Assembly (NCBI GenBank): GCA_947179485.1
Contig: OX359245.1
Coordinates: forward strand, 41,341,067 to 41,405,066
Direction: 5' to 3'
DNA: 64,000 nucleotides
Source of the DNA: Allacma fusca
Lineage: Eukaryota; Arthropoda; Collembola; Symphypleona; Sminthuridae
Position 1 is the first letter of the stretch; each line of letters begins with the position of its first letter. This document shows positions 1 to 64,000 of the stretch, in pieces. The notes beneath the pieces were generated by a model, which was not told the DNA's origin, made no database searches, and worked only from the letters and a program-made list of their open reading frames with translations. Both the position numbers and the translations under genes were made by a program.

Positions 1-1319
1 TTCATTTCGGTTGATATTTCGGCAGCAATTTTTTCTAGCTTGATTGATGTTTTTTTTTCAAAGTACTTCAGTTTTGCTACCAGGCGTTAATAGGCCATTT
101 CTATTCAAATATTGTCACATTATCAAAATAACTGCTAAAATGGTTTATGTAGGTTATCTCAAGCAAAATGTACTGTCAACGCATCCATAATCGTTTGCCT
201 AATCAATATTAGCGAAAAATAAAACACTTTAAACTAAATATAAAATATCTAATCGTAAATAATTGCATCATTTCCAAATAATTTCTAAAGAAGCGAGTAA
301 AGATTAAACTTTTACTGGAAAATATTTACATAGTTTCAAGTGTTTTGTTTTTCAACATTGGTGCTTATACATAAATAGACAAATATTTACGAGTTGTTGT
401 AAGCTTATTGCGATACATTTCCCACGAAATGAGCACACTGAAGTTGTTTTTATCTGAACCGGAACCCGGCTGGGAATGGGACTCTTGTGTATAAATACCC
501 TGGAAAATTCTAAATACTTTCATTACAACACTGACACAGAGGTTTGGAACATTTTGAAATATTGAAATAGTATTTGAAATACATTCTATATTTTGTATTT
601 TTTCAAAATCAAAATATTTTTTGTATACTGTATGTCGTATTTTGAAGATCTACAAACTTAATTAATATATTTATTTATCATGTAACGATTTCCCACCTAG
701 CATTTTAAATGTAAAATATAATATCAAAATACATAGGTATAGCTCTCGTAACCCTCAAGATCAACTGCACTGCAACACATCCCTGAATAATATAATTTTA
801 ACGACCAAAATACTAATTTAAACCATTTTTAAACAAAATTTGTAAACTTGTGGCTGATTTGCAGTAATTATTACGTACTTACTGGATAAATACATAAAAT
901 TCAATGTGAGAGTTATAAAGTAAGTTAAATCAGCGACGGGGACATAAAATCCTTAAATATATGACCAAAAGTAATTATTATTATTCATTCCAATAAACAT
1001 TTTGTATACATAGGGTCATGTTAATCCACTTTGATCTACACTAATATGCAATTCTACTAATGTGCACATTACCTTACGTGAACATTGTATTGATTTTGAA
1101 TATCAAACCATTCGAGGTTTGACTCAGATATATTTAAATTCTGGTAATGAGTCACAGGTATTTCCACATAAATTTGGGGGTATTTACTAAGTGTATTTTG
1201 TGTGCCGTTATAAAAAGTGCGCACAGTATGTCAATAGCATGCCCATTTGCAACATTTATTATTTGCATTTCCGGCATCGAATCTTATTTATTATCCATCG
1301 CGCCAAACTATAGATAAGA
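1..1319. other. AT-rich non-coding DNA
   Basis: No convincing coding region, RNA gene or complete transposon was seen. The sequence is AT-rich with short runs of A and T and scattered stop codons in all frames. No splice-compatible exon could be tied to a neighbouring gene. Confidence 0.5.
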
Positions 1320-1329
1320 ACGTGCAGCT

Positions 1330-1600
1330 ATCATAGGATAATGGTCATACGAGTTGTACTTACATTTAGAAGGACTAGTGTATCGTTTCAGGAAAATTTA
1401 GCTCTAAATTATGAATCAATCTTGATTTACTTTCATTTCTCCTTCACTGTAAGTGTAGATATACATACGAGAAATGAGGAGGATAAGACCTGTGAACCCT
1501 AAATTGAACCCAATGGGGCTTCTAGCTCACAGACATTCCAATAATTTTCCTAGATTTGTCATCAGCATTGCATACACTTTTTTTCTCATGAAGAAGAATA
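1330..1600 (-). repeat. Diverged inverted copy of a local repeat family
   Basis: The stretch around 1470-1560 (ACGAGAAATGAG, then a GGGCTTCTAG-type word, then TTTGTCATC) is a diverged reverse-complement relative of units at 4421-4712 and 5181-5470, and a same-orientation relative of 5690-5900. The order of the shared words is preserved, so this looks like the same dispersed repeat. The ends are not resolved. Confidence 0.5.
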
Positions 1601-1677
1601 TTTCGTAAATAAGTACAGCGTGTTTCATACCCTTTTTTTCTTCTAGTCTATAATATATGTACATATGTAATTATTTA

Positions 1678-2335
1678 AGGGAGTAGCTCATAAAATGTAT
1701 ACTTATTTCCAGATTTTTAAAAATTTGTTTCATTGATCTTGCTCAATTATTTCGGTAACAGGGGCCAAAGTCTGAATTCTTTAAGGAATTTGAATTAATA
1801 CAGTTATTTATTTCAGCACAAATTTTTGTCTTAAATTTTCCTTGACACTCTCGTAGTAGGGACTTGGATGGACTTTCCAACGAGCCATCAAATATGTCCC
1901 TACGTTGAACATAGTGGACATCACCTGTAAGAACAGAGAGTAAGGTAAGGGAAATTCATGTTTAACGGGAAAGATGTGGAAATGGGTGCATTTTTTCAAG
2001 GACGGTCATTCCTCCTTAAAAATATTTTGGAACGCTGTCTTAGTAGCAAATTTCATGGGGATTCATTGGAGTCTAACATCGTCACTCTAAGACATAAATT
2101 TCAGTCTCCGATACTGAAAACGTGAGATAAGGTTTATTATTTTCCTTCATTTAAAATTATTTGCCCCTTTCAAAATCCTTAAAAATTCCAGACTTTGGCT
2201 AAATGGCAATTGTGACGGGCGAATTTGAGCAAGGTCAATGAAACAAATTGCTGGCGATCTGGAAAAGAATTTACTACAAACCTTGGGAATGAAATATTTT
2301 ATGAGTTGCTCTCTTATATGAGTTATGGGAACGAT
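1678..2335. repeat. Imperfect inverted repeat pair
   Basis: The arm at about 1678-1800 (GTAGCTCATAAAAT, CCAGAT, TTTGTTTCATTGA, CTTGCTCAA, CCAAAGTCTG) reappears as reverse complement at about 2150-2335 (CAGACTTTGG, TTGAGCAAGG, TCAATGAAACAAA, ATCTGG, ATTTTATGAGTTGCTC). About 350 bp lie between the arms. The short open frames over this region on the minus strand look like chance openings. It may be an eroded foldback element. Confidence 0.55.
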
Positions 2336-3168
2336 TGGAGACACCCTTTTCATGTAGTTGCATAAATGTCAAAATGCAACCGTATCCTCAATCGAATAAT
2401 GCATCAAACCAGTTTATCTAATAATTTATTTATTTTTGCCCCATCCAGTAATACATAGATAACGGATTTTTTTACGCTCTGTAACATTTTGCAGACATAT
2501 GGGTGGGGAGGTCAAATTGACGCAACTTAAATACTCTTATCGTGCACAAGACTCAAAATCTTACGTCAGACTCACATGTTTGATGAATTTACAAAGAAAT
2601 TCTTTCGTATGTTTTTCGATGGACATCCATTGACACTCAGCAGATGGAATGTAAATTCACTTTATAACTATAACTTCCATATGCTCTGAGGATTTAGTTG
2701 TATAGCAGCAGCTACCATGAGTTTTTAATTGAATGAAAGGATATGTTATTTCATCCACATCAATGAAATCAATTAATTATTAATATCAGTATAGCAGTGA
2801 ATTTGCCAGTGAGGAAAATCAGATACACGCTGAGAGTTGTGTATTTAAATACGCGAAATAAACTCAGGAGTAAAAGTTATGTGCATTTTACTTCACACAG
2901 GTGGGTGATAATTCCGTTCTATCTGTATTTACATACCAAGCACAGCTTCAAGAGAATGCACACAAATTTGTACAATAACAAATTGACGTGCTGTTAATAG
3001 CAGGACATATACTTATTATTCACTGGAAGTAATTGCATTATTTACGAATTAAATTTAGGTTATTTATTTATTACAAGTAGCATAAATTAATAGAGGTAAA
3101 TTGCATTTATTATATGTAAGTTATCTTTTTTTTTGTCTTGACTGACAAAATATCATTCACTTTCAGAC
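2336..3168. other. Non-coding DNA upstream of the secreted-protein exon
   Basis: Nothing clearly functional was seen. A pyrimidine-rich tract ending in TTTCAG at 3161-3166 is a good splice acceptor two bases before the ATG at 3169. A 5' untranslated exon of that gene therefore probably lies somewhere upstream. Confidence 0.4.
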
Positions 3169-3975
3169 ATGACACGGACCATCGCTTTTCTTCTCTCCAG
3201 CTGGATCCTTCTGACAGCTGTTTCCTATGCAAGGGTTTTTGATTTGGATTTTAATCCAGCTCAAAATGAAACTGAGTCAAGGAATGGCACGAACGGGAGC
3301 TCACATTTCCAAAGAGTCACCCTTGACGCTCCCACAACGAATGTTGGCGATACTATATTCAAAGGGATCAATTTAACCTTGATGTCCACAAGGGAGCACA
3401 ATTGGCTCGATTGGGAAATTTCCAACCGGAAAAAAATTTCAACACTTACATTGTACGGGAGATTCGGCCCCAAGGACTTCCGCTTTTTCTTAAGCAATTT
3501 CACGGGCATTCACGAGTTGAGCGTAGGACGGGGACGTTACCTCTGCCCTCAATTTGATCTCAAACGCAATAACTCTGAAGTTAAAAGCTACAATAATGTG
3601 AGCACGTTCCGGGTTTTCAGAATTACTATTGAATGCAAAGGTCTGTATGAGTTCTTGGATTCGGAGGTGACGTTCCCCAATTTGACTAGTGTGATTTTTA
3701 ATGGGGTTTTTATATCGCAGGCGAATATCGCTGCATTTAATAATTTTCTGATGAGACACTCAGCTAGTTTGAAGGAGCTGGTATTTGTGAATGTACTTTT
3801 ATGTAAGAGTTGTGTTTTGTTCCAGGGATTCAATTTCCCGAATTTAACCAAAGCTGTCTTTCATTTTAACCAGCACTCACAGTCGGTTTCAGAAACCATG
3901 ACTCATTTTGCTTGGGCTAGTCCGATTCGGAATCTTGAATGTGACAGTAGGGAAGTATGTGTATTTTCTATTTAG
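3169..3975 (+). CDS. Secreted N-glycosylated protein, LRR-like (exon or partial gene)
   Basis: The 268-codon frame starts with a clear signal peptide (MTRTIAFLLSSWILLTAVSYA) and then has many N-x-S/T sites, so the product should be secreted or luminal. The pattern of L and F residues after residue 85 resembles degenerate leucine-rich or F-box-type repeats, but I do not recognise a named family. The acceptor TTTCAG sits just before the ATG, implying an upstream untranslated exon. A possible donor (GTATGT at 3955) lies just before the in-frame stop, so the real protein may end at Glu262 and continue in another exon that I could not find. Conserved cysteines near the end suggest disulphides. Function unknown. 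Confidence 0.6.
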   Translation: MTRTIAFLLSSWILLTAVSYARVFDLDFNPAQNETESRNGTNGSSHFQRVTLDAPTTNVGDTIFKGINLTLMSTREHNWLDWEISNRKKISTLTLYGRFGPKDFRFFLSNFTGIHELSVGRGRYLCPQFDLKRNNSEVKSYNNVSTFRVFRITIECKGLYEFLDSEVTFPNLTSVIFNGVFISQANIAAFNNFLMRHSASLKELVFVNVLLCKSCVLFQGFNFPNLTKAVFHFNQHSQSVSETMTHFAWASPIRNLECDSREVCVFSI

Positions 3976-4183
3976 CACAAAATATTTGCTCTGGTAACAA
4001 TAATAATTTGTTGTAACGTCTCGCATTTCGATAAAAACGATTAACCCTAATTAAAAGGTACGCCCAGAACATGTTTGTACGTCGAGTGGTTTGGAAAAAA
4101 TATTGACCGGTCCGCAATAAAATTTTGATAAAAAAATATTTGTATCATTCTTGATTGAGTAGTTCTTGTTGAACATATGGAAA

Positions 4184-5530
4184 TGCAAAGTTAATGAGCA
4201 CCGTGTACGTGGAAATGTTTCACAATTTAAAAAAATATTCTGATCTTCTATACTTGACATAAAAATTCATTAAAATAATAATTATAAGGTTTTATCATTC
4301 AATTTTTGCATACAGTTGCACAGGATATCATATTATGTTAATTTATGTGCCAGTCTTGAGCACTGAAACAGGATGACGATTTTCGAACCTAAAACTCATT
4401 ATATACAAAACTGATGACAAATCCAGCAAAATAGTTGGCCTGTGGACTAGAAGCCCGTTTGTGTTGAAGTTTCAGTTTTCAATGCAAGTTTGTGCTAACA
4501 GGCCTGTGTTGACTCTGATATGCACAGAGAGAATTTAATAGCTTACATAATCTTCATTACTTGTACATTCACCGCAATGAGAAACGAAAGCGAGTCAACA
4601 CAATCTGACTCATCACTTAAGTTACATTCTCCTGTGGAACGATATGTCAGTTCTGGAAGATAGGCTGTCAATGGAAGGCTTCGTAATGTAAAAATTTCAA
4701 GTAAATGCTCATATCTGATTTGTAATATTTATTATTTACAAACATTAAATGCGTCTTGTGTCTGTAGGCGCAAAAATATTGTCACTATATTCTTGACAGC
4801 AGGGAAAAATTTTCCTCGCAGAAGCCTACCGTTATAGGAGCAAATATCCGTTTCTTTACTGGGATGTTGTTATAAAGATAGTGGACTCTATGTCATATTT
4901 GTACAAAATCGATTTTATCATTTGTCATGGCAAAATTATCGAGGCGTTCTTGGAGAATCTATAGAAGGGCAAAGGTTAATGAGCGCTCTGTTTGCGGAAA
5001 TGTTTCACAATTTAAAAAATTACTAGAAAACAATTCTACTTGACATAACAATTCATTAAAGTAACAATCATTCAATTTTAGCATACAGTTGCACCGGATA
5101 GCGTATATGTTAATTTAAGTGCAACTCTTGAGCATCGAAACAGGATGTAGATTTTCGAACCTAAAACTTATTATGTACAAAATTAATGACAAATAAAGCA
5201 AAATAGTTGGCCTGTGGGCTAGAAGCCCAGTTGCGTTCAAAGTTCAGTTTTCAATGCAAGTTTGTGCTAACAGGCCTGTGTTGACTGATATTCATGGTGA
5301 GAATTTAATAGCTTACATAATCTTCATTACTCGTACGTACACCGCAATGAGAAACGATAGTGAGTCAACTTCAACACTAACTGACTCATCATTTGAGGTA
5401 CATTCTCCTGTGAAACGATATGTGAGTATTGGAAGATATGTAGGTTGTCAATGGAAGAATTCCTAATATAAACATTTCAAGTAAATGTCAAAATCTTGTA
5501 CGTTCGTAACATTTATTATTTGCATACATT
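4184..5530 (+). repeat. Direct tandem duplication of a ~560-bp unit
   Basis: Units at about 4184-4740 and 4971-5530 share long collinear stretches, for example AGTTGGCCTGTGG, TTCAATGCAAGTTTGTGC, TAATCTTCATTACT and CGCAATGAGAAACGA, offset by about 790 bp. The second unit keeps a 70-codon open frame at 5254-5466. The first has indels in the same place, so I do not call a gene. Confidence 0.7.
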
Positions 5531-5639
5531 ACATTTTCGTCAGCACAAGACACTGTAAATTCGTACTGTTGCTCACACAATGTCAGTACAAAAACGTTCG
5601 GGTACTGCTTTGAATTTCGCGGCTGATCATGCTTACGTA

Positions 5640-5910
5640 GAAAATTGCACATCATTGCAGGAAAATATAGCGGTAGTGATGTGATGAGTCAGTCGGGATT
5701 GCCTTCCTTTCCCGTCCCATTCTTTCTGTACGTACGAGAAATGAGTATCGAGGAGGAATAAAGGTTTACATTTTTACATGGACATCAGAGTTAGCCCAGG
5801 ACTGTTAGCACAAACTTGAAATGAATTTTCAACACAAACGGGCTTCAAGTCCACAGGTCAATAATTTTGCTGGATTTGTCATCGAGTTTACATGTTCTGA
5901 CTTTTGAGGC
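5640..5910 (-). repeat. Inverted copy of the 4.2-5.5 kb unit
   Basis: The words TTAGCACAAACTTG, AACACAAACGGGCTTC and GCTGGATTTGTCATC are the reverse complement of the units at 4421-4540 and 5181-5290, in reversed order. Together with those units it forms a large imperfect palindrome. Confidence 0.6.
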
Positions 5911-8315
5911 TCAAATAGCTAAATTCTGTTTCACAAGCACAATAATATGCAGAGCCCCTCACACAGTATAGTTTATAACCCCGTTACCAATTAAGGGTTA
6001 AACCCTGGTTTAGAGTTTTCAGTAAATGAAAAAATTCCAAAAGGACCATTTTGTTCCATTATATTTTGCTTATTATTGGTCCAAACAAAAGTTAACCAAT
6101 GCTTCCAGATATTCCAAAGCTTTCGAGATATTTTTCGGGAACTATGTTTCTGCTCTTATTGCTATAATTACCTACACACTATTAACAAGTAAACATTTTT
6201 TGGTGCATCTCCCAGATTTTCGAAATTCCACCAAAAATAGTTTGCTCATACCCTGAGTACAACTTTAAGTCATACGTGCCACCTGAAAAATCCTTCGTAG
6301 TTTTTTTAAATTTGGCGCGAAGTCAGTTTGTCTCGAAATTCAAAACTGCAAAATTTAAATGGCATTTAACATGGGAAATTACAAGTTTGACATACCCCTC
6401 CCTTCAAAAAGTTGTTTTTTTTGTCAAACGGTTCAATATGTAATCCCTGTTTGAATAACAAATTCACCTGAAACACGCCAAAAAATTTGAAGATCCCTGC
6501 CTAAAAAAAGTCAACAATGTTAAAAATCCCTGTTCATTAAAATAAATCCCTTCCCTTTGATTTTCTCTGGCAGAAATATTTTTTCTCTGGGAAGAATCTT
6601 CCCGTCTTCCCACAAAAATCTGACCCCTGCCTGAATCCAGAGGGCACAGGAACACTTGAAGCCTCACCATATAATTATACTCAAAAATGTAGGACAATAA
6701 AGAAACCTTCATACAGATACTGCAATGACACTTCTAGTAAAGAATTATTCAGGTCTATGGGTCTCAAATAAATCCGGAAGTAGCTTTGTTAGTAAATATA
6801 GTAAATGAATAAAATTCATTTAAAACCCTTTGAATGTAGTTCAATTCAAGAAAAACGTCATTAAAGTGGCGGTGTCCTTGACAATTGTACGTTGTCAGGC
6901 GGAACTCGTGCAAACATGTTACACTCAGTTCCAGGGGTCCATTAATAGGGAATCAATCTCATTTAGCATTATTGTCAAATATTTAATGATTTTCTAATAA
7001 TATCTACAAAATAGTAGCAAGTTTAGAGAAGCATTTCAAAAAATGTAGATACTTAAAAAATATTATTTCGAATTAGCCCAAAAATGGCTTTTGTGTTAGA
7101 GCACTTTGGATAAGTGTAATTGCATTTTCTGTAAATGTTGCACGCACATAATTATGTACTTGTGGAAACAAAGTTCGCTGCATTATTAAGATCCGTCAGT
7201 TTACACAATTATTCTGGTTCCTTAAATTCTCACGGGATGTAAATACATTAAGAATTTAGCTACAAACTTTAGAGACTCAAATTTAAGATGAACGAATTGA
7301 ACTTAATGTGACAGGAGATTGTTAGCAGAATAAACAATGAAAAAGTGGTGCCTTTTCCTGCACGTACCTGTGAAAATCAATCGGATACAAAATGGTTGTT
7401 GATATAAAATAAATGTCTTTATGGAAAATAATTATTATGAATTTTCGTTGAAAAGTTGGAATAATACAAGCTACAGTTTTAAAATGATAATTTTGTCAAT
7501 TCATTGTTGCGCTAAATTATTCCCCTTAATGATAATTTCTCTACGCACTTGAACTCAAAGCAAATTTATTACGCTCCTTCTTCAGCCCACTTTTATTGAC
7601 ATTCCTGATCTTCTGAAAAAGCTAAGAGTTTGATTTTAAGATTTTGTTGATGTTGCCTGACAATGGAAAATAATGACAGGGTATGTATACGCGCGCATAT
7701 AATTACAGTAATTTAGTAATTTTTTTCCGTAATGAGTTGACACTGTGGGCTTCATTGGGCGTTGATGAAATATTTTTAATCAAAATATTAAGCGTGAACC
7801 CTAGCGCATGACAATTTCTTGTGGGCGTTAAGTCAAAGTGTTCTTATTGGAGATGTATACAAACACATTCAGCGATTTGCTACTTTCCACACTAAATTTT
7901 GCCTAAATTCTGAACCAAATATTACATTAGAATAGCCCACCGAATTGTTTTCCATTTCAAAAATTTTGGACCCAGATGACTTTTTTATACAGGGGATTTT
8001 GAGGAAAATTAAATATGACTGCAATTTTTAAATAATTTAAAAATCCATCTATTTGATTCTTTAATTCGGTCAAAATGCTTTTAGCTTGTAGGCCATTGAA
8101 ATGTCTTCGAAATGACTTCTCACTAACCGAGTTGCAAATCATAAATAAAAGTTATAGCAGACTTCTGAGAGTCCTATGACGCTCCAAAATTGGGCTTTCA
8201 AAATTTTGGCCCTTAATATTTTGGATTACAAAAATACTGTTCTGGTATAGAACTTTCGTAGTATCTATATAACCAAGCTGTGCCTGTAAATTAGGTGTAA
8301 TCCTTTGGGAACTGG
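5911..8315. other. AT-rich non-coding DNA with one repeat fragment
   Basis: No gene was recognised. At 6461-6629 there is a partial copy of the TCCCTG-motif element found at 60248-60636: shared GAAACACGCC-like, AAAATCCCTG and GGGAAGAATCTTCCCGTCTT words, ending at ACCCCTG (6629). The left end of this copy is eroded. The rest shows only short chance frames. Confidence 0.5.
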
Positions 8316-8872
8316 TAGGGCTTCTGTTCGGGACGGGACGTCCCGAGGTTTTCGGGACGGGACCGGGATCGGGACAGTTTCGGGACAAAAGTTTTGTCCC
8401 CATGTTATTTCGGGACTGAATCGGGACGATTTTTTTTGTCCCGAAGATTTCGGGACGGGACGGAACAATAGATAGGGACAGAAAAATATACTTGTACAGT
8501 ATACTATTGCTGTAAAAATGAATATGTATGGGAATTGTTTCGTTTAAAATTTCTTATTCTATATATAAATATTTTTTTAAAGTAAAATTTCGTAATTATT
8601 CGTGGTATTCTTGTAGAAATAAAGGAATTTGGAGCATTTCATAAGACTGGGATTATACCCGGGACGTCCCGTCCCGAGGTTTTCGGGACGGCACCGGGAT
8701 CGGGACAGTTTCGGGACAAAATTTGTGTCCCCATGTAATTTCGGGACTGAATCGGGACGATTTTTTTTGCTCCGAGGATTTCGGGACGGGATAGAATTTC
8801 CGTAATAATATAAAATAATAATAAAATAATAATTAAAAAAAAAAAAAAAAATTGTCCCCAGTAGAAGCCCTA
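8316..8872. mobile_element. hAT-type MITE with CGGGAC motif arrays
   Basis: A 557-bp element with terminal inverted repeats TAGGGCTTCT (left) and AGAAGCCCTA (right). It is flanked by an exact 8-bp target duplication GGAACTGG at 8308-8315 and 8873-8880. CGGGAC / GTCCCG words crowd 8328-8465 and 8655-8795, and the second block is a near copy of the first in direct orientation. The middle is AT-rich with no transposase. Eight-bp duplications and TAGGG ends are typical of the hAT superfamily, so it should be moved by a hAT transposase encoded elsewhere. Confidence 0.88.
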
Positions 8873-9105
8873 GGAACTGGGCAAGCACGCCAAAAAATAT
8901 GCCAAGGTAAAACTTTTTTCCCCTCGAAAATTCCTGGACAAAGATAAGTACATGTTAATGTAATCAAAAATGTTCTTGGAGTTAGCATCACGGTTTAAAT
9001 GAGGCATTGAACTTGGTTGTTTCCTTAGTACACGTAGAATTACTCCAGCTTTACAAACATCGAGCATTAAGAAAATAAATGAGATATCTCTCCAAATTGA
9101 ATGTA

Positions 9106-9268
9106 CAGTAGACTCTCAATACAGCGACAGAACAACAACACGAATTTTGATGACGCATCCAGGAAGGTATCATGTAAAGTGCATGCTATCAAACATATAC
9201 ATACTCTGGAGGAACCTTGTTATAAAGGAAGATTCGCTAAAAATAGTGTTTGTACAGAGTTTCGACTG
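9106..9268. mobile_element. Short TA-flanked MITE (mariner/pogo-like)
   Basis: A 163-bp element begins CAGTAGACTCTC and ends GAGTTTCGACTG, bounded by TA on both sides (9104-9105 and 9269-9270). The ends match the larger MITE at 31220-31808 (CAGTCGACTCTC). TA duplications and CAGT termini suggest the Tc1/mariner/pogo group. Non-coding. Confidence 0.75.
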
Positions 9269-9379
9269 TATAATAAAGTGTAACATTTACTTCTCAACCG
9301 ATTTCAGGGATCAGAGAAAGAGCATGGAAAATACTCTAATTTTACCGCTTCTACATAAACGCTTCCTTACGATGTGAGT

Positions 9380-9927
9380 TTTCTGTACTAATTAATTTAA
9401 TTACTTTTCTTAAGTGAATGCAATCCTACAATGAAATTGAACTTCACATGCAGAGAGCACCCAGAAACTTTAGCGAGATTTATCTGGTTGCATGAGATCC
9501 AATTAAAAGATATAGTGTAAGAAAATATTAAGGGTTTTCAAGTCAAAGGTCATCCATTAATATTTACATAAATTGTAGATATCAGTCGTCTGAGCTGTCA
9601 AACTCTACGTAACTCCTTCGGAGCATCAGACAAATATTTCCCCGTTACATGCATTGTACATATAGTGAGTTATTAATACATAATTACAAGCTTTCATCCT
9701 GCGTCATTTCCTCAATATGTAATTGCAGCAAAAAACCAATGGTTTCCTTACAGCCAACGACCCAGTGGCAATTGCATCACAAATTCAACCCCCATCCATC
9801 TCCAGACGACACTCCCTTCACAATTCCACTCATTTCCTCCTAAAATCCGTACCGAAACCTTCTTGTTTCGAATTTAGAGCATTCCATGCTAAAATATATA
9901 TTTCCTTATCCCAAAATTTGAACAAAA
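9380..9927. other. Presumed 5' flank of the UMP synthase gene
   Basis: No coding sequence could be supported, although short frames read through it. It should contain the promoter and 5' UTR of the gene starting at 9928. No TATA box or initiator could be picked with confidence. Confidence 0.35.
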
Positions 9928-11609
9928 ATGCCCTCCACTGTTACAATGGATTTACAAAAGGTGAAAGCCCTGGCGGTCAATATGTTCAAATGTGGAGCTG
10001 TAAAGTTTGGATCCTTCCAACTCAAAAGTGGGATTTACAGCCCTATATATTTTGACTTGAGGGTTATAATCTCTAAGCCGGATATCATGGTAAGTTGGTT
10101 TCTATACCCAAAAAATCTCTAGAAAAATTTTAAGGAAGAAAATTTTAAAATTGCATATTTTAACCCTGAATGTTTTCAGAATCAAATTAGTGACTATATT
10201 TGGGCTGAGATGGAGTCCAGGTATTCGTTCGACTCCATTTGTGGGGTTCCTTACACAGCGCTCCCGATTGCTACCCTGGTGTCTGCCAATCGAAGCGTTC
10301 CTATGATTCTGCGGCGGTAATTTCAAAAATATTTTCGCCCCTAAATTTTGTGAAATCTTGTAACACCTGATGATTTTATAAGCTTGACTTGTTTAGTACC
10401 GAAATAATTGTAAATTGTCTCATTTAAACAAATCCGTTGAAAAGAAAAGAAGCGAAGATGTACGGGACCGGGAAACTCGTCGAAGGCGCGTACAAACCTG
10501 GCTGGCGCTGCTTGATCATAGAGGACGTAGTAACCACAGGCTCTAGCATCCTTGAAACGGCCGAGTCCCTACGTCAGCATGGGCTAGTGGTAGAAGAGGC
10601 CATAGTCATTTTGGACAGGGAGCAAGGCGGGGACCAAAACCTTGAAAATCATGGGATCAAAATGACATCCTTACTCCAAGTCCAACCCTTGCTCATCGCT
10701 CTTGAATCCGAAGGCTTGATTACTTCCGAGCAGAAATCCAAAGTAGAGACTTTCCTCTCCCGGACTACGAGTAAATTTAACTTAAAGTTGGATAATCTGT
10801 TCAAAAAAAAGCTCATCCCTCGAATGACATGCACTGCCTCCAAGAAGCTCCTCCGGATCATGTACAAAAAAAAGACGAACCTCTGCTTAGCAGCGGATTT
10901 GCAAAATTGGACGGAAGTTCTGGAAGTTGCAAGAACCCTGGGTCCACATATTTGTCTCCTCCGAACCCACATTGACACTTACAATCTGGAGAACTACTAC
11001 CAAGTCGTCGAGTTTAGGAAGCATTTGAAGGACCTGGCGACGAAATTCGACTTTATGATTATGGAGGATCGGAAATTTGCGGATATTGGCTCAACTGTTC
11101 AGAGACAGTTGACTTCAAAGCCCTTTGAGATTGCTCAATGGGCGGATATGGTAACTGTCCATGGACTCCCTGGGCCCGGGGTCCTCCAATGCTTTGAGGG
11201 CTTGGAAAATATTGCAGTTGTTGTGATTGCAGAGATGAGCTCCACTGGGAATTTAGGTCGGAAGGTCTCGGACTATAAGCACGAATGCTTGAAAATAACT
11301 GATGGTTATGATAAAATTGTGGCGGGATTTGTCTCCCATTCAAAAATCCGAGTGGATAGGAAGGACACATTTTTCCTTCAATTCACTCCAGGGGTCGCTC
11401 TGAATGATTACACGGGTGGGGACGGGCTGGGTCAGCAGTATGTGTATGTGGATGATGCTATTCTGGACAGGGGTGCGGATGTTATCATTGTGGGACGGGG
11501 GATACTCAAACATGGGAATGAGAATTGGCGGGAGGTGGCGGAGGAATTTCAGAGGAACGGTTGGAGCGCGCTGGTTCAAAAGCTCATGAATAAATTTCGA
11601 GATACTTGA
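9928..11609 (+). CDS. UMPS: Bifunctional UMP synthase (OPRT + OMP decarboxylase)
   Basis: Last two steps of de novo UMP synthesis: orotate + PRPP to OMP, then decarboxylation to UMP, in the cytosol. Exons by GT/AG and phase: 9928-10089, 10180-10316, 10445-11609, giving about 487 residues, close to the animal enzyme. The N-terminal orotate phosphoribosyltransferase shows [22 protein letters not shown] and the PRPP loop [12 protein letters not shown]. The C-terminal decarboxylase shows [10 protein letters not shown], with catalytic Lys at about residue 310, [11 protein letters not shown] and IIVGRGI near the end. Both introns are short (90 and 128 bp) and the second ends in an unusual GAAAAG acceptor. 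The start was chosen because it lines up with the family N-terminus. A candidate AATAAA lies at 11937. The frame looks intact and under selection. Confidence 0.95.
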
Positions 11610-12300
11610 AATATTTCAAGAGGATTATCGTTAGTTATGCATTTAAAACTCTTGGTATTAGACAAGACCCTTCCCCTATAAGAGCATTTGTCTGTAGTCC
11701 TATAGGGATGTTGTATTCTTCTTAGAGGGTTTACAGTGAGTCTTTGTTGTGAGGGATTTCCTATGATAGAAATTCTTCTTAAGGGCAAAAATATTTGAAA
11801 AAAATTCCCCAATTCCCATAATTCTAATTTTTCCGCCACTCAGAATCCGAGTGCATCCTTGTAGCGGTAAAATTGTATGATTTTAATGATGAATTTATGA
11901 TATTCATGACAGCATTGGCTTTATTTTAAGGGGGAAAATAAATCTTAGTTGCAATAACTTTAACTGTCATTAACTGCAATTGCTATTATTTAAAATCAGC
12001 ATAAAGTTAATCGTTAATAGCAGCATTTACATAAATATTTCGGGTGTCATACTGCTGTTGAAAAATGTAGATATTTGAAAAATGATGAAAATGCAATAAC
12101 GAAAAACTTCTTTGATAACCATTCATTAGTAACAATAAATTTCAAGGAAATTATGTTTCTTCCGTAAGTAAGAATGCACAAGCATATAAATTGATTCCAG
12201 AAATTTCAAAGATCAATTTTCCAGAAACACTTCAATCGAAATCTTTTGAATGGATTTCCAATTATCTAGCTATAAACTGAAGTGCACGCGAGTTTTTACT
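11610..12300. other. 3' flank of UMPS
   Basis: No gene seen. AATAAA at 11937-11942 is a plausible poly(A) signal about 330 bp after the UMPS stop. The remainder is AT-rich intergenic DNA. Confidence 0.4.
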
Positions 12301-12409
12301 AGTATCTAATTATCCACACGTGTACAGTGTACAAGTTAACATCAATTATTTAATATTTGTGTCAGACAAGGTTGAAATTGGGACACAAAATTTGATACCG
12401 TCATCATTG

Positions 12410-12790
12410 CATTCGATATTTTATTACAAGTCTCACTTCCTCCTCATAATGCATGACCACTGGGTCATAACACATGACGAATGGGGACTGTCTCATGCCT
12501 TCAAAAAATTTCATCATACACTGATAATAATGGATCCTTCTTTTTGTTGAGTTGTGGCTTTGGTTTATACTTTATATAATTTCCGTAGTTATTCTAACCA
12601 CGTGTTGGAGCTTCCTGCGAACCTTATAAGACACTGAGGAGTACTGGCTTGGTTATATCATCTGTAGTAATTAAACGTGATGGTAATTTTGATTTTAAAC
12701 TCACTGATATTAATTTATTCATTTTCTAGTAGTATAGGTGAAAACCGAAACCATTTCACCACAATTCAGTCTGAAAATTGTTTGGAGGAT
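12410..12790 (+). pseudogene. Broken duplicate of the MFSD8-like gene 5' part
   Basis: Collinear with about 14700-15480 of the neighbouring transporter gene. The exon-2 counterpart (about 12597-12657) reads TCWSFLRTL, stop, DTEEYWLGYI against TCWNFLQTLGVTEEHWLGYT, with an in-frame TAA at 12627-12629. The donor context TAGTAATT and much of the following intron are still recognisable. Exon 1 and all later exons were not found, so this is a partial tandem duplicate that has decayed. Non-functional as a transporter. Confidence 0.75.
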
Positions 12791-12870
12791 TTAATTCATA
12801 TTAAATGTAATTATATAATTATACATAAATATATTCATGTATATGTTGCAGAAGGGTTAAAGTTTCTTAC

Positions 12871-13240
12871 ATGGTACATAAGGATTTAACATGGGGCTTA
12901 TACCTGGTGCAGTATATGGTAGTTGTTACTGCATTGTACCAGGAAAAATACCTGGTGCAAGTAATGTAAGTTATAATAGCGTGTGCCTTGGTACAATATA
13001 CCAGACATTTGCTACACCAGGAGGAAAGAATGTTAAAGGGCACGTGAGAAAGATTGGTTCTTTGGCTGGGTTTTGGGGGAAATGAAGAAGCACCAGGTAT
13101 ATACTTGGTATCAATTGAGGTTAAACTGGGGCTGACAGTGAGGCATCTCCGTGAAGGATACCAAGTTCTACATATACTTGGTATCAATTGAGGTCGAATT
13201 GGTGCCGACAATGAGGAAGTTACTTAAGGTGTATCAGGTC
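12871..13240 (+). repeat. Partial copy of the ACCAAGT foldback element
   Basis: Starts ATGGTACATAAGGATTTAAC, like the left end of the element at 54703 (TGGTATATATGGATTTAAC). It contains units with TACTTGGTATCAATTGAGG, a GGTGCCGACAATGAGG-type word and ACCAAGT. A block reading GTTAAAGGGCAC matches 59758-59770. No coding capacity was seen. Confidence 0.65.
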
Positions 13241-14130
13241 ATGCCGCCATCCAGTCATGGATTACCACACCAGACAGTTTTGCAGACCAAACTTTAATCA
13301 ACATATTATCTGCTGAAATAATTATGGAGCTTAATGTCGCTCCGGAGTCTATGGATCGTCTGCTTAAATAATTGTTAAGGTAAATTTGGATCTGGAGCCA
13401 ATGGATTTCCTTAGAAAAGAGTAGAAAGGCTCCCAGATGTCCGGATTTCATCAGGACTAATCTGATATGAAAAAGGTTGTCCTGGTTACCTTATGAGCGT
13501 TTATTTTATCCTGATTTCATAGAAGCTTGTGGATGGACTCGAATTGGGGCAAAAGGACTCCAAAAGTTCATTACTTATTAAAAACGTCATTATTCCCCAA
13601 ATCTATCGAAAGCGTTGGACGTGCTACACACTGCCGGTAAAATAAATTCTGCATGGGTTAGCTAAACGTTTTAATTTCGGAAGACTTCAAAGGTGGATAT
13701 GTGAGGCAGAGAGTACTTGTATTACATACTTCTTTAATATTTTCATTCTCTACTACATACTGATATTTTCACGTAAACCCCAACCCTGAGTAGTTCTTTC
13801 GTACCGATGTAAGTTATAGTAATTAATATGCAAGCAAAATAAATCAACTTCAAAATATGATTTTTGTTCCCAAATATTTCGAACTCAGTTTGGAGTTCAG
13901 ATATGGCGGACTGAGAATCTAGGAACCCTATTGCGGAGCTCAACTCGGTTCCAGACCAAACGATTACTTGAGCAGCATATATTTAAACGTGTCGTGTTCC
14001 ACACTGCTGTAAACATTATGTTTTCTGCACACAAAACGCATATAACCTTTGACTCCAGCAATTTTCGAAAAAGTTGAAATGCTGACTAAACAGGATTTGA
14101 CAGTCAACTTTAAAACCATGAGTGTTTTTG

Positions 14131-14173
<43 letters not shown>

Positions 14174-15093
14174 TAATATAATTACATATATTGGTCTCTC
14201 TTAATCAGGTACGAGTTTCTATTCATATTGAACATAATTGGACATGCGGCCCCGTATTTATGTATACTTGAACATCGTAGCATTTTTGAGACAAGGAAAG
14301 TAAAAAGGTGGAATAAGAGGCTTTCTTATAAATTTTATCAGTAAATTCCTGGGATTCTTGGCCAACTGTACATTCGGCTCGTGAACATGAATTGCAGCAA
14401 AACAATTTGTGGTATTTTCCCATTACTGTATATTCGTATATAGTTTCGCTACCTTCTACTTTTCCCCCCCCAAAATAATTTGTGCTCATAATACTCCAAT
14501 TTGCTCTTATAAAGAGCATACACTATGTATATAAGTTTGATTTAACCATTTTAAAGCATTTAATTACACACAAGTTAATATGCATACTTGTACAACAGCA
14601 CACAAATTATCACAAATTACTTATCGTTGGGGTCAGCAAAGGTTAAAACTACTGATTCCAACTGGAATATAAAATCTACGTATAGTTACATTATTATCTG
14701 ATTACATTAAGTTTCATGTCCTTCATCTACTCCATGACTACTGGTTCATTGCCAACATTGCACACAACAAACAGTGTCTGATTCACGCCGCCAAATTTTA
14801 ACATAAACAGAGAATATTGTAATAGATCCTTCGATTTGTCAGTTTTGAGCTACGCCTTTTACTTGAATCTTTATTCTAATAAAAACTCTGTGCTTCACTG
14901 GGGCAATTACTTGGAAGTTTGTGTGTTGTGTCAGTGCACAGACTATAAGCTAAAGGGCTTATTAATCAAGCCCTGCCTAGAAGGCTTAATGTAAGCCTTA
15001 CTCTTGAGCGTCAGTTTTAAAAAAGTAGCGCGCGGAGTTTCAAGCCAACGGACGGATAGAGCTCGATAATAAGAAAGGATTTTACCTTCGAAA
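13241..15093. other. Intergenic DNA with (TA)n and repeat scraps
   Basis: Holds the TA microsatellite at 14132-14169 and, at about 14876-14935, a decayed relative of the Helitron end at 27090 (CTGTGCTTCACTGGGGCAATTACTTGG). The stretch 14700-15093 is the upstream part of the MFSD8-like gene. Short minus-strand frames such as 14223-14519 lack any family resemblance. Confidence 0.45.
14132..14169. repeat. (TA)n microsatellite
   Basis: About 19 uninterrupted TA dinucleotides, followed by a looser AT-rich tail. Confidence 0.95.
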
Positions 15094-18000
15094 ATGAATA
15101 TTGAACAGCGGGAAAAGTGTTTTAAGCAAAAGAGATTAAAATCATTTATTATTGTCTCGGGATATTTTTTTTTCGAGGGATGCGAAGATGGTATGCACTA
15201 TTCAGTACCTGTATCAATCACTAATTTAATTCAAACGATACAATGAGGTTGTCACTAAACGTTTTGTAATTTCAGTGGTCATTCTGCCCACGTGTTGGAA
15301 CTTTCTGCAAACCTTGGGAGTGACGGAGGAGCACTGGCTTGGTTACACCATCTCTAGTAATTGAGCGTGACAGTAATTTTGATTTGATGCTCGCATTATT
15401 ATTTTTAACTTATTATGGGGTATTATTTTTTTCTGTGAGAATAGGGGAAACTCCGAATCTTTTTTTGTAATTTCATCTTCAAATTGTATGCAAAATCCCT
15501 ATTTTTTAATAAAAGTTTACAGTGTGGCGGCAGCAATTGCTGGTATGATCGGAGGACGCCTCGCGGACAAATACTGGAACCACACAAAAGCAATTATATT
15601 TTCCAGCATTATTTTCCGTTCCATTGGACATTTACAGTACATGCTGGGATTGAACGTCTGGAATATTCTAATTTCACGAACAATTTGTGGTAATTACGTT
15701 ATTTTACGGATGCATTCGTCCAAAGTTTAAATAATCGGCCGTGTTATAATTATTAATTTGCAGGATTGGGGGCAGCAGCAGGAACTTCTGCAATAGCTGA
15801 AATATGCCGAACCACAACTCCTGAAGAACGCAGAACCTTCATATCGATTATTACAGCAGCTTTTCAAATAGGAATTCTCGTTGGCCCGGGACTTCAACTC
15901 TTTTTATCTTATTTCAATTTCAGCTTATTTGGGTTAGCTGTAACTCCATTAAATGCACCTGGACTGTTCATGGGACTTCTTTGGCTGCTTTATTGGGTGG
16001 CGACATCTATTTTGTTTACCAATTTGACACAAGAGTTCCAAGAAATTCAGAAGCTAAAACTTGGAATTGACTCTGGACAACAAGAGGCTGTTGCCCCAAT
16101 TCTGGAGATCACTAATCAAAATAACGAAAAGCCGCAGGAGGGGAGTGACATTTACAGCAAATACATGCATGGTAAAAAGAGTCTGGTTTCTATAATCTGT
16201 ACTGGCGAGAATATTTGGACACAGGCCTATTATCTTGCCCAATTTAAATTAATTCGTTTAAAAGAGCAAGTGAGTGCAAAATTGTATTCCATTTAGGGAT
16301 GCTGACGTAAAGACAGCGGTTTTAAAGATTTTCTTACTGTCTTCATTAGAATTTCTGACGGACTCCTATGTACTTCTTACGTGGATGGTTCTAACGTTGT
16401 ATTTTCAACAGGTCGCTCTTGAAGTAAGTACAGACTGTAACCGAGCGTCATTCAAGAGGCGAAATGGTCTACATGCTATATTTTTGTACAGCATGTAGAT
16501 CTTTTTGCCTCTTCAGCGACGTTATATGTATGTTTAGCGACGATATAAGCTCAAACTTGTTAAACGGGTTAAAATATTGATTCCAGAATTATTATGTTTT
16601 TTATTTACTACAAGTAGACAGTGATCCCTGTAATCACGCAAGACTACTTCGGATTTGGTGTCCACGAAAATACTTTAATTTACTGGTCAGGTGGATTAGA
16701 GGCTATAACAGCTTTTGTAGGAATGGCCTTTTTGGGCAAATACGTACGAGAGAGTACGTTACTCGTCATGGGTTTGTCCTTAACGATCATTGCACATATA
16801 TGGCTCATATGTGTAATGCCCAGCTTTGAAAAAGGTAAATAAGGGGCTTATGTAAGTATTAACTTTACAGTAATTAGTATGTAAAGACTCAAAGTAATTA
16901 CTTGATTCTTTTCCCTAATTTTTAGGAAATAATACTCACGTTGTGTATTTCCTTGTTGGAACTTTCCTTTTTTACTTCGGTAGTCCGATCTTTAATGTTG
17001 GCAATACGGCATTAGCGTCCAAAGTTTTAAGTACAGAAACGCAAGGTAAAAATGTTTCCACTAGAGTAATTTTTTCTACATGTATTTGATATATAAATGA
17101 ATCTTTGCATGTTAAAATGGGCACCTAGTATGGCAGTATGGCTATGCAGATCATGCATGGAACTTTGTAGGAAAGTTCAATTCAAGATCAGTTCATTTAA
17201 TTTTCTTCCGTGCATCGTTCAGTCATAATACTCACAATCAGTTTATTGTTATTGGGTACAGCATTCACATATTTTTAGTCACGTTCACTCAAATTGAACC
17301 TTAAAATAAAAAGTTCAATTCACGTTCAGAATGTCCGTCTAGTCAATTCATTCAGTTCAAACATGAATTTTTAATTTCAAGTTCCTATTTAGACTTTACT
17401 GTTATTTTTAGTTGAAAATTAAGATTTTTAATGGATATCTGCAGAAAAAATTTAGTTCTTTGCTGGTTTGCATCACGTTAAACATTAAGAACATATACAC
17501 TAAATCTGATTGTGAGTTTCGTGTTATGTATACTCACATTCAGTTCAATTCATATCTCTAATAATTCTAACCTAGACATTCAAGTTAATTCCTATATTTG
17601 CCAAACATTCCAATTCATACTCATTCATGACACAAAATTATAGGTTTTCAGTTCACTAAAGTTCACTCAAATATTGAAATATTTCAGAAACGTTTTATTA
17701 ACGAACTAGTTCACTGAATGAATTGTTGCATGTACGATGCAGATAATTAATTGTAAAACTACTATTAATAAAATTCCAGGACTAGGACAAGGAATTCGTC
17801 GTATGATGTCCTACATAGGCCTAATATTTGGACCTACATGGGCTGGATCGACCGTGCACAATCCACGGCTCTTCATTGGACTTACACTGGCGCTACTGTT
17901 TGTCAATGTTGTATGTGTCAAAATAAATCCAATATTTTACCTTTCTAGAAAATGGTCCGAAAAGCATACTTGTGATTTGGTTATCCCTGATTTTTTGTTT

Positions 18001-18120
18001 CAGATTATGCTCACAGGAAGTCTCAAGGGCTTAAGGGAAGCTGAGGATAAAATACTGTCTTCAAATAATGCCAAAAAGATTGCTGATGAGGAATCTTCCC
18101 CATTATTAGGTTCAACTTAG
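15094..18120 (+). CDS. MFSD8/CLN7-like lysosomal MFS transporter
   Basis: Eight-exon model, all phases consistent: 15094-15190, 15276-15356, 15516-15689, 15764-16269, 16313-16423, 16618-16834, 16926-17045, 17780-18120, giving about 548 residues (family about 520). The protein opens with KSFIIVSGYFFFEG and VILPTCWNFLQTLG (helix 1), then the MFS signature GGRLADKYWN, and ISRTICGLGAAAGTSA with the ATTPEER-like TTTPEERRTF stretch typical of MFSD8/SPX-type members. Several further membrane helices follow. The C-terminus carries DEESSPLL, an acidic dileucine of the E-x3-L-L lysosomal type. Human CLN7 is a lysosomal channel or transporter, so I infer a lysosomal location here. Three acceptors are AAAG or TAG without a strong pyrimidine tract, so those junctions are the weakest part. 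AATAAA at 18210-18215 fits the 3' end. A MITE occupies the last intron. Confidence 0.82.
17152..17736. mobile_element. hAT-type MITE with GTTCA motif arrays, in an intron
   Basis: A 585-bp element between exact 8-bp repeats ATGCAGAT (17144-17151 and 17737-17744). Ends CATGCATGGAAC and, reverse complemented, CGTACATGCAAC (9 of 12 identical). The body is packed with GTTCA / TGAAC and TTCAATTC words. It lies wholly in the last intron of the MFSD8-like gene and leaves the splice sites untouched. Confidence 0.8.
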
Positions 18121-18209
18121 GGAAACTGTCATCCATGCACAAATTTTTTAAAACAGCACTGATTCAATTTGAAAAATCAAATTTTATCCGCAAAATTGAT
18201 TTGATATTT

Positions 18210-18215
18210 AATAAA
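18210..18215 (+). promoter_or_regulatory. Candidate poly(A) signal of the MFSD8-like gene
   Basis: AATAAA 90 bp after the stop codon at 18120. A second AATAAA-like word follows at about 18290. Confidence 0.5.
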
Positions 18216-18347
18216 AACTGCATGCAAAAGGTGAAATGATACATTGTTGCATCAAATAGTCATTATTAACTGCTTAAAGCGTATGCTCTAATAAACTGCC
18301 CAATAGACTCCAGAAACCCATATGTAGCGAGTAATATTTTTGCAAGC

Positions 18348-19659
18348 TAGTACGACCACTGTTTCAGTTCATTTCAAAAAAATCCAAAATTGCAATCGAT
18401 TCATCGATTGCAACTAAAGCGAAGCCGGATTTCAAGGCAGGGAAGGTATTTTTTACGACCTTAGTGTTCAACGAGTTAAAATCTAGTTCCTGTGGTTAAC
18501 CCTGGTTTTCACGTCAATTCGAAGTTTTTTCGAAATTTCATAAAATTTTGAATATTGTGGCGAGGAAGGTATTTTCGACGATTTTATTGTTCAAGGAATT
18601 CTTTCGAGCGGTTTAATCAGAATTTTACGTAAATTTGGAATATTTTCAAAATTTCAGGGAATTTGGGCGGGAAAGGTATTTTCCACGACTTTAGTGATCA
18701 ACGAATTCTTTTGCACGGTTAAATTAGATTTTTAAGTGAATTCGGGGAATTTTCGAAATTTTATGAAATTTCATGAAATTTTGAAAATTGAAAAAGTAAA
18801 GGCGTTATTCCCAAGTCCATGACCCAACAGGTCGTTTGCCGCTGGTCCGGCAGTTGTATCTTGTCACGTGCGGGAGCCTTTAGGAGGACAAAATCAAAAA
18901 CGAGCAATTTTAGAAAAGCGCTTCGCTTTAAAAATTTTTTCGTTTCAGTTTGGACGCTGAAATGAAACGAATTTGTGGTTTCGTTTGAGTTCACAAAAAA
19001 GTGTTCACCGGGCAAACTGAAACGAAACGCAAAACGATCGTTTCAGGTGCGAAAATTTAAAATGCTCGACATTAAATCCTTTATGGCCAGGCATTCACTG
19101 ATTAAGTTTACTACGACGTCAGGCATACTTGTAAATGTAAATCTAGATATGGTTAGCTCGTGCCTCGTGCAACTCCAATCATTTTCCATTTTCAAAGCAG
19201 GATCCAACATGCCCAACAAAGTATGTCACTAACTCCGTGGTGATAAGTTAAATTAAAATTTGCACAAACTTCAAACGTCAAGATGTAATGAAAAATATAC
19301 AAGTGATTTTACGTAAATTAGAATACAGATTTAGATGTATTCTATTACTAAATATTAACTAATTATTTTGTAATTCGGGATTCAATGGCTTCCCAAGCCC
19401 ATAAACTGTCCAAAGGCGATTTCTCCGAAGAAATATTAGTATGCAGCAGCAAAATTTTCGTGACACGTGCATTTTTCCCGCAGAATTATATTGCATTTGA
19501 AACGCTTGAAACGCGTTTCAGTAAGACTGTTTCGTTTTGTTTCAGAGTCTCAACTGAAACGTTCGTTTCAGCTAAACTTGAAACTGAGCTGATATTTTTA
19601 TGGAACGAAGTGAAACAAACGGAAATTTTCGTTTCAGGAACGAAACACTGGGCGCACTA
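18348..19659. mobile_element. hAT-type element with GAAACG motif arrays
   Basis: A 1312-bp element flanked by exact 8-bp duplications TTGCAAGC (18340-18347 and 19660-19667). The ends TAGTACGACCACTGTTTC and TAGTGCGCCCAGTGTTTC match at 15 of 18 positions. The left third has three diverged 105-120 bp tandem units, each with a GAAGGTATTTT-type word (about 18441, 18563, 18671). The motif GAAACG / CGTTTC is dense at 18940-19050 and 19495-19655. Short open frames inside show no transposase similarity, so it is non-autonomous. Confidence 0.87.
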
Positions 19660-19809
19660 TTGCAAGCAATGACTTTTCTTGAAACGAAGATATTACAGTT
19701 ACTGTCCCCCGAAGGCGTTTTGTTAATAAAATGTTATACATCTGTAATTATTATTAGTCCGCTTGCTCAAACTTCTAGAGCTAGTAATAGGATGAACATT
19801 AACTCATTC

Positions 19810-20030
19810 GCTTGAAATACCTGAAAGTCAAGTGCAGGTTCGGGTTTCGATCGGATCAGTACTTCCAGTAATTTTTCAGATACGACTATCCTAGTTATAC
19901 CCGTCGAAAAACACCTGAAAAGTAAAGCATTTGGTCGTATCCAACTGAGCAAGTTCGGGTAAAATTTTTTTTATCTGAAATGTGACATACGTGTGTGTAC
20001 CCTGGTCGGGTTCTGTTGTGAATCCTAATA
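19810..20030. repeat. Motif-rich island (CGGGT / ACCTGAA)
   Basis: A block with repeated TTCGGGT, ACCTGAAA and ATACCCG words, like the inner part of the MITEs around it. I could not find matching ends or a target duplication. Confidence 0.4.
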
Positions 20031-20174
20031 TTTTGATACCTGAAAGCAGCCTTGCTAATGATACCTCTGTTGGAACAGTCAGTATAGCTTTCAGAGCCAA
20101 TCAAGTTTCTACTAACAATAAGATACTTGCGGAACCAGATTTGGCTTGGTGAAATGTCAGTGTCTACGGAGTTA

Positions 20175-20415
20175 AGGTTTCTCAACGGATAGGATATATC
20201 CGCATATCCGCGGATCGGATAAATTTCGGATAGAATAATTAATAAATTTATCATATCCGCATTTATCCACCTGGATCGGAAGAGCTCATTGTATACGTTA
20301 AAATATTGCGGATAGTATACATGGGTAAAACTATCCGAACGGATACGACAATAAAATTTTAAACTTCGGATATTCCGTCGGATATCCGCGGTTACCGTCG
20401 GATAGTTTCATCTAC
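20175..20415. repeat. CGGATA / TATCCG motif island
   Basis: Dense CGGATA and TATCCG words, often as the palindrome CGGATATCCG, run from about 20178 to 20410. They resemble the subterminal arrays of the hAT-type elements nearby. The termini and target duplication were not resolved. Confidence 0.6.
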
Positions 20416-22370
20416 CAACTGTTGCCTACCGGCCTAATCAATTTTTGTCGTAGAATGAAGTAAATGAGTGCAAAACGACGAAAATAAAGAGGCATCTAAT
20501 GCAGGTCGGGATCACTAGATCAAGGACTAAATCACCGGATCCACTAAATTATTTGTACATTTATTTTGTACATGTATAATTGAATCTTTAGATTTTGAAT
20601 TGTGTACCTGGTGTGGCTATGTAGATATTTAGTAATAAAGCTGTTGAGTATAGCAACTAGCGGTTACGGTTTCTTATTGTGGATATAACTATGTAAATCA
20701 TGCATTTGCAGTGATTTCAGTAGCACTCTCATTGTATTATGATTTGTGACGATCTATTGTCGTTAATTGTACGCGCGAAGCCTTTTAAATAGCAGAGGTC
20801 TTCTTTACAAACGTCCTTCCTTCGCCTACCGTTTTCTGTTAATATTAGGAAGCCTTTATTCATTCTTCCCGAACTAATTCAGCCAACCTGCATTCCCTTC
20901 CAAACACTCTGGAAAATTGATCTACCGCCTTCAATGAAGCTTTTATTGAAGGTTAGCCTTCGAAGGCTGGACATGTCTGCTTAAAATTGCCCTCTACGGT
21001 TAAAGAACTGTACCCAACGCTGGAAATGTGTGTAGAACTTTCCAACAATGACTACATCTAATTACTATGTAATAGGTTTCAGATATATACATTTATAATT
21101 ATTTCTTGATTATACAGTATTTAAAATAGATGTAGCCATCTCACAGTTGGAGATTGTAATTCAGGAAATTACGTGGTATTTAAATTCAAGTTTTGACGTT
21201 GTAATTAAATAAATTATTCTGTAATAACTTTTAAGTTGCCGGCGACATTTCTTTCTTAATTATCTTATCTTCGATTTTCTTTCTTTAATTATTTGAGGAA
21301 ATGTATGTAATTATATATGTATGTACGTATTTTAGGGATTTTGCTTGCAACTCAGGTTGTTGAGAGGAAACTAGGGTGTCCATCACTCCTGGTGAAATCT
21401 GGACTGTCCTGATTTGAGATATGCACCCTGATAAGTGAGCATAAAGTCCTGATTTTTCGTATGCATGTACGAATATTGTTTTTAAATTTTTTTAATGTAA
21501 TTTGTTCGTGTAGTGTTTCAACTAGAAACAATAAAAGTAGAATCTCGACTGAACGTACACTGCTATTGTTTGCATACGTACGTAAATATACTATTAGACG
21601 TCCAGCACATAATAATACATATACGGAAAGAACACTGATGAAACCACCTATTGGCCCTATTGCGAGGTATTATCCTACGAGTGCAATTATGTATCATGTA
21701 AATTGCATTTGCGAAACGTTTTTATATTGAAGAAGTGAAATAGGCGAAACTTGAGTAGAAATTATGTGCACATGAAGTTAGCAAATTTTCAATAAAACTC
21801 TCTCAGTAAAAATCGGTTTTAAATGTATTAGTGATTGTATGATTACAAAATCTAGCATTGCTCGTATTGTACTAAATATGATCAATTCCCAAGAATAACT
21901 GCATTTACAATTTGCTGTGGGAGAAGTGTTATATCTTCATTATTTCCTGCAGGAAATGTGCCATTATTGGTGTAGTATCTCTAAATGCGATTGATGTTGT
22001 ACAAATGATGGAATAACGGATTTAAAAAACTACATTTCTACGAACAATTATAAAATCAATGCCAAATCTATTATTCAGGTAAATGCTGAAGTTTCCGAAT
22101 CCTTTGAAAAGTTTTGAATGTATTTCTGTATTAATGTAGCAACTTTTCGCAGATTCGAATATTTGTGTCTTCACTAACTTCAGGCCACACAAAAGTAACC
22201 GTTTTGGTTAAAAAAATCTGAAATTTTGGAGAGAGTTGTTTAAAATTTTGAAGGGCCGAAATGAGTAGTTTACTACATAATATGTAAAGGTAATGTTCCA
22301 ATTAAAACGAATCATACTGTTTTACACCACTTTTGTTGAGTATGTAAAGAATAGTACGATTTTTCCGAAG
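20416..22370. other. Intergenic DNA
   Basis: No gene recognised. The piece 21215-21370 is homologous to the two flanks of the nested transposon block (44875-44937 and 61985-62085) and so shows what that site looked like before insertion. Confidence 0.5.
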
Positions 22371-22379
22371 TTAATTTGC

Positions 22380-24380
22380 ACAACGTTTAAAGTGTCTTAG
22401 TTTGATAAATGATTTCAATTTAAGTGATTTGAAAGTAGCAAATAAAGCTGTTAGCATCGAAATAGATGCGTGGGGACGCACTGTGTGATAAATACCTCCA
22501 TGCCAAAATTGAGAAATGGTAAACCTTTGGGTTTCTATTTTAGGTTCCACTTTCATTGGTGGAGTGATTTACATTGGGTACATTAGAACTATATCCACGT
22601 CGAAGTGATTATTTCATGTCTAATTGAGAAAACAATTCTTTAAATATGACAGCCGGAAAACGTGGCATGGGGTAACTTGAAAATAATCACTGAATAATGT
22701 ATTGAAAAAAACCTTGCTAATCGACGAACGGGCGGATGGCTAAACAGGTTAGTTCAAATTCCGAGCGCAAAATCCACCACAATTTCCTGTGTAAAATGCA
22801 ATTTTCGTTGTGTTACAGAAATTATGGCATAAACGTTTCTATTTTAAAACATTACTTGTTCAATTTCGGGTTCAAGTTCGGGTTACACAACTTTGGAATC
22901 GAATTGCAGGTACTATTTCAAGTTAAAGTACCTCAAAATATGCTTGGTTAAAATTACTTGAGCGGTCAAGTACTTGATAAGATTCAAAATACCAAGCTTG
23001 TGTCCATGCAAATTTATACTTGCTAGTTCAAGTGCAGGTCAAGTTCAATTTCGGAACCTGAATTTACTTGACACGAACGCAGCTCTGTACACATAGGAAT
23101 TAATTTTAATTGAAACTTGCATTTGATATTTTATGTTTTATATATTCCAAATCTCCTTTTGAATATACACCCAACTTATGATTGGTCCCCATGTACATTT
23201 GTTCCCCCATTTTAAAACGCCTCCCTATTCCAATAACACGTTTTGGCACAATAATTAAAATTAATTATACAACCAGCAAAGTGCAAATTTATCGTGTCAA
23301 ATATAATTTATACATTTTCATTTTTGCAATAATTTCATAGTTTATGTTTTCATGGAGACATTATCGGTCCCAATTCACTTACAATTTACCATTAAGGTGT
23401 CCCCCTTTACATTTCAGCAGTACATCATTAGAACAGTTGTCTACACATCAGTGAAAAAAAGTTAGTAGTAGTATCTACGGTAGACCGCAGTAATCGTCAG
23501 TCAAAAGAGCTGTAACTTTCTAATTTTTGTTTGTAATCTTAACTGAGATATATAGCCAGGAAACAAGTCAAATGTTGATTGCGTTTCCGCCATTTCATAA
23601 TTTTTTTTTCAGGAAGATTATGGTTAATTATTAGAACACCTATAATTTATTTACTTAGACAAATAGGAGCCTAGACTCCATGTGTTTCTGGGTCATGGCC
23701 CAGTCAATAATACATAAAATAGTTCTCTCGTGAATATCCCGTCCTGTCAATTGTAATTGTTTGTTCCTGCAATTCAATTATTTATACTAATCTATTTTGT
23801 CTTGACGGCCTATCCACGCATTTACTGTTACATATTTGAAGAGTTCCGAGTGGAGTAATTAATTGTGTGGGGATTTATCAGACATTTACGTAATTGATTT
23901 AAGAAATGTTGGTTTAGCTCATGAACAAAATAGTGTAAACTTAATTAATAAATTGTTGGAGAGCTATTTATGAGAAATCTTGGCAAAAGTTTATCACCGA
24001 AACAACCTTTCTTTTTTAATTTATTCCTATCCCTTTACCAGTTATGGTTCATTGTTAAAGGATCCCCGAGAACCTAAATTACGGAGTTTTCTCATCGCTT
24101 ATCCAAATCCACCTTATTCCTAGAATTTCCTGACCTTTTAGTGACCACACGATCATTTTAAAAGTCTTGCTGACATCCCATTCAATTTACCGGGAAGATT
24201 TTGTACTCTTTACTCCAGCAGAACATCACTACAGCAGTTGTCTACACAGCAGTGAAATATGTATGTACCTTTCAACGTGAGTAAGTTACAACGGTACACG
24301 CCCTCCAAAAGACCTGTAACGTTCTCATTTTGTTTGTAATCTTAACTGCGATAAAAGCTAGGAAACAAGCCGAAGTTAAT
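22380..24380. repeat. Upstream part of chemoreceptor duplication unit A
   Basis: The stretch 22480-22560 (CTCCATGCCAAAATTGAGAAATGG) matches 62300-62370 upstream of copy C. From 23565 onward the sequence is nearly identical to 31006-32400 upstream of copy B, apart from a MITE in B. An ACTTGA-rich island lies at 22850-23090, ending in a TIR-like ACGAACGCAGCTCTG. No other gene was seen. Confidence 0.7.
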
Positions 24381-26535
24381 ATGCTTTGCAAACAGGATTT
24401 GATCCTCAACTTTCAAGCCATGAGAATCATATCTCGCTTGAATCTGCTTCCAATTATTTTTGACACCTCGTCTGGGAAAATGCAAAAGCGAACAGACAAT
24501 TGGGTCAATATTCAAATAAACATCAAATTCTTCATCTTCACTTTAAACCTTATATACAAATACGTACGACTAATTCAGACGGTATTTACGGGAAACGATT
24601 CCAGCAAGAATACATTAAGTTTGCACATTATATACTGCTCCATTATGAGTCTAGTCTGGTATGAGTTTCTATTTATATTCAATTTCCTTGGTCACGAAGT
24701 CACGTACCTCATAACTCTTTACCAACCGGAAAGAAAGCAGGGAATGTCAGGTACACTTGTTATTTATAATTAGCTTGTTTAAAATCACGCACTCCTAATA
24801 AGTAACAAACCCTGGAAGGAGTACTTTCACGAAAGCCATGAAAGTATTGTAATACAATCATATAATTATGTATGTCTGTAGCTATAGTCATCTAAAAAAT
24901 ACTTATTTTTTCCCCAGTACACAGGATCTCCCATATCATTTGCCTTCCCCTCTAACCCATATAAGGAAAACGATGCAAAATATTTGATTCACCCATTTTG
25001 AAGAAGAATTCTTCCCAGATTTTCCTAATCTAACTTCATTGACCTATATATTTGTATAATTACATATATACATTTAATAGGCATTTTATAGAACATTTTA
25101 TGGGCGTCCAGTAGAACATTACCGCAGGTCCCTGTTTTAAAATTTGTGGGCATGGTCGGTCCGAGCAGAGGACAAATATAAGGGAGATTCTTATTGAGGA
25201 GTTTAGCATGAAAGGGGCAAGGAGGTTTGTAATCTTGCAATATTTTATGGACGGTCTGTCCATTACAAATATACTTTCAAACATGGTGCTAGATGCAAAA
25301 TTCTGTAGGCATTATTATCTGCTTAGGTCAAAAACTGAGCAGTCAGGCTCTGAAAATGTGAGGCATGATTGAGACAAATAGCTGATTTTTCCTGGGACGT
25401 TTTAAAACAATTTATATGATATGCATTACGTTGTGTAGAACTCTCTCACTATGAAGTGAACTTTTGCTCCTATAGGGGTGGGTGTTCTTATGGCGAGTGT
25501 GTTTTCTGACTATAGGCGGACATTTATTGAAAATTCTTGTAATCAAATTTAATATGACTTTCAGAACTTACAATTAGCGGAAATTTAACTCTGAAATCCG
25601 CACTGGCGTTATTGAGGCGACATTCTATTCGTGAAATGATAATCATCACACTTCCGGTTGCAATGTTTTTCGTATCATTCATTGCCATGATCCTATGCTT
25701 GGCAGAACCTCAGCTCCCATTTTGGCCGTATTCATCAGTTCCAGAAAACTTCCAAAATTGGCTATCATTCTCTGCTGCTATTTCTCTTGAAGCTTTTACC
25801 CTTATTTTCATAGTTCCGCCAGGTTACCTGGCTGCATACAGTATTTTGAATGCCTTGCCAAGATTCATGAATGTCTTCGCTCCAATTGAATCAAAACTGG
25901 AGTTAGTCAATTTAATAATAATTATTTTACAATTGTAACTCCATATACCAACAATGGAGCAAATGCTATTAATAGCGTTCAAAATTATTAAACTTTTAGT
26001 GACGCTTTAAAAAACCCGACAATTTAGTGTTCTGTTTGTGTTTAGTGCGCTGGAAATATCTACCCTTGAGAGCGGATTCACGGATGTGGAGAATCTATGT
26101 GAAAGCATAAGGAAAGCACAATTGGAAATAATGCTATTTAATACGGTCCACGCTGACTTGAATTACATTCACAAGATAGTACTGCTCCTTCTTTCTATTT
26201 TCGGTCTGTATACAGGGATCGGTCACTTTGGTAATAACTTGCTGTTAACGGTCATAGCGATTTTTATTGCAGTGTACTCAATTGTCCTGTTCGTACTCTT
26301 GTTTGGGAATATGTATCAAATACCGGAGAGTATGAAATCCATTAGGGAAAGAATTTTGTCGTTGCCACTGATCAAACGAAACAGAGCAGTTTTGTTTGTC
26401 ACTAGGTTTGCAGCTGGGATTCCAAAATGTGCTATAAAGGTTGGAGGCTTCTACAATCTTGAGAGAACGTCAAGCCCTACTTTTCTGGATTTTGTGGTCG
26501 GGCAAGTTGCTAGCTTGTTGATTACATTTCAATAG
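24381..26535 (+). CDS. Chemoreceptor-like multi-pass membrane protein, copy A
   Basis: Three exons with consistent phase: 24381-24750, 25565-25901, 26046-26535, giving about 398 residues, the usual size of insect-type gustatory or odorant receptors. Hydrophobic segments are spread through the chain (for example FFIFTLNLIY, IIITLPVAMFFVSFIAMILC, LLSIFGLYTG, VIAIFIAVYSIVLFVLLFG). The C-terminus (GGFYNLERTSSPTFLDFVVG) resembles the conserved last-helix region of the 7tm_7 group, but I cannot assign a named receptor. The start is the first ATG (MLCKQDLI), conserved in copies B and C. The second intron uses a GTTAGT donor. The intact frame makes it a likely functional member of the local array. 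The ligand is unknown. Confidence 0.72.
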
Positions 26536-26797
26536 GATGGTTTATTGTATATTTGTATACAATAGTATATATATATATAATTAGTTATATATTCCAAGAA
26601 AAAATTACTACATTCATTTTGTCAAGTAAGCATGCGTCAATCGCCTTCGTGTTATTATTTTAATTCTGATTTTATTCTGCCTAATATTTCATAAAAGGTA
26701 GGAATTACAAATATTGCGTTTTCCAAGCTAAACGATTATGGTGGCCCATGAAAACGGATAGTCGCAAACTATGTGCGGCTTTTCCACGAGTAACTAT

Positions 26798-27063
26798 GGA
26801 GTTTGTACAAACTTCTGCGCTCCTCTTGTAAAACTTAAACTCACATTTCTAAGTTTAACTCCATAAGTTCTACTCGATGCGTATAAGAGTTGGAGGGACT
26901 CACTCCGCACGAAATGGCTGAAACTTATAGAGCAAGCTTATAAGTTGTATACGTGGGGCAAAGTGGGGTAGCTGTCACGTGACCAGCGAAATTGACGTCA
27001 TTTTGATGTCATAAGTTTCCTGAGTTGTATAAGTATTTGCGCGGCAATTGTTGTACAAACTCC
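26798..27063. mobile_element. Small inverted-repeat MITE
   Basis: Ends GGAGTTTGTACAA (26798-26810) and TTGTACAAACTCC (27051-27063) are exact inverted repeats. The interior is enriched in CTTATAAG / GTATAAG words. A TA on each side (about 26796 and 27065) may be the target duplication, but this is weak. Non-coding. Confidence 0.6.
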
Positions 27064-27089
27064 CTACTCTCTGCACGATATTAGCTCTA

Positions 27090-27119
27090 CTAGTAAAAGC
27101 CCTGTGCTTCGCACAGGGG
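27090..27119 (-). mobile_element. Helitron-type 3' terminus
   Basis: Read on the minus strand: the hairpin CCCTGTGC-GAA-GCACAGGG (8-bp perfect stem), then CTTTTA and CTAG, followed by T. A stem-loop about 10 bases before CTRR, with insertion before T, is the hallmark of Helitron 3' ends. The element body would extend rightward on the plus strand. The 5' TC end was not located. Confidence 0.65.
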
Positions 27120-28164
27120 CAATTACTTGAGAATAGTGAGGGTATTCACAAAACCCTAAATGGCTATAGATCCCGTATCAAGGCCTGTCGAGAAGGCTTA
27201 ATATTAATGTCCCGCTTCGCCGGGTAAAGTAATCTTATATAAGACATGTGAACTATTAACTGTAAAACTAACAATTCGTTTCATATACATGGATAGTTGG
27301 TATTTCATGAAAAATTTATGGGGCAACAGCTTCCGGCACACTAAAGATCACTATCAGACTTAATTTAATCAAAATTAGATGATTTATGTCTAATGTTTAT
27401 AATAATTACGATTAGCGCTTTTAAGTGGTAATCTAAAATTGTGTAATATTGCGAGCTTCCAGTAGGCTGCAAGGATTTGGTATATAGCCGAGAAGCACAG
27501 CGAGCTGAGCGAGCTGAAAAAGCTCTCCTCTGCGACAGAGTTTCAGCCCGCTGTGGTTCTCGTCTTGCTGTATATACCACCGACACCGACTTGCTTGGCT
27601 ATAAATAATGGTGAAATAATATAGTACATAGCGGCTTGGTATATAGTGAAATGAGCACGCCAAACTTTAAATTAACACATAACAGCAGAAACGTGTAGAG
27701 GCTAAACGGCTTTCGAATCAAGCCCAGTCTTGGGCTTGCTGTATGCCTAAATCTTGCGCGCTGATCTTAAGAGTAGAGCGCGAATTTTAAAAGCCACAAA
27801 CTCCATGCATAGGCTATTAATTTATAAGGATTGCTGAATTATTTAGAATAGCTGATGAAGCCACCACCTGCGTCGGCGGATAACTGTCACTAGTAAAAGC
27901 CATGTGCGTCGGTGGATAACTGTCATTTCCTTATAACAACATCGACTCAGTCTAGTCCTTGATCCGCTGGCATTAAAATTCTTTTGCCGAAATGATTTTT
28001 TTCAAATCAAATATTTTGTAAATGATGACCTTTGCTTCTGAAATACACTTTCGTATGATTATAATCAGGTTTTTTTAAATTTTAGATGTAGATAAAGCGA
28101 TATCTGTCAAAATATATTTTTGTCAAAATCAAATACTGAGTATTTTCTTACCAGAATGTGATAC

Positions 28165-29456
28165 TCAAATTGTGAGAAGCATATTTATGGTATATTCTAC
28201 TACATGTGACACAAACTCAGGTGTAAATGACTGGTCCAAGTGATAGTAATTGCTGCATTTTATTCCTGTTGGTGGCAATGACATTGCCATTCGCTTAACC
28301 TCCTTTTGCTGTTTCACATTTTGAATTTTATCAGTCCCCAATAGAACCTGTCGCTGGCACTCGAGGGAGAAGACTCGAATCCTGAATAACTTTTCATACA
28401 GAAGCGGCATCATACCGACGCAAACGACCATTAGCCACACCGTGAATAGAATCCCATTAACGTTCATGTCCCTCCCGAATTTGATGAGTATGAACAGGCT
28501 AACAATGCCACAAATTGTGCACGATATTTTAGTCATGAGTACAGTTACCAAGCAACGCTGATTGAAATGGATGACGAGTAGCTGTAGACTGTGGTAGATT
28601 TTCATCCGTTCCATGGAATCGTCGTAGGTACCGGGTGTGCCGTTTCTAACATTAATAATACGATGTCATACAAAACTGATGTCACATATCTAGGAGCAGC
28701 GTTCTGTGAAACAAAGCGTTTGCTACTGTGTATCAAAGCAAGATGAGGTAGACTAAATTGCGGAATAATTACTTTAAAGACTGAATAACTTACGCAATGG
28801 TACTCATCCAAGCACCAATGCTACTCAAACAATATGCTTGAAACGTCAACCCAAAAAACCAACAGAATGACCTTGTAAAGGAAATGATCAAATGAATGAC
28901 CACAATCCAAAGTCGGATAAAGTTGATTTGCAGATATGTCGGCAGCAAATATGTGATGGAACTAGGGTTTTCCTCCATGTATTCAAACGATATTACAAAA
29001 TTTGACATTAAGAAGTAGGTGGGTTATATCGATATTTATAGGTTAAATTAAATAAATTACATTTTTTATGACATAATAACATTGATTAATAATTGCCAAA
29101 TCGGACTAACTGTTAAATTCCACAACCCTATTGCAGAGCAATGCGATATCCTCTCGATGAAGGCTCCAATTGAGGGAAAATACAGTTGAAGAAAGAATCG
29201 ATAGAGAATTGTTCAATTGACAGATCATTCCCAGATATCCAGCATTAATACTTTGCAGAAAATGCAACATATAAATTGAATGAAAGAAATATCCCGTTAC
29301 AAGGACTCCTTGGAAAATAATGAATTGATTCCGTAAAACGGATTTGGGAGTCGATAGTAGTCGTTGCCGAAAACTGAAATTCCAGGGAACGGTTCTAAGC
29401 AAGCAGATTAGTTTGAAGCTGCAAAAAATGGAATGCTCAATGAATTTTCCTAGCAT
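28165..29456 (-). CDS. Chemoreceptor-like gene on the opposite strand, possibly truncated
   Basis: Exons as read on the minus strand: 29456 to about 29106; about 28971 to 28794; 28645 to 28165. The last junction is clean (GC|A, donor GTAAGT) and sits at the same place and phase as the intron 2 / exon 3 junction of copy A. The C-terminus (IKCSNYYHLDQSFTPEFVSH) aligns with the GGFYNLERTSSPTFLDF region of the plus-strand copies. Sequence is far more diverged than among A, B and C. The exon 1 to exon 2 junction does not resolve in phase, and the stretch equal to SALALLRRHS...VAMFFVSF of copy A is missing. The gene has therefore lost an internal segment, or an exon lies where I could not see it. 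It may be a pseudogene. Confidence 0.55.
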
Positions 29457-29459
29457 TGC

Positions 29460-31005
29460 AATGCTTTCTGAAGGCTACCGACAAGTCTGCGTCAACACTG
29501 TTCCTATGCCAGGGTATTGTATTACCCAGTAGTCAAGACTTCCGCACTTATGGATGACTGTCATATAAATGGAACAAGAATTGACAATAACATGTTGATG
29601 GCAGGCTGGTTTAGCCTGTCTTCTAAATGATTTAATTAGGCACTTATTGTAAGTATTCAAACTTGTTTCGATTTAATTTGAGCGTGTTTAAGACTTACAT
29701 TATCTAAAGTTTCCTCTTGGAGGATTTTAGGTAAAACATTAATTAATATTTATTGTATATCCATAGCATTGCTTATTTTCTGGGATTTACAACTTGTGGC
29801 CCGTAAAAGAAATAATGTAGACGTTCGGTACTAGGAAAATAGAAAATTAGTCAATATAATTCTGAAAATCCTCTTCTTTCACTCTTTAGAGACCCCTCCA
29901 AAGATTTTATGTGTGATATTTTTAAGTACGTCTATAATTGTACTACCAGGAGTAATCTCTTTTTTTATTTATCAAGTTAATACTATTGCATGGATGATAT
30001 GGGCGCTGCCCGAAAAGAATCCTTTAACCAATAAATAATAATAATAATAATAATAATAAATAATGTAGCTCCGAAATCAAAATATTTGTTTTCAAATCAG
30101 AAGTTTGCTTTTAGAGTCATATTGATTGTTTAGAAGCCAATTGAATCCTGATAGTGATTGTGCTCAAACCATTTCGGGCCCAATTTGTCAATAATATAAT
30201 TTTCTTCTCTTGCCATCCTCCTGTCTTTCCCGTTGTTTCGTCATACCTAATATTTTATTGGCATTTTATTTTCTAGTAGTTATTTCCACGTTGCAATGAT
30301 TATTTTATGCATAATTGGAAAAACCTTTCTTTAAATATTGCAACAGCAAAACGTGGCATTGAGTAACTTGAAAATTCTCACGGAACAATTACTTAAAATA
30401 ATCACAAAGGTGGGTTGAACTGGCGGATAGACGGGTTATTTTTCATTTTCCGGGGGGTCAGCTTTACTTCCCGCATTCTGATCTTATGTATTTGCATGTG
30501 TTTATACGTGACCTCATTTAACTTGTCTCAAACGGATGACCTCAAAAATAATAAACTTCTTATAATAGATTCTATTCTTTGACTTAGGTGGTTAACTTTA
30601 TTAAACAAGCTAAATTATATGCAAGCTTTCGACATCTAACAGACTGTCATCTTCAGACACTAACAAGTGAGTTTAATAATAATAACAATATATAAAAATA
30701 GACTTCTTATTTGAACTGCCTGGTGCCCTTGGGTCAGTAGTTATTATGATAAAAAACTAGCGGACAACTCGATAATCGCATTGAAGTCTTTCAGCATCGA
30801 TCGCCCCTCAAAATCTTTTCAGCATCTTGAAATGAAATGTTATTCTTATTACATATTCCGTGCATAACTTTTAAATACACTAAATTTATGATGGGTCCCC
30901 ATGAATTTGTTCCCCCCCATTTTTAAACGTCTCCCTAAGCCAAACACACTTATTGATCCAGTAATTAAAACAAATTATACAATAAGTGGAATAGATTTTC
31001 ATCGT
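29460..31005. other. Intergenic DNA with start of duplication unit B
   Basis: No gene recognised. An (AAT)n run lies at 30031-30062. The stretch 30300-30420 (AAACGTGGCATTGAGTAACTTG) resembles 22620-22690 and marks the diverged beginning of chemoreceptor unit B. Confidence 0.5.
30031..30062. repeat. (AAT)n microsatellite
   Basis: About ten AAT/ATA trinucleotides in a row, with small interruptions at the ends. Confidence 0.9.
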
Positions 31006-31219
31006 GTCAAATGTTGATTGCGTTTCCGCCATTTCATAATTTTTTTTTCAGGAAGATTATGGTTAATTATTAGAACACCTATAATTTATTTACTTAGACA
31101 AATAGGAGCCTAGCCTCCATGTGTTTCTGGGTCATGGCCCAGTCAATAATACATAAAATCGCTCTCTCGTGAATATCCCATCCTGTCAATTGTAATTGTT
31201 TGTTCCTGCAATTCAATTA

Positions 31220-31808
31220 CAGTCGACTCTCCTTATAGCGTCTCTCCCTATAGAGTCACTCTCCCTATAAAGTCATCCTGGGTTCCTCCCAAGCTAAATT
31301 ATATGATAATTTCTACCTTTATAGCGTCACTCGTTATAACGTCAGTTCCTTTACAATGTCGCTTTTTTTGTAGCCGTAAGGTGAAAAGCGTACCCTTATA
31401 ACGCCAAGTGGACGTTACAAAGCGGAAAACCTAGTTAAATAACATACTGGTGATGCATTTTTAAAGTTTTATTACTCTTCAATTTCACCATATATACATA
31501 ATTGCATTGGCTTATTATGCAGGAACGTTTTAAAAGACTGGAAGGAACGTATTATTGTAACTATATGTACAAGCGTGGTTAGCGATGTTGATTAAGTCCC
31601 ATCCAGGAAAATCCACATTTCTAAGCTTTTTTTCGGATCCAGTAAAGAACTGATATTCATAGTTCCAGAGTTCCTAGAGTCCAATTTAACTAAAAACGAA
31701 AAATTTGCAATTAAACCACTATTTATTTTATGTGCCTTAATAACGTCGTTCCCTTATAACGTCACTTTTTTAGAGATTTATTGATGTCGTTATAAAGAGA
31801 GTCGACTG
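31220..31808. mobile_element. TA-flanked MITE with TATAACGTC motifs
   Basis: A 589-bp element with CAGTCGACTCTC at the left and GAGAGTCGACTG at the right (perfect 12-bp inverted repeats), bounded by TA (31218-31219 and 31809-31810). Copy A of the surrounding duplication has the uninterrupted sequence CAATTATTTATAC at the same place, which proves a clean insertion with a TA duplication. Both ends carry TTATAGCGTC / TTATAACGTC words. It belongs to the mariner/pogo-like group, with a small relative at 9106. Confidence 0.9.
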
Positions 31809-34532
31809 TATTTATACTAATCTATTTTGTCTTGACGGCCTATCCACGCATTTACTTTTACATATTTGAAGAGTTCCGAGTGGAGTAATTAATTGTGTGG
31901 GGATTTATCAGACATTTACGTAATTGATTTAAGAAATGTTGGTTTAGTTCATGAACAAAATAGTGTAAACTTAATTAATAAATTGTTGGAGAGCTATTTA
32001 TGAGAAATCTTGGCAAAAGTTTATCACCGAAACAACCTTTCTTTTTTAATTCCTATCCCTTTACCAGTTATGGTTCATTGTTAAAGGATCCCCGAGAACC
32101 TAAATTACGGAGTTTTCTCATCGCTTATCCAAATCCACCTTATTCCTAGAATTTCCTGACCTTTTGGTGACCACACGATCATTTTAAAAGTCTTGCTGAC
32201 ATCCCTTTCAATTTACCGGGAAGATTTTGTACTTTTTACTCCAGCAGAACATCACTACAGCAGTTGTCTACACAGCAGTGAAATATGTACCTTTCAACGT
32301 GAGTAAGTTAGAGCTGTACACGCCCTCCAAAAGACCTGTAACGTTCTCATTTTGTTTGTAATCTTAACTGCGATAAAAGCTAGGAAACAAGCCGAAGTTA
32401 ATATGCTTTGCAAACAGGATTTGATCCTCAACTTTCAAGCCATGACAGTCATATCTCGGTTGAATCTGCTCCCAATTATTTTTGACATCTCGTCTGGAAA
32501 AATGCAAAAACGAACAGGTAATTGGGTCAATATTCAAATAAATATCCAATTTTTTATCTTCACTTTAAACGTTATATACAAATACGTGCGACTTATTCAG
32601 ACAGTGTTTAAGGGAAAAGATGTCCATAAGAATACATTAAGTTTGCACATTATATACTGCTCCACTATGAGTCTCATCTGGTATGAGTTTCTATTTACAT
32701 TCAATTTCCTAGCCCACGAAGCCACGTATCTCATAACTCTTTCACACCAGGAAATAAAGCAAGGAAGGTCGGGTAAACTTGCTGATAGCTAAATTATACT
32801 GAATTAAAATCACGCACTGGCAATAAAAGACAAATGCAAGGGAGAACAATGCGAAATATTTGATTTCCCCACTTGAAGCCAACTCCTTTCCGGATTTTTC
32901 AAAAATTGTTCACTGAGCTAGATTAAAAATTGGAGACAATCATTATGAACAGGAAGCATAGTGGAAATATTTTGAGCAATTTATAAGCTATGTATGCCTT
33001 ATACACATACTGTGTAAACCTTAATCACAAAAACTAAAATAACATTGAATGGACTTTAGCTCCGTTGGGTGTGTTTTCTTATAGCGAGTGTGTGTTCTGA
33101 TTGGGCGGACATTTATTTTAAATTCTTGTAATCTAATTGTTCTACACGACTTTCAGGACTTACAGGAAAGTTATCTCTGAAATCTGCACACGCATTATTT
33201 CGGCAACATTCTTTCCGTGAATTGGTAATCATCACACTTCCGGTTGCCATGCTTTCCGTATCATTCAGTGTCATGATCCTATGCTTGGCAGAACCTCAGC
33301 TCCCATTTTGGCCGTATTCATCAGTTCCAGAAAATTTGAAAGACTGGCTATCATTCTCTGCTGCTATTTTTCTCGAAGCTTTCACCCTTATTTTCATAGT
33401 TCCACCAGGTTACCTTGCTGCATACAGTATTTTAAATGCTTTACCAAGATTAATGAATGTTTTCGCTCGAATTGAATCGGAAATTGAGTTAGTGGATTTA
33501 ATTATAATAATTTAACAGTTGCAACTCTGTATACAAACAATGTATGTATCAAGTACTACTAGTAGCATAAGAAATTAATAATTTTTTAAAGAAGTTTTTA
33601 GAAACAAACTACAATATAGTGTTCTTTTTGTATTTAGTGCGTTGGAAATGCCTACCCTTGGGATCATATCCTGTGAAAATGTATGTGGAAGTATAAGGAA
33701 GGCACAATTGGATATAATGTTGTTTAATACGGCCCACGCTGATTTAAATTACATTCACAAGATAATACTGCTCCTTATTTCTATTTTCGGTCTGTATACA
33801 GGGATCGCTCGTTTTGGTCAAAACTTGTTGTTTACGGCCATATCAATTGCTATTGCAGTGTACTCAACTGTCCTGTTCATATTCTTGTTTGGGAATATGT
33901 ATCAAATACCGAAAGGCATAAAATCCATTAGGGAAAGAATTTTGTGTTTGCCACTGCTCAAAGGAAGCAGAACAGTTTTGTATGCCACTACCCATGCAGC
34001 ACTGAAGCGTATAATAAACGTCTAAAAAACGAATATGCATGCATTAGATAAACGTAGATTTAACGTTTAAATAAAGTTTATAAAACGAATATTAAACGTT
34101 GCCGTGGCCGCATGTTACAACTAATTTTAAACGTTAGCCCCAAAAACGTTTAATAAGCGTTTATGATTAATTTTGTTATGTATGCAAGGTGTGACATTAT
34201 AATTTCTAGTTATTATTTATTATCTTTACCTACTAATAAAAATAGACAAATTTTATTTGTAACACGAAATAACTATTATTTATTTAGACAATAGCGTAAA
34301 AACAAGGTAATCATATTTATTTTCAATTACACCACATATAGACAATTGTTTTAATAATTACGTAAATTTTATTGTAATATTACGTAAAGTACTTGTGCAT
34401 ACTATTATATTTTAAAACATCAAGACTTGAATCCGTCATTACGTGCAAAATATTATGGTCAAAATAATTTAGTGAATAGAGTGTAATTATTTACGATGAC
34501 TATAAAAACCATTTAAACTTCGTGAAAAAGAA

Positions 34533-36144
34533 TTAATCTAGTTCGCACTCATGCTCGTTGTCTTCATCGTCGATGCGTGAAACTGAAGTAGTTGAATTAG
34601 TGCCTCCGCTAAACAGACATTAATTTTTAAAACAGGAATAAGAAATATTAATTTTAAAGACATGAAAGCATTAGTTTAATTTTTGTAAATTAAGTACTTT
34701 TTACGAAACGGGGATAGTTTCAACCAAGCTTTGACGGCATTTTCAATTGATGTTAAACTTGATTTTCGGTCAAAAAATTCGAACACAGCTTCTGGAATAA
34801 TATTTAAATGTTTTTCATTATAAATCTAAAATTAATTCCGAACTCTCACCTTGCATTATTTGCAAAAACAAATTCGATTAATTGATTGTGATTGTTACCT
34901 GTTGCAATATCACAGATATTAAAATCTCGAAACCTAGTTTTGTTGCCTCTCCCTTCCCAATTAAAATTTGAAGCCACGTTGTTTGACATTAAACGAGACA
35001 AAACTTTCCTAGTTGCATCTCCGACGTTCGTTCCTCCAATAGCGGTTAGAATACTTAACTGAATATACAAAATGATTATATTGAGCTTAATAAATTATTT
35101 TACATTTAGTTTAAATTGTATTTTGTGTTACAAGCTCCTGCCGCTTGCTGGTATTCTTAACCTCCTGGTTAAGCTTTAGCATGTGTTCTATTGTCTTAAC
35201 TGGAAGCGAAAATGAGCAGATGCTTGCTTCGACAGCCCGTGCATTCTTCTGAATTTGGTTCACCTGCCTGTGCAAGAGATCCAAAAGTTCCACATGTTGC
35301 TGTTGGCGCAACTTTATTATTTCCACAGATTTAAGAATCGTTTGAAGAATATCTGTAGAAACAATTAGTCAAAATAATCGGCAAAAATAAAGCAAAACTT
35401 AATTTACGCAAAACAATATATGTACTATTTACCTGTAGGCAGAGATAAATTCGAAGGTTCAGACATTTGTTTAGAACAATGGGCGGATTGGCCAGTCGCA
35501 GAATTGTCGGAAAACAATCGTTGGTCTGAAGGATCATTTCGAAAGAGATGGCGAGATCCCAATAGTTTTGTCCGCTTTATTGAACATAACATTCTGAGGG
35601 GAAACAGGATCAGGAGATGACGCACCAGCAGAATCTGGAGTCTAGTTCAACAAGTTTGGGTGGAGATTTCATCGCATTCGATTTTGAAGAAGCATTATCA
35701 TCTGAGTCAGATAAAATAGGGAGACTCAATACTTTGCGTTTTTTTAAAACTTTTGGTACTCCTCGTGGAACCTTTCTTCGTTTTCCAACTCCCGTTTCGG
35801 CTGAAATAGAAATATCCGAAAATTTTTCCAATTTTCGGGTTTGCTGTCTGGCTTCTAAAATATTGGCTAGTAAAATATATTTCAAAAATTAGTAAGTAGA
35901 ACTAACGTGACTGAGATAATTAAGAGTACGACTTACGGAATGGTCCCCAGTACTTGGTAATAGCAAACTTGACCCAGCTCTCCTGAGGCTTCTTTGCTGT
36001 AGATATAGCCCTCGAAATATAATTAATAGATTCAGTTCTTGGTGGCCAAGATACTGATGTGTTGGTTGGATCCATCCAACTTGATGGTACCGTTTCAACC
36101 TCAACATCTCCTTTCCGGGATGTAAATTCAACTACAAAATACAT
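34533..36144 (-). CDS. DUF4806-type accessory protein of the CMC transposon
   Basis: Minus-strand exons: 36144-35937 (VVEFTSRKGDVEVETVPSSW then SWPPRTESI), 35866 to about 35610 (basic, RKLEKF...KRRKVPRG), about 35610-35420 (junction unclear), about 35359-35133 (coiled-coil-like, LRQQQHVELLDLLHRQ), about 35061-34855 (LTAIGGTNVGDATRKVLSRL and NFNWEGRGNKTRF, the DUF4806 core), about 34815-34700 and 34618-34533 (acidic tail ending ECELD). Phase works at most junctions but not at exon 2 to 3, or where the DUF4806 exon joins the next. The N-terminal WPP module plus DUF4806 is a combination seen in many arthropod transposon-linked genes. Function unknown; nuclear DNA-binding or helper activity is only a guess. 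Confidence 0.6.
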
Positions 36145-36160
36145 CTAAAAATCATATCAA

Positions 36161-38194
36161 TTATTCGTTATTGATATGTAGCAACGGATACACTACTGCA
36201 GATTCGTTATTAAAGCGGTGCATCATGTATTTCGTTTTTATATCACTAATGGGAATAACAGTAACTCTAAATCTTTTTAAATTCACTGTGTAAGTTCCGA
36301 GGGATTTTGAATGACATGGATTTGTAAAATAGTTACTTATGTTTTCAAATATTTTCACAACTAGTAACATATTTTCTAACTTGTTTCCCACAATATTCAG
36401 CACTTGAATGACCTCTCCACGTTTGCATTTAAACACACTGTCACTATTTTTTACGGATACTTTAAAGGTTTTTGTAATCATTGTAACAAATTGATATTTA
36501 AAGCCAGTATCAAGAATAGGGCCGTTTTCATGAGGAAACAAAAAACGTGGGTAAGTAATTTCTATTTGTTGGGATGGTGCCATTTGCCTTTCCTCCAATC
36601 TTCTTGATAGTTGTTGCAGTGGCTTATTTTTTGAACGCAACATTTTTTTCAAAAATTGTAGGTTATTTTCGTATTTAAATCCACTAAATGTCTCGAGTGG
36701 GCCAAATCTTGATACCGATTTGGTTAAATGCAGAAGTCCATGAATGTTGTACGATAAATTCTCCTGGCCGTAAAGGTATGTGAAATTAGCAACAAAATAT
36801 TCCAGTAACTGTTGTGCATAAGATCGGTACTTTTCCAGCAATTTAGATTCAGAGAGAATGCGCAAAGCGACATGCAAGCATAAAAAATGGTTGTAGTATT
36901 CTTCATGCAATATTCCTCTCAATACAAAAGGTCCAGTGTACAACATAAATAATCGAAGTTCTGTCGCTTTCCAACGGGCATGTTTTCGGGCGAATTCAGA
37001 GCGAATACAAAATTTTAAAGACAACAAGCGTGATGAAATTTGGGTTTTTTGAGCTGCGGATAATTTACAGCGTAATATGTTTTCCTTGCTCCATAATCTG
37101 AGCAGTTTTCGCATTACTCCCAAGTACAATAGATGCATTGGATCATCTGGAAACTGGGATACCATGCCAACTCCGATAGCCAGCAAATTGGATTCTCCAT
37201 TATGGTGGCTTTTTTGGTCTTGATTTTTGAAAGAATTGTCGGTTCGAAGTGTCTTGGCCTGAGGGTTAAATGTCACGCGGCCTCTGTAATATGTTCCTTT
37301 TTGCTGGCATTTGCCACACCCGTAGTAAGCATTATGCCCCTTAATACATGTGATGAAGGAGCGAGCAGGAGTATCACATACAAATTTTCCTAATTTAATT
37401 TGATAAAATTTATTATTATGTTCAACTCCTTTACGAATATCACACATTTCACTGATAAAATCTTGTAGAAATGTATTGGCACATTTTGGTTTTTGGTACC
37501 CATGGTAAATTCCTATTATAAATGGAGTAGAATTCGGAACATTTAAAACACATCCTTGTATTGGCCAGAACTGACTGTTGCTACTTCTTGAAATTGGGAG
37601 TCCATCGATGGAAATGTCCAGCAGAACTTCTTGGTTATTTTTAAAATCCTTCGGGTGGCTTTCAATAACCTGTTTAATCCATTTCCAAACTCCAATGTGG
37701 CAATACTGTCCTGGTTCAACCCATCTAGTTAGAGTTGTCCGTGGCGTTTTTAGGAAGCTTCGAGCATCTGTCGGAAGTCTAGGTATATCTAGATCGCTCA
37801 GAATTCGCAATAGACTCGTAAGAGCATTTTGATTAATTTGATAATTAATTGCCCATTCTCGGAGGCTGTTCGGAAAATTCAGCGACTCATTCTTGATTTT
37901 TGAACTATTATTTCTGCTTGATGTTTCACATGAATCAAAAAATGGATTTTGTGAAGACTCATATCTGCTGTCAACAGAACAATTGTCACGGGAGGGAGAA
38001 TTGTTTTGGTCATTAGATACTAAACTTATTTCTGGAAAACCACAATGCACGATGTTGTTAACTGGAACATCCTCGCTGTAATTAACTGATGATGTACATG
38101 AAGATAGAACCCTAAAAGTCTTTACTGCTTCTGAGACTTTTCTTCTGGTGGTTCTTTCTTTTCGTTTCAACATAGTAATAAATATTAATTTCAC
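36161..38194 (-). CDS. CMC-type transposase
   Basis: One uninterrupted 677-codon frame; the real start may be the internal Met eight residues in (MLKRKERTT). The N-terminal 120 residues are Ser/Asn-rich and low complexity. Then follow a helical domain with LPTDARSFLKTPRTT, a DISIDGLPISRSSNSQFWPI block with Asp193 and Asp197, a Cys-rich AYYGCGKCQQKG turn, and Asp351 in DDPMHLLYLGV. The later domain has NIHGLLHL and GPLETFSGFKYE. This order (DGLP, CxxC, DxMHxxxLGV) is that of transposases with Transposase_21/DUF4218-like parts in animals. It should cut and rejoin the CCCATGCAGCAC ends. No stops or frameshifts, so it may be active. Confidence 0.8.
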   Translation of the reverse strand: MKLIFITMLKRKERTTRRKVSEAVKTFRVLSSCTSSVNYSEDVPVNNIVHCGFPEISLVSNDQNNSPSRDNCSVDSRYESSQNPFFDSCETSSRNNSSKIKNESLNFPNSLREWAINYQINQNALTSLLRILSDLDIPRLPTDARSFLKTPRTTLTRWVEPGQYCHIGVWKWIKQVIESHPKDFKNNQEVLLDISIDGLPISRSSNSQFWPIQGCVLNVPNSTPFIIGIYHGYQKPKCANTFLQDFISEMCDIRKGVEHNNKFYQIKLGKFVCDTPARSFITCIKGHNAYYGCGKCQQKGTYYRGRVTFNPQAKTLRTDNSFKNQDQKSHHNGESNLLAIGVGMVSQFPDDPMHLLYLGVMRKLLRLWSKENILRCKLSAAQKTQISSRLLSLKFCIRSEFARKHARWKATELRLFMLYTGPFVLRGILHEEYYNHFLCLHVALRILSESKLLEKYRSYAQQLLEYFVANFTYLYGQENLSYNIHGLLHLTKSVSRFGPLETFSGFKYENNLQFLKKMLRSKNKPLQQLSRRLEERQMAPSQQIEITYPRFLFPHENGPILDTGFKYQFVTMITKTFKVSVKNSDSVFKCKRGEVIQVLNIVGNKLENMLLVVKIFENISNYFTNPCHSKSLGTYTVNLKRFRVTVIPISDIKTKYMMHRFNNESAVVYPLLHINNE

Positions 38195-38818
38195 AATGTA
38201 AAATAGAAGTACTCACCTCCTTTCTGTTCTTCCAAAAATTCCGATAACCCAATTATTACACAAGTTGAGGGAACACTGCTATTAGTTACGGAGCCACAGA
38301 TGAAAACAAGATGGCAATTTGTCTGTTACGAGTGAAGAATAGTACGCGCCTATTCTTAATCTCTTTTGTTGCTTCTACTCCTGTAATACATGTTAGCCAT
38401 TTGTATCTATGTATATAGCCCGTGATGCCTTCTTGTATATACGTTAATATAAAATATTCAAAAATGAAATCTAAGTACTATAGAAATTAATTATTAAGTT
38501 ATCCATAGTCACAAGTACGGCAATAATTTCAACAATAAATGTACCACCAGCATTTATCATTAAGGCTGATTTATTAGTAGCTAAAAAGTCGGAACGTTTT
38601 TTAAACGTTTAAAATACGACTATTTCTAAACGTTTTTTCTTATACGTGTCCTAAACGTTTAACATAGGGCGAGGTGCTGCATGGGTAGGTTTGCAGCTGG
38701 GATTTCAAAATGTGCTATAAAGGCTGGAGGTTTCTATGATCTTGAGAGAATGTCTAGCCCTACTTTTCTGATCTTTGTGTTCGGTCAAGTTGCTAGCTTG
38801 TTGATTACATTTCGATAG

Positions 38819-39610
38819 AAAAATTTGTTGTATATTGATATATAAATGTTATTACATAATAAGATCTTTTATAAATATATAAACATCCAATATATTTTGT
38901 CTCTACATTTTGCTTTTTGAAACTTCGCCTTGATCCAGCGAGTTAAAATTTCCTTCTCTTACGGGTTATATCTTAGAACGACGGTAAGTATGTACACTTT
39001 ATAATACATGAGCATTGATGATTCTCAAATCATGTTGAGCTGTGGTTTTGAACATATATGTGTGTATTTCGCCATCACCTCCTACGTCTATTGATCAAAT
39101 TCTCAGGAAAAGCCAGTAGTAAATCCCCCTGGATTTTCTTCCCCAAGAGGTTTCACTATACACAAATTCTTACTATAAACAATCGTGTTGGAACTGGCCA
39201 CAGCTGCGTTCAAGTCAAGTTATTTCAGACAACTTGACTTGAACTTGACAATCTATCTACACAAGGTGTCCGTTTTACACTTGATGAATCAAGTTTCTCG
39301 AGCAACTTGAGTATTCGAGTACACGATTTTCAAGTTCATTTGATAGAAGTTGAACGTGATAATAACTTGACGTACAAGTTGGAAACATATGTAACTTGTC
39401 TTGAGCGTGAACTTGTATTTGATCTTGATTGTTGTTTTTTTTTTGTGGACATGAATACAAATGCTAGAAATTTCGTTCGCAGTTATTCTTGCTGGTAATT
39501 GTTAGGCAGTAAATACGATAAACCCAACACCACTTGGATGTTATTCTGTATTTTATAATTGTTAAAAAGTGTTAGAACTGTTGCAAAGGTATGGATAAAT
39601 CACGGGATCA
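38819..39610. other. Intergenic DNA with an ACTTGA motif island
   Basis: From about 39190 to 39425 the words ACTTGA / TCAAGT recur. The left border reads CACAGCTGCGTTCAAGTC, inverted relative to ACGAACGCAGCTCTG at about 23066-23080, so these are two members of one family. The other end and target duplication were not found. The small frames here follow the repeats and are not called. Confidence 0.5.
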
Positions 39611-39818
39611 TTGGGGCCGGGATGGTGGGATGAGAGGATAAATTGCAACATCTACGAGATTTTGGGATGTCGGCAGGAGGGAAAAGTGCAGAGCCACTGG
39701 ACTAGATCATTAGATCAAGGACTAAAACACCAGATGATCTACTTCTATAGAATCTACTCCCGTACCACCAAGCAGCTCCGAAACCATCATTTGGATTCAC
39801 TTCTTCGAATTTATTACA

Positions 39819-40133
39819 ATGCGTTTTCTCAAATCTGTGAGGATTTCCATCCTTCCTGGATGGTCTTGTGACGAATTTAAAAGACGCGTTCACCGAGCAA
39901 AAATTTGGGGAGGGAATATTGCTGTAACAGTTCTTCCAGTTTTCCTCCATGAACCCGATGATTGCATTAGTTTGGATGATGTGGCAGAAACTTCCATTGA
40001 AGATTCTACGGATAGGACTCAACGAGCGATCCAGTATTATTCCAGACTGGGAAGTAGTGGAAACGTGAAGCCAATTTTGCAAGGGAGAATACAAGGGGTT
40101 TTGGAGGATTTGATTGCAGAAGGTTTAATTTGA
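39819..40133 (+). CDS. Unidentified small ORF, possibly a 3' exon
   Basis: A 104-codon frame (MRFLKSVRISILPGWSCDEF to EDLIAEGLI). Composition is balanced, with an amphipathic, protein-like pattern, but I recognise no family. The overlapping frame 39611-39871 contains IYSRTTKQLRNHHLDSLL, which also looks protein-like, so a frameshift or splice between the two is possible. Function unknown. It could also be a retrocopied fragment. Confidence 0.35.
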   Translation: MRFLKSVRISILPGWSCDEFKRRVHRAKIWGGNIAVTVLPVFLHEPDDCISLDDVAETSIEDSTDRTQRAIQYYSRLGSSGNVKPILQGRIQGVLEDLIAEGLI

Positions 40134-40139
40134 AAATTT

Positions 40140-41190
40140 ACAAAATGTTGTGATTATTACTTGCAATATTAACTGCATTGTTGTCAAGTAAACAGGATTG
40201 ATTAATTATTGAGAATTTATGGGATTTCTCGGCCTGTTCCACCAGTTTGAATTAGAATTATGCGAAGATCAAATCACGTACCATAATTTGAGAAGCATCC
40301 ATTGTGTATCTTTATTTGTATTTACTCCTGATTTATTGTAAATGAATGATCTAAAATTATCGCATTCACAAAAAGCAGCGTGCATCTTACAATTATCAAT
40401 AGTACAAATCATGGAAATTTAACGCAGTTTTTCATAAAAGTTTTACCAGCACTCAATTACGTACATACATTACATTTAATGTCGATTCTACTCAAAATAC
40501 CCATGTTAAAATGCATTTAAAATTTTGCATTTCCAGTTTCGGAATATTTTTAATTTCCAGAAATTCGTTTATCTCAAAATCACCTACGGATACTGCTATG
40601 TATTCAGTATTACAGTAGCAAAAAATCATGTAGTGCGTTACTAAATCCTAATGTTTCAACAGCAATTATTTGATACCACCGAACAGCACGTATAGTAACG
40701 AAGTGGCAGACGTCGTCCCGTCAAATCCCAAGTTTTATAGAAGATGCAGTGGAGGTGTAGCAGTATCCAAAGTACGTGATAAAATGAGGAAACCCCTTGG
40801 GCATAACTCTATACCTAACCTACATAAAGGCCAATTTGTACTATCTGTAGGCTACTTATAGGGTACACGACATTTTTTGAAGAGGCTGGTAGGCAAAAAT
40901 AAGGTGCAGGAATCTACGCTAAACCTAAGCCTATGAAATTGGCAGGTTCAGCCGTTGTAGAATTCTAGGATATATGTATGTTGGCTATACTGAAGCATGT
41001 CTTGTTCATTTAATGGCATTTAAGACTCAAAAAAATAAAGTTTAAAAACAAACTTCGCCTTTATTTGTGCTGGAAACATCTCTATTTAGTTCTAATTGTT
41101 CGATAACGTGGAATGCCCAAAATGCACACAAATTGGCATGTGGGTAGGCATTTTTAGCTTGGATCAGATGGAAAGCGATTAGCAATGTTA
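40140..41190. other. Non-coding DNA with a decayed TAGGC-family fragment
   Basis: At about 40807-41000 the words CTAACCTACATAAAGGCC, GTAGGC, TAGGCAAAAATAAGG and AAGCCTATG echo the TAGGC-motif MITE at 43722-44581. No ends were found. The rest is featureless. Confidence 0.45.
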
Positions 41191-42268
41191 TCATTGTATG
41201 AATGAGGCGTTGTCATATCAAATGGCCAGGAAATTGAGACAACTGTTTGTTATTATTTGCATCTTTGGATAGCCACGAAATACATTAGAAATGTAAATTC
41301 ACTTTTAGGAGCACCTCCGTGAAGACCAAACGAGCAAAAAGTGACGTTGTTTCTTAGTTGGTATTGCAAGATATCGATATAATTCTGAAACTTCATGCAA
41401 AATCAGATGAAATGTTAAAGACGAAACCACCTTATATAAAAGTAACTACAGCAAACTCAATAACGACCAAAAGTTAGTAGTAGATATTATTCTACAGTAA
41501 CTTGATTCTGGAAATACTGCGGAAAATTGTATTCATTTAAATGGGCCAGGTGGTAGTGGAAAAACAATTGTTTATGAAACAATAATGCATTATGTCCGAG
41601 GGACTTTATTTTATGGTCATCAAGCTATTGCCATAGCCGTTGCATTGACAGGTATTGCTGTCACTGTTTTAAAAGCTGGAAGAACATGCCATTATCAATT
41701 TGGTATACCTCTAAATGCTAATTGAGAAAGTATGTCTAATTTGCAACACATTTGGCTGAGGCAGACCGACTTCGCAAATGCCAAGTTATTATATGGGAGG
41801 AGTGTACGATGGTAAGTAAATTCAGCCTTGATGTGGTCGATAGGCTTCTTCAGGAAATTGTGGGTAATGAAAAATATTTTGGTGGAAAGCGAATCATTTT
41901 AGGAGTAGACTTTAGACACATCCTCAATGTAGTAAGTTGGGGGAACCGAGTTTCCTCGACAAAATCTAGCCTTAAAAGCAGCTCAGTTTGGGGACATTTT
42001 AAAACGTATAGGCGTATGGTTAACATAAAGGCAAGAAATAATGAAGATTTTGCTAATTGGGTTTTGAAACTTGACAACGGCTATTTAAATATGACTGTAG
42101 ACAGCCGAAACGATACGGTTGAGATACCAAATCATTTTGTTAAATCAAACGACTTAATTAATCAAGTATTTGGTGGTATTACAGGGTCTAATGTACAGAA
42201 TTACGCGAACAGGGTTATTTTATGCCCACTTAACGAAGATTCATTCAAAATTCAAAATGGCGTGTTTC

Positions 42269-43160
42269 TAGTGCACCTCATGGGTACTAAAACGGGGTAC
42301 CTGTACCTGTACCAAAATGGGTACTTCAGAATGTTGTACCTTTACCTGTACCTTCTTTGAAGTACCTAATACTTGAAAGAAGGTACCTGTACCCAAACCT
42401 TTTTTTAACTTTTACCTGTTCCTGAAAATTACCTGTACCCAAAAAGTACCCGAATTTTACCTTTACCCAGGTACTTTGTTTTACCTACCCGGGTACTTTT
42501 TATGATGATGCGAATTCAGTTAAAAAATGTTTTCTAATAATGTGCTCCAATTTATTCCCTATAATCTGTTACATCATGTTTTTCAAAAAATTGCATACGG
42601 CTGATATTAATAACTACTTGAGCTTCCAGCCATCAATCTTGCAATCGCGATCATTTTAGTACTTCCGAACTCTGCATATTTGATCTTCGTACATGCTATT
42701 AGACAAGCATTTTCTACTGGTATCTCCTATGGAATTGTCAGTCGGTGGAATGCTAGAACACGTTTATAAGGAATCTCATTTCATGACACGGAAACGAGCA
42801 TGCAGTGGAAGACTGTTGAATGGAGTGGCACGAGAATGTCATGGAAAGAACCACTTTAATTCAGTTTTACGCAAAAGAGGACGCAAGCAGATAATAAAAA
42901 ATACCTTGTATGAATCAGGTATTTTCTGAACGGGTACAGGTACTTTTGGAGCTGTACCTGTTCCTGTCAGGTAAAACCCGTTTCATGTTTTCTTTGTACC
43001 TGTACCTTTACCCGTAAATGTGCCCAATATTTAGGTAAAATTGGCTTGGACCCAGAATTTACCCATTCCGTTTGGGTACAAAAAATATTACCCAGTATTT
43101 ACCTTTACCTGTACCTGTACCCAAATACCCGGGTAGTACATGTACCCATGAGGGGCACTA
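42269..43160. mobile_element. hAT-type MITE with GTACC motif arrays
   Basis: An 892-bp element with ends TAGTGCACCTCATGGGTAC and TAGTGCCCCTCATGGGTAC (18 of 19 identical as inverted repeats). It is flanked by CGTGTTTC (42261-42268) and CGTGCTTC (43161-43168), an 8-bp duplication with one difference. GTACC / GGTAC words such as GTACCTGTACC fill 42290-42500 and 42930-43145. The middle 430 bp is unrelated and non-coding. It interrupts the Helitron helicase reading frame between NGV and LLPEKEK. Confidence 0.9.
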
Positions 43161-43721
43161 CGTGCTTCAATTACTTCCAGAGAAAGAAAAAGGTTTCAAA
43201 ACTGCAGACTCTATTGACTATGAAATCCTGGACGATTCAAGCTATTATTCGGTTAAATATCCACATACATTAACGCCGGCTGGAATGCGAAATCACATTA
43301 TGAAACTAAAAGTCGGTGCCATATTAATAATACTTTTACGAAACCTTAATGAAATGCGTGGTTTGTGTAATGGTACCAGACTTATCAAGAAAATTTAATA
43401 TTTGGAATAGTTATTACTGTTAGAGCTGCTGGTGAAGCGCTATTTATTCCACGTATTACCCTTACTTCAAGTGACGGTGACTACCCATTCATATTAAATA
43501 GAAGACAGTTTCCTATTAGAATAAGCTTTGCAATGACAGTTAACAAATCTCAGGGGCCAAGTTGTGATAATGTTGGCATTTATTTGCCTAAACCTGTTTT
43601 TTCACATGGACAACTGTATGTTGCTCTTTTGAGGAGTAAATCTAAAGAAAATATCAAGGTCGTTGTAGCTGATACTGCCGAACAAGGTGAAACAATGGGC
43701 AAAGGAGAAGGTACACACAAG

Positions 43722-44581
43722 CAAAGGTGTCCACCTAACCTATTTATAGGCCTATATACAGGATAAAAATAGGCAGGATGCAAAATCCAAGTAATTATAT
43801 GTGGTAAGATATGGTACAGTAATTACCACTAAAATTAATCCTATATTATATGTAGGAGCTGGAGGATGAGTTCACTTTTTATGTTGGAATAAGGTAGGCA
43901 GTTTGCGAAGGTAAAAATAGGCATATTTATAAGTCGGGTATGCTGATTGAACTAAATTGCAATGCTTAAGAGTCACCCTCAAGCAGTACAAAAGCGTGCT
44001 AAAGCAAGCATTATTATGCGCGTTTAATTCGTGTAGCTCCTCATATTTTATAGAAGGGTTTTACATACATGTTACATTGCAATTGCAACATTCCGTGTTG
44101 CATGCAATACTGTAACTAAAAATGTTTCACAAAAGTAAACCTGTAGTGGTTAGAAAAGAATTAAAAACATATTTCAAATTTGTTTCACTGTTATCCCATT
44201 AACTTTTATCTTGAAGTTGAATAATCTATTAACAAATTTGTCAAGCAATTGTTTGATTTAACCTTAAAATAAATCTCAAAAATATTCCTCAAATACGTGA
44301 CATTTTAGTAGTTCGATTTTTTTCATGCGTTACGATTGCACGTACATAGATGATTTTCAGTTGAAAAAATAAGCCTTTATAGGCTAAAAAATTGGTCTTT
44401 ATAGGCTAAAAACTAGGCCTTTATAGGCTAAAATATAGGCAGAAACATTACAGGAGTATATATGTAGGCAAATAGGTAGGCAATTTATTTTTGATAAAAA
44501 ATGCAAGTTAATATGTAGGGAAGGCAAAGCTGCAAAAAATATGTAGTATTTTAGGTAGGCTGAACCTTTTGGACACCTTTG
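43722..44581. mobile_element. hAT-type MITE with TAGGC motif arrays
   Basis: An 860-bp element with perfect 12-bp inverted ends CAAAGGTGTCCA, flanked by exact 8-bp duplications CACACAAG (43714-43721 and 44582-44589). TAGGC / GCCTA words (TTATAGGCC, AATAGGCA, AGGTAGGC) cluster at both ends. No coding capacity. It sits in the last codons of the Helitron helicase relic. Confidence 0.9.
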
Positions 44582-45169
44582 CACACAAGCCATTGTGTCT
44601 TTAAAGAAGTTTTACAATTTATTGGATTTGTAATTATAAATTTGAATCCGAAACGTTACTCATTATCAACATGATTTTGCCAACAATATTTTAATACTAG
44701 CCAATTAAGTCATTATCTGTTTTTCTGTGTCGTACGTGAATGTTTCATTACAGTGGCTTGATGATGATAGCACTGCATAGCCAGCTATGTATTTCGGAAT
44801 CAGTTGATATGCGACTGAACCAACAAACTATGAAGCCTTTCGATGCCAGCAATAGTTAGCTGCGCAGTGCTAGTTATAATTAAATAAATTATTTCGTAAT
44901 AATTCATAAACCGTGGGCAACACGGTTTGTCAATTTTAGGGTGGCGTCAGCCCCTAGTAATATATCCTTGTCTGTACGTCCGTACGTCCGGGTATCCTTC
45001 CGCGCGATAACTCAAAAAATACTGGACCAATTTCAATGAAATTGTTTATTTACATCACTGCTGCCCTAGTCTAGTCAGACTTGACTAGAAAAGTCTAGAC
45101 TTGACTAGACTAGGAGCCAAAATCCATGTAAAAGAATAGACTTGACTAGACTACGCGTAGTGTTAATAT

Positions 45170-45687
45170 TGTTAGGTATGTATATAGAAATTACATAAAT
45201 TAGTTAAGTCTCACATGAATAATTCATTAAGTTGTGAAACACACAACCTTAGGTTAAGTCAGTTCAAAGTTACTTAAACACTTATTGTAAAGGTGCAATG
45301 TAAGCACTTCCCATCGGCTAAAAGCCGACGAGTGTCAACGTCCCGTTACATCCGTTATGATGTAACGTCTAGACTTAAGATTGTAAAAATAGGCTCAAGT
45401 AGCCACTTGTTAAGTTTAAGATTCTTCCAGACTCTTCAGTGAATAACTGAGAGTCATTCCAGTAACACCTATTTTTAGTTGTTAATCTTCATTTCCTTTT
45501 CCTTTTGATTTCAATTATAAATAAAAGTAATTAGTCTTCGGATTAATGTAAAATCATACTCAATCGTTTATTCATGATCATTCCTTTCATCAGCACGATT
45601 TCCAATTATTTACAAATTCTTGACATTTACATAAGTAAATAATCCATGAGTTAGGATTTCATGGTATGACCATAACCTACTCTTACA
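45170..45687 (+). repeat. 5' LTR of the Gypsy element
   Basis: Starts TGTTAGGTATG and ends CTCTTACA (TG...CA). Contains two perfect hairpins: TCGGCT-AAA-AGCCGA (45314-45328) and CGTTACATC-CGTTAT-GATGTAACG (45344-45367). TTATAAATAAAAG at about 45515 could serve as a TATA or poly(A) signal. Confidence 0.95.
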
Positions 45688-46208
45688 TGGTGGCCTTTGT
45701 AAAACATTGCCAAAATATTATTTCCCTGGCGATGCTCCCGAATTACTCTCAATTATCACTCCCCTTGGGAAACAATCGATTTACTTTAAGAATTGATTTC
45801 ATTACCAGGCAAGTTTGAATAATGTGTCATATTTCGTGAGAAATTTTGAGATTTACAGTTTTGGCCACGCAGAGGTTACATTCCTGCATTTTTGACGTTG
45901 CAACACGCACAGCTCATTCGGGACTACCCCCAGAGGAGTCAACCAATATTGACTGTGACCGGTCGAAGAACCCCTCGTAAGTTTTTATTGATAAACGGGG
46001 TTATTATTTCTTGTCCACGGAAGGCAGACGGATTTACCTGCGCTTCACCGACCGATGCCCTGAGGATTTGGGTATACTCAACGGACAGCCACGGAGCTCA
46101 GTACCGTTCCCACCTCATCCAGGAGGAATTTTATATAGTAAATGCACAGTGTTAAGTTTCATATCCATGAACCACCGTCACGGTACGTACATACTTACGT
46201 TATAATTT

Positions 46209-47822
46209 ATGTCCGATAAAAAGAAACCCTCAGCATCCAAACCTGACCCTAAGCCTTCTACAAGTCGCGTCACTCGTAAAAATTCTGACCCTGATTTAAA
46301 AGACGCTTCTGAATTAGCCAAGGTTTTACAACAAGCAAAAGCCAAAGCAAAAGCTACCTCTAGCAGTAGTAAAAAGTCACCACTATTACCTCCGCCATTA
46401 CCTATAAACACACCACCTCCACCGCCAGTTCCTCCAGTAGTCCCTCCCGCACAAGCTTCTCCTCCGAGAACTCCCAGTCCACAATATTCTACTCCACCAG
46501 GCACTCCACCGCCGATCTCTTTACCTCCACCACTCCCTCCACCGTTACCTGCTCTTCCATTAGTTACTCCAGTTACACGAACCGTTCCCTCTTTTAAGCG
46601 ACAAATATTAAAAGCCCGTAAAATCCAACATTTTTCACGTCACGGACCCTCTACCAAAACTCGCAAAGTCAAACCATTCAAAATGGCCGCAGCAGCAGCA
46701 GCAGCAACTCCAGTCAATGTCACGGTAAATACCGCTCCCATTCATTCCATTGTTGACTTCCAAAAGATTAAACAATTCATTCCCGCCACTCATGACGTTC
46801 ATGATTTCATAATTGACGTTCAACGTGTCGTGGCCCAATACCAATGGGATTGGCCCACTCTCCAAGGTCACACTCCCAATTTATTAGCTCGTGACCCCTT
46901 TCAATGGCTGCAAACCCAACTCGCCATAGCGCCACCCTCTATTGTTAGTATTGATACATTCTTCACGGCTCTCCGTGAACGCTATGCTAAGCCTCGACAG
47001 GTTTATCTCAATCAGTTAATTTCCCGTAAGCAAAAAGACAATGAATCGAGTGCCAAATTTTTGTATGATGTTGATAGTATTTGCACTCGCTATGACCCAA
47101 CCATGACTCAACCTGACCGTGTTGCTTGGGGAATGGAAGGCCTCCTTCCCAAGTACAAATCTGCAGCGGCAGGTTTTCCATTTACAAGCATAGCTGCTCT
47201 CGTTCGTTTTTGCGAACAACGAGAATTTGCAGATACAACTGCTGGACCTTCAGACATGGCTGCAAAAGTTAAATCTTTGGAAGAAACCATCCAAAAACTT
47301 ACCTTGTCTGATGCGCCTAATGCCCAAGCTAATTTTGCTTTTGTCCCTGGCCGCGGACGAGGTCGTGGCAATGGTCGCGGCAACTCACATAATAATAATA
47401 ATCACCGCGGTAATCAAGGCAACATTCATCAACCAGTTCCCCATCAGCCCCGAGGTAATAATAATAATAATAATCATAATAATAACAATAATAACAGAGG
47501 ACAAAATCAAAATCCCCACAAAGGCATGCAATGCTATAATTGTAATAAGTTTGGTCACATCAGTCGTGACTGCCGTTCGGGAAACCAACAGAGGGGGCCC
47601 AACCAGCGTGGTCAGGGTCCCCGCCCGAACTTTCGGAACAACAATTTCCGCGGAAACAACAATGGCTTCCGCAACAATCAAAACAACGGCAACAATCGCC
47701 GGAACGACCAAAATGCTCACAGATTGGAAATTTCATTCAATCCCAATCCGCCCCAAAACAATCAAACTCCCCAGAATCACTTTGCGAATCTTCAATATCC
47801 CTCCATAACTTACCCACAATAA
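46209..47822 (+). CDS. gag: Gag polyprotein of the Gypsy element
   Basis: A 537-codon frame. Lys/Ser-rich start, then a Pro-rich tract (about residues 58-125), an alanine run, a capsid-like helical region (about 180-350), and an Asn/Arg/Gly-rich nucleic-acid-binding tail with one CCHC zinc knuckle, CYNCNKFGHISRDC (residues 442-455). It forms the particle and packages the element RNA. Stop at 47820-47822. The pol ATG follows 20 bp later in the -1 frame, and the pol frame stays open upstream of that ATG through at least 47699, so a -1 frameshift is possible. The Asn-rich codons come from AAT/AAC repeats. Confidence 0.93.
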   Translation: MSDKKKPSASKPDPKPSTSRVTRKNSDPDLKDASELAKVLQQAKAKAKATSSSSKKSPLLPPPLPINTPPPPPVPPVVPPAQASPPRTPSPQYSTPPGTPPPISLPPPLPPPLPALPLVTPVTRTVPSFKRQILKARKIQHFSRHGPSTKTRKVKPFKMAAAAAAATPVNVTVNTAPIHSIVDFQKIKQFIPATHDVHDFIIDVQRVVAQYQWDWPTLQGHTPNLLARDPFQWLQTQLAIAPPSIVSIDTFFTALRERYAKPRQVYLNQLISRKQKDNESSAKFLYDVDSICTRYDPTMTQPDRVAWGMEGLLPKYKSAAAGFPFTSIAALVRFCEQREFADTTAGPSDMAAKVKSLEETIQKLTLSDAPNAQANFAFVPGRGRGRGNGRGNSHNNNNHRGNQGNIHQPVPHQPRGNNNNNNHNNNNNNRGQNQNPHKGMQCYNCNKFGHISRDCRSGNQQRGPNQRGQGPRPNFRNNNFRGNNNGFRNNQNNGNNRRNDQNAHRLEISFNPNPPQNNQTPQNHFANLQYPSITYPQ

Positions 47823-47842
47823 ATCTGTCACCCGCTTCATCA

Positions 47843-50800
47843 ATGTGCCCATATATTATGTGCTATTTTGATGATGTCTCCATTGATGCATTAATTGATA
47901 CAGGAGCTTCTCATAATTTAATACAAAAGAATCACATCCCCTCCAGTGCAGTCATCACTCCTTGCCCACAAAGATTTGTTATCACCGCAGATAAAGCTCG
48001 CATTCCTACGTCCCATATAGCCTCCTTAACGTTCCAACTTGATAACTACTTTTACACAACAGACGCCCATGTCCTTGAAACGCTCACTCCTCCACTCATT
48101 CTTGGCTGTAAGTTTATTACACAGTTTGACTTTCATATACATCTGAACTCCAACTCCCTATACAACTCTCACGTATGTCATTACTTTCGTAAGCATGCAT
48201 ACTCAGCCACTTGCTCGTCTGAATGCGGCTGTTCCTCTCCCGTCAAAACATTATTTACTATACAACTTCCCCCTCGACACCAAATGTATGTACCTACTAC
48301 TCCACTACACACGTCTCACACGACATTTTTCAACCCTCATCCACTTATCGAAAAACAATACAAAGTAATCTTTCCTCCCGTCATCAACCCAGCGAAAAAT
48401 GTTTTGCTAGCCACAAACATTTCCACATCTACCCAGATTATTCCCGCTGATACTCTTTTAGGTCATGCTCAACGCTATGATTTTACCCAAAGCTTAAACA
48501 CAGCTCCGGTAATTCCTCAAAATCCAACCCCTTTTACTCCGGCACAACTTCAATCCTTAAATATTAATCCTAAATTAAGACCAGCTGAACGCGCCTCGAT
48601 CATTAATCTCCTTAATAAGTATTCATATTTATTTGCATGGACACTTATGGATCTTCAAGTTTGTACCCTTCCTCCCATGCGAATTACGTTAAATTCTGAC
48701 ACTCCAGTTCAGGCTAAACCCTACCGCTTGAGCACCACGGAGCGTGAGATTTTAAAGCAAGAATTAGATAAATTAATTCAAGCAGGTATAATTGTTCCCT
48801 GTGAAAACTCCAATTATTCCACCCCTGTATTTTTAGTCCGCCAAAAATTAGGTAAATGGCGACTCGTCTGTGATTTTCAAAAACTAAATAAAATCACGGT
48901 AGACGAAATATTCCCTCTCCCAAGGATTGATGACTTGCTTTTTCAGTTACGAAGCGCTGCGTATTTTTCCCCCTTAGATTTATTTAGCGGTTATTACCAA
49001 GCCCTCATCCACCCGGATGATCAGCATTTAACTGCTATTGTCACTGAATTCGGACTATATATGTACCTACGTGTATGTTTTGGTCTGAAAAATGCCCCTG
49101 CCTACTTTCAAAGGCTAGCTGCTCGTACTCTCGGTACTTTAAGATACACACACGCTGTATCTTATATTGATGACATTATACCCTACAGTAAAGACTTTCC
49201 CTCTCACCTGGTCGCCATAGAACTTGTATTTCAACGATTAGCTAAAGTTAATTTTCGCATGAATCCCAAAAAGTGTTTCTTTGGTATGCAAGAACATGTA
49301 GTGTTTGGATTCTTTTTGTCCCAAAAAGGTCTATCTACTGAATCAGCAAAAGTAGCTGCAATCATGGAACAGCCCAAACCCAATAATTTAGAAACTCTAC
49401 GCAAATTTTTAGGCACTATAGGCTATTATCGCAGATTTATTTGGAACTTTGCTCAAATAGCTGCTCCTCTCCAAGGATTATTGAAGAAACATTCTCTTTA
49501 TCATTGGAGCCCAGACTGTGATAAGGCATTTTTGACTCTCAAAAATGCGCTATGCACAGCTCAGGTCCTTAGACACTATGATCCCACACTCCCATGTATT
49601 TTATATACGGATGCAAGTAATTTAGCCATAGCTGGCATTTTACATCAACAATTTGAAGATGGTGAACACCCAATTTATTTTATTTCCAGAGCTTTGACTC
49701 CAGCTGAGAAAAATTGGGGTGCTACTGAAAAAGAATGTTTAGCGGTAGTATTCGCCACAAGAAAGCTTCGAGAATTTTTATATCTCAAACCTTTCATAAT
49801 TGTTACTGACCATCCCGCTTTATGTTATTTAAAATGCCAACGTAATCCCACCGCCCGACTTACTCGTATGGCTGTAATTTTAGAACAATTTCGCTATGTA
49901 ATTAGGTATAAGAAAGGTACTCTACATAGGAACGTAGATGGTGTCTCTCGTTGCCCCTACGCTCTTTCCACTACAAAAGACACGGAAGATGATCTTACAA
50001 TACCAGGTCTTACAGCCCAATCTCCCACATCCAGCCCCAAGCCACTCCCAGCAATACCTCTCATTAATCCTGCTGATTTAAAGCATGCTCAAGCTATTGA
50101 TCATACTTTAAATAAATTATTGCAGAAAAAGCGCTCCAAATTAATTCCCAATGATGATGGTATTTATTTTATTCAATTTAATCCCCGCAATCCTAAACTT
50201 TTAGTCATCCCTAAAGCTATGATTCCCATCGTGTTACAAAATGCTCACAATCATCCCCTTGGTGGTCATTTGAATTTTCAGAGGACTTTGGCACGTCTCC
50301 GTCCATTTTATTGGTGGAGATCAATTACATCAGACACATTTAAGCACTGTACTCATTGCCCAGAGTGCCAAAGTCGCCAGCACCTCACCAAATTACGTAT
50401 GGACAGTTTGAAAAACATTCCCATAAAAATTCCAGCGAGCACATATGCTATGGATCTATTAGGCCCCTTTCGTGAAACTCCGAGAGGCAATAAATATGTA
50501 CTCGTCCTCACCGACTTATTTACCAAATGGGTACATACTTCCCTCCTTCCCAACAGAGAAGCTGCCCATATAGCCATGCATTTGGAATCTTTTATTTTAA
50601 CATTTCCAGGCATGTCTATATTAATTTCTGACGGAGCTGCGGAGTTTAAATCTGCAACTCTACAAGAATTATTAAAACGGTTTAATATTACACATCATGT
50701 AAGTATGCCCTTTCACCCCCGTTCCCACGGAATTGTAGAGAGATTAAATCAAACTCTCGCAATTATGCTCAGCAAATTTGTTTCGGACAATCAGTTAGAT

Positions 50801-51634
50801 TGGGACATATTTGTTCCGTATGTAATTACTGCATATAATACTTCCGAGCATTCAGTTACAAAAATTTCCCCTTTTCAAGCATTCTTCGGTAGAGCTCCTC
50901 CAGCCCCTCTACTCAACTCCATTCCCAATACACTTTTACAAATGACTCAGCTCAGCGCTTCTCAGGTCAAAATTATGCATCAAAGAATATCCCAGTTAAT
51001 TAAAAAGGCTCAATTACAAGCCAAAGAACGATTTGATGCTATGTATCAACCCTTAGAGTTTAAAGTTGGTTCCCACGTTCGATTTTATCTCCCTCAGCGA
51101 AAAATTGGTTTGTCTGACAAACTTCTTTGTCGTTGGGTTGGACCTTATACCATAACTTATATTGATAAGAACAATAATGCTGACTTAGTTTTAACCTTTC
51201 CCTCTACTAAGCTTCGACCTAGTATTAAGTGTCACCTCTCCCAACTCAAGCTCATAAAAATTGATTTGGGGGATGGCATTATTCATCCCGAGTATGTATA
51301 TACTACGGAAGACCAGCACGAATTTGACGCTTGGTTGACACAATTTCCCTCCGACACCCCAAACTCCGATTCCTCTCTCCCTTCTCCCATCCGTAAACAT
51401 TCCACACGTCCTTCACGCAAAATGAAACTACAACCGTCCACTTCTTCTGAAGACCGTCCAGTTAAGCGTTTAACTTCTCCTCCTCCAAACTTCTCGCCTC
51501 AAACTTTTGGTTATCACTCCACAAAGTTAAAATCAATTCTCAAATCTCCCCAACAAGTTGATAGCAATCATACAGTTCGACGTTCCACACGTTTACGAAA
51601 TAAAACAAAGAAAGTTACATTTTCCCATGTCTGA
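47843..51634 (+). CDS. pol: Pol polyprotein (PR-RT-RNaseH-IN) of the Gypsy element
   Basis: A 1263-codon frame. Aspartic protease with LIDTGASHNLI (Asp19). Reverse transcriptase with FPLPRIDDLL and the YIDD catalytic box (residues 441-444). RNase H with TDASNLAIAG (Asp590). Integrase with an HHCC zinc finger (HNHPLGGH...CTHCPEC), then Asp871, Asp930 and Glu966, the last two 35 residues apart as in retroviral integrases. No chromodomain was seen. The C-terminal 120 residues are basic and low complexity. No stops or frameshifts. It copies the element RNA and inserts the cDNA. The last 8 bp overlap a possible start of the long downstream frame at 51627. Confidence 0.96.
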   Translation: MCPYIMCYFDDVSIDALIDTGASHNLIQKNHIPSSAVITPCPQRFVITADKARIPTSHIASLTFQLDNYFYTTDAHVLETLTPPLILGCKFITQFDFHIHLNSNSLYNSHVCHYFRKHAYSATCSSECGCSSPVKTLFTIQLPPRHQMYVPTTPLHTSHTTFFNPHPLIEKQYKVIFPPVINPAKNVLLATNISTSTQIIPADTLLGHAQRYDFTQSLNTAPVIPQNPTPFTPAQLQSLNINPKLRPAERASIINLLNKYSYLFAWTLMDLQVCTLPPMRITLNSDTPVQAKPYRLSTTEREILKQELDKLIQAGIIVPCENSNYSTPVFLVRQKLGKWRLVCDFQKLNKITVDEIFPLPRIDDLLFQLRSAAYFSPLDLFSGYYQALIHPDDQHLTAIVTEFGLYMYLRVCFGLKNAPAYFQRLAARTLGTLRYTHAVSYIDDIIPYSKDFPSHLVAIELVFQRLAKVNFRMNPKKCFFGMQEHVVFGFFLSQKGLSTESAKVAAIMEQPKPNNLETLRKFLGTIGYYRRFIWNFAQIAAPLQGLLKKHSLYHWSPDCDKAFLTLKNALCTAQVLRHYDPTLPCILYTDASNLAIAGILHQQFEDGEHPIYFISRALTPAEKNWGATEKECLAVVFATRKLREFLYLKPFIIVTDHPALCYLKCQRNPTARLTRMAVILEQFRYVIRYKKGTLHRNVDGVSRCPYALSTTKDTEDDLTIPGLTAQSPTSSPKPLPAIPLINPADLKHAQAIDHTLNKLLQKKRSKLIPNDDGIYFIQFNPRNPKLLVIPKAMIPIVLQNAHNHPLGGHLNFQRTLARLRPFYWWRSITSDTFKHCTHCPECQSRQHLTKLRMDSLKNIPIKIPASTYAMDLLGPFRETPRGNKYVLVLTDLFTKWVHTSLLPNREAAHIAMHLESFILTFPGMSILISDGAAEFKSATLQELLKRFNITHHVSMPFHPRSHGIVERLNQTLAIMLSKFVSDNQLDWDIFVPYVITAYNTSEHSVTKISPFQAFFGRAPPAPLLNSIPNTLLQMTQLSASQVKIMHQRISQLIKKAQLQAKERFDAMYQPLEFKVGSHVRFYLPQRKIGLSDKLLCRWVGPYTITYIDKNNNADLVLTFPSTKLRPSIKCHLSQLKLIKIDLGDGIIHPEYVYTTEDQHEFDAWLTQFPSDTPNSDSSLPSPIRKHSTRPSRKMKLQPSTSSEDRPVKRLTSPPPNFSPQTFGYHSTKLKSILKSPQQVDSNHTVRRSTRLRNKTKKVTFSHV

Positions 51635-53552
51635 CCACAATGACCAGCAACAATCCCCAGTCCCCGCCTGTGTACCCTTATGTGCCAGGCATTGTCCAGT
51701 ACCCGACAACTCTGGGCATCAATCCTGCCATTCGACTCTCCGACAACCCCTGGACGGAATTAATCAAAGTTTATCTCCCCGGAACCCCGGACACGCTAAT
51801 CTGTTGCCCAGTATCCATTTGCACAGTTCAAATATTTCCCTATCAATTTGCCGACGCGTCTGGGAACGAACTCAGTTGTTACGACTCCTCAATTCCTATT
51901 CTGAAGAGGACCTTCCGCCATGTTGCTGTGGGAATTGTATTGCCGGACCAAATTCCCTCTCTTCTGGACCAGTTGAGCGCAACTTACTTCCAGGCAACAG
52001 TGAAACAATCCCAAATGTGGAACGAATTTCTCCTTCAACTACGCGACGCCCCACCGAATTACGTCTCAGCGACGCCCGTTATTTCAATCGATCCGCAAAT
52101 TCGGTTCGAACAAATATCTCGGGCATGTTTGGAATCAGCCAACATTTGTGCAATCCAAACCCGTCGATCCAATTGGATCAAGAAGCACGGGCCACGTCAA
52201 GGCCCTACTCTGACATTGCCTCAACAACTCCTGTCCACAGCTCCACCGGACCCCATACAAAACCCTCTCGCTCAACCGCCTCAACAAGGCCCTGTACATA
52301 TACCTTCACTTCCGAAAGTGACTTCACCGGAAGTGATGACGACAGTTTGCCAAACTCGCCCTCTCCCAACTCTGACGCCCGGCCCCCCGCCAACGACTCA
52401 TATGATGACTGGTACGACGCCTGTCAAGCCGCCGCAGCAATGGACTCAGACGACTGGGACGGTGATCGACCTCAGACCCCAAACGATAATGGAAACCATA
52501 CAACTAACTCCTCTCCATCAACCTCACCGAATCTACCCGGAACTCGTTCTCAACGAACAAGGGGAATTTGTGGAAGCCCCGTCAACTTTTCAACCTTAAT
52601 CATTATGATTTTTCTTTTTATTTTTGCCTGTGAAAGTGCTCCACTTGGCATTTGGGGAAGCCTCCCCAACCTCTCCAAGCTGACAGGTGCCGGAACAAAA
52701 CTAAACATGGCCCGGACCAATTCAATGCACAAAATGGTACCCCTTCAACGGTCAGTCAGTATCCAATCACTACCCTCCATGGCTCAGAACGGTAACAAAA
52801 ATTTTAATCTTCCCATGCAGGCTGCCCCTTCCAAGAAAAATAATGCGGTCAAAGTTATGGCTGCTGGAGCTGCTCTTATGGTAGCCCCACCAATTATAAG
52901 TAAAATCTTGGATTTCATTCCCTCTCGCTCCAACACCTTCCCCGAAATTCCAAAACCTGTCCTGGAAACTCCTCCTCCTCCTCCGCTCACTCCTTCCCCA
53001 CTCGAACAACGACTCTTGATAAACTCACCAATTACGATTGACGATTATAAAGACGATACTTTTAAGCCTTTCAAAGATGTTAATAATTACGATGCCAACA
53101 TAACTCGAATGTTAGAGGATTGGAAATCTATTCATAATTCTTTTCTCACCTTACAGAATAAGCAGGATGAGCCCGGCCAGACAGTTACTCTCACTACTAC
53201 CCTCTCTCCGCCTGTCCATGCTAAGCAAACAGCATCGGAGCCCATTCTTCCCGCTCTTCCGGTTCCAAAAATGGAAATTGGCGTTGGCGAGGGAGATTCC
53301 CAAGTTCTTCTCCGTATTTTCACTTTGTCAAGTACGGCCCTTTCAACCATTATTGGCTTTGGTTTAATTGTATATGGTTTATATTGTTATTACCGGTATC
53401 GTCAGCGAAACCGCCAGAACTCCCGAATCTCCCATGCCCTACCTAGCGCCTATTTCATCAATAATCCCCGCCCACACAACAATGCCCCGTACCCACCCAT
53501 CGTGGCCCTCAACAATTTATCCAACCAGCTGTCTGCCCGGACTCCAGCATAG
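51627..53552 (+). CDS. ORF4 / env-position membrane protein; start uncertain
   Basis: The frame is open from inside the pol end to 53552. Two starts are likely. From 51627 the product would be 641 residues with a Ser/Pro/Asp-rich N-terminal half. From the ATG at 52605, 5 bp after the ORF3 stop, it would be 315 residues beginning with a strong signal peptide (MIFLFIFACESA). Then come a hydrophobic AAGAALMVAPPIIS stretch, a Pro-rich spacer and a membrane helix near the C-terminus (STIIGFGLIVYGLYCYY) with a basic cytoplasmic tail. The short form looks like a type I membrane protein in the envelope position. No clear similarity to a known envelope family, so env function is inference only. Confidence 0.65.
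   Translation: MSDHNDQQQSPVPACVPLCARHCPVPDNSGHQSCHSTLRQPLDGINQSLSPRNPGHANLLPSIHLHSSNISLSICRRVWERTQLLRLLNSYSEEDLPPCCCGNCIAGPNSLSSGPVERNLLPGNSETIPNVERISPSTTRRPTELRLSDARYFNRSANSVRTNISGMFGISQHLCNPNPSIQLDQEARATSRPYSDIASTTPVHSSTGPHTKPSRSTASTRPCTYTFTSESDFTGSDDDSLPNSPSPNSDARPPANDSYDDWYDACQAAAAMDSDDWDGDRPQTPNDNGNHTTNSSPSTSPNLPGTRSQRTRGICGSPVNFSTLIIMIFLFIFACESAPLGIWGSLPNLSKLTGAGTKLNMARTNSMHKMVPLQRSVSIQSLPSMAQNGNKNFNLPMQAAPSKKNNAVKVMAAGAALMVAPPIISKILDFIPSRSNTFPEIPKPVLETPPPPPLTPSPLEQRLLINSPITIDDYKDDTFKPFKDVNNYDANITRMLEDWKSIHNSFLTLQNKQDEPGQTVTLTTTLSPPVHAKQTASEPILPALPVPKMEIGVGEGDSQVLLRIFTLSSTALSTIIGFGLIVYGLYCYYRYRQRNRQNSRISHALPSAYFINNPRPHNNAPYPPIVALNNLSNQLSARTPA
51640..52599 (+). CDS. ORF3 of the Gypsy element, unknown function
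   Basis: A 319-codon frame beginning 5 bp after the pol stop, with A at -3 of the ATG. The first 190 residues have a mixed, globular-looking composition (LSDNPWTELIKVYLPGTPDT, FRHVAVGIVLPDQIPSLLDQ). The rest is Pro/Thr/Gln-rich and ends in a more ordered YPELVLNEQGEFVEAP. No signal peptide or membrane segment. I recognise no family. The same DNA is also fully open in the frame of ORF4, so the region may code twice. Its place after pol is where env or accessory genes lie in other Gypsy elements. Confidence 0.7.
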   Translation: MTSNNPQSPPVYPYVPGIVQYPTTLGINPAIRLSDNPWTELIKVYLPGTPDTLICCPVSICTVQIFPYQFADASGNELSCYDSSIPILKRTFRHVAVGIVLPDQIPSLLDQLSATYFQATVKQSQMWNEFLLQLRDAPPNYVSATPVISIDPQIRFEQISRACLESANICAIQTRRSNWIKKHGPRQGPTLTLPQQLLSTAPPDPIQNPLAQPPQQGPVHIPSLPKVTSPEVMTTVCQTRPLPTLTPGPPPTTHMMTGTTPVKPPQQWTQTTGTVIDLRPQTIMETIQLTPLHQPHRIYPELVLNEQGEFVEAPSTFQP

Positions 53553-53823
53553 TTTTAAGCTCACCTTGATTTTCTAACGATAAGATGTACTAATACAATA
53601 TTGATTTTACACCTGTTCTCACCTTCACCTTAAATGATTACAGTATGTGTACTAGCTAGTAAAGAAAAACACAAAAACAATTTTTTTTTTTGCTTTTTGC
53701 ACTATCTCTTCTTTATTCTCCCTATCTTTGTTCAAACATACATACCAATTGTACTAACACAATATGAATTTTTAATGCAAATTATTAAATTTTGGGGACA
53801 AAATTTTCCCCGACCGCGCGGGA

Positions 53824-54341
53824 TGTTAGGTATGTATATAGAAATTACATAAATTAGTTAAGTCTCACATGAATAATTCATTAAGTTGTGAAACACACAA
53901 CCTTAGGTTAAGTCAGTTCAAAGTTACTTAAACACTTATTGTAAAGGTGCAATGTAAGCACTTCCCATCGGCTAAAAGCCGACGAGTGTCAACGTCCCGT
54001 TACATCCGTTATGATGTAACGTCTAGACTTAAGATTGTAAAAATAGGCTCAAGTAGCCACTTGTTAAGTTTAAGATTCTTCCAGACTCTTCAGTGAATAA
54101 CTGAGAGTCATTCCAGTAACACCTATTTTTAGTTGTTAATCTTCATTTCCTTTTCCTTTTGATTTCAATTATAAATAAAAGTAATTAGTCTTCGGATTAA
54201 TGTAAAATCATACTCAATCGTTTATTCATGATCATTCCTTTCATCAGCACGATTTCCAATTATTTACAAATTCTTGACATTTACATAAGTAAATAATCCA
54301 TGAGTTAGGATTTCATGGTATGACCATAACCTACTCTTACA
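53824..54341 (+). repeat. 3' LTR of the Gypsy element
   Basis: Base-for-base the same as the 5' LTR by eye over 518 bp. It is preceded by TTTTCCCCGACCGCGCGGGA, which may hold the end of the plus-strand primer region. Confidence 0.95.
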
Positions 54342-54848
54342 ATATTTTGAGACTTGACTAGAATAGACTAGGGCAACTTGCGAAAACACAGGACTTGACT
54401 AGACTTGACTTGCATGGCTTCATGGAAAAGCTAGTCAAGTCGCAATTACTTGAGGCTCCCTCATTTACTGAAAATCAAAACTAGAAAGCCAAATGTGAAA
54501 TTCCAATGTACTATAAACTTTCATCGTCAGGGGCGTTTAGTGTGCTTAAGTATAAAATTTCGTTTTGAAGGATCAAAACATGATATTGTCCCCTGAGCCA
54601 TGTGTTTAAGAAATATCTAGTTTTCAGTTACCATTTATTCTTCAACAAAGTTCCAAAAACTAACTACTTAGGCTGACTATTGTTTATTTTAAACTTTCCT
54701 ATCTGGTATATATGGATTTAACATGGGATTTTATCAGGTATATTATATGGAATTTCCACTGGGACGCACCAGGGAAATACATGACACAAGTAGTGGAATT
54801 TATTGTAGGTTGTAACCAGGGATGGGAAATTTAGTCAGACGACCTGCA

Positions 54849-55217
54849 GGATTGGATTAAGGGATTAAGCGAAAAAATTCCGATCACATGGATTGGATTA
54901 CGGGATTAAGCACAAAAATTCCGATCACATGGATTGGATTACGGGATTAAGCACAAAAATTCCGATCACATGGATTGGATTACGGGATTAAGCACAAAAA
55001 TTCCGATCACATGGATTGGATTACGGGTTTAAGCACAAAAATTCCGATCACATGGATTGGATTACGGGATTAAGCACAAAAATTCCGATCACATGGATTG
55101 GATTACGGGATTAAGCACAAAAATTCCGATCACATGGATTGGATTACTGGATTAAGCACAAAAATTCCGATCACATGGATTGGATTACGGGATTAAGCAC
55201 AAAATTTCCGATCAGTT
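54849..55217. repeat. Nine 41-bp tandem repeats (GGATTGGATTA units)
   Basis: Each unit contains GGATTGGATTACGGGATTAA followed by GCACAAAAATTCCGATCACAT. The first and last units differ slightly. Each holds two or three GGATTA-like sites. They lie 32 bp inside the hAT terminus, where transposase-binding arrays are usually found. No spacers of differing sequence, so not CRISPR. Confidence 0.95.
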
Positions 55218-55767
55218 GGATTAGAGTAAAGAATTCATAAAAATAAATAAAAATTCGCAGATTTACATGTGATTGGCGTTTTGATGTGGATTTTATTAAG
55301 GCCATTGAGAAAAACAAATTTTCTAACGGATTAGCACATAGACCAAATAAAATCTTACTGACAGTACATCAACGGGCCAACATTTGCCAATGCATAGATT
55401 TTTGAGCTATTGGGCACCGCAAATTCGGCATGGATTCGGATTGAGATAATGCGGTGACGTAAAAATCCAAATAGTTGGTTTAGTTAACAATGCTGGTCCC
55501 ATTGATTCAAATTCATTAGTATGAAGTTATGGATAAATTTTAACCAGAAATAGTCCAAAAATTAAAGATGTACATAGTTCAAATCACAATTCAAATCCAC
55601 ATGTTTATAACACACATTTCAATCATTATATTTAACTAAAATACTAATATAAAGAGTACTAAAAATACTAAAATATGTACAGATTTTGGGCACGAGAACG
55701 GAGACTTGTTACTTGGTAATCAGTAAAAGGCTTGAAACCACTTTAAAATCACAAAAGAACGACAATT

Positions 55768-58700
55768 TTAATTTGTATCCTTGCAATGCATCATGTCAAG
55801 TTCGTCACCATTGACTTTAAGGAGAACCAACAGTTCAAATACTGGGTCGCTGAGGTTGTAACGGTTTGGACGCATTACCATATTAGCATAATTGAACAAT
55901 CGTTCTGAAGGGGCAGATGAAGGCAACGGTGTATTGAAGTGCAAAAACATCTTTCTAATAATGGGAAAGTTGTGAAGGGAAATTAATTCTTGAGAAGAAT
56001 TTTGAAAATATCTCAAGCATTCCAGTTCAGCAGTGTTTTCTCTATTCTCAATAACGCTTGCGGTGGGAGATGAAAACTCGAAGAAATCGTCGGTGACATG
56101 AAATTCTTCTTGCGCATCTAACTCTACAGGTGTTTCAAATAATTTTGCTTCCTGAATGAAAAATTGTCGCAACTCGTCTCTCTTAGCTGGAATCCATCGC
56201 AATTTGAAATAAGGCAGGCTTATTGCAGCTAAAATTTCTTCCCGAGATAAAATTATGTCGAAATTGCAAATCGATGCGAAGCGATCCTGCAATCCGTCTC
56301 TTAAAGCGGTTGCAAGAGGAGTTGTATATTTCCTAGTTGAAGCGTTCTCTAATATAGTTTCCAGCTTTTTCATTGCTTGAATAACGACTGGAGCCAGATA
56401 GCCATAAAAAAAATCTTTTTCGCTCTGTAACTTGTCTAAAGCTGCTGAAATTGGTCTCATCGCAACAATGTAATCCTCAAGAAATGTTATCTCCTCGTCG
56501 ACTAGTTTCTGAACAGAAGCAGTATGGAATATTTGCTTAAATTTTTCCTTGTGCTCCAGCAGACTAGAAATTGAATCATACAAGCTGTTCCAGCGAGTAG
56601 GTACTGGTTTTTTTAAGGCTTTGCCGCATAACTCTTGAAGAGTCTCCGCCATTTTTGTAGATCTGTTGGAAAGTTTGTTCCATAAAGCAGCACACTTTGC
56701 CATTGCTGATCGGTAGATTCTTTTGAACTGTGGTTCGTTCTGCGAATTTATTTTTGTCTGAAAACAAACATTTTTTTTTCGCAAAAAATAGGTCTATAAA
56801 GCAAAAAGCATCGATACGCGATAATTTGAGGCTTCGCGTAGGGTTGCGTCAGCCAAGGCCGTCAAAGTAGGATAAATTTTCGTTTTTTTCGAAATTTCAG
56901 ATTTGTTTTAGAAAACACTATCGGGCCGATTTCGACGACATAGAAAGTAACCATTACTTTTTACATAATCAATATTCACAAAAAGTTCCATTAAAATCGA
57001 TTCAGTAGTTTTAGAGATAACAGTCGTTTGACATAAAGTCCAAAATTTTAAGAATTGTTTTCGAAAAAACTATCGGACCGATTTCAACGACACATACAGT
57101 AGGCATTACTATTAACATAAGCAATATTCACAAAAAGTTTCATTGAAATCGATTCTGCAGTTTTAGAGATAACAGTCATTTGACAAAGTCCAAAATTTCA
57201 AGAATTTATTTCAAAAAAACTATCCGGCCAATTTCACCTAAATACGAACTCAGCCTTACTTGTGATCCAAGTAATGTCCGTAAAAAATGTCATTGAAATC
57301 GGTATCGTAGGTTTTGCGTAATCGTGCGGAGGGACACACGGACGTACGGACGTGCGGACAAGGTTATTTAACTAGGGGGCTGACGCCACCCTAAAAACCC
57401 AATAAAACATCCATTTAGCTAACAATGATTATATCAAATACCAGCGTGCAATCAGTAGTTGCTACCAAACTGAGCGTGTGACTTGCACATCTCGCATGTG
57501 AAGGAAGTAAAATATTTGTCGGTGTTACAGATTGAAGCACTCGGCCCATATCTTCAGACACCAGCTCCGAAACTTCGTCATCATCCTCGTCATCCACAGA
57601 ATCGAGTTCGTCTATGTCAATAATTCCACCTGTTACGATTCCCTCACGTCCTGTAACTTGATCAGCCAAATCAATTCCAAATTCACGAAATGCCTTGACA
57701 AAATTGCTTCCATTATCTGTTACAACTTTAATAACGTTCTCACGAGACAGCCCGAAGGACTTAAATATTTCATGAAGCATTGATGCTATTCGATCGAATG
57801 TATGCGATCCTTTAAATCTCTTTAAAGCCAAGATACAAGATTTCCTCTCTAAGTCATTTGTTATCCAGTGTAGTGTCACTCCTAAATAGCTACGCCTCCT
57901 TGAGGACCAAATATCTGTTGTTGCACAGAATTCTTTGACGAATTTTATTCTCTGCTTTAAGCCGTCTTCAAATTTTCCTTTCCTTTCCATTAGCTTAGCT
58001 ACCAAAGTGCCACGACTAAAAACTTCGGCCTTTGGATCCAAGCCTGAAATACGTACATAAAATTAAATTAAAATATTTTTCACACTACATATTAACCACC
58101 CAAAAATGTGTTACAAATTATATGTAGTCAACTATTCAGTGCTGTTATTACTGTATGGGTTGGTTGTAACTGAAGGTTATAACTAAGAGTGACATTACCA
58201 CTGGGACCGTAGTCAGGCGTCATAAATTTTATTGAGTAACCCAAAATTTTTTAATGTAACCCAATTATCTCGTGTGGTGCATACGTAGCACTATGATTAG
58301 TGACCACTCAGGGACCATAACACAAAGATTAAAAAATTCAATGAAATAAAAATTGAATTAAAAGATTCTCTGAAAAAAACTCCCATCGATTTCCCTACAT
58401 TCGAACGTTACTAGTGAAGCCGAATATCTACACATAATTGCTTGTTTTCACAATGTCATTTCCACTCTACCGCGACCCAAATTCACATCTTATTATAAAT
58501 TATAATATTATAATAGATTTCACTACTAAATCATTTTGTGAAATCAACCCATTTAATTTAATTTTATGCGAATCGCATCTTAGTTTAGTAATACAAATCT
58601 CACACCTTTAACTAAATTCCGAAAGCGTTTGTCCTCGACTATGCTAAGAGGGCTCATAGTGCCGACCACAAAATCCGTAATCAACTCGTCCACCTTAAGT

Positions 58701-59178
58701 TTCTTACTCGATTCACCGGTTTTGGGAAAGTTCAGTGTTGTTCGTCTTGCCCTCTTATTTTTGACTGTTGGTGAATCTTTATAAATAAGATAGTCCTTGT
58801 ATTCTTTATGATGGTACTTCTGGAAAGACGAAGGTTTTATTTAGAATGACATTTTTAATAACACTTATTGTAAATTAACTACATACTTAAAATAAATGTG
58901 TAATAATTCTTTACTTTCATAAGCAAGCTTAAAAGCTAGGATAAATGAATTGTATCCAGTAACATATGTATTATTTCAAAGCAAAAAATAATTACCTGAA
59001 GATGTGATGTAAAGTTTGACGTTGGGTGTAAGGATCCTTTTACAAATCCACTGCTTGATTCAGAAGAATTTTGACATGTCACACACTTTGCTTTGACTTC
59101 ATTATTGTCTATTTCTACAATTTCAAAAAACTTTCCATCAAGAACGATGGGTTTCTGTTTTTCTACTATTTGAGTCAT
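55768..59178 (-). CDS. hAT transposase (BED finger, RNase H-like, dimerization)
   Basis: Exons on the minus strand: 59178-58996, 58819-58606, 58043-57442, 56757-55768, all joined in phase, giving about 662 residues as expected for hAT. Exon 1 holds a BED-type zinc finger CVTCQN...HPTSNFTSHLQ, finished in exon 2 by KYHHKEY. Exon 3 carries the catalytic core with TTDIWSSRRR, VVTDNGSNF and CASHTLSLV. Exon 4 has the insertion domain and the C-terminal dimerization motif (PSSAPSERLFNYANMVMRP, NLSDPVFELLVLLK). It excises and inserts elements with 8-bp duplications and should act on the GGATTA-bearing ends. No stop or frameshift found, so it may be active and could be a source for related MITEs elsewhere. 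Confidence 0.9.
56840..57393 (-). mobile_element. CGTCAGCC MITE inside the hAT intron
   Basis: A complete, uninterrupted copy, with ends AGGGTTGCGTCAGCC and GGCTGACGCCACCCT. It lies between the donor (57441) and acceptor (56758) of the third transposase intron, so splicing can remove it. It contains three ~140-bp diverged repeat units and, near one end, CGTACGGACGT words. It aligns along its whole length with the two halves of the split outer copy. Confidence 0.85.
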
Positions 59179-59711
59179 GTTGACCTACTTTATAACATGT
59201 TTGACTCACTTCGGTTCACTGGTAATTACTCATGCTAACAAAGAAACTACTATGTTCCCACGCTCTTTCCCAGAATTATAATTCTATAAGCTATAACGAA
59301 ATGACTTCGGTTTGAAAACGTTGCCACTGGAATTGTGACATGTGAACGCAGGAAAAACGTTCTTTGCTATACCGCTAGGTAGTGAAAAATACCGTGCAAA
59401 TACAGCAACGTCATTCCAGTAGATGCAATCCAATCCCCACTACTGAGAGTAGTGGATTTTGGGATTAGGATTGACCAAATATTTCATGAAGTATTGGATT
59501 AGGATTGGGGATTAATTCGCTGGTACCCAAACATTTGGATTTGGCTAATGGATTAAATTGAAAACGTTGAGCCGGGATTGAGGAGTACGGATTATATTTC
59601 AGATTACTCAACACTTGGATTAGGATTGGGATTAATTATTTCTTGTAAATTTCGTAATCCGGGATTAAATTAATCCCGGATTAATAATCCATTCCCATCC
59701 CTGGTTGTAAC

Positions 59712-60247
59712 ATGGTGTAAATTGTACCAGCCATTAACTGAACCGCAAAATGACAACGTTAAAGGGCACATTATAAAGTGGTTGTTTGGTTTGGAGTGTG
59801 GTTTTGGACGAATGGAAGTGCCAGATGTGTAATTTATATTAATTGAAGACAAACTGGTGGCGACAATGACAAATCATGTAAGTTGTACATAGTATGTTTC
59901 ATATGTAGCAGCAACCTAGGTGGTAGTAATTTGTATGAAACAGGTGCTGACTACAAGGAATCACTCAGGTTATACCAAGTATTTTTTGTATCCATCAGAA
60001 ACCAACTTGGTATTAATTTTTGAGAAACTGGTGCTGACAACAAGGAATCACGCAGGTTCTACCAAGTTTGTTTTGACTCCAACAGAAGCAAACTTGGTGT
60101 TAATTTTTTAGAAACTGGTGATGACAATAAGTAATCGCGCAGGTTTCACCAAGTATGTTTTGATTTCACCAAAACCAAACTTGGTAACAATTGAATCAAA
60201 ACTTGTGGGTGAATCAGAATTTGGGGAATTTATAAACAACGAGTCGC
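59712..60247. other. Left arm of the foldback element
   Basis: Continuation of the element that starts at 54703, after the hAT insertion. Small open frames such as 59920-60111 follow the 85-bp repeat units and are not genes. Confidence 0.5.
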
Positions 60248-60636
60248 CAGGGGTAGGATTTTTGTAAATCTCCTTGGAAGATCATTTCTGAATTTTCCTG
60301 CTACATTTTATGTCCCTGCGGGGAGGTCCTCAACGATTTCAAAAATTCCTACTGAAAAAAAGGTCAACGATTTTGAAAATCCCTGTTGGCAAAAATAATT
60401 TCCCTACAGGACCTCAAATCCCTGCAAAAACAGGTAAACCATTCTAAAAATCCGTTTGCTTAGTAAATTTCCCTGAAACATGCCAATAAATATCAAAATC
60501 CCTGCCAAAACGAAGGTCAACGAATTTAAAAATCCCTGTTTGCAAAAAAGAATCCCTTCATTATGAGATTTTCCCTGCCAGAAATATTTTTCCCTGGGAA
60601 GAATCTTCCCGTCTTTCCGCAAAAATCCCACCCCTG
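60248..60636. mobile_element. hAT-type MITE with TCCCTG motif arrays
   Basis: A 389-bp element with ends CAGGGGTAGGATTTTTG and CAGGGGTGGGATTTTTG (one difference in 17 as inverted repeats). Flanks CGAGTCGC and CCAGTCCC match at 6 of 8, a weak target duplication. TCCCTG words (AAAATCCCTG, TTTCCCTG) run throughout. A decayed relative lies at about 6461-6629. Inserted in the middle of the foldback element. Confidence 0.7.
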
Positions 60637-61988
60637 CCAGTCCCTTCGGACGTTCAGGTTAGGATAGTTCGGCTGAAAAGGAGTGACGGGGGTCATCGCA
60701 CGACGACCCACACCAGTTGTCACCTGCATTGATGAGCATGCAAAGGAAATTGATAACATTTGATACAAGAACATTTTGTTTTGTGGATATCATTGCTCTG
60801 GTTTATGATTCCTCATAGCAGCACAAGTTTTTCTTCAAGTAATACTAACCATGTTCTTGGTGGAATGAAAGTATACTTGGTGGTACTTACATGGTTTTTC
60901 ATTGTTAGCACTTTTTTCCTTCAATTACTATTAACTATGTTTTCGGTGAGGTCAAAACATACTTGGTTCAATTTTCGTGATTCCTCATTGTCAGTACCAG
61001 TTTAGTAAAAATTAACACCAGCAATATTCAGGGTTCAGCAAGTGTCTAGTACATTGTAATGTTCCTATATCTAACATAATCACACCAGATATATATACAT
61101 ATTTTGGGACCCTCTACCAGGAAGGAAATTCTGCTCTGCAAAAATCTTGCTGAACACAATTTTTGTACTGACGTAAACTACATGTGTTGTTTATCATTTG
61201 TGCGTTGTTTGATTCAAAAAACATGAGCTAGTTTTTTGTTACATGTACACGATAAAATCTGAAATTTTTAAGCTCAAAGAGTCACTGGACAAGTTTTTTA
61301 AACAATAGTTTAATATGTTCCTAATCAAAACGAAGGAATTTTTATAAAAAAAACACAGTGACTAGGGGAATAGACTAGACTTGACTAGGGAACCAGCTGA
61401 AGAATTAAGACTAGGACTAGACTAGACTATTGCCACTTAAACATACAGCTGACTTGACTAGACTTGACTAGTTGCGGTTCGAAACTTTAAAGAATAGACT
61501 AGACTTGGTAGCCTGGCGGGCAGCAGTGATTTACATTACTTGTGTCAAAAGTAAGGCTGAGTTCGTATTTGTTTGAAATCCGCCAAATATTTTTTCAGAA
61601 AACAATTTTTGAAATTTTGGACATCAAGTCAAATAACAGTTATCTCCAAAACTACGGAATGTATTTCAACGAATTTTTTTTGAATATTGCTTATGTATGT
61701 AAATAGTAATCGTTATTGCCCCTATGTGGTTGAAATCGGCCTGATAGCTTTCTCGAAATAAATTCTTGAAATGAACTTCAAGTCAAATGACAGATATCTC
61801 TAAAACTATCTACCGATTCGATTTCAATGAAATTATTTGTGAATATTGCTTATGTAAATCGTAATGGTTATTGCATATGTGATTGAAATCAGCCGATTGA
61901 TTTTTCTGAAAAAATTCGGAAATTTCGAAAAAATACTCAAAATTCATCCTACTTTGAAGGCTGTAGCTGACACCACCCTACGTGAAGC

Positions 61989-62873
61989 CTTTAATTATTC
62001 TTTATTTATTTGAGCAAATGTATGCAATTTGGTATGACCGTATTTTAAGGGTTTGCTCGCAACTCAGGTTGTTGAGAGGAGACTGCTCAAACCTATACAA
62101 ATGAGCCCACTGCAGATTTCCCTGTACAATTTACTACGGGCGGTTAACACAGCTAGCTGTAACAATTGAGTAATACAATAAGTTACTTACAATGATGCTC
62201 ACTTGTTTAAGAAGACTTAAGCCTAGTGAACATGTTTTCAAATAAAAATTCCTTGTTATACGAAAAGCTGGGCATGATGCCAAGAAGGGAAGGGCGTGTT
62301 CATCCTCCATGCCAAAATTGAGAAATGGTACACCTTTGGGTTATTATTTGGAGGTTCCACTTTCATTGTGTTATTGTGATACCTTAAATGCATAGTAATT
62401 AATTGTAATTGAAACTTACTTTGGAAATTTTATATTTTAAATATTCCATGTCTCCTTTTGAATACACACTTAACTTATGATTGGTCCCCATGTATTTATT
62501 TCCCCGTTTGAAAAACTCCCCTATTCCAATGACACGTCTTGGTATAACAATTAAAATTAATTATACACGAAGCAAAGTTGATTTTTAACGTGCCAAATAT
62601 AAATTATACATTTGAGTTCTCGTAATTTCATAGTTTCTGTTTTCAGGAAGATTGAATCAGTCCAAATTCATTTACAATTTACGCTGAAGGTATCCCACTT
62701 TACACTTCAGCAGAAAATTATTAGAATAGTTGTTTACATAGCAGTGAAAAATGTGCCAGTCAAAGTTAGTTTCTACGGTAGAGAAGTTAGCTCCAACCGA
62801 AAGAGCGGCAACTTTCTAATTTTTGTTTGTAATCTTAACTGAGGTAAAAGCCAGGAAACTAGTGGAGGCTAAT
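61989..62873. repeat. Upstream part of chemoreceptor unit C
   Basis: 62020-62090 (GGTTTGCTCGCAACTCAGGTTGTTGAGAGG-like) matches 21340-21375, and 62300-62370 matches 22480-22560. 62640-62873 matches the flank just before exon 1 of copies A and B. No gene other than copy C. Confidence 0.65.
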
Positions 62874-63243
62874 ATGCTTTGCAAACAGGATTTGATCATC
62901 AACTTTCAAGCCATGAGAGTCATATCTCGCTTGAAACTTCTCCCAATCAGTTTTGACACCTCGTCTGGAAAACTGCAAAAGCAAACAGACAATTGGGTCA
63001 ATATTCAATTAAATATCCAATTTTTTATCTTCACTTTAAACCTTATATACAAATACGTGCGACTTATTCAGACGGTATTTACGGGAGGAGATTGCAACAT
63101 GAATATATTAAGTTTGCACATTATGTACTGTTGCATTATAAGTCTAATCTGGTATGAGTTTCTATTTATATTCAATTTCCTTGGCCACGAAGCCACTTAC
63201 ATCATAACTCTTTCCCAACCGGAAATGAATCAGGGAAAATCAG
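62874..63243 (+). CDS. Chemoreceptor-like copy C, exon 1 (gene continues past the window)
   Basis: A 370-bp exon, the same length and phase as exon 1 of copies A and B, from MLCKQDLIINF to the donor G|GTACAC. No stop or frameshift. The following 757 bp look like the homologous intron (shared with 24750-25565: CAGTACACRGGATCTCCCAT, GTGGGCATG). Exon 2 would start just beyond 64000. The protein should resemble copy A. Whether the whole gene is intact cannot be told here. Confidence 0.7.
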
Positions 63244-64000
63244 GTACACTTGCTGATAGCTAAATTATAGGTACTTGATTAAATTCACACACTCCCAATA
63301 AGTCACAAATCCCTGGAAAGATTATTTTTTCCAAAGGCATAAAAGTATTTCAATGCAGCCATATATGTACATATGTATGCATCTACATCTATAGCTATAG
63401 GCATCTAACAAAAAAATAATTATTTTGTTCAGTACACGGGATCTCCCATATCATTTGCCTTCCTCTAACCCATATAAGGGACATTAACGCAAAAAATGTT
63501 TTCCCCATTTTGAAGCAAACTCCTTTCTAGATTTTCCAAAATTGATTTCATTGACCTAAGTTAAAAATGGATGACACAATCATTACCAACTGGAAGGAAA
63601 GTCGAAATATTTTGAGATTGCAGCCATTGCAATTACTTGTTCAGAGCCAACATTCTTTCTGAAATTTCTTTTAACGGCCATGTTTAGACCATTTTACGGG
63701 CTTCCCGTGGAATACTTCAAAGGGTCCCTGTCTTAACTTTTGTGGGCATGACCAGTCAGAGCAGAGATCAAATACGAGGGAGATTCATCATGAGGAGTAT
63801 AGCAAGATACAGGCGTGGAGGTTTATGATACAGTATTCCAATTTTTCATGGACAATCTGTCCCTTACAAAAATAATTTCAAATATGGTGCTAGTGGAAAA
63901 TGTTACGGGCATTAATTTGAGCTGAATAGTGTCTGTTTAGGTCAAAAATTTAGTATTCAGGCTCTGAAAACGTGAGGCATGATTTGAACAAAAAGCTGAT
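63244..64000 (+). other. Intron 1 of copy C
   Basis: Aligns with intron 1 of copy A by shared blocks around 24910-25000 and 25140-25400. No coding sequence seen. Confidence 0.55.

Follow-up and report, generated by a model that had tools for sequence, protein, structure and literature searches.

In this study, a 64,000-nucleotide window of the Allacma fusca genome (the whole stretch of DNA analysed) was found to contain eight elements with inverted ends and, near those ends, enriched short words. The genome probably holds many parallel hAT lineages, each with a tip and a lineage-specific array of words that would be read by the lineage's own transposase. A pairing of transposases and words had been put forward in a preliminary description of the same DNA; it is partly supported here, and the underlying observation on the eight elements was partly confirmed.

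The eight elements and their hAT features

Inverted ends were present in all eight elements, E1 to E8. The 8-bp target-site duplication (TSD) was exact in six, differed by one base in E4 and matched at 6 of 8 bases in E8, so that the previously proposed design of inverted ends and 8-bp duplications, weak in the last element, holds with the additional mismatch in E4. The terminal inverted repeats (TIRs) are short and start with [CT]A in the eight elements; the right tip of E2 starts CG in the window copy and CA in 10 fetched copies. In the window, 11-12 of 12 end bases matched in four TIR/TSD pairs, compared with 0.1 such pairs per shuffled window; three of these are elements already named in the preliminary description, and the fourth (18540-18764) lies inside E3. 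The hAT TSD consensus is nTnnnnAn. Over 30 elements, E8 excluded, T2/A7 was found in 40 of 60 positions (p=3e-8) and T4/A5 in 16 of 60, and the T2/A7 bias was also present in 25 E1 copies taken alone. Where it could be tested, membership of the window elements in the hAT superfamily is supported by this TSD signature, by genome copies and by word-sharing relatives.

E1 (8316-8872, plus strand) is a non-autonomous hAT-type element (MITE) with the word CGGGAC and the TSD GGAACTGG. All 26 genome loci with both tips carry 15-21 plus-strand words, and 22 have an exact TSD (L002, which coincides with L009, and L025, which lacked a tip pair, were not counted). E2 (17152-17736, plus strand) is a MITE with the word AGTTCA/GTTCA and the TSD ATGCAGAT; 9-14 AGTTCA sites were kept in 10 of 10 fetched copies and the TSD was exact in eight, with copy boundaries placed where tips and duplication together fitted best. 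Genomic copies without word arrays had been named as evidence against the proposal; the arrays were kept in every E1 locus and E2 copy, these being the best-scoring matches rather than a random sample. Among the E2 copies, word columns were 0.963 identical, compared with 0.916 elsewhere (permutation p=0.003).

E3, E4 and E5 are also MITEs on the plus strand. E3 (18348-19659, TSD TTGCAAGC) had been assigned GAAACG, a marginal choice: this 6-mer scored 5.4 (shuffle 95% value 4.9, maximum 5.9) and is absent from the first 590 bp, whereas GTTTCA/TGAAAC, with sites mainly in the middle of the element and at the right end, scored 7.5. E4 (42269-43160) carries GGTAC/GTACC and is a high-copy element, with 1456 first-look candidates. 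E5 (43722-44581, TSD CACACAAG) carries ATAGGC.

The interval 45056-61528 had been described as one element, and its ends, TSD and word were indeed observed. A single 16.5-kb hAT was nevertheless rejected: the locus is a non-autonomous element of about 2.0 kb, E6, with the exact TSD ATTTACAT, split by the insertion of an LTR retrotransposon, E7 and E8. The left end of E6 (45056-45169, plus strand) carries the word GACTAG, which is part of the word given earlier, CTTGACTAG. The LTR retrotransposon (45170-54341) follows, with two identical 518-bp LTRs and the 4-bp duplication ATAT. E6 continues on the plus strand at 54342-54816, between the retrotransposon and E7; presumably, judged by position only, at 59712-60247, between E7 and E8, where there are few or no words; and at 60637-61528, the right end, which has a word array. 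E8 (60248-60636, plus strand) is a small element nested in E6 with hAT-like CAGGGGT tips, the word TCCCTG and the weak TSD. A partial second copy (6442-6629, plus strand) is 80% identical and retains several TCCCTG words.

E7 (54817-59703, minus strand) is a hAT with its own transposase frames, the word GGATTA and the TSD GTTGTAAC. Three copies including itself are 98-100% identical over almost the full length. Its minus-strand frames comprise a BED-type zinc finger (58939-59184; 17 bits, under the Pfam cut-off of 20.6), a catalytic-core segment aligned by hAT proteins (57418-58062; Pfam rve under the cut-off) and a hAT C-terminal frame (55771-56793) with 302 homologues. The C-terminal frame did not reach Pfam Dimer_Tnp_hAT on its own, a domain carried by 25 of the 120 homologues listed among the 302.

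Words at the ends

In each of the eight elements, the top 6-mer of the outer 400 bp exceeded the maximum of 100 dinucleotide shuffles. The enrichment against shuffled controls called for by the preliminary description was seen for each element's own word, GAAACG of E3 being marginal, and none of the words named there was seen more than three times at the ends of another of these elements. These words had been described as repeated on both strands. This applies to E3 (3 plus, 3 minus) and to E4 (16 and 9), whose word is near-palindromic; it was rejected as a general rule by the counts in the ends of E1 (17 plus, 4 minus), E2 (11 and 1), E5 (12 and 1), E6 (16 and 3), E7 (26 and 3) and E8 (8 and 0), where the words lie mostly on a single strand, at both ends. 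The E7 array is partly a 41-bp tandem repeat, the E5 array is partly a 22-bp tandem repeat, and the two E1 arrays are a 132-bp direct duplication with 92% identity; because of these duplications, the word sites inside them are not independent. Word spacings were widely scattered, and no 10.5-bp phasing stood out (power 3.6; top periods 5.25, 6.0 and 8.5 bp). With a home-made EM search, usable motifs were obtained from the strongest arrays alone, and the orientations it gave were disregarded.

A word-blind scan over 245 kb, which required an exact TSD and at most two TIR mismatches, returned 30 calls representing 25 unique elements, compared with 0.2 per shuffled set; it also demanded [CT]A tips and hence gives no evidence for that tip feature. 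A strong word (score of at least 8) was present in 22 of the 25. Compared with 600 random segments, whose own scores reached 23.0 and which may hold other hAT pieces, 18 of the elements exceeded the 95% value (10.7) and 13 exceeded the 99% value (16.7). Including those of the preliminary description, 24 different words were found in the 245 kb. Median word density was 23.8 per kb in an element's own ends, against a mean of 0.98 in other elements, the words having been picked as end-enriched, so that their location at the ends is partly built in. L039:4781 (z 3.4) and L043:3387 (z 2.5), which had no strong word, were dropped before this comparison; L042:1241 (z 5.9), whose word probably belongs to an E4-like copy nested inside, was retained for the comparison and was not counted in the polarity test.

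Conservation of the words was also examined in diverged pairs. Word columns were identical in 407 of 460 cases, compared with 1603 of 2045 elsewhere, and words were better conserved in 10 of 11 alignments; these sums leave out a duplicate L038 alignment and alignments without word columns, and BLAST, the source of the alignments, may favour arrays. Pooled over all alignments, the values were 475 of 532 and 3713 of 4733. Between E1 and its diverged relative, words were no better conserved than other columns (0.83 vs 0.84).

The expectation of one private word per family was borne out in that most families have different words. Some families with different tips nevertheless share a word core: GGTAC in E4 and L047:5878, TCGGA in L047:8179 and L048:6539, and CTTGA in E6 and L045. 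Islands of words outside the elements had been suggested as further members, which fits the ACTTGA islands better than the CGGATA island. The former, at 22850-23090 and 39199-39570 (ACTTGA/AACTTG), are partial copies, 80-81% identical over 101 and 230 bp to the ends of a family that is intact outside the window; the first matches L047:4974-5074, the right end of L047:3780-5074, and the second belongs to the family of L045:7853-9660. The CGGATA island (20175-20415) has the same word as L048:6539-7166, an element with the TIR TAAGGCTTCC and an exact TSD, and only weak DNA similarity to it (best E 3.9e-4).

Transposase-bearing relatives

Pairing of the MITEs with full-length hATs by their ends succeeded for E5 and, more distantly, for E2. 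E5 corresponds to both ends of a 3,888-bp element, C10:11174623-11178510 (TSD GTTTTATG), whose two ends carry this word as well and whose interior gives a match to a hAT dimerisation domain; the comparison used its two end stretches, which lie approximately 2.7 kb apart. E5 is an internal-deletion derivative of a hAT like this one. E2 and the 4.5-kb hAT L054:878-5360 have a common word, register, word strand and first-word position, with similar tips, while most of the remaining sequence differs; E2 is a distant relative of this autonomous element. In the cases where the comparison could be run, autonomous partners lacking the word, which had been named as contrary evidence, were not encountered, and E7 encodes its own transposase. 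The small element L039:431-1590 carries the same word as E7. This sharing agrees with the claim that each word is the code of a separate hAT transposase, in which binding itself is inferred. No autonomous partner was found for E1 and E4, nor, in the window and the other DNA examined, for E3, E6 and E8, and the frames scanned in these five elements gave no hAT Pfam match.

Seven transposase loci (L049-L055) were fetched, and recognisable ends were found in L049, L052 and L054. L054 has zf-BED and dimerisation domains above the Pfam cut-offs, and L049 has a dimerisation domain above the cut-off; both lie between TIRs with their own words, that of L049 being CACTAC. The dimerisation domain of L052 is likewise above the cut-off. 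A BED finger and a C-terminal dimerisation region between the ends are thus represented by both domains in L054, by the partner's dimerisation match in E5 and by homologues in E7. Across the core, E7 and the other transposase loci can be aligned both with hAT proteins and among themselves, with Pfam core matches below the cut-off, and L049 aligns to Hermes over residues 78-248. The L049 and L052 proteins are about 51% identical and their words differ. The two ends of L052 prefer different 6-mers, AACCGT on the left and AATAAC on the right, and AAACGG occurs at both (4 and 3 sites). In maize Ac/Ds, subterminal AAACGG sites are bound by the Ac transposase; Ac comes from a different kingdom, and the shared hexamer may be chance. 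No convincing TIR/TSD pair was found at L050, L051, L053 and L055, of which L050 and L051 may be domesticated or decayed. In the 181-kb flank, tblastn detected no further transposase, and an HMM search gave a single weak match (L047:2033-2269, E 0.036).

Proposed recognition of the words, alternatives and significance

Each lineage would consist of an inverted tip of about 12 bp followed, just inside, by an array of a short lineage-specific word, to which the lineage's own transposase is expected to bind through its BED zinc finger. Words close to the tip would place an oligomeric transposase on it, and extra copies would raise affinity. Internally deleted copies, the MITEs, would keep the tips together with their arrays and depend for movement in trans on the transposase that recognises their word, possibly on that one exclusively.

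The arrays might instead have arisen incidentally, through slippage during replication or through tandem duplication close to the ends, with no role in recognition. The repeats of 41, 22 and 132 bp in E7, E5 and E1 speak for such a process; it is unlikely to explain the arrays in general, as word spacings are widely spread, words occur at both ends of the same element and are better conserved than their surroundings in most diverged alignments and among E2 copies, and E2 and L054 agree in word, strand and first-word position despite differing mostly otherwise. Even less probably, the words drive expression of the transposase, as promoter sites or as sites for host transcription factors, and MITEs have kept them by descent. 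In E7, L049 and L054 the transposase frames do have arrays upstream, but arrays are found at 3' ends too and in MITEs that encode nothing, and most lineages have different words. There is also a small chance that some elements are only hAT-like members of a different superfamily that also makes 8-bp duplications: no transposase is tied to E1, E3, E4, E6 and E8, and the tips of E6 (CACTG), E2/L054 (CATGC/CATAC) and L035:4149-9543 (TATTA) deviate from the commoner [CT]A[GA]NG. The T2/A7 bias, over the 30 elements and over the E1 copies alone, argues against this, as does the hAT transposase encoded by L054 with its CATAC tips.

Recognition by the lineage's own transposase has precedents, and the principle of subterminal words read by a transposase is already published. 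The transposase of Herves, a hAT of Anopheles gambiae, was reported to bind a short subterminal motif that recurs at each end, as determined by EMSA, and the binding regions of hAT transposases to differ in sequence, ensuring specificity (PMC3143072). Herves is one element tested in this way, whereas in A. fusca many words in one genome are known from sequence alone. In Hermes of Musca domestica, the BED domain binds subterminal repeats, the first at bp 11-27 inside the tip; left-end repeats are described as mostly antisense and right-end ones as sense (PMC10368747), an orientation to which the same-strand word polarity in A. fusca may correspond. The Hermes motif has four bases, AAG(T/C), whereas the A. 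fusca words have 5-6 and are family-specific. In the Hermes complex, only repeats near the left end were reported as bound, the right-end repeats being unbound, and mutating two inner left repeats of a donor left it with about 70% activity (PMC10368747); because of these results, many inner words may be dispensable. Among CGGBPs and hAT BED/Hermes-domain proteins, most were reported to have their own 8-mer preferences, and the motifs of four hAT-encoded proteins matched subterminal regions of their own elements with high scores (PMC8097297). As presented there, that set comprises proteins of many species, mostly not functional transposons, in contrast to the parallel elements of one genome considered here. 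The cases described in these reports are single elements or single proteins (PMC3143072, PMC10368747, PMC8097297), and a search of titles and abstract openings, with most subscription journals outside its scope, found no multi-family word set described in one genome.

A more far-reaching reading is held only tentatively: dozens of hAT lineages in A. fusca might together make up a codebook of modular addresses, in each of which the BED finger would read the word, its strand polarity and a docking word next to the tip. The word would change faster than the transposase, and switching would free lineages from each other's MITEs and drive their multiplication.

In sum, 24 words occur in 245 kb, the fetched autonomous copies add others, and several words could be linked to transposases. 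A rule for annotation is suggested, in that word arrays can lead from a MITE to its autonomous relative despite divergence elsewhere, as with E2 and L054. The recognition code of BED fingers, and the independence of new transposon lineages from their parent, become testable within one species.

Ends and words in the window and its flank

Eight hAT-type elements, E1 to E8, had been proposed in the window (C1:41341067-41405066 of the assembly), each with inverted ends (tips, TIR), an 8-bp target-site duplication (TSD) and a short word repeated inside the ends. The ends, duplications and word positions were taken directly from the sequence, and four TIR/TSD pairs (8-bp duplication, 11-12 of 12 end bases matching) were found in the window against 0.1 expected by chance; one of the four lies inside E3 (18348-19659). 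Short words are also enriched over shuffled controls: in 8 of 8 elements, the top 6-mer of the outer 400 bp exceeded the maximum of 100 dinucleotide shuffles. An 8 x 8 table of words by elements was near diagonal, each word occurring at most three times in any other element. Reverse-complemented, the E8 (60248-60636) word TCCCTG reads CAGGGA, the start of the tip CAGGGAT of E7 (54817-59703); E8 may use a tip-like sequence as its word.

A word-blind scan, requiring an exact 8-bp duplication of non-simple sequence, tips [CT]A with no more than 2 of 12 bases mismatched, and a length of 150-6000 bp, covered the window and the following 181 kb, the latter in twenty overlapping 10-kb pieces. It returned 30 calls, 25 of them unique, versus 0.2 per shuffled set (10 shuffles). 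The word score was at least 8 in 22 unique calls and 3.4, 5.9 and 2.5 in the other three. Compared with 600 random segments, 18 calls scored above the 95% value (10.7) and 13 above the 99% value (16.7). These segments, which may include other hAT pieces since uncalled elements were kept in, scored up to 23.0. Combining these calls with E1 to E8, minus two of the three low-scoring calls, gave a catalogue of 28 elements with 24 distinct words, some with a common core; new words include AGCCCG, ATATCG, ACGAGA, GGACCA, GAAGGC, CGGTTC, CAATTC, AAATAC, ACTTGA, CGGGTA and ATCCGA. The median density was 23.8 words per kb in the own element versus a mean of 0.98 in others. The words are not strictly private: a few cores recur across families with different tips.

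Four copies of the AAATAC element were found in the flank (L042:8224-8848, L043:5966-6590, L044:2661-3285 and L044:8356-8980). Because they share the identical TSD TTCGTAAA a few kb apart, they probably represent a tandem segmental duplication. A 5.4-kb element of uncertain superfamily (L035:4149-9543) has perfect 14-bp tips TATTATACATTTTG, an exact TSD and an array of GCGTTTAGATAC-like units at one end.

The nested E6 region and other window features

The interval 45056-61528 had been described as one element, E6. It proved to be a nest, in which an LTR retrotransposon, E7 and E8 sit within E6. The retrotransposon (45170-54341), a recent insertion into E6, is flanked by the 4-bp duplication ATAT. 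Between two identical (100%) 518-bp LTRs it carries gag- and pol-like frames that match zinc-knuckle, reverse transcriptase, RNase H and integrase domains, along with a sub-threshold protease match and a third long frame without a Pfam match.

The minus-strand frames of E7 resemble a BED-like finger, part of a catalytic core and a C-terminal part, with Pfam matches below cut-off or absent. The C-terminal frame has 302 homologues; among 120 listed, 25 contain a hAT dimerisation domain and one is a 'Transposase' of the springtail Allacma fusca. Three genome copies of E7, itself included, are 98-100% identical across almost the full length. A high-copy repeat of about 595 bp (56803-57397) lies between two E7 transposase frames and recurs at 61533-61998, immediately outside E6; among the 53 listed matches of E7 to the genome, 42 fall in this repeat.

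Elsewhere in the window, the product of a frame (10428-11609) shares 99% identity with A. fusca uridine 5'-monophosphate synthase, and a fragment resembling PIF1 helicase (41740-42360) is perhaps a Helitron remnant. A 4.7-kb stretch (33989-38688) with inverted ends of about 15 bp encloses a frame of 683 aa whose DUF1258 match falls below cut-off. Words TAAACG/CGTTTA lie close to both ends of the stretch; no target duplication was found there. The stretch may be a transposon from outside the hAT superfamily that also carries subterminal words.

Genome copies and autonomous partners

Copies were sought in an assembly of 392,743,791 bases (published size, 392.8 Mb; PMC10427803). Word arrays were retained in the examined genomic copies, chosen among the best matches, of both E1 (8316-8872) and E2 (17152-17736). 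For E1 (994 first-look candidates, 40 scored), 26 of 27 loci picked among the best matches had both tips; 22 of these 26 had exact duplications, and all 26 carried 15-21 words on the main strand. For E2 (422 candidates), 33 of the 40 scored matches, itself included, covered at least positions 5-579, the others being at 75-80% identity. Ten of the 40 were fetched: eight had exact duplications and all ten had 9-14 AGTTCA on one strand, with word columns more conserved than others (0.963 vs 0.916, permutation p=0.003). Searches with E4 (42269-43160) gave 1456 candidates (40 scored, 89-100% identity), and with E5 (43722-44581) 405 (40 scored).

The duplication signature of hAT elements is nTnnnnAn. 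T at position 2 or A at position 7 occurred in 40/60 cases among the TSDs of 30 elements (p=3e-8) and in 29/50 among E1 copies alone (p=1e-4). The alternative T4/A5 bias showed no enrichment in either set (16/60 and 18/50).

The genome holds at least 150 hAT dimerisation-domain matches over the Pfam cut-off (150 of 860 candidates scored). Two of them, on genome contigs C10 (11175069) and C9 (45698941), each lie 2.7 kb downstream of a match to the first 463 bp of E5. The C10 partner, read as two end stretches about 2.7 kb apart, comes to 3,888 bp, with duplication GTTTTATG, tips CAAAGGTGTCC and CAAAGCTGTCC, and TAGGC arrays at both ends. E5 aligns to this element in two pieces, positions 1-463 at the left end (86%) and positions 468-860 at the right end (87%), the latter beginning directly after the dimerisation frame. 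E5 thus derives from an element of this kind by internal deletion.

Seven additional transposase loci were fetched (L049-L055), and three had recognisable ends. L049:759-4835 has the word CACTAC, a single TSD mismatch and a frame of 632 aa; L054:878-5360 has the word AGTTCA and the exact TSD CTTTCAAC; L052:1469-4486 has one TSD mismatch and AAACGG at both ends, with a different best 6-mer at each. No recognisable ends were found in L050, L051, L053 and L055; long open hAT-like frames at L050:1765-3690 and L051:2884-4581 are candidate domesticated transposases. L054 and the E2 consensus have similar tips (CATACTTGCAGT and CATGCATGCAAC), the same word on the same strand with its first copy at position 23, and 69% identity across the first 85 bp. 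An autonomous partner with the same ends and word, as the preliminary description had predicted, was found for E5; for E2, L054 is a more distant relative that shares word, strand, register and similar tips. The L049 transposase matches Hermes transposase structures, with weaker TAL-effector matches along a short stretch; it is about 51% identical to that of L052, yet their words differ. The subterminal site of maize Ac is AAACGG, the hexamer seen in L052, which may be chance.

Polarity and possible docking of the words

Twenty-four non-palindromic elements have a majority strand for the word at each end, some of these majorities being narrow. The strand is the same at the two ends in 19 of them (p=0.007), and in 16 of 21 after same-word relatives were merged (p=0.027). 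Arrays of this kind are head-to-tail, not mirror images. No words start within the first 10 bases of the ends. A word began at 11-14 in 22 of 60 ends, the two ends of one element not being independent; the mean over positions 15-100 would predict 10.4 sites (p=0.001). Inward, word density dips at 15-20, recovers at 31-50 to 6.5 per 100 bp (9.2 at 11-14) and then declines.

The best reading of the arrays is that the words probably serve as addresses read by the transposase; we infer the step from word to binding. Subterminal words read in this manner are already known as a kind; no description of a parallel word set with partners in one genome was found in the literature searched. Transposase reading of words is demonstrated for Herves (PMC3143072) and for repeats close to the left tip of Hermes (PMC10368747), and word reading for hAT-derived BED-domain proteins (CGGBP; PMC8097297). 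The Hermes work places the first repeats within bp 11-27, finds the left-end repeats mainly antisense and the right-end ones mainly sense, and indicates that binding need not extend to repeats further in or at the right end. The docking of A. fusca words at 11-14 resembles these first repeats, and their strand polarity has a counterpart in the antisense-left, sense-right arrangement. Polarity and docking are regularities beyond the preliminary description, and head-to-tail arrays would enable the transposase to distinguish the left end from the right.
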